Positions 1 to 33,937 of a stretch of 33,937 nucleotides of DNA are shown here, in pieces; position 1 is the stretch's first letter; every line of letters begins with the position of its first letter. The stretch is taken from positions 1 through 33,937 of the IMG/VR virus record IMGVR_UViG_3300009163_002667, one strand, 5' to 3'. This DNA comes from a virus. Below the pieces are notes generated by a model. It did not search any database and was not told the DNA's origin. It worked only from the letters and a program-made list of their open reading frames with translations. The position numbers were made by a program, and so were the translations under genes.

Positions 1-255
1 GGCGCGTGGGACTGCGGCATTGACCCGACCGGAGAAGCGAGCGAGAACGGCGCGATTCAGGCCCGGCAGTGGGTCGAGCTGCGCCGCGTGGAACTCTGCG
101 GCGGCATCGCGTTCGTCTTGCTGCGCGCGTGGGGCCGGGAGTGGGCAATCCCGCCCGGCCGACTGGCAGAGCATGTTCTCAAGGTTGGCCGGCGCACGGT
201 GCGGCCGGACGAGATTGACGCAATCGGGATTCGCGGATTGGAGTGGATGCGATGA
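1..255 (+). CDS. RecU-like Holliday junction resolvase, C-terminal part (partial)
   Basis: The reading frame is open from base 1 and ends in TGA at 253-255, giving the last 84 residues of a protein whose start lies outside the window. The visible part has an alpha-helical QARQWVELRRVE segment followed by GGIAFVLLRAW and EWAIPPGRL. This arrangement resembles the C-terminal half of RecU-type resolvases, where a helix precedes a GGIAF-type strand and a hydrophobic 'LLPF'-like strand. RecU proteins are PD-(D/E)XK nucleases that cut four-way junctions during recombination and before packaging. The catalytic residues would be upstream and cannot be checked. It joins the next gene through an ATGA overlap. 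Another PD-(D/E)XK nuclease is possible. Confidence 0.55.
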   Translation, partial: GAWDCGIDPTGEASENGAIQARQWVELRRVELCGGIAFVLLRAWGREWAIPPGRLAEHVLKVGRRTVRPDEIDAIGIRGLEWMR

Positions 256-455
256 AGGCGAAGTGCATGAAGTTCATCGACGTCGGCGATGGCGTGTCTT
301 TCGTCTGCGCGCTCGACTTCGGGCACTACTTGAAGTGTGCGCCGCGCGTCGAAGGTCGTGGCGCGTGCGACGAGCGCGACGGGCACGGGTGGCAGTGCCT
401 GCGCCTGCCGCTGCACCCGGGGCCGCACAAGTTCGGGTCGGAGGTGACGCCGTGA
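252..455 (+). CDS. small Cys/His-containing protein, unknown function
   Basis: A 67-residue protein. I chose the ATG at 252 because it forms an ATGA overlap with the upstream stop; a GTG at 243 in the same frame is the alternative. It contains four cysteines and a C-terminal stretch GWQCLRLPLHPGPHKF. This Cys followed by HxGxH pattern is seen in many small phage proteins of unknown function and could bind a metal ion. Its stop overlaps the next GTG start as GTGA, so it lies in a translationally coupled string. No enzymatic family is recognised. Confidence 0.65.
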   Translation: MKAKCMKFIDVGDGVSFVCALDFGHYLKCAPRVEGRGACDERDGHGWQCLRLPLHPGPHKFGSEVTP

Positions 456-670
456 ACGCGACCGTCGCTCACCATGCAACCGGCGTGGACCTGACCTTGC
501 GCATCCCCGGCCTGCACCCGGTCACGGTTCGCGCTCCGACGTTGGCCGACGCCGTGGCGTGCGTCCGGTCTATCTTGGCCGACGAGCGATGGAAGATGCT
601 GGCCATGTTCGACGGCATCAACGCGGAACTGGACGACCTGAACGCCAGCGCAGTAGCCGCCGCCGATTGA
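452..670 (+). CDS. hypothetical protein, 72 residues
   Basis: The GTG start at 452 overlaps the previous stop (GTGA). The protein is small and acidic, with a beta-rich first half (GVDLTLRIPGLHPVTVRAP) and a helical, acidic second half (MFDGINAELDDLNAS). There are no membrane segments and no recognised motif. A much longer open frame runs through it from base 20, but its first 430 bases encode an Arg/Ser/Ala-rich shadow of the two genes upstream, so only this part is accepted. Its stop codon lies inside the -35 element of the promoter for the ParB-like gene. Confidence 0.6.
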   Translation: MNATVAHHATGVDLTLRIPGLHPVTVRAPTLADAVACVRSILADERWKMLAMFDGINAELDDLNASAVAAAD

Positions 671-695
671 CGCCACGTTAGCATCGCGGTAGCGT
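667..695 (+). promoter_or_regulatory. predicted leaderless promoter of the ParB/Mom/terminase operon
   Basis: TTGACG at 667-672 and TAGCGT at 690-695 are separated by exactly 17 bases. Six bases (696-701) then separate the -10 from the ATG at 702. With the usual spacing, transcription would start at or next to the A of the ATG, giving an mRNA with no leader. No Shine-Dalgarno sequence precedes this ATG. The same arrangement occurs before the portal and the Cro/CI-like genes. Confidence 0.6.
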
Positions 696-701
696 GGACA
701 A

Positions 702-1199
702 ATGGCCAGACCTAAGAATTTCCCAACTGTCGAAACCGTGCGAATGCCGCTCGCGATGCTCCTGCCGGCGGACTACAACCCGCGGCGCATCAGTGACCGG
801 GCCATGAAGGGCCTGCGCGCATCTCTGGAGCGGTTCGGCGAGTTGGGCGGCATCGTCTACAACAAGCGCACCGGGCGCCTCGTAGGCGGTCACCAGCGCG
901 TCAAGGCGCTTGCTGCAATGGGTGCCGAGGATGCGGAGGTGCGCGTCGTCGACCTGCCCGTTGCCGAAGAAAAGGCGGCCAACCTCGCGCTCAATCACCC
1001 CGGCATCGGCGGCGAGTGGGACGACGCGCTGCTTGCTGTCGTGCTCGAGGAAATCAAGCGCGACCTGCCGACCGCGTTTGAAGAGTTGCAGCTTGACGGG
1101 CTCTTCGTCCTCGACATCATCCCGAATGAACTCAACGATGGGACTGACCTGAGCCCACCAGAGCCCAAAAGGTGCCCGCACTGTGGCGAAGAAATCTGA
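702..1199 (+). CDS. ParB/Srx-fold N-terminal domain protein
   Basis: A 165-residue protein with a ParB-type nucleotide-binding domain. The conserved features are LLPADYNPRR near residues 20-29 and the GGHQRV signature at 62-67. In ParB relatives the GxxRxxA region binds CTP or acts in nuclease chemistry; here the form is GGHQR. The C-terminus ends in CPHCGEEI, half of a zinc ribbon. There is no C-terminal HTH of chromosomal ParB and no parA neighbour, so a plasmid-partition role is unlikely. Proteins of this kind often lie beside DNA-modification and terminase genes in phages. Its last 17 bases overlap the Mom-like gene, which suggests they act together. It has its own predicted leaderless promoter. 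Confidence 0.82.
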   Translation: MARPKNFPTVETVRMPLAMLLPADYNPRRISDRAMKGLRASLERFGELGGIVYNKRTGRLVGGHQRVKALAAMGAEDAEVRVVDLPVAEEKAANLALNHPGIGGEWDDALLAVVLEEIKRDLPTAFEELQLDGLFVLDIIPNELNDGTDLSPPEPKRCPHCGEEI

Positions 1200-1887
1200 A
1201 CTTCGGCTTGCATGGGTGGACGCTGCGACTGCGCGCAAGGCTATTGAGGCATGGCACTATTCAAAAGCATATGTCGCATCGAAGACGACGAACATCGGAA
1301 TATGGGAAGGTGCTGCCTTTGTCGGGGTCATCGTCTTTGCCCATGGCGGAAACTATCAGGCAGGGTCGCCGTACAGTATGCGAATCGATGAGGTGGTCGA
1401 ACTCGTCAGAGTCGCGATGAAGCCTCATTCATGCCAGGTCAGCAGGTGCATAAGGATTGCCCTACTGATGCTCAAGAAGTCGTCACCAGGGGTGCGGCTG
1501 GTCGTGAGCTATGCAGACCCGGTGCAAGGCCATGGCGGCGGCATTTACAAGGCTGGCGGTTGGGTATTCACAGGACAGACGAGCCCGTCCTTTGAGTATC
1601 GCGCAGGCGGGAAGCGGCTACAGAAGCGGGCATTCACGGGTGCAAACTTCGGCAATGGCAAGATGGAACTGCCCCCTGGCGCAGTAAAGGTGCAGGTCCC
1701 AGGCAAGTTGAAATTCCTGATGCCAATGGACGATGAAGCAAGGTCCTTGATTTCTCAACTCGCGAGGCCATACTTGCAGGGCCCGTCAAGCATTGCAGAT
1801 GCGCCACCTGACCAAGGTGGAGATGGCAGTTCCGGTCCGACCGGCGGGCTCCAAACTTCGGATGGCGGCCATGGCGCGACCGAGTAG
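1183..1887 (+). CDS. Mom-like DNA modification protein
   Basis: A 234-residue protein from a GTG start that overlaps the ParB-like gene by 17 bases. It looks like the Mom family of phage Mu, GNAT-fold enzymes that change adenine to a carbamoylmethyl-type adenine and so protect phage DNA from restriction. Visible family-like features are WHYSK at 24-28, an internal VELVRVAMK helix near 73-80, and SYADPVQGHGGGIYKAGGW at 109-127, which matches the conserved SYAD...GH..xIY.A..W core. The last 40 or so residues are Gly/Pro/Ser-rich and may be a linker. The DNA is less GC-rich than its neighbours: blocks 1201-1260, 1261-1320 and 1381-1440 are 60, 47 and 55 percent GC by my count, against 68 percent for 3061-3120 in terL. 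That fits recent acquisition. Confidence 0.78.
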   Translation: MAKKSELRLAWVDAATARKAIEAWHYSKAYVASKTTNIGIWEGAAFVGVIVFAHGGNYQAGSPYSMRIDEVVELVRVAMKPHSCQVSRCIRIALLMLKKSSPGVRLVVSYADPVQGHGGGIYKAGGWVFTGQTSPSFEYRAGGKRLQKRAFTGANFGNGKMELPPGAVKVQVPGKLKFLMPMDDEARSLISQLARPYLQGPSSIADAPPDQGGDGSSGPTGGLQTSDGGHGATE

Positions 1888-2269
1888 CCTGACCCCTGCC
1901 ATCACGGAGAAGGTCTGCGAGGCGCTCAAGCTCGGCGTCTCGTGGGATGCTGCCGCCGCGCATGCTGGCATTGGGGCCACGACCATTCACAGGTGGCTCG
2001 CGCAGGCCGCGGAGGATGAAGAGGGCGGGCTGTTCTGGGAGTTTCGGGAGCAGGCGACGCGTGCGCGCAACTCTGCCGAAACGCGGATGGCCGCCATCGT
2101 GATGAAGGCCGCCCAGGAGGGCAGTGCGAGTGCTGCGCAGTGGTGGCTTGAGCGTCGCAGGCCTGAAACGTGGTCGAGCAAGCAGACGGTCACGGTCGAC
2201 GCCCCTGACCCGTCTCGCGGCATCGCGGCCCTTCTGGGCAAGCTCGCGGAGCCCGGCGAGGGCGGCTGA
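1871..2269 (+). CDS. terminase small subunit
   Basis: A 132-residue protein. The frame is open further upstream, but ATG 1871 gives the typical start MARPSSLT and overlaps the Mom-like gene by only 17 bases; ATG 1862 is possible. Residues about 6-35 form a helix-turn-helix (ITEKVCEALKLGVSWDAAAAHAGI followed by TTIHRWL), the DNA-recognition domain of small terminases. A helical, charged middle with the AAQWWLERRRPETWSSK segment follows, a common signature in this family. Small terminases bind the packaging site and regulate the large subunit. It is joined to terL by TGATG. Confidence 0.85.
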   Translation: MARPSSLTPAITEKVCEALKLGVSWDAAAAHAGIGATTIHRWLAQAAEDEEGGLFWEFREQATRARNSAETRMAAIVMKAAQEGSASAAQWWLERRRPETWSSKQTVTVDAPDPSRGIAALLGKLAEPGEGG

Positions 2270-3720
2270 TGGCCGGGCTCCGGCTCGAAACGTTCAACCC
2301 GCTTCCGTGGCAGGCGCAGGCCCTCCGCGAGATACTGCGGCCGGGGTCGGTCGGTTGCGCGTGGGCCGGGGGAAAAGGTTCGGGCAAGAGTGCCCTCGTG
2401 TCGGTCGCCGCGTGCATGATTGCGGCAACACGGCCAGGCTGCGAGGTCGCGCTCGTGATGGACTCTTACAAGTCCCTGCGAGACATTCACCTCCCGCTCA
2501 TGTCGTCCATCGCGGCGAGCTGCGGGGGCGAGTGGCGCGCGACCGATACCGAGTTCCGATGGTCGTCCGGCTCGGTCGTCCGCCTGCGCCACCTCGACAT
2601 GAGCGGTGACCCGCGCATCGGCGGCAGCCCGATTGAGGGCATGAACCTGCACGCGCTGATTGCCGACGAGTGCCAGCAGATTGACGGGCGCTACTACACG
2701 GTTTGGCAAGAACGGACGCGCGTGACTGCCGTTGACCTCGCCGGGCAGCAATGCGCGCCCGTGGTGGTGGCGTCAGGGCTCCCCGTGTCGACGTGGTGGT
2801 GCGTGGACACCCTGCGTCACGGTGGCCACGTGTGGCGCCCGCAGACGCGCGACAACACGTACAATGACCCGGGCTATGAGGCCCGCGTGCGCGCGACCAT
2901 GACCGAGCGGCAGGCGCGCGCCATGCTCGACGGCGAGGAATGGTCGCCGGAAGGGCAGATTGTCGAGGAGTACGTCGCGCGTCTCGAGCCCGACGGCGTG
3001 CTCACGGACTGGACGCCGACCGACCGGAGCAAGACGCGCTTCGTGCTCTCCATGGACCTCGGCGGCAACAACCCGCACGCCATCCTCGCGGCCGAAGATG
3101 CCGAACAGGGACGATGGGTCGTCCTGCGCGAATGGTTCCACGTCGGCCCTCCCGTCAAGGCCGGGACGGGAATCACCCTCGGCGCCTTCTGCCGGCGCAT
3201 TTCGGCCGATTGCGTGCCCCGTCGCATGTGGGGCGGGGTGAATGACTCGCGTTTCCCGCTCGACGAGGTGATTGCAGACCCGTCCGGCGCTGCGACATCT
3301 GCGCAGACGGGGCACAGTGACCTCGACCTGATAGCGAGCGCGCCGCCCGATGGCCTCGGATTGCGCCCGCACGTCGAGACGATTCCTGAGCGTCGGTCGG
3401 TAGTGGGCTCGCTTAATCGGATGCGGCTCGCCATCGAGCGGCGCCGGCTCATGTTCTCGCGCGCCATGGTCGAAGCGCCCGGCGGCGAGTACCCCGCGCG
3501 CACGCTGCACGGGTCGCTCCTGGGCTACTCATGGGACCTGCGCGGACGCGACGAGCCGATGAAAGACGGCATCCACGACCATGCCGTTGACGCGCTTCGG
3601 TATCTCGCGAGGCGCGTGCTTTGGCATCTCTTCGACTCGCCGGGCATCGTGACCACGCCGCAGCATGGGCAGCCCCGCAAGCTCCCTGCGGCCCTCGCGG
3701 CGTCGAAGGGTGGACGATAG
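2269..3720 (+). CDS. terL: terminase large subunit
   Basis: A 483-residue packaging motor and nuclease. The ATPase domain has an adenine-contact segment (LPWQAQALREIL, 12-23), Walker A GGKGSGKS at 34-41 and Walker B LIADE ending at D133-E134. The C-terminal RNase H-like nuclease begins with SMDLGGNNPHA, with the first acidic metal ligand at D263, and ends with HDHAVDALRYL, which supplies the last acidic residues. An intermediate acid is likely in VIADPSG. Both active sites look intact and the length is normal. The gene starts within the stop of the small subunit (TGATG). It pumps DNA into the prohead through the portal and cuts the concatemer. Confidence 0.95.
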   Translation: MAGLRLETFNPLPWQAQALREILRPGSVGCAWAGGKGSGKSALVSVAACMIAATRPGCEVALVMDSYKSLRDIHLPLMSSIAASCGGEWRATDTEFRWSSGSVVRLRHLDMSGDPRIGGSPIEGMNLHALIADECQQIDGRYYTVWQERTRVTAVDLAGQQCAPVVVASGLPVSTWWCVDTLRHGGHVWRPQTRDNTYNDPGYEARVRATMTERQARAMLDGEEWSPEGQIVEEYVARLEPDGVLTDWTPTDRSKTRFVLSMDLGGNNPHAILAAEDAEQGRWVVLREWFHVGPPVKAGTGITLGAFCRRISADCVPRRMWGGVNDSRFPLDEVIADPSGAATSAQTGHSDLDLIASAPPDGLGLRPHVETIPERRSVVGSLNRMRLAIERRRLMFSRAMVEAPGGEYPARTLHGSLLGYSWDLRGRDEPMKDGIHDHAVDALRYLARRVLWHLFDSPGIVTTPQHGQPRKLPAALAASKGGR

Positions 3721-3752
3721 GCCACGGCTATCACGCGCCCTCGCGCTGATAG

Positions 3753-3781
3753 TTGAAAGTTATCATAGCGCAGTGTAGCGT
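3753..3781 (+). promoter_or_regulatory. predicted leaderless promoter of the portal/head operon
   Basis: TTGAAA at 3753-3758, a 17-base spacer, and TAGCGT at 3776-3781 lie in the 68-base gap after terL. Seven bases (3782-3788) then separate the -10 from the ATG at 3789, so transcription would begin within about one base of the start codon. The -10 hexamer is identical to the one before the ParB-like gene. Confidence 0.6.
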
Positions 3782-3788
3782 GGCGGGC

Positions 3789-5141
3789 ATGTTCGGCATC
3801 GTCGACAAGCTGCGGGCGTTGGTCATGCGCGACGACTCGCGACGAGTCGAAGCGCCCATTGGCCGCATCGGTGGACCGACGACGACGAACGGCGCGGCCT
3901 ACGAGCCCGCACGCCGGTATCAGGCCCACCCCGACCGCGTCCTCGCCATGCGGTCGGCGCTCGTCTGCCCGCCCGTCTACGTGGCACTGGGCATGTGGCG
4001 CGACTTGATGCGCGTGCCAACGCCGCGAATCGAGCCGGGCAAGGTCGAGGGCGCCGAGCCAACGCCGAGCGCGATGGCCTACGCCGAGCACGTCAAAGCC
4101 TGCCTCGGCATTGGCGCTGCGAGCCTGACCGGCGTGCGGTGGTCGTCTCTGTGGGGCGAGCTGCTGGGCTCCGTTGAGTACGGCTTTGGCGTGTGGGAGA
4201 CCATCGCAGAGGAACACGGCGGCGAGTGGTACACCGTTCTCAAGTACCGCGACCCCGCGTCAATCGCGTGGTGGCTGATGGGCGAGGATGAAGAGCTTGC
4301 CGGGTGTGTTCAGCAGCCGTTGTCCGGTTACGGGCGCGGTGTCGAGATTCCAGCGTCGCAACTGTTCCGCCTGACGTGGCGGCCCGTCTCGCGCTCCGAC
4401 TTCAGCGGCATCGGCATCCTTCGCCCGGCCGCGACCCTCGCCGTTGACCATGCCGCAGCCGCGCAGCTTCGAATCGTGGGCGTCCAGCGGTTCGCCGTCG
4501 GCACCCCGGTTGCGAAGGTGGACGCCGACACGGCCGCGCGCCTCGGCCCGCAGGCTGTGAAAGACGCCGACGACATCGCGACGATGCTCTCGGACTACGC
4601 GTCGAGTGACCGCGCATACCTCGTCCCGCCGCCCGGGTGGGACGTGAGCATCTTCGGCGCCGACTACGACGTTTCGCGCATCAATGCCGTGCTCGCCGAC
4701 ATCTCGCGCTCGATTTACGAGCTCGTGGCGATGCAATGGATGTTGCTCGGCTCCGGCGAGGGCGGCGGCTCATACTCGCTCGGCGAGACGCAGGTTGCAG
4801 CGTCGCGGCAGAGCGCACAGGCGGTGTGCGACTGGCTCGGCGAGGAGGTCAACGCCGGCCTCATCCCGCGCATCTGCAAGTGGCGGTTCGGCGAGGTCGA
4901 CGCGGCGGACCTGCCGCGGCTGCACTTCGACGGGCTCGCCAGCGAAGCCTTCGTCACGCACCTCAGCAGCCTCGCCGCGCTGAATGCGGCCGGCATCCTC
5001 CAAATCGGCCCCGCGTCGCGCGCCAGGGTGCACGCCGCGCTCGAGTTGGCCCCGCCGGAAGAGAAGCGGTCGGTGGGCCTCGGCCTGCGCCCGCAGACCC
5101 CTGCGGCGCCCGCCATGCCCACCCCGGGCGGGGGCGCGTGA
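3789..5141 (+). CDS. portal protein, DUF935/Mu gp29-like
   Basis: A 450-residue portal, the dodecameric ring through which DNA enters and leaves the capsid. The open frame extends to a TTG at 3753, but that codon is the predicted -35 element, so I take ATG 3789 (MFGIVDKLRALVM). The match to the gp29/DUF935 type rests on overall order: an N-terminal region with RYQAHPDRVLAMR, a central WGELLGSVEYGFGVWE, WWLMGEDEELAG, the WRPVSRSDFSGIGILRPA segment and a long helix with GSYSLGETQVAASRQ. The C-terminus is Pro/Gly-rich. It follows terL and precedes the protease, the normal head-gene order. Confidence 0.85.
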   Translation: MFGIVDKLRALVMRDDSRRVEAPIGRIGGPTTTNGAAYEPARRYQAHPDRVLAMRSALVCPPVYVALGMWRDLMRVPTPRIEPGKVEGAEPTPSAMAYAEHVKACLGIGAASLTGVRWSSLWGELLGSVEYGFGVWETIAEEHGGEWYTVLKYRDPASIAWWLMGEDEELAGCVQQPLSGYGRGVEIPASQLFRLTWRPVSRSDFSGIGILRPAATLAVDHAAAAQLRIVGVQRFAVGTPVAKVDADTAARLGPQAVKDADDIATMLSDYASSDRAYLVPPPGWDVSIFGADYDVSRINAVLADISRSIYELVAMQWMLLGSGEGGGSYSLGETQVAASRQSAQAVCDWLGEEVNAGLIPRICKWRFGEVDAADLPRLHFDGLASEAFVTHLSSLAALNAAGILQIGPASRARVHAALELAPPEEKRSVGLGLRPQTPAAPAMPTPGGGA

Positions 5142-6754
5142 TGCCGATTCGTCGCACGCCTACCGCTGCCGTCTCTGCCGCCGCTCGTCGCGGTGTCGCT
5201 CTCTACGAGGACGGCAAGGGCGGCCAGGGCTTGAAGCCTGAGACGATTCGCCGGGCTCGTTCCATCGCGGCCGGCGAGGTGCAGAGCATCGAATGGCTCA
5301 CGGTCGAGGCCCCGGCATGGTTCGCGCGCCACGACAAGACCCGCCCCGAGGGCGACTCGGCCGATTCCCCATGGCTTACCGCGTGGCTTCTGTGGGGCGG
5401 CAATCCCGGCCGTGCGTGGGCAGACCGCGAGAAAGCCCAGCGCGCGACGCTGGAAGAGAAGGGCGAAACGCTCATGGCGATGACCATTCCGACGGACGAC
5501 GGGCAGAGCCTCGGCGACTTCATGGAGGAACTGCGCGACGCGGTGACCATGCGCTTGCGAGGGGTCGCCCCAATGGGCTCGGAGCCCTGGATTCGTATTG
5601 AGGACGACGGCCTGACCGGCGATTCGGTCATCGGCGAGGTCTGCGGCACGGGCGATGATGCCTACTACCGGATGAACTATAGCCGCGGCGAGGACGGGCG
5701 CCTCGTCCTGTCTGAGCCGGTGCGCGTCGAGGAAGTCAAGACCTACGTTGACGCCCCCGGTCCGCTGCCTCTCTCGGCCGTGCTCTGCGAAATGGCCCCG
5801 GTGCACGCCCCGGCCGCTGAGGGCTTGGTGCGCGGCAAGGTCGCACAGCTCATGCGCGTCGGCCCGCTTCACGACGCATACACCGGCGCGCACTTGCTCG
5901 ACGTGACGGACGAGCTTCTCGCGTCCATCGTCACCGCGGCGGGCGCCGGGTTCTCCATCCCCATCGACTACGCCCACGCCCTCTATGGCGCGCAGGCGGG
6001 CGGCACCGACGCCGCGGCCGTGCCTCTCTACGGCCGTGTGACGGCTCTGGAGCACCGCCCCGGCGATGGCCTCTACGGCGTCCCCGAGTACACCGCGGCC
6101 GGCGCTGCGATGCTCGGCGCGAACCCGGGGCTTCTCTTCTTCTCGCCCACGCTCGTCGGCACCATGCACGACCCGGCGACGGGCAAGCCGCTCGGGCGCG
6201 GGCTGCACAGCGTCAGCCTCACCCCGACGCCGCGACAGAACAACATCGACTCACTGGCCCTCGCACGGGCCGCAGCCGGGGCCGAGAGCCCCAAAGGAGG
6301 CCCCATGGGGTCCAATCAGGGGGCCGGCACCAACGCGCCGGCCGACGTGGTGACGCTCTCGCGCACCGAGCATGACGCGCTCATGCTCGCCCGCACCGAG
6401 CGCGACACCTACAAGGCCGAGGCGGACGCCGCCAAGGCCGACGTCGTGGCGCTCGCGCAGCGTCTCGACGCGGTGGAGAAGGCTCGACACGCCGAGGCCG
6501 TGACCGCCGAGGTCAAGAGCTACGAGGCCAAGGGTCACATCGTGCCCGACGCGCTGAAGGCTGACGTGCTCTCCATGAGCGCCGACGTCCGCGCCCGCGT
6601 TCTCGGCTCGACCGAGAAGCGCGCGGTGGTGGCGCTCGGCCACGGGCAGACGGCCGAGGCGGTCAGTCCTGACGAACTCGACAACCGCATCATCACCCTC
6701 GCCCGAACCAAGGGCATCAGCCTCGCCGACGCGGCGAAGGAGGTGGCCGCGTGA
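5141..6754 (+). CDS. head maturation protease fused to scaffold, Mu gpI-like
   Basis: A 537-residue protein starting at ATG 5141 (TGATG junction with the portal). Three parts are visible. Residues about 10-96 hold a small domain ending SPWLTAWLLWGGNPGRAW, a module found at the ends of several phage head proteins. Residues about 205-385 resemble the Mu gpI protease, with FSIPIDYAHAL at 271-281 (probable catalytic His 279) and LLFFSPTLVG at 331-340 (Ser 335 candidate). From about residue 390 to the end is a charged coiled coil, the scaffold. The protease cleaves scaffold and capsid proteins during prohead maturation. The scaffold is probably also made alone from an internal start at 6305. The N-terminal fusion is unusual for a Mu-type protease. 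Confidence 0.82.
   Translation: MPIRRTPTAAVSAAARRGVALYEDGKGGQGLKPETIRRARSIAAGEVQSIEWLTVEAPAWFARHDKTRPEGDSADSPWLTAWLLWGGNPGRAWADREKAQRATLEEKGETLMAMTIPTDDGQSLGDFMEELRDAVTMRLRGVAPMGSEPWIRIEDDGLTGDSVIGEVCGTGDDAYYRMNYSRGEDGRLVLSEPVRVEEVKTYVDAPGPLPLSAVLCEMAPVHAPAAEGLVRGKVAQLMRVGPLHDAYTGAHLLDVTDELLASIVTAAGAGFSIPIDYAHALYGAQAGGTDAAAVPLYGRVTALEHRPGDGLYGVPEYTAAGAAMLGANPGLLFFSPTLVGTMHDPATGKPLGRGLHSVSLTPTPRQNNIDSLALARAAAGAESPKGGPMGSNQGAGTNAPADVVTLSRTEHDALMLARTERDTYKAEADAAKADVVALAQRLDAVEKARHAEAVTAEVKSYEAKGHIVPDALKADVLSMSADVRARVLGSTEKRAVVALGHGQTAEAVSPDELDNRIITLARTKGISLADAAKEVAA
6293..6300 (+). promoter_or_regulatory. internal ribosome binding site for separate scaffold protein
   Basis: AAAGGAGG lies inside the protease frame, four bases before an in-frame ATG at 6305. 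It is one of the strongest Shine-Dalgarno sequences in the window, equal to those before the decoration and capsid genes, and it has no role in translating the full-length protein. Confidence 0.75.
6305..6754 (+). CDS. scaffold protein from internal in-frame start
   Basis: A predicted 149-residue protein that shares its frame and stop with the protease gene. It begins MGSNQGAG, has a flexible Gly/Ala/Asn-rich N-terminus, then a long charged coiled coil (roughly LSRTEHDALMLARTERDTYK onward) and a helical C-terminus with SPDELDNRIITLARTKG. The nested protease/scaffold plan is well known from Mu (I and Z) and lambda (C and Nu3). Its job would be to direct capsid protein into proheads before being degraded. 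The strong internal ribosome site supports separate translation in excess of the protease. Confidence 0.72.
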   Translation: MGSNQGAGTNAPADVVTLSRTEHDALMLARTERDTYKAEADAAKADVVALAQRLDAVEKARHAEAVTAEVKSYEAKGHIVPDALKADVLSMSADVRARVLGSTEKRAVVALGHGQTAEAVSPDELDNRIITLARTKGISLADAAKEVAA

Positions 6755-7140
6755 AAAGCAACTACGTTCACATGTACATCGCCAAGACGGGCATCGACCT
6801 GTCCGCCAAGGCCGGGTACATCGTCAAGTCGGACAGCGGCGTCAACCTCGCCGCCGACCCGCTCATCAGCGGTTCCGAGAAGCACCTCGGCGTCATCGCC
6901 CAGGGTGGCGGCAACACGGCCGGGTTGCCTGTGTCCGTGGTCAAGCATGGCGTGACGCTCGTCATGGCCGGCGAAGCCATTGCGGTCGGCGACAAGTTCA
7001 GCCCCACCGCGGCGGGCAAGGCGCAGGTTGCCGCCGCGGGTGAGTTCATCCAGGGCGAAGCGTTGGAGGCGGCTTCCGGCGATGGCAAGCTGTTTCTCGC
7101 GTTCGTTCACCCGGCCATTCCCTACACCCTGAACACCTAA
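6751..7140 (+). CDS. capsid decoration protein, DUF2190-like
   Basis: A 129-residue beta-rich protein with GTG start, a GTGA overlap with the protease and an AAGGAGG ribosome site at 6737-6743. The repeated pattern of short strands (AGYIVKSDSGVNLA, HLGVIAQGG, VTLVMAGEAIAVGDKF, GEFIQGEALEAASGDGKLFLAFV) is typical of small cementing proteins encoded just before the major capsid gene. Such proteins sit on the mature shell and stiffen it. The first residues, before DLSAKAGYIV, are less conserved in this type of protein. Assignment to DUF2190 is from pattern and position only. Confidence 0.72.
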   Translation: MKSNYVHMYIAKTGIDLSAKAGYIVKSDSGVNLAADPLISGSEKHLGVIAQGGGNTAGLPVSVVKHGVTLVMAGEAIAVGDKFSPTAAGKAQVAAAGEFIQGEALEAASGDGKLFLAFVHPAIPYTLNT

Positions 7141-7152
7141 GGAGGCCGGACC

Positions 7153-8211
7153 ATGGCGAGCAACAACCTGACCTCGGGGCGTACCAACCCCATCATCAGC
7201 AATCTCCTGCTCACGTCGGCCGCGGCCAACGAGGGCAAGTACACGTTTAGCAAGCTCGGCTTCGCCGGGTTCAGCCTGCCGAACGCCAGCTACTTCAAGG
7301 GCCAGTTTGCGGCCATTCCCCTCGCGCAGCAGTTCGGCGACGCGCGGGTGGTCGGGACCGGGGCGCTCAAGCGCAACTCGGGCGGAACCTACGTCGACGT
7401 CACGCGCGAGCGTGCGTTCGACACGACCGACTATGAGTGCATCGAGCGCGCCCCCAAGGCGTTCATCGACCAGCTCGACATCGACCGCACTGGGGACGAC
7501 CGCATCGCCCTGCTAAACATGAAGATGTCGCGTGCGCTGCAGCTCACGTCGGCCATCTTCGATGACTTCGAGTACGACGTGTGCTCGACCGTGTTCAACA
7601 CGTCCAGCTTCAGCAACGCCACCGTGGTTGGGCTGACGGGCGGCGTTGGCACGGCCTGGAGCGCGGCCGGGTCGAGCCCAGCGAAGGACGGCGTGGCGGT
7701 GCAAAACCTCCTGCGCGCCCGCGGCGCTAAGGCCGACTATGCCGTCATCTCGTTCGACGTCCTGCAGACGCTCCGGTCCCACCCGGAGACGCTCGGCGTT
7801 TGGTACCGGACTAGCGGCGCGACCAACGCGGCGCCGGTCCTGGCGGCCGATGCCACGCTCGCCTTCTGGGCCGAGAAGTGGGGCCTGTCGAAGGGCGTGC
7901 ACGTCGTCGAGACGATGTACAACAGCGCCAATCCCGCGAGCACGGCGGTCCTGAGCGAGTTCGTCACGGGCAAGGTGGCATTCCACTGTGCAGACGGTCT
8001 GTCCAACGCCTACAGCATCGGCGGCGGCATCACGGCGAACGGACTCGTGTCGCTCGCCATCGTCCGCGAGTCCGAATACCGCGGCTATGAGGACCCGACG
8101 ACCGACCCGCACGGCCTGCAACTGGTGGGCAAACACTCCTATGCGCTCGTCACGCCCTACGCCTCCGCGGTCTACCGCCCGGCGTACATCCTGACCTCGG
8201 TGAACGGCTAA
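7153..8211 (+). CDS. major capsid protein
   Basis: A 352-residue protein with an excellent ribosome site (AAGGAGG at 7139-7145). It lies after the scaffold and decoration genes and before the connector genes, the standard place for the HK97-fold shell subunit. The early segment ANEGKYTFSKLGFAGFSLPNAS is compatible with the N-arm, and the middle has the long helix and strands expected of the fold (ERAPKAFIDQLDIDR, AVQNLLRARGAKADYAVISFDVLQTLRSHPE). The C-terminal half has GLVSLAIVRESEYRGYEDP and ends in a strand-rich segment. No membrane segment or cleavable delta domain is evident, which fits a separate scaffold. Confidence 0.85.
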   Translation: MASNNLTSGRTNPIISNLLLTSAAANEGKYTFSKLGFAGFSLPNASYFKGQFAAIPLAQQFGDARVVGTGALKRNSGGTYVDVTRERAFDTTDYECIERAPKAFIDQLDIDRTGDDRIALLNMKMSRALQLTSAIFDDFEYDVCSTVFNTSSFSNATVVGLTGGVGTAWSAAGSSPAKDGVAVQNLLRARGAKADYAVISFDVLQTLRSHPETLGVWYRTSGATNAAPVLAADATLAFWAEKWGLSKGVHVVETMYNSANPASTAVLSEFVTGKVAFHCADGLSNAYSIGGGITANGLVSLAIVRESEYRGYEDPTTDPHGLQLVGKHSYALVTPYASAVYRPAYILTSVNG

Positions 8212-8516
8212 TGCGCGCCGCCTACCGGCCGGAGAACGTGGCGGCCGAGCCAGCATCCTGCCATCCTGGTGGGAAGCAGGTCCCGATGCGCGCGGGCAAC
8301 GTGTACGACGTGCCGGACGAGTGGGCGGCGTACATCATCAGCTCGTTCCCCGGCGTCGATGGGGCGCCCTGCCTCGTCCCTTGCGACGACGCCGGGGCAG
8401 CCGCTGCGGACTTCCTCGCCGCCATCGGCGTGGCGACCCCGCACAACCCCGAAACCCTCGACGCCCCGGCCCATGCGCCGGTCAAGCGTGGCCGCAAGGC
8501 CAAGGCCGGGGCCTAA
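8211..8516 (+). CDS. small head protein, unknown function
   Basis: A 101-residue protein starting in the capsid stop (TAATG overlap at 8211). It contains KQVPMRAGNVYDVPDEWAAYIIS, a beta-hairpin-like segment typical of small proteins next to capsid genes, and ends in a basic tail (VKRGRKAKAGA). The N-terminal third has two cysteine-containing loops. It may be a minor head or connector component, but the sequence alone does not identify a family. Confidence 0.65.
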   Translation: MRAAYRPENVAAEPASCHPGGKQVPMRAGNVYDVPDEWAAYIISSFPGVDGAPCLVPCDDAGAAAADFLAAIGVATPHNPETLDAPAHAPVKRGRKAKAGA

Positions 8517-8517
8517 C

Positions 8518-9483
8518 ATGATGGCAGACCTGCACGCATGCGCGAGCGGGCCTGTCATCCCGTTTCTTGACGCCCTGACTCTTGAGCAGCCCGGCCCCGG
8601 AGCACCCCGCGTGCCTGAGGCCGTGCGCCGATGGATGGCAGAGCGCGACGCGATTGCACAGGATGCAGGCGCGGGCGTGGAAAACGCGCTCCAGCGACTC
8701 GCGGACGGCCTCGGAAGCTCTCTCCTCGACTGGGTCGAGCGCGGCGAGGGCGGCGACGTTCGCGGGCGTGTCTTGGCCATGAGCCTGGACGACGCGCTGA
8801 CCATTCTCGACGACGTGAGCGATGGCGAGTTGCCCATCCTCGCTGAAGCCCGCGAGCAGTGGGCGGGCGAGTTGCGCAAGCTGGCCGACATGGCGCTCAC
8901 GAACACCGCCGAGGCCGCGGGTCTGCCTCTCACCGGCCTCGACGTCGAAGGGTGGACCGCCGTTCAGCGCGGCGCACTCGAAAACGCCGCGTCAGCCTGG
9001 GACACGAACATCCGGCGCATCCTCGGCGACGCCCTGTTGCGCTCGTCGTCCGAGGCCATCTATGCGACTCCCGACGCCGTTCGGCAGCGCATCGTCGACA
9101 TGGTGACCGACCTCACGCCGCAGATGGTCACCGAGGCACGCACGGCAACGGCGGCGTATGACCGCATCATCTCGAACACCATCGCCGACGAAGTTGACCC
9201 CGAAGGCGACGTGTTTCTGTGGGTCTACTCGGGGCCGGTCGATGGCCTCCAACGCCCGTTCTGTTCCGGCGCGACCGGCCTTGCGTTCACTCGTGACCAG
9301 GTGGCGATGTTGCGGAACAAGACGCCCGGCATGCCCGTGGCCGACTTCGGCGGCGGCTACAACTGCCGGCACCAGTGGCTCCACATGCTGCCGGGGCAGG
9401 CTGACCGCGCGGGCTTCAAGCGCGCGACCGCCGTTGACATCGCGCTCATCAATGCGCCGTCGCTGAAGAAGGGGCGCAAATGA
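8518..9483 (+). CDS. minor head protein, Mu gpF-like C-terminal domain
   Basis: A 321-residue protein; ATG 8518 follows the previous stop after one base, with ATG 8521 as an alternative. The first two thirds are helical and acidic. The C-terminus carries the gpF/SPP1 gp7-type head morphogenesis signature: WVYSGPVDGLQRPFC, then GLAFTRDQV, and GGYNCRHQW near residues 275-285. These paired Cys and the CRHQW motif are characteristic. Family members sit inside the capsid near the portal and help DNA injection. The gene ends with an ATGA overlap into the next one. The unusually long helical N-terminus has no clear parallel in what I can recall of the family. Confidence 0.8.
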   Translation: MMADLHACASGPVIPFLDALTLEQPGPGAPRVPEAVRRWMAERDAIAQDAGAGVENALQRLADGLGSSLLDWVERGEGGDVRGRVLAMSLDDALTILDDVSDGELPILAEAREQWAGELRKLADMALTNTAEAAGLPLTGLDVEGWTAVQRGALENAASAWDTNIRRILGDALLRSSSEAIYATPDAVRQRIVDMVTDLTPQMVTEARTATAAYDRIISNTIADEVDPEGDVFLWVYSGPVDGLQRPFCSGATGLAFTRDQVAMLRNKTPGMPVADFGGGYNCRHQWLHMLPGQADRAGFKRATAVDIALINAPSLKKGRK

Positions 9484-10499
9484 CCGCTCGCCGATTCGCC
9501 GCCTCCAATGACTTCTCTTTCATCTGGTGTCCGCCGCACCCCAACGCCCGTGCGACCTCTGCGTCGCTGTCCATCTATTACGCGGCGGGCACGCAGGCCG
9601 TGTCCCTCACGCAGCGGGCGGCGGACGAAATCGCATCCATCAGCAGCGACCGCAAGTCCATCACGCTCGGCGTCACGGTCGTTGACTTCGCGATCCCCGG
9701 AATCCTTCCGGTGCCGGCGCTCATCAGCTATGGCCCGTCCTCGCAAGTCCCCGTGCGTGTTCTGCGCATGGTGTCGCAGGGGAACGAAACGTTCGTCGTC
9801 GAGTTGTCGGAGCCGCTGCCCCACACAATCGCAACGGGCGGCGTCGTGGCGTGGCAGGTCTGGTCGGTCACGCGCACGGCTCCGGCGACCATCCAAGGCC
9901 CGGTGCGGTGGGCAGTCTCGTGGGAGGGCGTCGTCGATGGCCTCACCGCGCCCGACCCCATCGTTGACGAGGGCCTGCTCTACATCGTCCGCGCCCCGTT
10001 CAGCACAGGCCTGACCTCTGCCCGCCTCGTCGCGTCGTCGCCGTGGCTTGCACAGCACATCCCGCCCGGTCAGTCCTCATGGGCGCCGCAGATTGAGATT
10101 GCGCATGACACACTGATTCAGCGCGTCGTCGCCATCCTGCCCGAAGGCCGCACGATTCAGGACGTGACCGGCGGGCAGTTCCGTAACGCGCACGCGATGG
10201 AGACGCGGTTGCTGGTCATGCGCGGGCTGCAGGAGGCCGGCGCCAATCGCCGCGACCAAATCGAGCAGCTCGAGCGCGACATCACGGCCGAGTTCGACCG
10301 GATTGGCAAAGCCGGCGTCGAGTGGGTCGACACGGACGGCGACGGCGTGGTCGACGCGGGCGAATCGAACGTCACCCCCGGTCGCCTGTCGATGCGGGCG
10401 TTCACCACGCGGTCGAGCATCATCGACGTGTCGGACTCGGACGCCGTGGCGCGCACTCCGACGCAGCGTTTCCGGACCGACGAGTGGGGGGAGCGGTGA
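9480..10499 (+). CDS. head/connector protein with an EF-hand-like calcium loop
   Basis: A 339-residue protein coupled to its neighbours by ATGA and GTGA overlaps. The first 190 residues are beta-rich. Residues about 240-275 form a charged helix (NRRDQIEQLERDITAEFDRIG). Directly after it, residues 284-295 read DTDGDGVVDAGE, which satisfies every position of the EF-hand/dockerin calcium loop (D at 1, 3, 5; G at 6; E at 12). Its place between the minor head protein and the tail-completion protein suggests a virion structural part, probably connector or internal head. I do not recognise the family. Confidence 0.75.
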   Translation: MTARRFAASNDFSFIWCPPHPNARATSASLSIYYAAGTQAVSLTQRAADEIASISSDRKSITLGVTVVDFAIPGILPVPALISYGPSSQVPVRVLRMVSQGNETFVVELSEPLPHTIATGGVVAWQVWSVTRTAPATIQGPVRWAVSWEGVVDGLTAPDPIVDEGLLYIVRAPFSTGLTSARLVASSPWLAQHIPPGQSSWAPQIEIAHDTLIQRVVAILPEGRTIQDVTGGQFRNAHAMETRLLVMRGLQEAGANRRDQIEQLERDITAEFDRIGKAGVEWVDTDGDGVVDAGESNVTPGRLSMRAFTTRSSIIDVSDSDAVARTPTQRFRTDEWGER

Positions 10500-11146
10500 G
10501 CCTCCGTGTCGTCCATACCGGCGAGCGCACGTCTGAATTCGTCTGGACGTCGGAACATATGCGCAGGTTCGCCGTGCTCATGCGTGACCATCTCGTCCGG
10601 CGCACGTTCGACCTCGGCATCGGCGTGGACGGGCGGCCGTTCGCGAAGTACAGCACGCGCCCGCTCAAGATTTACAGCCGCTCGCAGGCGTCGCGCGCCC
10701 TCGGCGGCGTCTCGACCCCTGGGCCAGGTGCAGGACTGCGCGGCGGCATCGAATTCGCGTGGGTCAAGGGGCCGAAGAAGCCGGGCGGCGGGTATGACTC
10801 CAGCCGCATCGGCGACACGGCCGGCAAGTTCTACGTCGGCGGTTACGCCGAATACAAAAACGCCAACCGCAAGGGCCTGACCAATTCGGCGGGCCGCGTC
10901 GGCACGGGCGTTGACTTGACGCTCTCCGGTCGCCTCTCGCGCTCCGTGCGCGTCATCTCGTCCACTCGCACGCAAGCCACCATCGGCATCACGGGCGAGG
11001 CTCAGGTATACGGCGCGCGGGTCGATGGTGACCGGCAGTTCATGGGGTTCTCGGAAGCCGACCACGCCGAGGGACAACTAATCCTTGCCGAGCTCATGAC
11101 CATGGCGCAGCGCAAGGCCGCAGGGGGCTCCCGTGGCTCTCTCTGA
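10496..11146 (+). CDS. tail completion/virion morphogenesis protein
   Basis: A 216-residue protein from GTG 10496, which overlaps the upstream stop (GTGA) and is preceded by a purine-rich GGGGGGAG. A basic N-terminal helix (MRRFAVLMRDHLVRRTFD) is followed by GRPFAKYSTRPLKIYSRS, Gly-rich loops and a closing segment RQFMGFSEADHAEGQLIL. That ending resembles the 'R.F.GFS..D' endings of Mu gpG/gpS-type virion morphogenesis proteins that join head to tail. A longer frame upstream of 10496 is a shadow of the previous gene. Family assignment is tentative. Confidence 0.68.
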   Translation: MSLRVVHTGERTSEFVWTSEHMRRFAVLMRDHLVRRTFDLGIGVDGRPFAKYSTRPLKIYSRSQASRALGGVSTPGPGAGLRGGIEFAWVKGPKKPGGGYDSSRIGDTAGKFYVGGYAEYKNANRKGLTNSAGRVGTGVDLTLSGRLSRSVRVISSTRTQATIGITGEAQVYGARVDGDRQFMGFSEADHAEGQLILAELMTMAQRKAAGGSRGSL

Positions 11147-11591
11147 CGTCCTGAACGGCGTCGCGGCCGTCATCGCCGCGCTGACTCCGACCGTTCAGGC
11201 CGGCGTGCCGTTCACCCGGCGCGCGGTCGAGACGCCCGTGGGCATCGACGAAATCGCGTTCATGGTGGCTCGCGCTTTCGAGGTCGTGCCCCTCGGAGCG
11301 GTCTACGAGGGGCCGATGATTCGGCTCCCGTCTGCCGCCTACGTGCGCCACGGGTGCGCCGTCCGCGTCTGCTACGCCCGTGCGGCATTTCGGTCCGAGA
11401 CAGAGCGCGCCGACGCCATGGCCCGCGACGGAGCGGCCATCCTCGGCGCCCTGCGGACGGCGACCAATTGGTCGACGTTCGCGCACTACATCACGCCCGA
11501 GCAGCCGGAGAGAGCCGAAGCCATCGGCAACGGCGGCGAGTCCATCGGGTCGATTCTTCAGGTTCAATTTCTCGCGGAATGGGAGGTCTGA
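11133..11591 (+). CDS. tail terminator-like protein
   Basis: A 152-residue protein from GTG 11133, overlapping the previous gene by 14 bases. Its order is a helix (SDVLNGVAAVIAAL), then strands with an RCY/RHGCAVRVCYA-type centre, a helix with ADAMARDGAAILGAL, and a last strand SILQVQFLAEWEV. This alpha/beta layout, length and position just before the tail tube gene match tail-terminator proteins, which cap the tube and fix its length. There is no diagnostic motif, so the role is inferred from layout. Confidence 0.62.
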   Translation: MALSDVLNGVAAVIAALTPTVQAGVPFTRRAVETPVGIDEIAFMVARAFEVVPLGAVYEGPMIRLPSAAYVRHGCAVRVCYARAAFRSETERADAMARDGAAILGALRTATNWSTFAHYITPEQPERAEAIGNGGESIGSILQVQFLAEWEV

Positions 11592-11592
11592 C

Positions 11593-12930
11593 ATGGCCGG
11601 AATCAACGACGGCGCAACGTGCATGGTCGCGGCCGAAGCCGCCTTCGGCTCCATCCTCTCGACCGACGCGCGGGCGCTCGACGACACGACGATTGCGGGC
11701 CTTACCGCTCGCAGCGTGAAAATCACCATCGACAGCTTCGCCAACGCCGCGGGTGCGCTGCGACAAGTGGCCTACGACCGCTCCGACGTGACGCTCTCGG
11801 GCGGCATGTCGCAGGCCCGGGTCGAGGCGGCCGTGAACGGGTCCGGCCCCGTCAAGCGCCTCGTGGGCACCGTGCCATTGGAGGGCGAGTTGCGCGGTTT
11901 CGGCGCACTCTCGCCGAGCGCCACTGCGTTCGGCCTGCTCATGGCCTCCGGGTGCGCGGCGACCATCCGCACCCCGGGGACGAGTTGCACGGGCACGTAC
12001 ATCAGCGCCAACACGTTCTCGACGCCGAGCCCGGGCAACGATGCCACGATTGCGGCCGGCGACATCATCGCCGTGACGCAGACGGACGGCACATATCGGT
12101 TCTGCAAGGTCACCAGCCGCGTCGACGCGGGCGCCACGAACACCATCACCACGCTCGAACCCCACGGAATCGCCGCGGCCGGCACCGCAACCGTTCGTCA
12201 GTGCCACATGTATTACCCGGCCCGCGGTGGGTCAGTCGGCTCGTCGGTTGTGGCTCAGTTCGCGCTCGCCGACGCCGCACAGACGCTTATCGGCGTCGGC
12301 GGCCGGCTCAAGTCGATGGAAATCATGCGCACCGGCGCGGCCTCGCTCGCATGGCGTGCCGAGGTCGAATTCCCTGACGGCGAATACCGCGCGGCGGTTG
12401 TCAAGGCCGTGTCGGAACCCTATCCCATGGGCGCCGCGTCCGGCGCCACGACCCCGCTCGTCACCCTCGTCGCTCCCATGCTCGTGACCGAAGACCACGC
12501 GGGCGACGCGGCCCCGTGGTCGGGCACGGCGGATGCCCTGCCGGCGCGTACGTGGTCGGCCAAGATTGTGAACGACCTGCAACCTGTTGCAGACCAGGCC
12601 ACGCGGTCGGGGCGTTCCGAGACGGCCATCACGGCAACGAACCTTGAAGGTTCGTTCACGCAGACGGCGCCCACGTCCGGCGCGGACTGGCGCGAAGTCC
12701 TGCGCCTCGGCGAGAAGCGGTCGGTGGGCTTCACCGCCGCCGGCGCCAATGCGGCCGGCAACGGATGTTGCGTGTGGGTGGGCGCGGCCGAGGTCGCAGC
12801 CGACCCCGGCGTCTCATTCGCGCCGACCGACAAGACGCAGGAAGTGAGCTTCCGCGCAGGCGACTACACCGGCGACAGCGGAAGCTCCGGCGCCTGCAAT
12901 CTGGAATTCGTCCTCGCGTTCACGGCCTGA
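11593..12930 (+). CDS. major tail tube protein
   Basis: A 445-residue protein with ribosome site GGGAGG at 11581-11586 and ATG 11593. It is dominated by short beta strands and Gly/Ser/Thr turns, with a repeating order of strands interrupted by small loops. It stands directly before the chaperone and tape-measure genes, where the tail tube is normally encoded. The length is larger than the usual 150-250 residues and could reflect an added domain, perhaps the C-terminal Gly/Ala-rich third (AANAAGNGCCVWVGAAEV). The frame can be opened far upstream, but that part overlaps the terminator gene. Confidence 0.72.
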   Translation: MAGINDGATCMVAAEAAFGSILSTDARALDDTTIAGLTARSVKITIDSFANAAGALRQVAYDRSDVTLSGGMSQARVEAAVNGSGPVKRLVGTVPLEGELRGFGALSPSATAFGLLMASGCAATIRTPGTSCTGTYISANTFSTPSPGNDATIAAGDIIAVTQTDGTYRFCKVTSRVDAGATNTITTLEPHGIAAAGTATVRQCHMYYPARGGSVGSSVVAQFALADAAQTLIGVGGRLKSMEIMRTGAASLAWRAEVEFPDGEYRAAVVKAVSEPYPMGAASGATTPLVTLVAPMLVTEDHAGDAAPWSGTADALPARTWSAKIVNDLQPVADQATRSGRSETAITATNLEGSFTQTAPTSGADWREVLRLGEKRSVGFTAAGANAAGNGCCVWVGAAEVAADPGVSFAPTDKTQEVSFRAGDYTGDSGSSGACNLEFVLAFTA

Positions 12931-12943
12931 AAGGCGGCGGATC

Positions 12944-13477
12944 ATGGCATTTAAGCGCGCGCACCGGACCGGGCAAATCACGGTCCTACCCCTGCTCTCC
13001 GATCCCGAGTACCGCGAGCGTCGAGCGGCTCGCGTCGTCAGTGGCACCCCGGCCGAGGACATCGAAGCCGAGGAGGACCGATTCCGGTCCACGCTCGACC
13101 CCGCCTGCCTCATGACCGACCTCTCCGGCGTCTGCCGCGTCACGCTGCGGGCGCTCTCGGGCGAGGCGTTCGCGCAGGCCGAGGAAGCTGCGGCATTGGC
13201 CTCGGCGTCGCTCGCAGACCACAAGGCGCGCGCCGTTCGATATTCGGGGGCCTACATCATGGGCGTCCTCGAGCGCGCCATCGTGGACAGCGGTATTGAG
13301 GGCATCCCCGCGGTGACCACGGGCAGCTTCCCGCTCGACACCCTGCACGGACCTGGCGGCATCGGCGCGCACTGGCCGGCGTACTCCGCGGAGGTCTTCG
13401 GCCTCGCGCACGCGTGGTCCCACATGGGGGAATTGGTCGGCTCGTCCTGCGCGCCCTTGTCCGCCGGGCCGACCTAA
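12944..13477 (+). CDS. tail assembly chaperone, short (zero-frame) product
   Basis: A 177-residue protein. ATG 12944 is preceded by AAAGGCGGCGG. It begins with a basic segment (KRAHRTGQITVLP), has an acidic stretch (AEDIEAEEDRF) and then helical regions such as GEAFAQAEEAAALASASLADHKARA and YIMGVLERAIVDSGIEGIP. Its place between the tail tube and the tape measure is that of lambda gpG-type chaperones. It is followed, in the -1 frame, by a second open frame with no convincing start, so most ribosomes would make this short form and a minority a longer fusion. Confidence 0.75.
   Translation: MAFKRAHRTGQITVLPLLSDPEYRERRAARVVSGTPAEDIEAEEDRFRSTLDPACLMTDLSGVCRVTLRALSGEAFAQAEEAAALASASLADHKARAVRYSGAYIMGVLERAIVDSGIEGIPAVTTGSFPLDTLHGPGGIGAHWPAYSAEVFGLAHAWSHMGELVGSSCAPLSAGPT
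13426..13474 (+). promoter_or_regulatory. predicted -1 programmed frameshift signal
   Basis: GGGGGAA at 13426-13432 lies on zero-frame codons ATG-GGG-GAA. After it come GGTCGGC at 13435-13441 and GCCGACC at 13468-13474, a perfect 7-bp stem that encloses a 26-base loop. The zero-frame stop TAA follows at once (13475-13477). A ribosome carrying tRNA-Gly on GGG (13427-13429) can slip back one base with perfect pairing. This is not a canonical X XXY YYZ heptamer, because the second codon would re-pair with a mismatch. The slip is therefore most likely in the P site. Confidence 0.62.
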
Positions 13478-13830
13478 TCCATGCGGGCGCTTCTCCCGGC
13501 ATCGACTGCGACGGCACGTGCGACGGCTCGCCGGAAGCCCACGCGGGCGACTGCGTGCCGCACCCTGAGACTCGGGAGCCATCCATCTACGGCTGGACGT
13601 GCGGCGAGCTCGTGCCGCTTTGCATCGAATGGGCCGCCCGGTCGGAATGGGTCGTGGCTGTGATGCGCGCGGTGGCATGGGTGAACGCCGGGCAGACGGT
13701 CGGCGCGCTTGACGCGCTGCCTTCATCGCTCGCCGATGCAGTGCTCACGGTCAAGGCCGAGTGGCAGGCGGTCGAGGCGGACCACATGGCCGATTCACGG
13801 CGAAAGGCGGCGGCCTATGGCAATCGGTAG
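13429..13830 (+). CDS. tail assembly chaperone, -1 frame extension (GT-like)
   Basis: This is the -1 frame portion read after the slip at 13426-13432. The fusion would have 162 zero-frame residues plus 133 from this frame, about 295 in all. The frame is open through the overlap and ends at TGA... TAG-side stop 13828-13830, 14 bases into the tape measure gene. It has a cysteine-rich segment (CDGTCDGSPEAHAGDC) and WTCGELVPLCIEW, then helices ending in a basic tail. The only start codon candidates (a GTG at 13414) have no ribosome site. The lambda gpG/gpGT and other long-tail phages use this exact strategy at this gene position to make a tape-measure chaperone. Confidence 0.68.
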   Translation, partial: GIGRLVLRALVRRADLIHAGASPGIDCDGTCDGSPEAHAGDCVPHPETREPSIYGWTCGELVPLCIEWAARSEWVVAVMRAVAWVNAGQTVGALDALPSSLADAVLTVKAEWQAVEADHMADSRRKAAAYGNR

Positions 13831-15556
13831 GACCGAATTTGAGTTCTCCGTCTCGGGCGCGGACGAGACTGCCGCCGCGCACCGCGACGTTGCAGCGGCC
13901 GAACGCGCGCAGGCGAAAGCCGCGGACGAAGCGGCCCGCGCTGCGGCTCGACTCGACGAGGGCATGATTCGGGAGAAGCTCGCGCTGCAGGACGCCGAGC
14001 AAGCCATCGTGAAGAAGGTCCGCGCCGAGCAGGCTGCAAAGAAGGAACTCGACGGGCTTCTCAACCCGACCAAGGAACTGGCCAAGGAGACAAGCGCGCT
14101 CGGCAAGGCCGGCTCTCTCGCGTCGTCGGGCCTGACGCTTCTACGCAAGGCGGCCGAGATCATCCCGGGCATGGAACTCGGCACCATCATCGCGGGCGCC
14201 GCAGCGGGCCTATACGGCCTCTACCAGCTCTTCAAGGACACGACGAAGCAGACCGGCATGATGACCGACGCGATGACAGCCTACGGGCAGGAAGTCGCCA
14301 AGGTTGCCGTCGAGTCCGCGAAGAAGTTCGACGAGCTGCGCGTCTCGCAGGCCCGCGCCGGCCTCGCCATGGTCGGCGGCTCGCTCGGCGTGAAGGGCGA
14401 GCAGCTTCCGTTCGACCAAGCGATGGGCGCGCAGAAGCTCCAGCAGGACATTGAGACTGCTCGCGAGACGCAGCGTAAGTCACTGGAGGGCGTCGCCGAG
14501 CTTGAGCGCCGAAACGCCGCGCTCGTCATCGACCGGGCGAGCGCCGGCAAGCTGCTCCCGACTGATCCGCTCGCCATCGATTTGAGGCGGCGGCAAATCG
14601 AAATCAACGAGCAGCGACGCGGCTTCCGTGCGGCATACGACGCGGCGGCATCGGAACTGCGCAGCCTCTCGGCGCCTTACGAGTCGGCTGGTCGACGTGG
14701 CGGACGCAGCGGCAAGGCCGTTGACGGTTCCCTCGGCGCCACGGTCGGGCGCATCGCCGCCGAGCAGTCTCCGCGCCGTGCGATGGAGTCGGGCGCGCTG
14801 GCAGGCATCGGCGGCATGCAGGGCGAGAGCTACGACGCTTCGGCCGAGGCGGCGCGGGCCAAGGCTCAGGAGATGGCCGACTTCCAACTCGTTCAAGACC
14901 AGCGCAACGCCATGATGATTGCGCACATGCAGGGCGTGCAGACCGAAGCGGCGACCACGGCGAACGCCATGGACATGCTCGCGGGCTCGTTCGATGGGGC
15001 GTTCGGTCGCATGGTCTCGAGCGCCACCGACGCGGGCGGCATACTGAAGCAGGCGCTCTCCGTCATCGCGGGCGCAGTCGGCAGCATGATGACGAACATC
15101 ATCATCTCAGGCAACGCCGGGTCGAAGGGCGTCGCCAAGGCCGCAGGGAATGCGCTGGCGGGTCTGTCCGCGCAGGCGTTCGGTTACGGCGTGCTCTTGG
15201 AGGGGCTGGCCCTTGCTGCGGCACTCGTGCCCGGCCTCGGCTTCTCTGCCCCGTCCATTGCTGCGGCCGGCGGCGTCATGTTCGGCGTCGGCGCGGCCCT
15301 CGGCGTGACCGCGCGTGCCCTCGGCGCAGACAAACTCGGGGCGAAGTCGAGCGGCGCCGGCGCATCTGCAGGCGGTGGCGGCGGCGGAAGCTCTGCCGCG
15401 GTGGGCACGGGCGGCGGTGGCGGCCGAGGCGAGGCCCCGGTATACGTCTCCGTCCAGATTGGCGAGGAACCCGTGGCCGCCATCATGCGACGCAGTAACG
15501 AGCGCGAAGCCCGCCGCGGCGGGATGAATGGACACTTTGCCATGGGGGCAGCATGA
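13817..15556 (+). CDS. tape measure protein
   Basis: A 579-residue protein. The frame opens upstream, but ATG 13817 (MAIGRTEFEFSVSG) has a purine-rich ribosome site and overlaps the chaperone frame by 14 bases. It has a long charged coiled coil in residues about 15-95, a hydrophobic helix near 118-139 (ELGTIIAGAAAGLYGLY), further coiled coil, and a hydrophobic Gly/Ala-rich C-terminal third with GGGGGGSS-type linkers. These are typical of tape measures, which set tail length and form the channel for DNA. At about 0.15 nm per residue it implies a tail tube near 85-90 nm. No peptidase or muramidase motif is visible. Confidence 0.82.
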   Translation: MAIGRTEFEFSVSGADETAAAHRDVAAAERAQAKAADEAARAAARLDEGMIREKLALQDAEQAIVKKVRAEQAAKKELDGLLNPTKELAKETSALGKAGSLASSGLTLLRKAAEIIPGMELGTIIAGAAAGLYGLYQLFKDTTKQTGMMTDAMTAYGQEVAKVAVESAKKFDELRVSQARAGLAMVGGSLGVKGEQLPFDQAMGAQKLQQDIETARETQRKSLEGVAELERRNAALVIDRASAGKLLPTDPLAIDLRRRQIEINEQRRGFRAAYDAAASELRSLSAPYESAGRRGGRSGKAVDGSLGATVGRIAAEQSPRRAMESGALAGIGGMQGESYDASAEAARAKAQEMADFQLVQDQRNAMMIAHMQGVQTEAATTANAMDMLAGSFDGAFGRMVSSATDAGGILKQALSVIAGAVGSMMTNIIISGNAGSKGVAKAAGNALAGLSAQAFGYGVLLEGLALAAALVPGLGFSAPSIAAAGGVMFGVGAALGVTARALGADKLGAKSSGAGASAGGGGGGSSAAVGTGGGGGRGEAPVYVSVQIGEEPVAAIMRRSNEREARRGGMNGHFAMGAA

Positions 15557-16800
15557 GCAGCGCCATTATCGCCGGCCTGGACATGAGCGAGTGGGCGTCC
15601 ACGACTCTCTACTCGCGCAACGGCAACACGGTCACAGCGCCCGCGCTCGCATCCATGCACGATTCGGGACACTACCCTGACGTCATGGCCATGCTGACCG
15701 GGTGGGCGTCCTTTCGCACGCTCTCGGCCGAGGTCGCCGCGGCATGGGCAGGCGCAGGGCTCACGGGAACGCCGTCGCTCTCCATCAATTCGAGTGGGTT
15801 TCTGCAACTCAGCGTCACCGGCGCCGCGGGGACAATCACCCTCTACGCGGGCGTCACGGACCCGTGGGGGTGGGGCGGGACGCTGACGAGCACGACGGTC
15901 GGCGGCGCCGAGGTCGTCACCGCAACGCAGCGTTGGACGCGCGGCCGATTCCCAGCGACGACATCGAGCCTATTCACGGTCGACGACGGCGGCGGATTGG
16001 GCCAATTCCCCATCTATCAGACGCACGTCCACAGCTTGCCCACCTACCTCACGACGGCGGGCGGGGCAGACGCGGACGCCGTGGCCGAGACGCTGGAAAA
16101 GTGGGACAACAGCGCCGTTGACGGCACGAACAAACGCATCCGATGGGGCATCGACTCGGAAGGGCGCGTGTTCACGTCCTGGGATTCAGACATGGGCGCG
16201 GCCTACTCCGTGACGTGGGTGTCTGCGACGTTCAAGCGGATGCTCGGATTCACGGGCGACGAGACTGCGACCAACGCCCTCGGCGTGCGGATGCTCGTCG
16301 CCACGTACCCGCCGCGAGGGTTGCTTTTGATGCGCTCCGGTCTGCGCGTTGTCGACCACGCACGCGAGCACGTCGGCTCTGCGCTCGATCTCGGCTCTGG
16401 TCGTGTCGCCGGTCGGTCGCGCGCAACCTGGCGGGATGTGTCTGTCTCGGCCGACGTCGTGGGCGGCGTCGGTTACGTCGAGACGAACGCGGCGCATCTT
16501 GACGAGGAACAACAGCTTCTCCATCGCGTCTCGCCCTATCTCTACCCCGGCGCGCGGGCAACGCTTGTGCCGCGCTGGGATGACCCGCGCATTGGTCGGT
16601 CCCTGCACGCGCAGCTTGCCGGCGGGCTGACGCCAGTTGCGCAGAGCACCACGCTCGTCTCGAGCACCGGCGCAATCGTCGGCCGGATGCGCGCCGAGGT
16701 CGCCACGGGGGCCGACCGGACGATGCGGCTCGCGTTCGCGTCGGGCATCCCTCGCACGCGGACGTCGGCCTCGTGGTCGCTGCGGGCGCTCGATGGCTAA
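15553..16800 (+). CDS. tail tip/distal tail protein, unknown family
   Basis: A 415-residue protein joined to the tape measure by an ATGA overlap. It is beta-rich with many aromatic and Gly residues (DPWGWGGTLTST, RWTRGRFPATTSS, KRIRWGIDSEGRVFTSW) and has a distinctive ATFKRMLGFTG segment. The last 140 residues contain ERVGYVETNA-like strands and end in an Arg-rich region (GIPRTRTSASWSLRALDG). The first gene after the tape measure usually encodes a distal tail protein linking tube to tip; I base the role on that position. No family motif is recognised. Confidence 0.65.
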   Translation: MSSAIIAGLDMSEWASTTLYSRNGNTVTAPALASMHDSGHYPDVMAMLTGWASFRTLSAEVAAAWAGAGLTGTPSLSINSSGFLQLSVTGAAGTITLYAGVTDPWGWGGTLTSTTVGGAEVVTATQRWTRGRFPATTSSLFTVDDGGGLGQFPIYQTHVHSLPTYLTTAGGADADAVAETLEKWDNSAVDGTNKRIRWGIDSEGRVFTSWDSDMGAAYSVTWVSATFKRMLGFTGDETATNALGVRMLVATYPPRGLLLMRSGLRVVDHAREHVGSALDLGSGRVAGRSRATWRDVSVSADVVGGVGYVETNAAHLDEEQQLLHRVSPYLYPGARATLVPRWDDPRIGRSLHAQLAGGLTPVAQSTTLVSSTGAIVGRMRAEVATGADRTMRLAFASGIPRTRTSASWSLRALDG

Positions 16801-17878
16801 CACCATTCCAGCATCTGAGCCGGCGCCGGACATCGGTCAACTCATGGCCGGGCAGCAACTCGACGAGTCAATCGCGGCGCTGTTCCAATCGTCGAATTGG
16901 GCGCAGGCTTACGCCGGGTCGGGCACGCCACGGATCCAGCAGGCGTTTCCCTTGCGCCACGCGAGTTCGCCGCCTGGGACCGCGGTTGTGACGTACACGA
17001 GCGGAACGGCGCAGGCCGTGTGCGAGTGGAAAATCCCAGACACGCGCGGGGCGACGAGCGTGGATTGCTACGTCTACGCGAAGAACGCGGCGGGCATCCT
17101 CGGCACGGCCGAATTCCGGGCAGGCTCGGGCGGCGTGACCGGCCTGCAGGCGCTCACCGCATCCTGGGCGCTCTATGGCCCGCTGGCGCTCACGGTCGAC
17201 ACGAGCGGCGGGTCGGACACTGTGCAACTCTGGCTCGACGCGAACGGTACGACCATCAGCCTCGGCGGCGTCATGGTCATGGTGCCGGCGCAGGCGTCCC
17301 TTTCGACCGGCGCAGACGGTGCAGGCGCCATACCGTTCGATGGCGACGAGTTCGACGCCGACGAGACGGTCGGCAGCTACGCGGGTGCGCAGCTCGTCAA
17401 CAATCTGACGGCAATCCGCGCGATTCCACACGTCTACGTGTCGTGGTCCGGCGTGGAAAACACCGCGCTCGGCAACGATGGCCGCCCCATGGTCGCATGG
17501 CCGCATATCTGGACGGTTCCGGTTTGGGAGGACACCGCGCGCAAGGATTGGACGGTCACTGTGAACGTGCGCGCCACAGAGGCCGCAAGCGCCACCGTCA
17601 TCGGCGTCATGGCGGTCGATTCGGCGACGCTGCAACCGCTCGCCACGGCCGCCATGAACGTGGGCGTGGGCACTGCGACTGCGTGGTACAGTCACACCAT
17701 GGTCCTGCCCCGTCGCCGAGTCCTGCGCAACATGCCTGACGGGTGGGGAACGGTCGCGCTGCTGATCTGGACGAAGCCGAGCGCGACCGATGCGGACGTG
17801 AACCTCTACGAGCTTGAGGGCGCCGTTGACGGCCTGACGACCGCGGAGATTCGCGGCGTCTGCGTGTGGGGGGTCTGA
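16793..17878 (+). CDS. tail tip protein, unknown family
   Basis: A 361-residue protein; the ATG at 16793 overlaps the previous stop by eight bases. The first 50 residues are helical (GQLMAGQQLDESIAALFQSSNWAQ), the rest is beta-rich and looks like two jelly-roll-type domains with an acidic DGDEFDADE link near residues 180-190. It belongs to a block of coupled tail-tip genes. The pattern would fit a baseplate or receptor-binding scaffold, but I see nothing diagnostic. Confidence 0.62.
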   Translation: MANTIPASEPAPDIGQLMAGQQLDESIAALFQSSNWAQAYAGSGTPRIQQAFPLRHASSPPGTAVVTYTSGTAQAVCEWKIPDTRGATSVDCYVYAKNAAGILGTAEFRAGSGGVTGLQALTASWALYGPLALTVDTSGGSDTVQLWLDANGTTISLGGVMVMVPAQASLSTGADGAGAIPFDGDEFDADETVGSYAGAQLVNNLTAIRAIPHVYVSWSGVENTALGNDGRPMVAWPHIWTVPVWEDTARKDWTVTVNVRATEAASATVIGVMAVDSATLQPLATAAMNVGVGTATAWYSHTMVLPRRRVLRNMPDGWGTVALLIWTKPSATDADVNLYELEGAVDGLTTAEIRGVCVWGV

Positions 17879-18498
17879 TGGGCTCGCCGGTCCCGATGGC
17901 ATGGCGCCCGCCGGCAGTCGCCGAGACGAACATCGGCCGCCCCGTGTCGGGCCGCACGCTGGTCACCGCGGCCGGCGCGGTGAACCACCTGAACGCGGTG
18001 CACATCCGCGGGTTCGCCTCTCTTAGCGTCTACCAGGGACCGAAGCTCACGGGCGCAACGGACGTCGGCTACCGTCTCGGCGAGGTCGACCACTACGAGA
18101 CGGCCTATGGCATCTATTACGTGCCCGAGGCCGTGAGCATCGTCCACATTGGCGTGTGGTGCCTCGCCTACGAGCACAGCACGCACGTTCCCGCGCTGAC
18201 GGTCGACGTCGTTGACGCTTCGGGAACCGTCGTCGAGGTCGGAGCGACGTGGACCCGCGAGGCGCGCGACCTCCGCGGCGACGAGACGCTCGACCGGGGC
18301 GTGTTCAAGCTCCGGCCGTTCCTTTGCGAGTCGGCGGCGCGCTACACCACGGGCGACGAGGGCGGCGCGACTCCGACGCCGCCGCGCCGATTCAACCTCG
18401 CGGACAAGGCCAGCTCCGTCGTGGTCTTCCGGTTACGCGGCACGTACTGCGCCATCGTCTCGGCCATCATTCAACCCGTGCCCCCGGATTCACTGTGA
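17878..18498 (+). CDS. tail tip protein, unknown family
   Basis: A 206-residue protein. I chose ATG 17878, which forms TGATG with the upstream stop; a GTG at 17866 lies in the same frame. It begins MGSPVPMAWRPPAVAETNIGRPVSG and continues with a strand-rich fold (DVGYRLGEVDHYETAYGIYYVPEAVS). Two cysteines near the end (FLCESAARY and YCAIVSAII) could pair. It lies between two other tail-tip genes in a coupled series. No homologous family is evident to me. Confidence 0.62.
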   Translation: MGSPVPMAWRPPAVAETNIGRPVSGRTLVTAAGAVNHLNAVHIRGFASLSVYQGPKLTGATDVGYRLGEVDHYETAYGIYYVPEAVSIVHIGVWCLAYEHSTHVPALTVDVVDASGTVVEVGATWTREARDLRGDETLDRGVFKLRPFLCESAARYTTGDEGGATPTPPRRFNLADKASSVVVFRLRGTYCAIVSAIIQPVPPDSL

Positions 18499-21400
18499 CG
18501 GCATTCAGCACCATCGACCGTCGCCGCGTCGCCTACTGCATCGCAATCGAAGGCCTGCCTTACCGCTTCTGTGACTCTGCGGCGCCAGGGACGAACGTCA
18601 CCGCGGGCCGGGTCTACTACTCAGGCGGCACCACGGCGCGCGCCCCTGTCGACCTGCTGGACGCCGTTCTCGACGTGGGCGCGGTGGAAGCGCGCATCGA
18701 CGACGTGGCGCCCGTGGCAGGGCAGCCATCGGTCACCGTTGTCATCCGCTCGACCGACGCGCTGACGTTGGCCGGTGCGCGCGTCAACCCTCGCGACTAC
18801 TTGATGCGCGTGGCCGGGCCTTCGTCGTCGACTCGGCGCGTGAATCTTCTGACTGCGTTGACGCACGCACCGGCGTTGACCGGCGCCACGACCGTCGAGG
18901 TCACGAAGGACGTGAGCGCGTGGACCCTGCCCGGCGTCATTCACCTCGGACACGAGGTCATCTGGGCCAACGCTGCAGCGGGCAACGGCACGCCGGGCAA
19001 CTACTACCGTTTCACGGGCTGCGTCCGCGGCGCCGACAATTGGGTCTCGCAGGAGCACCCGGTCGACACTGCCACGAACGAGCGCCCGGAGGTCACCTCG
19101 GACGTGACGACGTGGCGCGGGCGGCATGCCTCAATCCACGTCGCGGCGCTCGACGGGGCAGGCGTGCCGATTGATTGGGAGTGCTATTGGGAGGGCGTGA
19201 TTGAGTCCGTGCCGACGTGCGACGGGCCGACGTGCACCCTGCGCATCGCCCCCATGTCGGCGGTAGCGGCCTACAAGCTCGGCGTCGGCCCCCTCGCCCG
19301 CACCGCCAAGTCCGTGGGCGGCGCGCACCAGTTCCGCGTGGGCAAGTGCGACCGGCTTGACCTCTCCATGCGCATCTCCCTTGCAGGGTTCCCGGGATGG
19401 GCGGTCGCGGCAGACGGTGCAACGGGTGTCGTGACGCTGTGGGCGGATGCCGCGGACTCGCTCGACACGATTGGGCGCACGCCTACTGTTGAATGGGAGG
19501 GGCATTCGTGGGCGACGGCAGAGCACGACACGGCGACGGCGTGGGCGAACCCCGTGCTGTCGTTTGGCGCCTTTAGCCCGCTCGCGCAGCTCGTCGAGGA
19601 CGAGCTCGCAGCGGGCCACCCGACATTCATTTCAACTCGGGTCGGGAAGGTATTCCCCACGCGATGCCCGCTCGTTCTCGTCGACCCTGCCGGAGCCGCT
19701 GACCAGGTGGTAGCGTGGCCTCGGCGCCTGATGGACGTGATCAACACGCCGCAGACGTGGCAGACGGTTATTGCGTGCTGGGCGGACCCTAACGACACGG
19801 GCCGACAAAACCGCATGACCCACATCAGCCTCGCCCCGGTCGGCGACTCGTGGGCGCTGATTGCGACGGTTCAGGCGGCAGGCCCGAACGGAGCTTCAGC
19901 CGAAGTCTCCACGCTCCGCGGGTCTAATCACTGCGTTGGCGGGTGGCTGATTGGCGAGACGGCGGACGACGTGCGCGGCGAGAAGACCGCGAACCGGCCC
20001 GGCGGTCGCAGCATCCCGTGGGACATGGACATCACATCGCTCGAAACGGTGTCGCCATCGCAGCGCTACATGCACCAAGGCCCGGCCGCGTGGTGGTATC
20101 AGAGCGGGGAGCCCTACATCGGGCCTTTCTCCGCGGACATCTACACGGGCGGCGGCAGCAAGCAGCAGATTGAGGTCATCGGGTCGGGCGACCCGGTGCG
20201 GATGTGGATCAACGGTTCGACAAGCGCGTCGCACCCGGAGACGGGCGCGACGGTCTATTGGTTCGCGGTCGTGAACCCAGACAATCAGCGGACCATCGTG
20301 CAGATGCCGAGCGACCAGCCGCTGTCGGTGCAGGTCGTGGCCGCGGCTTACGACTCCGACCCCGGCGTCTACATGCTCAAGCTGCTCGTCTCGGGCACGG
20401 GTGACGGCGACAACTCCGCGAGTTACGACGTGATGCCCATCGGCTGCAACCTGCCGACGCGCGCAGTGGACTTCGCGAGCTTCACGCGGCTCGCGGCGCC
20501 GGGGCCTTTGATGGGGCAGGATTACGAGGCGGTCCGCGGCAAGTCGATTGCCGAGCAGTGCGCCGGGCTTCTGCTCGCGTCGGGCGCTCAGATTGCGAGC
20601 GTCTACGACAGTTCCCTTGATTCGTGGCAACTGGCGCTCGTCTCCATGGGCGCGCTCGACGTGCGGGCGTCGGTGCTGACGCTCACGGATAGCGACCTCG
20701 AAGCGCGCAACGGCCGCGACCCGGTGACCACGGAGATTGACGGGCGGACGGTGCGCGCCTACGTGGTCAAACTGAACTACTCGGGCGACACGGCCGAAGA
20801 GGTCAACGTGTCGTGCTCCGTCGAGACGAATGCGGCCGGCTCTGATTCGGGGCAGCCGTTGGTCATCGACCTCCCCGGCGTGCATGTGACGAGCGTCGGC
20901 GGGCGGGCGCAGGCCGCGGCCGAAATCATCGCCGATGCGCGAACCCGGGTCGGCGTACCTCGAATCCGGTGGCGGTGCGCCATTCGCGCCGACATGCCCG
21001 GGGCCATCGCAATCGGCGTCGGGTCGGTCGTCACGCTGACCTCGGCCTACGCTCGGGGCATCGACCCCACGACGAGCGCGAGCGGCACCGTCTGCCGCGT
21101 GGTCGGGTTCAGGCGCGACCTTGAGTCGAATCGACTGGAGCTTGAGTTGCGGCCCTTCCCGGCCTACGTCGGCGGGTGGGCGCAGAGCGCGGTGGTCACT
21201 GCGGTCCCGAGCGTCAACGCTGTCACGGTCGATGCAGACACATACAGCAGCGCCGACGCGGCGTCTTTCGAGGCCGGTGACGTCGTGAATATCTTCGCCC
21301 CGGGCGACTGGGCGAACCGCGTCAAGAAGACCGTCACCGGCGTCTCAGGCAACACCTTGACCATCGTCGGCCACGGGGCGAGCGTCGGAGACATCATCTC

Positions 21401-21503
21401 GGCGCGCATCTACGGGCAGGCTCAGGCGTCGCAACGGACCTGGGCATACATCGCGGATTCTGATGGGCTGCTCGGCACTGACGCCGGCCAGGTCATCGGT
21501 TAG
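18495..21503 (+). CDS. large tail hub/tip protein
   Basis: A 1002-residue protein from GTG 18495 (GTGA overlap). Earlier in-frame sequence is a shadow of the previous gene. It is the largest product in the window and the last of the tail-tip series, where the central hub or tip-attachment protein of siphophages is usually encoded. The N-terminal 130 residues contain a small strand-rich domain (PVDLLDAVLDVGAVEARIDD); the centre holds several Trp- and Gly-rich segments; the C-terminal 90 residues have a beta-rich VNAVTVDADTYSSADAASFEAG domain. I find no peptidoglycan hydrolase motif. The hub role is an inference from size and position. Confidence 0.68.
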   Translation: MTAFSTIDRRRVAYCIAIEGLPYRFCDSAAPGTNVTAGRVYYSGGTTARAPVDLLDAVLDVGAVEARIDDVAPVAGQPSVTVVIRSTDALTLAGARVNPRDYLMRVAGPSSSTRRVNLLTALTHAPALTGATTVEVTKDVSAWTLPGVIHLGHEVIWANAAAGNGTPGNYYRFTGCVRGADNWVSQEHPVDTATNERPEVTSDVTTWRGRHASIHVAALDGAGVPIDWECYWEGVIESVPTCDGPTCTLRIAPMSAVAAYKLGVGPLARTAKSVGGAHQFRVGKCDRLDLSMRISLAGFPGWAVAADGATGVVTLWADAADSLDTIGRTPTVEWEGHSWATAEHDTATAWANPVLSFGAFSPLAQLVEDELAAGHPTFISTRVGKVFPTRCPLVLVDPAGAADQVVAWPRRLMDVINTPQTWQTVIACWADPNDTGRQNRMTHISLAPVGDSWALIATVQAAGPNGASAEVSTLRGSNHCVGGWLIGETADDVRGEKTANRPGGRSIPWDMDITSLETVSPSQRYMHQGPAAWWYQSGEPYIGPFSADIYTGGGSKQQIEVIGSGDPVRMWINGSTSASHPETGATVYWFAVVNPDNQRTIVQMPSDQPLSVQVVAAAYDSDPGVYMLKLLVSGTGDGDNSASYDVMPIGCNLPTRAVDFASFTRLAAPGPLMGQDYEAVRGKSIAEQCAGLLLASGAQIASVYDSSLDSWQLALVSMGALDVRASVLTLTDSDLEARNGRDPVTTEIDGRTVRAYVVKLNYSGDTAEEVNVSCSVETNAAGSDSGQPLVIDLPGVHVTSVGGRAQAAAEIIADARTRVGVPRIRWRCAIRADMPGAIAIGVGSVVTLTSAYARGIDPTTSASGTVCRVVGFRRDLESNRLELELRPFPAYVGGWAQSAVVTAVPSVNAVTVDADTYSSADAASFEAGDVVNIFAPGDWANRVKKTVTGVSGNTLTIVGHGASVGDIISARIYGQAQASQRTWAYIADSDGLLGTDAGQVIG

Positions 21504-21596
21504 CGCGCGGAGTCTGCACCCTCGGCGCGCTTGCGACCATGCTACGATTGATGGCACTCGCCCGCCGTGTGTCTACAAATCGAAGCGTGCGCGCGC

Positions 21597-21602
21597 TACA
21601 AT
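21597..21602 (+). promoter_or_regulatory. -10 element of a possible leaderless promoter for the lysis genes
   Basis: The 106-base gap 21504-21609 holds TACAAT at 21597-21602, seven bases before the ATG at 21610. That is the same distance as in the portal promoter. The matching -35 position (21574-21579) reads TACAAA, a poor match, so this promoter is less sure than the other three. No Shine-Dalgarno sequence precedes ATG 21610. Nothing else is visible in the gap. Confidence 0.42.
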
Positions 21603-21609
21603 CCGCAGC

Positions 21610-22227
21610 ATGACGACGCCCGCCATGCTCACGCCGTTCGACCCTCGTCGCGGGAATGCGACATTGGCGGCAGCCCTCGCAGAGTGGAAAAGCATCATCC
21701 GCGAGCCGCCAGCGGGGTCGCCGAACCGGATTCGCGAGTACCTGCGCGCGTGCGGGTTCGCCCGGCCGGACGACTACGACGCGAACGGAGACGCCGAGTG
21801 GTGCGGGGCGTTCGCCGCGTTCTGCCTCATCTCGAGCGGCGTGCGGCCGGAGCTACTGCGGCAGAAGTCGCCCCCGGAAGCGGGCGGGCTCGGCTCCACC
21901 TACCGCCTGCACCGGCTGTGCATCCTCGACGAGCAGCGCCGCATCACGCGCCCCGAGGACGTGCGCGCAGGTGACGTCGTGGTCGTGGGTCGCGTCGGCC
22001 GGGCGAAGTGGGGCGAGCACATCACCGTTGGCGAGGCGACACACCCAGAACGGGCGTACATCACGACCACGGAGGGAAACGCGGTCGGGCAGCTCGGCAA
22101 CCTCGGCCAAGGGGAAGGTGTCATCCGGCGCACGCGGCCTTTCGCGCCGACCGCCAACGCCAAGGGTTTCATTTTCGGCTTCCGCCCACTCCCGGGCGAC
22201 TACATCGGAGAGCACACCAATGGATGA
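21610..22227 (+). CDS. endolysin, CHAP/TIGR02594-like cysteine amidase
   Basis: A 205-residue protein. The open frame goes further upstream, but only from ATG 21610 does the protein begin sensibly (MTTPAMLTPFDPRRG). It carries the CHAP/NlpC-type active site: Cys 65 in AEWCGAFAAFC, His 137 in WGEHITVGE, and the acid/Asn pair in TTTEGNA near 153-157. A GDVVVVGR strand precedes the His, as in this family. Such enzymes cut peptidoglycan peptide or amide bonds to release progeny. There is no signal peptide, so it needs a holin; the coupled downstream genes include membrane proteins. The pattern is closest to TIGR02594-type phage peptidases. Confidence 0.75.
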   Translation: MTTPAMLTPFDPRRGNATLAAALAEWKSIIREPPAGSPNRIREYLRACGFARPDDYDANGDAEWCGAFAAFCLISSGVRPELLRQKSPPEAGGLGSTYRLHRLCILDEQRRITRPEDVRAGDVVVVGRVGRAKWGEHITVGEATHPERAYITTTEGNAVGQLGNLGQGEGVIRRTRPFAPTANAKGFIFGFRPLPGDYIGEHTNG

Positions 22228-22672
22228 ACTTCTCGCCAATCGGGCGCGGCGCAATCGGATGCTCGCCGCCGTCGTCTTCGTCGTCTTCGCCCTCGTCTTC
22301 TTTCTGGCGAGTCTCGCCCGCGCCGAGGACTCGCAAGACATCCGCGGCAACTATCACGGTTGCAAAGACGTGACCGCAAGCGGAGGGTGGGACACGCTCA
22401 CGTCTGTCGACCTCGAATCGCAGACGGGCTCGGCGGTCCTCTCCGCGTCGCTGTACTGGACGGAACTGCTCATCAAATCCGGGTCCGCCGCGGTCTACGT
22501 CTGCGAAGCCGCCGGCGCAAGCTGCGGCACGGGCACGGGCAACAAGTTGAGCGTGGCGTCCGGCGCGGCCCTGACGCTGCCTCTCCGCGGCATGTCGGTG
22601 CAGTCGGTGGCCATCTACGCGACCGCCGCGACCACCGTTCAGGTGTGCGGGTATTTCAGGAAGTCGCCGTGA
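22220..22672 (+). CDS. secreted/membrane beta-rich protein with signal peptide
   Basis: A 150-residue protein overlapping the endolysin by eight bases. The N-terminus is basic (NRARRNR), followed by a hydrophobic core at residues 14-30 and ARA at 33-35, a good Sec signal-peptidase site. The mature part is Ser/Thr/Gly-rich, with three or four Cys (HGCKDV, VYVCEAAGASCG, VQVCGYF) that could form disulphides outside the cytoplasm. It precedes two more genes with signal-peptide-like N-termini. The function is unknown; a periplasmic or envelope-associated phage protein is inferred. Confidence 0.65.
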   Translation: MDELLANRARRNRMLAAVVFVVFALVFFLASLARAEDSQDIRGNYHGCKDVTASGGWDTLTSVDLESQTGSAVLSASLYWTELLIKSGSAAVYVCEAAGASCGTGTGNKLSVASGAALTLPLRGMSVQSVAIYATAATTVQVCGYFRKSP

Positions 22673-22782
22673 GGCGCCTCGCGATCATTCTCGCCATGAT
22701 GACCGGCGCGGCCAACGCCTACACCGTGACCTGCACTCTACACACCGCGGCGACAACCGCGGCCCTGGTATGGGGGACGTGA
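22669..22782 (+). CDS. 37-residue signal-peptide microprotein
   Basis: The GTG at 22669 overlaps the upstream stop (GTGA) and its own stop overlaps the next ATG (TGATG). The product is mostly a signal peptide: a basic start (RR), hydrophobic LAIILAMMTGAA and ANA ending at residue 17, then a 20-residue mature tail rich in Thr and Ala (YTVTCTLHTAATTAALVWGT). Translational junctions on both sides support it as a real gene despite its length. It might be a secreted peptide or simply a coupling device for the fibre gene. Confidence 0.5.
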   Translation: MRRLAIILAMMTGAANAYTVTCTLHTAATTAALVWGT

Positions 22783-25019
22783 TGCGCATCGGATTTTCCA
22801 TCATGGCCGGCCTTGCGCTGGCGGTCTGCGGGTCGATGGCAATCGCCGGCTCCGGGTACACGCCGCCCGCGGCGGGCTCCGGCGTCTCGGGCGACGGCAC
22901 CGGCGTGACCGACGCCTCGGCGTTCCGCAGCGCACTTAGCCTCGGCACGGCGGCGACCGTCAACACTGGCACGTCGAACGGCAATGCAGTCGTCCTCGGC
23001 ATGGGTGCCACCCTGCCGGCGGTGAATGCGTCGAACCTGACCGGCATCTCGTCGTCTCAGGTGTCCGGCCTCGGGACGGCGGCCGGCTACTCGGCGATGT
23101 CGTTTCTCCAGGCGGTGAACAACCTGTCGGACGTGACGCCGAGCACCGCACGGACGAACCTCGGGCTTGGCGACTCGGCAACGAGTGACCTTGTCGGTTC
23201 GACTGAGTTTGTCGTGTGCCCGTCCGGCTGCCCCTACTCGACGGTTTCGAGCGCCATCACGGCAGCCGCTGCCGTCGCGTCCTCGGGTAATGAGCGCGTA
23301 GTGCACGTACTGCCCGCCACGTACTCCGAAAACGTGACGCTTGCCCGGTTCGTGCAGCTCGTCGGCGTCGGCGGCACGGACCGCGGGACGCCCATCATCT
23401 CTGGCACCGTGACTGTCAATTTCGGCGCGTGCGCGATCGGGCTCTATCAGTGCACGACGACAATTCGAGGAATGCAAATCAGTGCGCCGGCCGCAGCATA
23501 CGCCATTGATTTCACCGGCAGCGGCCCGCAGAGCTTGCACCTTGACCGCGTCTTCGTGTACCTCGGGAGCAGCGGCAAGGGCATCCGAGTAAACAACAGC
23601 GGGTCGGAAACTGGTGTCACGTCAGTGGTCTACATGAACGACCTGAGCACGATCGACGCTGGCACGAACTCGAACGCGCACCTTGAGCACTCAGCGGGCC
23701 GCGTGCGATGGGCCGGACACAACGTCCTCCAGGATGCCACGTACGGCACGGCGATCACCATCAGTGGCTCGGCGGTCGAGTGGCAGGTCGGAGGCGCTCT
23801 GTACGTCGAGGGCTCGATGACCTCGGCGTCGAGCGGAGCCATGACGCTCGCCATGGCCGCGTTTCAGGTGGCGTCGGGCAGTTGCATCACTCAGAACGGT
23901 GCAGGGTTGATGATGCTCGGCAGCATCGCGTGCGCCAGCTCGGCGAATGCGTCGGCGGCCGTCGCGGGGGCCGGATTGCTGGCATACACGCCCGCGATGT
24001 TCGCGGCGCCCGGCTACACGTCGACTCTACTCGCGTCGACCCTGAACGGGGGCGCAGGACCGGTCGCCGTGGCATCTCCCATTGGGACGGCGGCGCTGGC
24101 AAACACGGGGACGAGCGCCGGCAATGTGCCGGTTCTCGACGGGTCGGCGAAGCTGCCGGCGATCAACGGGTCGAACCTGACGGGGCTCGTGTCGTCGCAG
24201 GTCTCTGGGCTCGGCACTGCGGCGACCAAGAACACCGGCACCAGTTCGGGCAACGTGCCCGTCCTTGGCGCGTCTGGACTGCCCGCGGTCGGCGGGTCGC
24301 TGCTCACGGGGCTTACGTCGTCTCAGATTTCCGGGCTCGGCACTGCCGCGGCGTCGGCCACCGGCGACTTTGTGGCGGCGTCCGCAGGGTACGCCGCTGA
24401 TACCTGGACCTACACCTGGACGCCGGCAGACGGCGACCCCATCTCAGCGAACGGATGGACCGCCGTGCAGAGCGCGGCGACAGCATCGACCACGGTCGAC
24501 GGCGTGGCGTGCTACTCAATCACGCCGTCCGGCGCGTCCGGCGAGTCGAGCATCTACAAGAACGTCGGCGCCGCGTCGGCGTCGTCGTGGGAGGCGCGCA
24601 TCCTGCTATGGGCGCCCAACGGCAACACGTCGAGATTCGGGTGGACCTTTGACAGCGGCATCGGCACGACTGACGCGCTCTTTAAAGTCACCATGGGCGG
24701 CACCACTACGCCGCTGCGCATGAACGAAGCGGTCGTGACTGTGCCTGCGCTGCAATACACGACCCGATGGGTCATGTGGACACTGCGCTGCTACTACGGT
24801 CTGAGCACCACGCAGACGTGCGAACTCTACTCGGGCCGCATCAAGCTCTACACGTTCGAGTCTGCCACTGCAGAAGCGGCGGTCAGCGCGGGTCGATTCA
24901 CCATCGGTCGCACGACGGGCGCCATTGTGACCGCCGGGTGCATCGGCGGCATCTGGGTCCGCTCGAACGGCGTCAACGAGGCCCCTGTCGAGTACCGCGA
25001 GCGGGCGAGGTCGTTCTGA
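22782..25019 (+). CDS. tail fibre protein with signal-peptide-like N-terminus
   Basis: A 745-residue protein from ATG 22782 (TGATG junction). Residues 1-22 read like a Sec signal peptide, with a hydrophobic core and AIA at 20-22. Next come phage tail-fibre repeats (LGTAATVNTGTSNGN...LPAVNASNLTGISSSQVSG, 54-96; two more at 434-518) and an ARTNLGL-type linker at 124-129. Residues about 144-390 look like a right-handed beta helix, and 530-745 like a lectin-type jelly roll. Such proteins bind or degrade host surface glycans. The signal peptide is odd, since virion proteins assemble in the cytoplasm. An internal start at Met 19 would remove most of it. Confidence 0.75.
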   Translation: MRIGFSIMAGLALAVCGSMAIAGSGYTPPAAGSGVSGDGTGVTDASAFRSALSLGTAATVNTGTSNGNAVVLGMGATLPAVNASNLTGISSSQVSGLGTAAGYSAMSFLQAVNNLSDVTPSTARTNLGLGDSATSDLVGSTEFVVCPSGCPYSTVSSAITAAAAVASSGNERVVHVLPATYSENVTLARFVQLVGVGGTDRGTPIISGTVTVNFGACAIGLYQCTTTIRGMQISAPAAAYAIDFTGSGPQSLHLDRVFVYLGSSGKGIRVNNSGSETGVTSVVYMNDLSTIDAGTNSNAHLEHSAGRVRWAGHNVLQDATYGTAITISGSAVEWQVGGALYVEGSMTSASSGAMTLAMAAFQVASGSCITQNGAGLMMLGSIACASSANASAAVAGAGLLAYTPAMFAAPGYTSTLLASTLNGGAGPVAVASPIGTAALANTGTSAGNVPVLDGSAKLPAINGSNLTGLVSSQVSGLGTAATKNTGTSSGNVPVLGASGLPAVGGSLLTGLTSSQISGLGTAAASATGDFVAASAGYAADTWTYTWTPADGDPISANGWTAVQSAATASTTVDGVACYSITPSGASGESSIYKNVGAASASSWEARILLWAPNGNTSRFGWTFDSGIGTTDALFKVTMGGTTTPLRMNEAVVTVPALQYTTRWVMWTLRCYYGLSTTQTCELYSGRIKLYTFESATAEAAVSAGRFTIGRTTGAIVTAGCIGGIWVRSNGVNEAPVEYRERARSF
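24081..24335 (+). repeat. tandem tail-fibre repeat units
   Basis: Two adjacent copies (24081-24209 and 24210-24335, 43 and 42 codons) encode the pattern GTAA-x-xNTGTSxGNVPVL-x-LPA-x-GS-LTG-SSQ-SGL. A third, older copy lies at 22941-23069, separated by the beta-helix domain. The protein pattern is conserved more than the DNA. Repeats like these form trimeric shafts in phage fibres and can change length by recombination. Confidence 0.75.
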
Positions 25020-25255
25020 TGAGCGACGAGCCCACCCCCGGCACGATGCGGCCTGTGCGCTTGCTCACGCGCGACCGATGGAGTCGCACCGCCATCGTTG
25101 GCCTCGCTGCGGTCTTCGGCCTGACCATTCTCGGCGTCGTCGGCACAGTGGCGGGCAAGCTCACCGGCTCCGACCTTGTGGCCCTCGGCGGCACGTTCGC
25201 GGCCATCCTCGGCACCGTGGCGGGGCGCAGTTCGCCGCCGGGGTCGTCCACGTGA
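25019..25255 (+). CDS. putative holin, two transmembrane segments
   Basis: A 78-residue protein, ATG 25019 (TGATG junction with the fibre). A charged N-terminus (RLLTRDRWSR) is followed by hydrophobic segments IVGLAAVFGLTILGVVGTVAG and DLVALGGTFAAILGTVAG, and a short polar tail. Two short membrane segments, small size, and closeness to the endolysin and spanins fit a class II-type holin that opens the inner membrane. Holins have little sequence conservation, so this rests on topology and context. Confidence 0.55.
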   Translation: MSDEPTPGTMRPVRLLTRDRWSRTAIVGLAAVFGLTILGVVGTVAGKLTGSDLVALGGTFAAILGTVAGRSSPPGSST

Positions 25256-25413
25256 CCACGATCGACATCCTGCGCCGCATCTTCTGGCCCTTGGTTCGCC
25301 TCGCCCTCGACGCTGACGAGCGTGCCGAGGTGGCGCGCGTCCGTCGCGCTCGCATCGCCCGGGAGGCTCGTGAAGCTGCTGAGGCGGTCGAGCGCGCACA
25401 GGAGCGGCGGTGA
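25252..25413 (+). CDS. small Arg/Ala-rich helical protein
   Basis: A 53-residue protein from GTG 25252, coupled on both sides by GTGA overlaps. It begins with a short hydrophobic, amphipathic segment (TIDILRRIFWPLVRLALDAD) and continues as a charged helix full of Arg, Glu and Ala. It may be membrane-associated and lies among the lysis genes, so an antiholin or holin partner is possible, but nothing identifies it. The frame could be real on coupling grounds alone. Confidence 0.45.
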   Translation: MTTIDILRRIFWPLVRLALDADERAEVARVRRARIAREAREAAEAVERAQERR

Positions 25414-25715
25414 CCCTCTCGTCCGTCGTGCTCGGGCTCGCGGTCTACGCCTGCCCGTCGCTGCCCACGCGCGGCGAGTCAGTCGTCCTTTGGCCCGGGT
25501 GTTCATTGCCGGACGCCGTGCTCGCCTACCCTCTGACGCACGCGGACGACGACGCGGAACTTTCAATCGCGGCCGGGCAGGTTGCCCGCGCCGCTCGTGG
25601 GTGCTCTGCGGAACTCGACAGCATTGCGTCTGGGACCGCGCCCACATGGGCCTTTGTCGCGGTGGGGACTGCAGCGGGGCTCGTTCTCGGCGTTCTAGCC
25701 GGTCGGGGGTTGTGA
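25410..25715 (+). CDS. small membrane protein of the lysis cluster
   Basis: A 101-residue protein from GTG 25410 (GTGA overlap). The N-terminal 12 residues are hydrophobic (SSVVLGLAVYACP) and the C-terminal 25 form a clear membrane segment (WAFVAVGTAAGLVLGVLAG). Three cysteines lie between (YACPSL, WPGCSL, ARGCSA). The C-terminal anchor with a preceding helix could be a second holin or another envelope protein. It sits between the holin-like gene and the spanins. Confidence 0.55.
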   Translation: MTLSSVVLGLAVYACPSLPTRGESVVLWPGCSLPDAVLAYPLTHADDDAELSIAAGQVARAARGCSAELDSIASGTAPTWAFVAVGTAAGLVLGVLAGRGL

Positions 25716-26038
25716 TGGCTCAGAATGCACCGGCGCCGGCGGCGCTCGGGCTCGCCTGGAGACTCGTCGGGGCGCTCGGCATGCCTGCGCTCGCCGTGGC
25801 GCTCCTGCTGTGGCGGGACGTGGCGCTCGACCACGCGCAGCTCGACGCGGTGCGTGGCGACGTCGCAGCCTTGAACGTTGCGCTCCGTGCGCACCTTGAC
25901 GCAGAGCGCGCCCGGCTCGACTCAGACGCCATGAAAAGAACCGATGACGCCGTTGCGCAGGCACGGCTTGAGGCGGCGATTGCTGCCGTGAGAGGTCAAA
26001 TCGATGCGTTGCTTTCTCGCCTGCCTCGTCGCGGGTAG
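25715..26038 (+). CDS. i-spanin, Rz-like
   Basis: A 107-residue protein from ATG 25715 (GTGATG junction). It has one N-terminal membrane segment (LVGALGMPALAVALLLW, about 18-34) and then a long coiled coil with an HLDAERARLDSDAMKRTDD-type charged helix. This is the shape of inner-membrane spanins, which span the periplasm and fuse inner to outer membrane at the end of lysis. It overlaps the next gene, in a different frame, by 35 bases, as in Rz/Rz1. Confidence 0.68.
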   Translation: MAQNAPAPAALGLAWRLVGALGMPALAVALLLWRDVALDHAQLDAVRGDVAALNVALRAHLDAERARLDSDAMKRTDDAVAQARLEAAIAAVRGQIDALLSRLPRRG

Positions 26039-26207
26039 CCTGTCGGCGGCCTGCGCACCGATGCCGTCGTCCATGCCGGCCCCATCGCCTGCGTCTCCGG
26101 GGCCTGCGCGCTCCGTAGCGGCCCCTGCGTCGCGTGGGGTTGCCGTGGAGGCGGCCGAACTGGAGCGAGCCGCGGTGAAGCTCGCGGCGGCCGTCAAGGC
26201 GCTGTAG
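26004..26207 (+). CDS. o-spanin, Rz1-like lipoprotein
   Basis: A 67-residue protein that starts inside the Rz-like gene in the +1 frame. The signal sequence (MRCFLACLVAGSLSAAC) is followed by a Pro-rich stretch (APMPSSMPAPSPASPGP) and a short helical tail, the pattern of Rz1 outer-membrane lipoproteins. The lipobox is imperfect: the Cys at 17 is preceded by S-A-A, not L-x-x. With the Rz-like gene it implies a Gram-negative host. Its stop overlaps the end of a convergent gene by 14 bases. Confidence 0.58.
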   Translation: MRCFLACLVAGSLSAACAPMPSSMPAPSPASPGPARSVAAPASRGVAVEAAELERAAVKLAAAVKAL

Positions 26208-26216
26208 CAGACGGCC
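26189..26216. terminator. candidate bidirectional terminator at convergent gene ends
   Basis: GGCCGTC (26189-26195) and GACGGCC (26210-26216) can form a 7-bp stem around a 14-base loop that contains both stop codons of the convergent genes. There is no T-run on either side, so it is not a classical intrinsic terminator. It could stop or slow RNA polymerase from both directions or rely on Rho. Confidence 0.4.
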
Positions 26217-26442
26217 CGCGCGCCTTCAATCGCTCGACCTCGGCGCGCAGGGCTTCGCGCTCGGCGTCCATCCTGGCGAGGTCGGCGCGCTGACTCTCGG
26301 CCGCGAGCGCGTCGCAGATGGCCGCGAGCAGCATGAGCGATTGGGCCAGCGCCTTCGTCAGGTCTGCGGCGTCGGACATCGGGACTTCCCCTGCATCGAC
26401 CGCCGCGAGCAGGGCGCGGGCTTTCTCTTCGGCCTCATCCAT
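26194..26442 (-). CDS. small coiled-coil protein
   Basis: An 82-residue leftward protein, the last of its operon. It starts at 26442 and shares eight bases with the HTH gene upstream. It is nearly all helical: EAEEKARALLAAVDAG, ALAQSLMLLAAICDALAAES, then ARMDAEREALRAEVERLKARG, a typical coiled coil. It ends inside the stop region of the Rz1-like gene (14-base convergent overlap). It could be a partner of the HTH protein next to it. Confidence 0.6.
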   Translation of the reverse strand: MDEAEEKARALLAAVDAGEVPMSDAADLTKALAQSLMLLAAICDALAAESQRADLARMDAEREALRAEVERLKARGPSATAP

Positions 26443-26692
26443 CTTGAATCTCCGGCAGCTCGCGACGAATCGCGGCGAGGACTTCGGCCGGCATCGGGCG
26501 CCAGCCGCTCAGTTGTAGGTGCAGGGTCGACCGCAGGATGCCGAGAATGCGCGCGAGGTCGGACATGGACCGCGGCCCTTCGCGCAGGCCCGCCCGCCGG
26601 GCGTCTATGGCCGCGACGACTGCGGCGCCGAACGGCGTGAGGGTGAGGGTGACGGCGTTTTTGGTGGGGCGGCCTGGGCGGCTGGTGGTCAT
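26435..26692 (-). CDS. putative DNA-binding protein with HTH
   Basis: An 85-residue leftward protein starting at 26692 with an ATGA overlap. A basic N-terminus (TTSRPGRPTKNAV) precedes a helical C-terminal region that reads like a helix-turn-helix: MSDLARILGILRSTLHLQLSGWRPMPAEVLAAIRREL. The LxxQLSGxRPMP segment resembles the recognition helix of XRE-like domains. It may regulate the leftward promoter at 27279-27332, about 600 bases upstream of it. Confidence 0.6.
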   Translation of the reverse strand: MTTSRPGRPTKNAVTLTLTPFGAAVVAAIDARRAGLREGPRSMSDLARILGILRSTLHLQLSGWRPMPAEVLAAIRRELPEIQDG

Positions 26693-26895
26693 TCGGCGTC
26701 ACCAGACGCGCGCACCCGGAGGTGGACGCGCCACTCGTCGCCGTCCGGGGTATCGCCCCAGAACTCATAGACTTCACCGTTCAAAACGCAATCGTCGCAG
26801 AGCATCTCGAATTCCTCCGCGAGCTCGTCGGAGTGGTCGGCGGTCACGATGCTGTCGTGTTCAACGCTATCGGTAATCAGGTCCATGGCGGTCAT
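26689..26895 (-). CDS. small acidic protein
   Basis: A 68-residue leftward protein. I chose the start at 26895, which has an AAGGGG ribosome site; ATG at 26886 is a shorter option. The frame runs farther upstream, but that part is basic and low-complexity. The product is very acidic (EHDSIVTADHSDELAEEFEMLCDDCVLNGEVYEFWGDTPDGDEWR), which is typical of small early proteins that mimic DNA or bind basic surfaces. Two Cys lie close together in the CDDC motif. No family is recognised. Confidence 0.62.
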   Translation of the reverse strand: MTAMDLITDSVEHDSIVTADHSDELAEEFEMLCDDCVLNGEVYEFWGDTPDGDEWRVHLRVRASGDAE

Positions 26896-26929
26896 GTTCG
26901 TCCCCTTCAATCGGTGTGTTGCATCCCAG

Positions 26930-26962
26930 ACCGCGTGCGCGGTTTCGGCCCCTGCCGGGGCC
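26930..26962 (-). repeat. tandem GC hairpins in the leader of the acidic-protein gene
   Basis: In the 79-base gap 26896-26974 two hairpins lie side by side: 26930-26943 (6-bp stem ACCGCG/CGCGGT, loop of two) and 26947-26962 (6-bp stem GGCCCC/GGGGCC, loop of four). No T-run follows in the leftward direction. They may slow ribosomes or RNA polymerase, or protect the 5' part of the message for the acidic protein. Confidence 0.45.
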
Positions 26963-26974
26963 TCGTCAGTGGGT

Positions 26975-27241
26975 TCAGGCGGCGGCGAAGTTGGCGGGGT
27001 TGCCCTGCTGGCGGTGCCAGACGCGGCCACGTTCGGGGATGCTGGCGCCGCCCTCGTCTGCCAGCGCGTGAATCTCGGCGATGACCGCATCGACGTCACC
27101 CGTCTCGTTCATCTCGGTATTGAACTTGGTGAGGCCGAGGCGCGCGCTGGCGAAGCAGAGGCCGCGGTCGACCTCGTGGTAAACGCGGATGATGTAGGTC
27201 TTGCCGTTCTTCGCAGCGTACTCGTGGGTGGTTTCTTCCAT
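26975..27241 (-). CDS. small early protein, unknown function
   Basis: An 88-residue leftward protein starting at 27241, about 43 bases downstream of the predicted start of transcription at the promoter 27291-27319. It begins MEETTHEYAAKNGKTYIIRVYHEVDRG, a beta-hairpin-like start, and continues with a helical FASARLGLTKFNTEMNETG segment. It may bind DNA or protein. It is the first gene of a small operon with the acidic protein, the HTH protein and the coiled-coil protein. No known motif is present. Confidence 0.62.
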   Translation of the reverse strand: MEETTHEYAAKNGKTYIIRVYHEVDRGLCFASARLGLTKFNTEMNETGDVDAVIAEIHALADEGGASIPERGRVWHRQQGNPANFAAA

Positions 27242-27278
27242 CGTCTTGCCTTTCGGTTGGGGCGCTTCGTTCGGCGCC

Positions 27279-27332
27279 GTTCATGAACAAAGAATAACTG
27301 AGCCCATGCCCTGTGTAAACATTTTATTTACA
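27279..27332 (-). promoter_or_regulatory. leftward promoter with two operator-like palindromes
   Basis: Reading leftward, TTTACA (27319-27314) and TATTCT (27296-27291) are exactly 17 bases apart, a good sigma-70-type promoter. A TGTAAA-N7-TTTACA inverted repeat (27314-27332) overlaps the -35, and the perfect palindrome GTTCATGAAC (27279-27288) overlaps the predicted start of transcription. The surroundings are AT-rich compared with the rest of the phage. Two palindromes on one promoter suggest repressor control. Confidence 0.68.
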
Positions 27333-27359
27333 GATGCGGTCGATTTGCAGGCCGCGCCA

Positions 27360-27617
27360 TCAGTGGTCCCATTCGTCGACCTCGACTTTCAGTTGGCCCC
27401 CGTATCCGCCGCACCCGATGACCGTCCCCAAGCGCCCCTTCGCGCGCAGGGTCAGCGGCAACGCGCACCGGAACCCAGTGGTCATCATCTGCCGCCCGGC
27501 CGTGTTGCGGACGTCGGTCAGGATGACGTCGCGACAGGCTCCGGCGATGCGCTCGACCACGGCGAAAAGCTCCACCCGGGCGCCGCGGGTGATTACTGCC
27601 CGGCTGCCGGGGGTCAT
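27360..27617 (-). CDS. small protein, unknown function
   Basis: An 85-residue leftward protein from 27617 (ATGA overlap with the HNH gene). It begins MTPGSRAVITRGARVELFAVVERIAG and contains RDVILTDVRNTAGRQMMTTGFRCAL and GTVIGCGGYGGQLKVEVDEWDH, a beta-rich arrangement. It is the last gene of the long operon that starts at 31172. Nothing identifies the function. Confidence 0.58.
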   Translation of the reverse strand: MTPGSRAVITRGARVELFAVVERIAGACRDVILTDVRNTAGRQMMTTGFRCALPLTLRAKGRLGTVIGCGGYGGQLKVEVDEWDH

Positions 27618-28033
27618 GCGGCACACGACTCGCGGACGATGCGCGCAACCTGCGTCGGTGCAATGTATCCGCCCCGGCGGGTGCGATGTCCGAGGCTGGC
27701 CAACTCGTCGGCAATGGCGCGGATGGATAGGCCCGCTGCGCGCCGTTCGCGGACGCAATCAAGGATGGCTCGCTCGGCTTCGTTGCGCGCATCGTCGACG
27801 CCCTCTGCAGCCCCGTACGCCTGCCGGCCGCCCACCTTTTCGCCGCGGGCCTTTTTTGCCTGCAGCACGTCACGGATCAGGGCAGACGTGCTCATCGCTC
27901 CGTTTTTGTGGTGCGCCTTTCCGTGGCACGACTCGCAAAGCGGAATCGTCCGCGTGCCGCCCCGCGAAACAGGGACCGGGTGATGTTCGTGGACGTCACC
28001 TACTTCGCTGCACTCCCAGCATCGGCCCGTCAC
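27614..28033 (-). CDS. HNH endonuclease with a recombinase-type HTH tail
   Basis: A 139-residue leftward protein from GTG 28033 (GTGA overlap). The frame runs farther upstream but that part is a low-complexity shadow. Residues 1-45 form an HNH domain: zinc ligands C5, C8, C33, C36 and the catalytic H17-H18 in VHEHHPVPVSRGG, ending ESCHGKAHH. The C-terminal residues about 101-135 (GLSIRAIADELASLGHRTRRGG...TQVARIVRE) match the 'R.I...L...G..T..GG.W....V..IL' helix-turn-helix of large serine recombinases. HNH proteins act at packaging or as homing nucleases. The fusion is unusual. It could be a DNA-recognition tail for a nickase. Confidence 0.72.
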   Translation of the reverse strand: MTGRCWECSEVGDVHEHHPVPVSRGGTRTIPLCESCHGKAHHKNGAMSTSALIRDVLQAKKARGEKVGGRQAYGAAEGVDDARNEAERAILDCVRERRAAGLSIRAIADELASLGHRTRRGGYIAPTQVARIVRESCAA

Positions 28034-28308
28034 GGCATCACCCCCCGCGGCATCCGCGCGACCCGAAGATTCTCGCCCGGCGGCACCGCCAAAACGCAGC
28101 GGTCGCCGAGCGCATGCACCGCTGAGGCCATCGTGTCGAGCCGATGCATGCAGTCGGCCCGGTCGAAGCGCGCGAGCTCGTCGCACGCATCCAGAATGCC
28201 GGCCTCGCGGTCGGCCATCTGGTCGCCGTTGCGCGCGCCGACCAGGACAGCCGAGACGAATCCGGACGCGAACACGGCAACGATGAAGAGTGCTCGCTCG
28301 CCGCTCAT
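28030..28308 (-). CDS. small membrane-anchored protein
   Basis: A 92-residue leftward protein from 28308 (ATGA overlap). It begins with a membrane segment (ALFIVAVFASGFVSAVLVG) right after a short MSGER, followed by an acidic and basic helical part. Two Cys lie in DACDELARFDRADCMHRLD. Located among early genes, it may be an inner-membrane protein of early phage growth or exclusion. No family is visible. Confidence 0.6.
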   Translation of the reverse strand: MSGERALFIVAVFASGFVSAVLVGARNGDQMADREAGILDACDELARFDRADCMHRLDTMASAVHALGDRCVLAVPPGENLRVARMPRGVMP

Positions 28309-28637
28309 GCCGGCCCCCAGTGCGCGTCCATCCACGCCACCAGCTTCGGGCCGCTCCGGGGGTGCTTCCGCGCGTACTGCGTCGGTCCGGCCCGGAAGCA
28401 ACTCGCAATCGGCAGGTTGCGCTTGCGGCCGTACTTCACGACCTCGCGCGTCTTCGTGTCGACCGTCACGGCCGTCTCGACCACACAGAGCCGGTCGGCG
28501 ACGATGCGGTAACCGGCGCGCTTCCACACTGTTTCCGTCTCGGGCTCGCGGTAGTAGTCGCGGCTATCGTCCGGCGGGTTGAAGTCGCCGGGGCCGATGG
28601 TCACGCGCGGCCCCATGGTGTAATTGATCCAACTCAT
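28305..28637 (-). CDS. hypothetical early protein
   Basis: A 110-residue leftward protein from 28637 (ATGA overlap at the start). It has an N-terminal SWINYTMGPRVTIGPGDF segment, a basic middle (KRAGYRIVADRL) and an ending of RKHPRSGPKLVAWMDAHWG. Its charge and length would suit a small DNA-binding early protein. No motif is recognised. Confidence 0.58.
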   Translation of the reverse strand: MSWINYTMGPRVTIGPGDFNPPDDSRDYYREPETETVWKRAGYRIVADRLCVVETAVTVDTKTREVVKYGRKRNLPIASCFRAGPTQYARKHPRSGPKLVAWMDAHWGPA

Positions 28638-28897
28638 GCCGCATCTCCGTCATCACACTTGACGCCGGCCGCTTTCATCGCAGAGTACATCCGGTCGCGC
28701 TCCACGCGCAGCACCGCGACTTGCTCGACCAGTTCCTCATTTCGGTCCCCGAGTTCCTGAATCCTGGAATTCTGCCGGGCATTGAGGAAGTCCCATCTCT
28801 TGGCCCGCTCCATCATCACCATGTAGTTTGCCGCGTACCAGTGGAGCCGATCAGAGATGGTCGCGCTGTCCGGCAGTTCGTTGTCGTAGCTTCTCAT
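28634..28897 (-). CDS. small helical protein
   Basis: An 87-residue leftward protein from 28897 (ATGA overlap). A helical region runs from TISDRLHWYAANYMVMMERAKR to the end, with a coiled coil (NSRIQELGDRNEELVEQVAVLRVERDRM). The C-terminus is acidic with a CDDGD tail. It lies just after the DNA-binding gene and might pair with it. Confidence 0.6.
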   Translation of the reverse strand: MRSYDNELPDSATISDRLHWYAANYMVMMERAKRWDFLNARQNSRIQELGDRNEELVEQVAVLRVERDRMYSAMKAAGVKCDDGDAA

Positions 28898-29598
28898 GCC
28901 GCATCTCCGTCAAAGGGGTTGTCGTCTTCCACGGGCGGGGGCGGCGCGAGGTACGTCCGCAGGTCCGCCGCCCACTCGCCGCGCACCTTGCCCGCGAGGT
29001 ACTGCGCGGTCTTGATGCTCCACGTCTCGGGCGGGCCGGGGGACTTGCCCGTCTTCGCCTCGCAGAACTCGAGGAAGCCCACCATGTCGCAGTTCATTTC
29101 GCGCAGCACGGCGCGCACGGACGCGCGGTAGTCGTCGGCGCCCGGGGCCGGCGCGTCGTCCTGCTGCACGGCGCGGGGCTGCGTGCGCTTGGGCTCGTCC
29201 TTGAGCACGTCGATGCGGTGCTCGACCTTGCTTTTCTTGCTCGCGGCGAGGGTGATTTTCTTCGGCCCGTCGATGTGGCTCATGCCGCTGATACGGATTC
29301 CGCCGACCTCGACGCCGCCGTACTTGACGGTCGGGTCGCGGTACAGGCGAACGAGGCGCCCGGCCCACGCGGACGGGGCGGAACCCCAAAGCGCGGCCAG
29401 CACTCGCATCGTCGTCTTGCACGGCTTCCACGGCCGGAGGCCGCCGTCAAGCTCGACCGTGACCGGCTGTTCCATGCCGCCCGTGATGCGCGCCGAAACT
29501 ACTCGCACGGTCACAGGGCCGGCAATCAAGTCGTCCGCGTTCAACTGGTCGCTCTTCGCGGCCAGCAAAGGGGTGATGTCGTCGTTGTCGTTGCTCAC
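28894..29598 (-). CDS. putative DNA-binding/recombination partner protein
   Basis: A 234-residue leftward protein from GTG 29598, with an AGGAGG ribosome site and a GTGA overlap with the exonuclease. The N-terminal half has beta-rich repeats (ADDLIAGPVTVRVVSARITGG, QPVTVELDGGLRPWKPCKTTMRVLAALWGS, RLVRLYRDPTVKYGGVEVGGIRISGMS), a pattern I associate with an OB-like phage protein group of unknown function often beside recombination genes. After a Pro-rich linker comes a helical C-terminus with WSIKTAQYLAGKVRGEWAADLR. Tight coupling to the exonuclease suggests a single-strand DNA-binding or annealing role. Confidence 0.65.
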   Translation of the reverse strand: MSNDNDDITPLLAAKSDQLNADDLIAGPVTVRVVSARITGGMEQPVTVELDGGLRPWKPCKTTMRVLAALWGSAPSAWAGRLVRLYRDPTVKYGGVEVGGIRISGMSHIDGPKKITLAASKKSKVEHRIDVLKDEPKRTQPRAVQQDDAPAPGADDYRASVRAVLREMNCDMVGFLEFCEAKTGKSPGPPETWSIKTAQYLAGKVRGEWAADLRTYLAPPPPVEDDNPFDGDAA

Positions 29599-30461
29599 GC
29601 TTCGCCTCCTGCGTCTTCGATGGTCATCTCGTCGGCGGGGTAGGCCCACGCCGGCAAATCAAACTCCACCTCGCCCACGACGGGGCCGGGCCAGCTGCCT
29701 GACGCCTCGCACTGCGCGAGCGTCGCCAGGGCCGCTCGGTACTCCTGTCGCCCTCGCTCGAGCACATGCTCGGGAATGCGGTACACCGCGACCGCGTGGG
29801 GCGCGGCAGACTCGACCACGATTTCGACCACGGCCGGCAGGCGCCCCGTGATGGCCTGGAAACCGTCGCAGTAGAACGCCCACTGCCAGTGATAGCAGAG
29901 GTCCGCGGCTTGCGCGGCGAACTTGCGGGGGCGCAAGTCGCGCGTGGTCTTGAGGCCGACCACAACGTCACACCCGTCGATGGCCGTCAGCCAATCCACG
30001 CGGCCCTTGCAGGCCGTCCCCGTCTCCGCGTCGTGCCAGGCCATCGACACCTCGGCGTGACCGTGGCAAAGGTACACCATGGCCTCGGGGCAGCCGCGGA
30101 CGGCCGCAGCGATGGCGAGCGCGGTTGCGTGCTCGTCTTCAATCAACACGACGCGGCAGGCTGCCTCGGCGTCTGCCTTGAAGGCATCCCAATCCTTGCC
30201 GCGCCGGATGCCTCCGGTCCACGTGACGAACTCGGCAGAGAAGCGCGCGGGCTCCAGCGTGGCGCAGTGAGCGGCCGTCCCGAGCGCCATGGCCGAGCTC
30301 GTGGACTTCGGGTTGTCCTTTGCGTGCCTGTAGTGCAGCGGGGAGCAGTTGAACTCCTTCAAGCTCGACACGTTGACTCCCGCCGCGGCGCGGTAGTTGC
30401 CGAACGGCACATCGGCCACGATGCGCCCGGCCGAGTTGGATTCGAGCGTGCGCGCGCTCAT
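29595..30461 (-). CDS. RecE/YqaJ-type PD-(D/E)XK exonuclease with a changed active site
   Basis: A 288-residue leftward protein from 30461. It has the DUF3799/RecE C-terminal plan: VSSLKEFNCSPLHYRHAK (31-48), SSAMALGTAAHCATLEP, RRGKDWDAF, AEVSMAWHD, CKGRVDWLT and the closing YHWQWAFYCDG (190-200). Such enzymes degrade the 5' strand in phage recombination. Expected catalytic residues are H65, E137, D156, then D-x-K. The last motif reads G169-L-K171 where an aspartate should precede LK. The codon is GGC, one transition from GAC. The protein may be inactive, altered, or the sequence may contain an error. Confidence 0.8.
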   Translation of the reverse strand: MSARTLESNSAGRIVADVPFGNYRAAAGVNVSSLKEFNCSPLHYRHAKDNPKSTSSAMALGTAAHCATLEPARFSAEFVTWTGGIRRGKDWDAFKADAEAACRVVLIEDEHATALAIAAAVRGCPEAMVYLCHGHAEVSMAWHDAETGTACKGRVDWLTAIDGCDVVVGLKTTRDLRPRKFAAQAADLCYHWQWAFYCDGFQAITGRLPAVVEIVVESAAPHAVAVYRIPEHVLERGRQEYRAALATLAQCEASGSWPGPVVGEVEFDLPAWAYPADEMTIEDAGGEA

Positions 30462-30736
30462 GCCGGCACCTGCACGTCGTACTCGGCCCCATCTCGGCGG
30501 CCCTGCTCGTAGGCGTCCTTAAAGTCGCGCTCGGTCAGACCTGGGGCCACGCGCATCGCCTCGCAGACGATGGCCGCGGCCTCGTTGGCGATGCACGCGG
30601 CGGTCGCGGCGACGGCCTGGGCTTCCACCGCGGTCAGCGTGTCACCGGCGCGGCGGGCCTTGCTGTTGTGGCCGATAAGCATGTCGAGCCGGGCAGCGAT
30701 TCGGCCGATGCGCTGGTCGATGTCAGTGGTGTTCAT
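30458..30736 (-). CDS. small helical protein
   Basis: A 92-residue leftward protein from 30736 (ATGA overlap). It is helical throughout, with AVEAQAVAATAACIANEAAAIVC and a charged C-terminal TERDFKDAYEQGRRDGAEYD segment. It lies directly before the exonuclease gene in translation order. No motif is recognised. Confidence 0.6.
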   Translation of the reverse strand: MNTTDIDQRIGRIAARLDMLIGHNSKARRAGDTLTAVEAQAVAATAACIANEAAAIVCEAMRVAPGLTERDFKDAYEQGRRDGAEYDVQVPA

Positions 30737-30957
30737 GCCGCGTCTCCGTTGCCGCAGATGCGCTCCATGGCGTCCTGCCCGTCCTTGAACTTCGCAGAAC
30801 TGAGGGCGGCGACGGCAGTGTCCACAAGCCCGGTCAGCACGAGCGTCAGCGCGTAAAACTGGCGGTCGTCGAGCAGTTGCTCGGCGCGCTTGAGGTCACA
30901 GCGGATGCGCTCAATTCGGCCGCCTTCAAGGCTGCTCATGATGGCGTCGGCGCTCAT
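30733..30957 (-). CDS. small helical protein
   Basis: A 74-residue leftward protein from 30957, coupled by ATGA on both sides. It contains GGRIERIRCDLKRAEQLLDDRQFYALTLVLTGLVDTAVAALSS, a helical-hairpin-like segment, and ends ERICGNGDAA. It may regulate or associate with its neighbours; no family is visible. Confidence 0.6.
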   Translation of the reverse strand: MSADAIMSSLEGGRIERIRCDLKRAEQLLDDRQFYALTLVLTGLVDTAVAALSSAKFKDGQDAMERICGNGDAA

Positions 30958-31172
30958 GCGGCCAACTCCACCCGGGCCGCGTCACGCAGCGCGCGGCGGC
31001 AGTGGTCGCACAGGCCGCGGTCGGAGAGCAGGTCACGCACGTTGTCGACCTCGATTGACGCTCGCACGATGTCGCGCAGGGCCTTGTCGCGCTGCAGGAC
31101 GAGCAGCCGATTGACGCGGACGAGCTTGCGGACTCGGCGCTCAAGTCTGACGGTTGTATTGTCTCGGTCCAT
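30954..31172 (-). CDS. first gene of the leftward operon, CxxC-type small protein
   Basis: A 72-residue leftward protein. Of the possible starts I chose 31172, since AAGGAG lies six bases before it; starts at 31178 and 31247 lack a proper site. It is basic (RLERRVRKLVRVNRLL) with a C-terminal CDHCRRALRDAARVELAA, a CxxC pair that could bind zinc. It opens the operon after the predicted promoter at 31219-31247. Likely a small DNA-binding or regulatory protein, with no firm family. Confidence 0.62.
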   Translation of the reverse strand: MDRDNTTVRLERRVRKLVRVNRLLVLQRDKALRDIVRASIEVDNVRDLLSDRGLCDHCRRALRDAARVELAA

Positions 31173-31218
31173 CTCCATCTCCTTTGCATTGGGCGTCTTG
31201 TGCGCCGGTTGTGGGATG

Positions 31219-31247
31219 AAGGTACGCCGGGCAGATTCTTTGCGCAA
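31219..31247 (-). promoter_or_regulatory. candidate leftward promoter of the early operon
   Basis: Reading leftward, TTGCGC (31247-31242) and TACCTT (31224-31219) are 17 bases apart. Both match the consensus poorly (three of six each), but the TAxxxT form resembles the phage's own TAGCGT and TACGGT elements. The -35 lies in the palindrome TTGCGCAA (31240-31247), a possible operator. The leader of about 40 bases carries AAGGAG. Confidence 0.42.
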
Positions 31248-31283
31248 GTCGTTTCGTAGTCTTTTTTTAGCACACTTTTACTA

Positions 31284-31312
31284 TTGACGTGCGGCGCCGG
31301 CTTCTTTACGGT
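31284..31312 (+). promoter_or_regulatory. predicted leaderless promoter of the Cro/CI-like gene
   Basis: TTGACG at 31284-31289, a 17-base spacer, and TACGGT at 31307-31312, with six bases before the ATG at 31319. Its spacing and -35 match the promoter of the ParB-like gene. The AT-rich stretch 31255-31283, including seven T in a row, lies just upstream and is shared with the divergent promoter. Confidence 0.65.
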
Positions 31313-31318
31313 TGCCCC

Positions 31319-31525
31319 ATGCTCAACGAACAAATCGAAATATGGTGTGCGGCAAACGGCAAAAACCGGGCCGCATTGGCCGATGCGCTAGGGACGACCG
31401 CGAACGCTATCAGCAAGTGGGCATCGCGTCGCTCGGTCCCGCGCGTTGAGACGAACAAGCGCATCGCGGAGTTACTCGGGCTCGACCCGGTGAAGCTCCG
31501 AGAATGGTTCAAGTCGAAGCCGTGA
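31319..31525 (+). CDS. Cro/CI-like regulator
   Basis: A 68-residue protein. An upstream GTG at 31289 lies inside the promoter, so ATG 31319 is preferred. It is a single XRE-type helix-turn-helix: NRAALADALGTTANAISKWASRRSVPRVETNKRIAELLGL (about 15-55). It is like lambda Cro in size and shape and is encoded at a divergent control region, where it would set early against late or lytic against lysogenic expression. Being leaderless, it resembles lambda cI made from PRM. There is no dimerisation or cleavage domain. Confidence 0.82.
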   Translation: MLNEQIEIWCAANGKNRAALADALGTTANAISKWASRRSVPRVETNKRIAELLGLDPVKLREWFKSKP

Positions 31526-31674
31526 AGCTCTGCCCGACCCGTCAGCAACGACGGGCAGGGGTCCGCACTGACAAGGCCGGAAATTCTTCCGGAGTCAGGG
31601 ATGTGGCGCGCACCGGCCGCGCGCGGAAAGCCGGGAACGTTTTCAGCGTGGGGCGCTCGTGTCGTATTGGCTGA
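31522..31674 (+). CDS. possible 50-residue basic protein
   Basis: GTG 31522 overlaps the regulator's stop as GTGA, and the frame closes 16 bases into the replication gene, so it fills the gap exactly. The product is basic and Gly/Arg-rich (CPTRQQRRAGVRTDKAG...ARTGRARKAGN). Its junctions look like those of accepted genes, but the DNA also holds strong inverted repeats (31530-31598), so it could be non-coding regulatory sequence instead. Confidence 0.35.
   Translation: MKLCPTRQQRRAGVRTDKAGNSSGVRDVARTGRARKAGNVFSVGRSCRIG
31530..31598 (+). repeat. two strong inverted repeats between the regulator and the initiator
   Basis: First, CTGCCCG (31530-31536) with CGGGCAG (31552-31558), which competes with CCCGTC/GACGGG (31538-31543/31550-31555). 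Second, an extended hairpin: CTGAC (31568-31572), CCGGAA (31577-31582), loop ATTC, TTCCGG (31587-31592), GTCAG (31594-31598), with AAGG and A as bulges. Eleven base pairs surround a four-base loop. Neither has a T-run. They may be operators, a structured RNA before the initiator, or an attachment-type site. Confidence 0.55.
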
Positions 31675-32558
31675 AGCTCTATCAGGACACCCACGCAGAC
31701 GCCAGATTGCGCAAGGCCCGCGCTCGCGCAATCTGGCCTTGGATTCTCTGTCGCCTCAAAGACGGGGACGGGTTCGCGACTGACGCGGACCTCGACCCGT
31801 GGCGAGCTGCGGACGACCACGACGAGGTGTTCACTGAAGCCGAAGCGGCCGGGATGATTGAGCGGCTGAAGTCGGCCGGCCTGCTCGTGTCGACGGATTG
31901 CGGATGGGCCTGCCCAGATTGGGAGCGCCACGTCGGCGACCCGACGAACGCAGAGAGGCAGAGGCGATTCAAGGAACGGAAGCGCGCGCAGGAGCAATCA
32001 AGGGAAACGGTAACGCCAGGTAACAGTTACCGACCGTTACTAACGTTAGGTAACGGCGGTAACGGTAGAGCAGAGCAGAGCAGAGCAGAGAAGAAAGACG
32101 GTGATGAAGTAGAGGCTACGCGCGTGCGTGCGGTTGAAACACCGGCGCCGACCGTGGCCGAGTCCGCTCATGACGACGTGCAGACGAAAATCCAGGGCCA
32201 CCCGGCGCACGACGCAATCCTCCCGATTGCCAGCGTCGCTTTTTCCGTCCTCGGCGTCTGCCCTGAGGTCTACACCCTCGAATCATGGCTTCAAGCCGGC
32301 TACTCGCTGGCACGAATCGAATACGGGTTGCGGCAGGCGAAGCAGTCTGCATCCGGTCAATGGATGCCCATGGGCAAGATCATCATCTCCGCGGGTCGAT
32401 GGATGCAGCGCGCCGCACCGGAAGAATACCATAAGCGGCCTCAGCAGGCCGCAGGGGTTGCGAAAACGGTGCAACCCATATCCACGCCGCATGAACAGGT
32501 CAGGCGGCCTCTAACGCCAGAAGAGACGTCCGCAATGCTTGAGGAACTTGGCGTATGA
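31659..32558 (+). CDS. replication initiator, winged-helix, with iterons inside the gene
   Basis: A 299-residue protein from GTG 31659, preceded by a GTGGGG purine stretch. The N-terminus (MSYWLKLYQDTHADARLRKARARAIWPWILCRLKD) and the AEAAGMIERLKSAGLLVS segment have the form of phage replication-initiator winged helices of the lambda O/DnaD type. A basic stretch (ERQRRFKERKRAQEQSRE) follows. Residues about 118-150 are encoded by the iteron array and are probably an unstructured linker. The C-terminal 100 residues (LESWLQAGYSLARIEYGLRQAKQ) are helical and may contact the helicase. Lambda O has the same plan. The helicase gene follows at once (ATGA overlap). Confidence 0.75.
   Translation: MSYWLKLYQDTHADARLRKARARAIWPWILCRLKDGDGFATDADLDPWRAADDHDEVFTEAEAAGMIERLKSAGLLVSTDCGWACPDWERHVGDPTNAERQRRFKERKRAQEQSRETVTPGNSYRPLLTLGNGGNGRAEQSRAEKKDGDEVEATRVRAVETPAPTVAESAHDDVQTKIQGHPAHDAILPIASVAFSVLGVCPEVYTLESWLQAGYSLARIEYGLRQAKQSASGQWMPMGKIIISAGRWMQRAAPEEYHKRPQQAAGVAKTVQPISTPHEQVRRPLTPEETSAMLEELGV
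32009..32102 (+). repeat. candidate replication origin: GGTAAC iterons and purine-rich repeat
   Basis: GGTAAC or its complement occurs at 32009-32014, 32019-32024, 32026-32031 (reverse), 32035-32040 (reverse, GTAACG), 32049-32054 and 32058-32063, with the palindrome TAACGTTA at 32041-32048 in the middle. Directly after come four perfect AGAGC repeats (32067-32086) and a purine-only stretch to about 32098. Iterons beside a strand-biased, easily melted region within the initiator gene match the layout of lambda ori. The A+T and purine skew are unlike the rest of the phage. Confidence 0.72.
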
Positions 32559-33904
32559 AACTGAACCGAACCGAACTCGCAGAAGTCCAGACCATCGCGT
32601 GCTGCCTCGCAGGCGGCGCCGAGGCCATCGACGCGGCGTCCGACAACTGCGGCCCCGAGGACTTTGTGAACGCCCGAGCCGCGTCGGCGTTCAGGGCGAT
32701 GGTGCAGCTTGTGCACCGCGGCGACCCCGTGGACGTCGTGACCGTGGCCACGACCATGGGCGGCGCGGCGTGGAATCGCGAGTCGGGCGGGTCTGCGCTG
32801 GACGCGGACGCGCTCCAGTGGCTCGTCGACCTCGAGACAAACGCGCCGGGGGCTCGGGACGTCACGCACCACGCGAAACGGGTCCGCACCGCCGCCCGCC
32901 TCCGGGGCATTGAAGAAGCCTGCCGCGCCGGCCTCGCCGCTTGCCAGTCCGCCAGCGACGACACTGACGCCGCGGCTCAGGTCGCGGACGGCATCGTCGA
33001 GGGCCTGCTCGCGGTCGGCGACAAGGCGAGCGGGGCAACGTCCATTCGCATCTCCGGCGCTGTCAAGCTCATGCTCGCGGACTTCAAGGCCCGGCAGACG
33101 ACGCCGATTGAACGGCAGTACGTGCGGACTGGATTGAGCAAGCTCGACAACCTGGTCGACGGCTACCGGCCCGGTCACCTGTACCTGGTCGGCGGCGCCC
33201 CGGGGCACGGCAAAACCGGCTTCCTCACCTTCGCTGCGGTGCAAGGGGCCATCGCGGGGGCTGCGGTGCTCTACGCGTCGGCCGAGGTGCCTGCAGAGGC
33301 CATCGCGCAGCGTGTCGTGTGCAACGTCGCCCGCGTGGACGGTCGGAAGCTGGAGCGGCTCGACCTCGACCGCGACGAGACGACGCAGGTTGTGGGGAGC
33401 GCGCACCGCATCGCCGAGTGGCCGCTGTCCATCCTCGATGCGCCGGCTTTGACTGTTGGCTTGCTCGACCGCGAGATCCGCCGGCACGTCAAGCGCAACC
33501 CGGAGCGAATCGGCGTCTTGGTCGTGGACTACCTGCAGCTCGTCCGCGCGAGCGGGAAGCACGGCAGCCGGGAGCAGGAGGTCGCCGAGGTCGCGGACGG
33601 CCTGCTTGAGCTATCCAAGCGGCACCGCATCGTGGTCATCGCCGGGGCACAGCTCAATCGTGCGGGCGGGCAGCGGTCGGACAAACGTCCAGTCAGCGCC
33701 GACCTTCGCGAGTCAAGCCGCGGGGAGCACAACGCGTCTGTGGTGCTCATGCTCTATCGCCCGGGCATGAACGGCGAGGAGGCCGCAGACCCGACGCACG
33801 CCGAAATCATCGTCCGCAAAAACAGACTCGGGCCGCTCGGAACCGCGCTCTGCGTGTTCGACGCCGCCCGCAACACATGGAGGGACCGGGATGGATCTTT
33901 TTGA
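32555..33904 (+). CDS. dnaB: replicative DNA helicase, DnaB-type
   Basis: A 449-residue helicase, ATG 32555 (ATGA overlap). Residues 1-165 resemble the DnaB N-terminal domain (EVQTIACCLAGGAEAIDAAS, PEDFVNARAASAF). The RecA-like motor has Walker A GGAPGHGKT at 213-221, the catalytic Glu 244 in YASAEVPAEAI, Walker B VLVVDYLQL at 321-329 and QLNR near 367. A DLRESSRG segment and RKNRLGPLG supply the expected arginines. It unwinds the fork, loaded by the initiator encoded just before it. The length is near normal. The end overlaps the last gene by 14 bases. Confidence 0.9.
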   Translation: MKLNRTELAEVQTIACCLAGGAEAIDAASDNCGPEDFVNARAASAFRAMVQLVHRGDPVDVVTVATTMGGAAWNRESGGSALDADALQWLVDLETNAPGARDVTHHAKRVRTAARLRGIEEACRAGLAACQSASDDTDAAAQVADGIVEGLLAVGDKASGATSIRISGAVKLMLADFKARQTTPIERQYVRTGLSKLDNLVDGYRPGHLYLVGGAPGHGKTGFLTFAAVQGAIAGAAVLYASAEVPAEAIAQRVVCNVARVDGRKLERLDLDRDETTQVVGSAHRIAEWPLSILDAPALTVGLLDREIRRHVKRNPERIGVLVVDYLQLVRASGKHGSREQEVAEVADGLLELSKRHRIVVIAGAQLNRAGGQRSDKRPVSADLRESSRGEHNASVVLMLYRPGMNGEEAADPTHAEIIVRKNRLGPLGTALCVFDAARNTWRDRDGSF

Positions 33905-33937
33905 ACTCGATACCATGGCTGCCCTGCTTGAGAATCA
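33891..33937 (+). CDS. start of an early gene, partial
   Basis: ATG 33891 opens a new frame inside the end of the helicase gene. Fifteen codons are visible (MDLFELDTMAALLEN) before the window ends. Preceding bases GGAGGGACCGGG offer a good ribosome site. A short helix is predicted. The function cannot be told. Confidence 0.55.
   Translation, partial: MDLFELDTMAALLEN

Follow-up and report, generated by a model that had tools for sequence, protein, structure and literature searches.

In leaderless initiation, 70S ribosomes together with initiator tRNA recognise a 5' AUG. Among phages, the cI mRNA of lambda is leaderless (PMC9031893), as are the cI and cro mRNAs of PY54 (PMC4488713), and most middle and late transcripts of the Thermus phage phiYS40 carry no leader (PMC3594737). 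Infection with phiYS40 is also reported to shift the expression of IF2 and IF3 (PMC3594737). Phage-wide leaderless expression, for which an earlier note on the DNA studied here gave no precedent, therefore has a published one in this phage. In cellular genomes, leaderless genes adjacent to TANNNT are common in high-GC Actinobacteria and in Deinococcus-Thermus (PMC3160421, PMC12340547). For the archaeon Sulfolobus solfataricus, a rule cited in PMC3160421 has operon-head genes leaderless and operon-distal genes Shine-Dalgarno-led.

Here we analyze a linear IMG/VR virus record of 33,937 bases and 67.7% GC (IMGVR_UViG_3300009163_002667), the whole of which we call the window. We consider it highly likely that four rightward transcription units of the window possess sigma-70-type promoters with the predicted +1 on the A of the ATG and thus give rise to leaderless mRNAs. 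Spacing, the lack of Shine-Dalgarno sequences and conservation in distant relatives concur in making this the best reading, as predicted from sequence. The messages of the head and regulator operons would very probably carry no ribosome-binding leader.

Promoters at rightward gene starts

The window contains three sites of the form TTGA(C/A)(G/A)-N17-TA(G/C)(C/G)GT directly upstream of ATG codons, and every base, the 17-base spacer and the ATG distance are as first claimed. The promoter of the operon encoding the ParB-like protein, Mom, TerS and TerL (667..695, + strand) consists of a -35 TTGACG at 667-672 and a -10 TAGCGT at 690-695, followed after 6 bases by the ATG of the ParB-like gene (702..1199, +; PHROG 620, E=2e-30), with position 702, the A of this ATG, as the predicted +1. 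The ParB-like gene accordingly heads the packaging operon and is predicted to be leaderless. The portal/head operon promoter (3753..3781, +) combines a -35 TTGAAA at 3753-3758 with a -10 TAGCGT at 3776-3781 and precedes the Mu-type portal gene (3789..5141, +; PF06074, E=2e-20), which is predicted to be leaderless. Its discriminator is N7 rather than N6, so the predicted +1 is 3789 or the adjoining base and might be the C preceding the ATG. The regulator promoter (31284..31312, +), with a -35 TTGACG at 31284-31289 and a -10 TACGGT at 31307-31312, lies 6 bases ahead of the start of a predicted leaderless gene for a 68 aa Cro-like HTH regulator (31319..31525, +; HTH_31/HTH_3), placing the predicted +1 at 31319, again the A of the ATG.

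A fourth site precedes the gene first called endolysin (21610..22227, +), likewise predicted to be leaderless, for which no Pfam or PHROG match was found at E<=0.001. The earlier note held that this site fits the -10 half only. TACAAT-N7-ATG(21610) is indeed present, with the -10 at 21597-21602, but the description is slightly too strict since a weak -35-like TACAAA (21574-21579) is located exactly 17 bases upstream, giving a candidate promoter at 21574..21602 (+). The endolysin -35 is poor, which counts against the leaderless-promoter reading at this gene. Spacers are 17 bases long at all four rightward sites, within the 16-18 bases typical of sigma-70-type promoters, and the -10 elements lie within the 5-7 bases ahead of the start codon that characterize leaderless mRNAs. 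All window sites start with ATG, as do the portal genes of all relatives with the sole exception of L065 (GTG). None of the four rightward sites was reported by a strict 9-of-12 sigma-70 consensus scan of the window; such a general scan is too strict for the GC content of this DNA.

Two further features concern the genes behind these promoters. Ahead of TerS, at 702-1887, lie the ParB-like gene and one for a Mom-like DNA-modification protein (PF25680, E=2e-34), and neither has a match among the relatives G001-G010 examined. Within the protease-like gene at 5141-6754, AAAGGAGGCCCCATG is found at 6290-6310, as expected for the start of a nested scaffold protein.

The motif genes lack Shine-Dalgarno sequences, as proposed in the earlier note. 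Predicted pairing of the 16S tail with the 20 upstream bases is weak at the four leaderless genes (-3.2, -5.3, +1.1 and -2.4 kcal/mol), compared with a median of -7.0 kcal/mol at the other starts with a valid start codon (n=39; Mann-Whitney one-sided p = 0.004). Gene starts were hand-picked, and at 5/44 listed positions there is no valid start codon; the difference relative to all 44 listed starts also gives p = 0.004. The four genes thus show the start codon without Shine-Dalgarno that is characteristic of leaderless mRNAs, while pairing is strong at the majority of other starts, such as that of the major capsid gene with its AAGGAGG. Among the listed window starts, TANNNT within 20 bases upstream is found only at the four leaderless genes and at 27284 (-), always at -12 or -13.

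The motif exceeds its controls

A motif scan against shuffled controls, proposed earlier as a check, places the motif of the window far above shuffle level. TTGANN-N16..18-TANNNT-N5..8-ATG has 3 matches in the window, each coinciding with an open-frame start, compared with a mean of 0.02 and a maximum of 1 in dinucleotide shuffles. Without a -35, counts of the -10 half come close to chance when the window is taken by itself (TANNNT-N6-ATG, 5 vs 1.3; TANNNT-N7-ATG, 2 vs 1.5), indicating that the signal is carried by the -35 and its fixed 17-base spacing. When spacer and discriminator lengths are tabulated as a grid for seven records (the window plus six related phage contigs), a single sharp peak of 13 matches stands at TTG-N17-TANNNT-N6-ATG, with at most 2 in every other tabulated cell; the 3x3 block around 17/6 holds 18 matches. 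Restricted to five lineages, this block holds 14 matches where other spacings predict 0.57. The reversed pattern yields 3 matches compared with 27 in twelve partly redundant records. The unrelated high-GC control phages Mx8, D3112 and SoJo have 0, 1 and 0 matches, respectively, and no such peak. The Sodalis phage phiSG1 served as mid-GC control, and the control counts of P23-45 and phiYS40 (152 kb; 32% GC in the 50 kb examined) carry no information, since the background rises in DNA of lower GC. The motif ATGs open real and mostly homologous genes, namely those for portal, TerS, endolysin and HTH regulators.

In the Streptomyces phage phiC31 (L073), 6 TANNNT-N5..7-ATG sites lie at open frames where 0.2 are expected. 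This excess is expected since the host phylum is rich in leaderless genes (PMC3160421), and leaderless starts may be common in phiC31 as well.

Conservation of the promoter geometry in related phages

Terminase and portal searches of viral contigs identified near relatives (portal identity 93-100%) and distant relatives (terminase 66-72%, portal 35-49% identity) that have head and tail genes in common with the window. In near relatives, the TAGCGCA of the portal spacer is replaced by CCGCCCC while the -35, the -10 and their distance are constant. In distant relatives, the terminase-portal region is otherwise dissimilar and the promoter geometry is kept wherever the available sequence includes the portal start, down to a portal identity of about 36%. 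TTGNNN-N17-TANNNT-N5..7-ATG precedes the portal gene in L011-L021, L067 and L068 (portal identity 36-47%) with differing -35, spacer and upstream DNA. The -35, -10 and discriminator are TTGTAG/TAACGT/N6 in L011, TTGTAG/TACCCT/N6 in L012-L014, TTGTGG/TAACGT/N6 in L015 and L016, TTGCGC/TACCGT/N5 in L017, TTGCGC/TAGGGT/N6 in L019-L021 and TTGCGC/TACCGT/N6 in L067 and L068, with the variant TTGCGC-N18-CATAGT-N6-GTG in L065. G001 and G002 retain the regulator promoter. Promoters of the same kind stand ahead of HTH regulator genes in G007 and G010 and ahead of the gene for the terminase small subunit in G001, G002 and G009. Read by eye, the G004 regulator has TTGCAT-N17-CACTAT-N6-ATG. No such promoter lies ahead of TerS in G004, G007, G008 and G010, and only the portal promoter is consequently family-wide. 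At 24000-24067 in G010, a GC-rich hairpin with a T-run immediately precedes a TTGCCG-N17-TAGGGT-N6-ATG promoter that lies within the head gene cluster.

Palindromes accompany the portal promoter. In the window, the perfect inverted repeat TGATA-N9-TATCA (3747..3765) covers the portal -35 and represents a probable operator; a copy with one mismatch, CGATA-N9-TATCA, is found upstream at 3715..3733, 32 bases from the former. A palindrome covers or adjoins the portal -35 in most clades: GATGCT-N9-AGCATC in L011-L016, repeated 61 bases farther upstream in G004 and, in a weaker form, in G008, and TGCGCA-N6-TGCGCA in L019 and, by eye, in L067 and L068. Constant position combined with clade-specific sequence is what one would expect if operator and regulator had been exchanged, and a phage repressor or activator would probably control late transcription through this element. 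A search at the other promoters did not recover the portal palindrome, so one operator common to all leaderless promoters is not supported.

The leftward operons are leadered

The proposal that leaderless starts mark operon heads agrees with the rightward operons (regulator, ParB/terminase, portal and endolysin) but fails for both leftward operons, which are leadered and carry Shine-Dalgarno sequences. The divergent leftward promoter TTGCGC-N17-TACCTT (31219..31247, -) serves a gene starting at 31172, whose predicted transcript has a leader of about 40 bases and the Shine-Dalgarno AAGGAG. The other leftward promoter, TTTACA-N17-TATTCT (27291..27319, -), was part of a minus-strand geometric match missed at first, TTTACA-N17-TATTCT-N6-ATG(27284). 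We rejected 27284 (-) as a fifth leaderless gene on the basis of a conserved leader hairpin, a Shine-Dalgarno and a start codon 43 bases downstream; the gene behind this promoter encodes 88 aa and starts at 27241 (-) instead of 27284. Leftward genes thus sit about 40 bases downstream of their promoters, behind AAGGAG or AAAGG. The 5' leader hairpin GGCGC-N8-GCGCC (27261..27278, -) begins 12 bases after the -10, and GGCGC-N5..8-GCGCC is found at this position in G001 as well as at two sites of G007. The sites are 27230-27320 (-) and 31170-31250 (-) in the window, where the stem of the copy near 31206 is imperfect, 3251 (-) in G001, and 34431 and 33377 (-) in G007. In the leftward transcripts the Shine-Dalgarno comes after the hairpin. 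Three leftward transcripts also have TATTCTTTGNNCATGAAC in common at their start.

From these sequence features, the phage family seems to possess two promoter classes, one rightward and leaderless, the other leftward with a hairpin-capped leader. We infer the assignment of the two classes to early and late expression from gene content only.

Host clues

Terminase scans of genomes and a search of plasmids found no relative. A phage search returned only a 28% terminase match to the Streptomyces phages SoJo and Tubberson and otherwise general DnaB hits. An overlapping gene pair at 25715-26207 encodes a membrane/coiled-coil protein and a small lipoprotein with the lipobox LSAAC and looks like Rz/Rz1 spanins, which suggests a Gram-negative host; the pair has no supporting PHROGs hit or family match.

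Discussion

In the proposed mechanism, host sigma-70-type promoters, with the host's promoter consensus and its tolerance of leaderless mRNA assumed, would drive the regulator, ParB/Mom/terminase, portal/head and endolysin units. With the -10 located 6-7 bases before the ATG, transcription would begin on the A of the start codon, the mRNA would open with 5'-AUG and the first gene would be translated by leaderless initiation without a Shine-Dalgarno. Downstream genes would be translated through their start/stop overlaps or, as for the major capsid gene, a strong Shine-Dalgarno. The leftward promoters share the 17-base spacing, but their sequence shows a leader containing a 5' hairpin and a Shine-Dalgarno ahead of the gene.

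Other explanations have to be weighed against this mechanism. The -10 elements might be real and the main transcripts begin farther upstream, the first codon being reached by an unusual leadered, Shine-Dalgarno-free initiation. The compact genome, in which terminator-like sites are no commoner than in shuffles, makes read-through from upstream genes likely, but the 6-7 base distance between -10 and ATG is kept in many lineages and a promoter whose transcript starts elsewhere needs no such distance; we regard this explanation as improbable. Promoters at short gene borders might also only look leaderless, with true start codons farther downstream and leadered transcripts. This is exactly the case at 27284 (-), where an ATG at +1 lies inside a conserved leader. 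For the rightward genes we judge it very improbable, given that the portal Met at position 1 is an invariant column in alignment A2 and that protein similarity of portal and regulator to near relatives begins at residue 1. That the matches arise by chance under a loose pattern, as the near-chance counts of the -10 half alone could suggest, is ruled out for practical purposes by the shuffle, reversed-pattern, off-spacing and unrelated-phage controls, all of which reject it.

The preferred reading, leaderless initiation at the rightward operon heads, makes this phage family a clean case, supported by evolutionary conservation, of leaderless promoters at operon heads, where the promoter retains its leaderless geometry while its -35 and its operator are exchanged. 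In such phages, the sequence then allows start codons and operon heads to be read. A more speculative and unlikely extension is that these uncultured phages, whose hosts may be Gram-negative, divide the genome according to translation mode throughout the family. The rightward regulator and late operons would then give only leaderless mRNAs and the leftward operons only mRNAs with a hairpin-capped leader and a Shine-Dalgarno, and altered host ribosomes or initiation factors in infection could switch protein synthesis between the classes. In this system one can ask directly whether gene classes are kept apart by translation mode during infection.

Leaderless phage mRNAs and operon-head leaderless starts have both been described, and the window is therefore a clear new case of a known gene-start mode and not a new mechanism. 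What is new is that the arrangement is conserved through a phage family for which the collections searched contain no close cultured relative, and that it contrasts with a leadered leftward class. The promoter-headed portal and endolysin units would fit the predominance of leaderless middle and late mRNAs in phiYS40, here at the level of sequence; unlike in phiYS40, to which we see no relationship of the window phage, the predicted leaderless starts open operons and have a -35 as well as a -10 element. As in lambda cI and PY54 cI and cro, the regulator is predicted to start at a 5' AUG right behind its promoter, making the Cro-like regulator a direct parallel, but the described cases in lambda and PY54 are repressor genes, whereas the portal/head and terminase operons are predicted to be leaderless here as well. 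The genes resemble those of high-GC bacteria in having TANNNT directly before the start codon and no Shine-Dalgarno; unlike in these cellular genes, a -35 at a fixed distance of 17 bases is also conserved. A predicted leaderless first gene followed by Shine-Dalgarno-led distal genes recalls Sulfolobus solfataricus, although that rule is archaeal and cellular, whereas here it is followed by a bacterial phage and broken by its leftward operons.

Follow-up and report, generated by a model that had tools for sequence, protein, structure and literature searches.

A putative replication origin with GTAACG iterons inside a replisome-organizer-type initiator gene of an IMG/VR virus, and related arrangements in phages and prophages of several phyla

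Results

Gene order and sequence features of the replication locus

The DNA analyzed here, called the window in the following, comprises positions 1 to 33,937 of the IMG/VR virus record IMGVR_UViG_3300009163_002667, and all coordinates refer to it. It contains a gene for a replication initiator that is preceded by a small regulator gene and followed by a gene for a DnaB-like replicative helicase, which was recognized by PF03796 (E 1.3e-57), PF00772 (E 1.5e-11) and phrog_19 (E 4.7e-76) (Table 1). The initiator is composed of an N-terminal winged-helix-like domain, a basic helix, a linker encoded by the repeats described below, and a C-terminal domain. In six of the eight relatives tested, the gene after the initiator encodes DnaB or a DnaC/IstB-like ATPase. 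In two other contigs (L007 and L009), the region corresponding to window 31289-33904 has an unrelated HTH_36 initiator between a small HTH gene and a gene for a DnaB helicase of 66% identity. AGGTGTC repeats occur in the HTH_36 initiator of L007, and the helicase of this contig is the closest one (66%) outside the two nearest relatives of the window, L002 and L003. The initiator/origin unit seems to be exchanged between conserved neighbours, because the unrelated L007 initiator stands beside a conserved helicase.

Elsewhere in the window, an Exonuclease VIII-like gene (phrog_412, E 3.4e-72) precedes, on one and the same strand, the gene for a phrog_11517 protein of no assigned function (28897-30461), and the two possibly represent a phage recombination pair. 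A Mu-type portal protein is encoded at 3753-5141 (PF06074, E 1.8e-20), while the replication module consists of initiator and DnaB and is not of the Mu transposition type.

Table 1. Features of the replication region (window coordinates).
Feature	Position	Strand	Remarks
Small Cro/HTH regulator gene, upstream	31289..31525	+	HTH_31 E 1.2e-7, HTH_3 E 2.6e-7; initiating codon uncertain
Initiator gene	31659..32558	+	299 aa, GTG start
Basic-helix codons NAERQRRFKERKRAQ	31947..31991	+	proposed specificity helix, GTAACG type RQRRFK; model helix 95-111
Iteron array, six GTAAC(G) cores	32009..32064	four + / two -	consensus from 58 relatives
Palindrome TAACGTTA within array	32041..32048		sequence; identical in L002/L003
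Purine-rich repeat (AGAGC)4AGAGAAGAAAGA + flank	32067..32110	+	proposed opening/helicase-loading side
DnaB-like replicative helicase	32555..33904	+	start overlaps initiator stop

The linker codons contain GTAAC cores at 32010, 32020, 32050 and 32059 on the plus strand and GTTAC cores at 32026 and 32036, each with a flanking G that makes the site GGTAAC and/or GTAACG. The first-pass annotation had described six sites in both orientations inside the initiator gene together with the palindrome TAACGTTA, and both were found as described; the clustering was also correct, the cores covering 54 bases (32010-32063). Six GTAAC/GTTAC cores within this short stretch compare with ten in the rest of the 33,937-base window. 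When the linker was recoded synonymously 100,000 times, no version reached five cores, and no mononucleotide shuffle out of 100,000 did so either, the maximum being four in both cases. The array is followed by (AGAGC)4AGAG at 32067-32090, or (AGAGC)4AGAGAAGAAAGA at 32067-32098 in its full extent, which agrees with the previously noted order of four AGAGC repeats and a purine-only run; the pure purine run is 12 nt long (32087-32098), and the AGAGC units themselves include a C. The highest purine fraction of the window over 44 nt (0.84) starts at 32072, and 32005-32065 belongs to the least stable ~1% of all window 60-mers. The same plan as in lambda and P22, with an AT- or purine-rich unwinding region, had been proposed here. 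The tract is indeed purine-asymmetric and of low stability, but it is not AT-rich, having a G+C content of 50% versus 68% for the window. The repeats are clustered in the coding sequence of the initiator beyond chance and an easily unwound region adjoins them. The least stable DNA of the window according to the 60-bp nearest-neighbour energy is situated at 27276-27350, outside the replication region.

Conservation of the array and the consensus iteron word

The two nearest relatives, L002 and L003, are viral contigs whose initiators share 87% amino acid identity with that of the window; alignment of their two coding sequences showed no difference between them. Both keep all six cores and gain a seventh, while the leading G of GGTAAC is lost at several sites. 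Differences from the window within the array affect 0 of 30 core positions and 9 of 32 non-core positions (hypergeometric P = 0.0014). In the purine block, 0 of 14 third codon positions are changed in L002 as opposed to 62 of 265 outside the origin, and an unbroken identical run covers 52 nt (32059-32110), a length that does not stand out for these two genes (permutation p 0.11).

The comparison of iterons with related phages, which had been recommended in the first-pass annotation, was extended to 58 non-redundant relatives and changed the iteron word. GTAAC is followed by G in 85% of the sites and preceded by G in 14%, the latter base not being conserved. Because only the 3' G is conserved across these relatives, the word is GTAACG rather than GGTAAC as initially named. 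Judged from these alignments, it is GTAAC and not GGTAAC on which selection acts. A search pattern restricted to GGTAAC and AGAGC gave 0 matches, since GGTAAC is not the conserved word. In the same 58 linkers the sites occupy all codon phases, therefore the DNA word and not the peptide is kept. The orientations are -+ (67), +- (63), ++ (49) and -- (22), with spacings of 5-46 nt.

Relationship of the initiator protein

No Pfam, PHROG or NCBIfam model matched the window initiator at E<=1. Neither the lambda O family models (PF04492 / TIGR01610), searched with the N-terminal domain, nor the PF09681 / DnaD-like replisome organizer model in a direct HMM search gave a match, and tblastn of the initiator against phages gave none either. 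On this evidence the initiator does not count among the relatives of lambda O; the contig L014, found via its helicase, matches both lambda O family models. The earlier designation as lambda-like is therefore appropriate for the plan, that is, iterons followed by a purine-rich stretch in an initiator gene, but not for the kinship of the protein.

More sensitive comparisons hint at another family. The N-terminal domain with the linker removed aligned to PHROG_3926-type initiators with hhalign 95.6% (E 1e-8), whereas column-shuffled controls stayed below 1%. The PHROG_3926-type group in turn aligned to the PF09681 group with 89.9%, and the window to the PF09681 group with 38%. The annotation given to initiator PHROGs is replication initiation protein or replisome organizer. 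A structural model of the N-terminal domain based on 14 sequences (pLDDT 79) shows a winged-helix-like core and a basic helix; a whole-protein model from two sequences was discarded because of its pLDDT of 38.6. In a Foldseek search of a viral library, replisome organizers were among the top matches (E 8.3e-4), the best overall being an unnamed phage protein (1.8e-4). Matches in the PDB were weak, with the DnaD N-domain at TM 0.50 and E 0.2, and the VIA-align ranking of PDB entries returned ORC winged helices with Z up to 8, which indicate a winged helix only. Taken by profile-profile and fold similarity, the N-terminal domain appears to sit with phage replisome organizers and DnaD-like proteins.

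Distribution of the GTAACG block

IMG/VR was scanned with the pattern GTTAC-(1-30)-GTAAC-(1-30)-(AGAGM)3, which was found in at least 119 viral contigs, a count that includes matches of shared ancestry and not only independent events. The scrambled words GTATC/GATAC gave two matches, and the reversed order with the purine repeat first gave one, L227, which also has iterons before purines. Each of the 119 matches listed falls in an ORF that is read on the purine strand and has at least 100 codons, and the array is preceded by a helix of the type R[VQ]xx[HYFKSLNM][RK] in 105 cases. In genomes of bacteria and archaea the pattern was matched by 14 stretches, of which 13 are prophages with the same gene position from at least six phyla. 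Their hosts, named as deposited and partly metagenome bins, are Verrucomicrobiota including Akkermansia, Bradyrhizobium, Blautia, an Oscillospiraceae, Kluyvera, a Helicobacteraceae, Planctomycetes, a Myxococcales, a Thiotrichales and Lampropedia. The recurrence of one order and gene position in these viral contigs and prophages lends comparative support to the original reading of an origin inside the initiator gene. Searches with phrog_2509 and phrog_3926 in the classes of the genomes G002 and G003 yielded almost nothing.

To the GTAACG-word class we assign origins whose linker has at least three GTAAC(G) sites, with a helix R[VQ]xx[HYFKSL][RK] encoded before them and AGAGM repeats 3' of them on the coding strand. 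The window shows six sites after the helix RQRRFK and then (AGAGC)4. Named phages with the GTAACG word are Xanthomonas CP2, Enterobacter BUCT554 and Bradyrhizobium ppBjS10J-1; GTAAC arrays are absent from the 80alpha and P22 origins and from TP901-1. A second inverted GTAACG pair lies in the N-domain codons (about nt 149-167 of the initiator gene, ~190 nt upstream of the linker array) of CP2 (L170), BUCT554 (L169) and CBW1004C (L173). Such a pair is also present in many PHROG_2509-type relatives (for example L026 and L088), and the window is without it. The contig L152 from a Fervidicoccus MAG, binned as archaeal, contains tandem palindromes GTTACCTAGGTAAC at 82-155 that no ORF spans and that have an AGAG repeat nearby.

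Other iteron words in the same place

For a count that was blind to the word, loci were selected by protein only. They were PF09681 members from the class to which the Blautia genome belongs, PHROG_2509 members from the phylum of the Akkermansia one, and tblastn matches in phages. Ten distinct places had an AGAG-type repeat. Of the 5-mers that occurred three or more times within 100 bases upstream of this repeat, GTAAC (together with its shift CGTTA) ranked first with five of the ten places and CGGAC second with four. CGGACA fills the same slot as GTAACG, and a fresh scan for TGTCC..GGACA..(AGAGM)3 found at least 120 contigs, all those listed being in an ORF on the purine strand. Within the clostridial PF09681 sample, GTAAC arrays occur in 4 of 26 cases and GGACA, GTCAC or TGCAA fill the same place elsewhere. 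Since other words are found in this place, GTAACG is one word of several.

Candidate words in the clostridial sample are GTCAC, TGCAAC and CTAAC (L178, L190, L192, L197, L200, L179), several of them followed by purine-rich repeats, and L190 and L197 have the helix RRSRKSR and a TGCAA/GCAAC word in common. In the Salmonella phages epsilon15 (L167) and SPN1S (L168), GTAAC is absent and CGGAC repeats are present; in both, the gene annotated as DNA replication protein holds a candidate origin made of these repeats and, after them, AGAGAAGAGAAGAGAAGAGAAGA, which the records do not label as an origin.

Pairing of the basic helix with the iteron word

The helix R[VQ]xx[HYFKSL][RK] occurs in 61 of 74 GTAACG genes and in 0 of 32 CGGACA genes, whereas RK[RSA]xxR occurs in 0 of 74 and 19 of 32, respectively, both comparisons being made on non-redundant genes with shared ancestry ignored. 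Among 61 classifiable non-redundant proteins there was no exception to the rule that R[VQ]xx[HYF]R goes with GTAACG and RKxxxR with CGGACA. On a tree of the N-terminal domain from which the helix was excluded, the word changes seven times and the helix type six times, with no conflict in the 61 classifiable rows. Phylogeny-controlled comparison gave two supported independent pairs, both concordant (six on all branches), which are too few for significance. Because of this small number, the tree evidence that the word goes with the helix type is suggestive and not formally significant.

The clearest case is provided by L063/L121 and L259. The N-domains of L063/L121, which carry GTAACG, are 81% identical in protein to that of L259, which carries CGGACA. 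At the DNA level the identity is 87-97% just upstream and drops to 23-52% over ~110 bp that comprise the codons of the helix together with the iterons. The AGAGA block is again 100% identical, and the identity is near 80% beyond it. The corresponding cassette of the window would be 31947-32064 (118 bp), and its helix RQRRFK is of the GTAACG type, as predicted from the iterons.

Discussion

Given the repeats, their DNA-level conservation and their fixed order in front of a purine repeat, we regard it as almost certain, as far as sequence comparison can tell, that the array is an origin of replication located within a replisome-organizer-type initiator gene, with the DnaB helicase gene downstream. 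We hold with high confidence the joint reading that 32009-32110 is the phage origin within the initiator gene, where the initiator would bind GTAACG, open the AGAGM tract and place its own DnaB. The most likely mechanism can be drawn by analogy with TP901-1 ORF13, Tuc2009 Rep and lambda. The N-terminal winged-helix domain and the following basic helix NAERQRRFKERKR would bind the GTAACG sites cooperatively, the bound initiator would strain and open the adjoining low-stability, purine-asymmetric AGAGM tract, and it would then put the phage's own DnaB helicase, the product of the next gene, on the opened strand. On the coding strand the iterons stand strictly 5' of the purines, which suggests that recognition or opening may begin at one strand of the AGAGM tract. 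We infer binding, opening, helicase placement and this engagement of the AGAGM strand.

Short inverted sites with a Cro-like gene just upstream also look like operators, and the initiator or the Cro-like protein might regulate its own operon from them while replication starts elsewhere. However, the array is found ~350 bp inside the gene and not at its start, the AGAGM tract follows it in fixed order, the iteron word goes with the initiator's own helix, and arrays of homologous type are origins in TP901-1 and Tuc2009 (PMC8965321). We consider operators alone very unlikely, and autoregulation could coexist with an origin. A still smaller chance is given to the idea that the inverted repeats act as mRNA hairpins in attenuation or in translational coupling to the helicase gene. 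The folding z-scores of -2.7 to -3.8 in the window and L002 would fit such hairpins, but any array of inverted sites folds in this way, and orientations and spacings (5-46 nt) vary in the 58 relatives, therefore no common hairpin is expected. Finally, it is hardly credible that the repeats are a coding by-product of a disordered charged linker (VT..., RAEQSRAE) maintained for the sake of the protein. Although the linker is in frame and of low complexity, synonymous recodings fail to reproduce the array, one DNA word appears in different codon phases, and GTAACG and CGGACA, which are unrelated, encode differing peptides at this place.

Beyond the origin in the window, it is reasonably likely, though with less assurance than for the origin itself, that a widespread class of phage origins exists in which a ~110-bp 'specificity cassette' joins the codons of the DNA-reading helix and its sites, so that one small recombination changes both. 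The adjoining directional AGAGM repeat would serve as opening or loading signal, and the words GTAACG and CGGACA would recur across phyla and be predictable from the helix. If this is true, the origins of vaguely named or unannotated initiators from many phyla could be located by pattern, and the binding word could be predicted from six residues. It would also provide a concrete reason why origins are placed inside initiator genes, because the helix that reads the sites would remain linked to them; therefore, specificity could change in one step with replication unbroken. Moreover, as the AGAGM repeat has a fixed direction, it can be tested directly which strand is opened and where the helicase lands. 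In the literature searched, the coverage of which is incomplete, we found no account of GTAACG/CGGACA words shared across phyla, of a directional AGAGM repeat or of a helix-iteron cassette. Hence, the shared words, the directional purine repeat and the helix-iteron pairing are reported as not found there, and no claim of priority is made.

Iteron origins inside initiator genes are textbook knowledge, and strand-asymmetric repeats beside initiator sites are also familiar from the DnaA-trio and AT-rich DUE elements. Unlike these, the window has a pentamer AGAGM repeat, purines on one strand and another initiator. The same word as in the window is found in the PHROG_3926, PHROG_2509 and PF09681 initiators with GTAACG arrays (CP2, BUCT554, ppBjS10J-1, CBW1004C), of which CP2, BUCT554 and CBW1004C also share its order and the purine block. 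The purine units are AGAGA in CP2 and CBW1004C and AGAGG-type in BUCT554, whereas ppBjS10J-1 has none and the window has AGAGC; the C-terminal parts of these GTAACG-carrying initiators differ from that of the window.

Lambda carries iterons and an adjacent opening region in its O gene (PMC7466680). P22 and L pair their initiator with the DnaB-type gp12, and lambda, P22 and L have unlike iterons in the corresponding place (PMC8022706). The lambda ori and the gene 18 origins of P22 and L thus resemble the window in having iterons inside the initiator gene and then an easily opened stretch. However, the lambda and P22 iterons are longer repeats of a sequence unlike that of the window, and the opening region is AT-rich in lambda but GC-neutral in the window; the iteron of phage L, TGTCCAACGGA, includes TGTCC. 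For TP901-1 ORF13 and Tuc2009 Rep, binding to repeats in their own genes that serve as ori has been described (PMC8965321). TP901-1 and Tuc2009 differ from the window in the repeat word (CAACCAA in Tuc2009), in having no GTAACG array and in the next gene, which is not DnaB. Nevertheless, the rep gene of Tuc2009 is built like the window initiator gene, with a domain, repeats, a purine-rich tandem repeat and a C-terminal part, its linker containing CAACCAA repeats and then AGGATAG-type purine repeats, and the PHROGs 5968/10469/1163 of Tuc2009 are common to the GTAACG-type relatives L051/L035.
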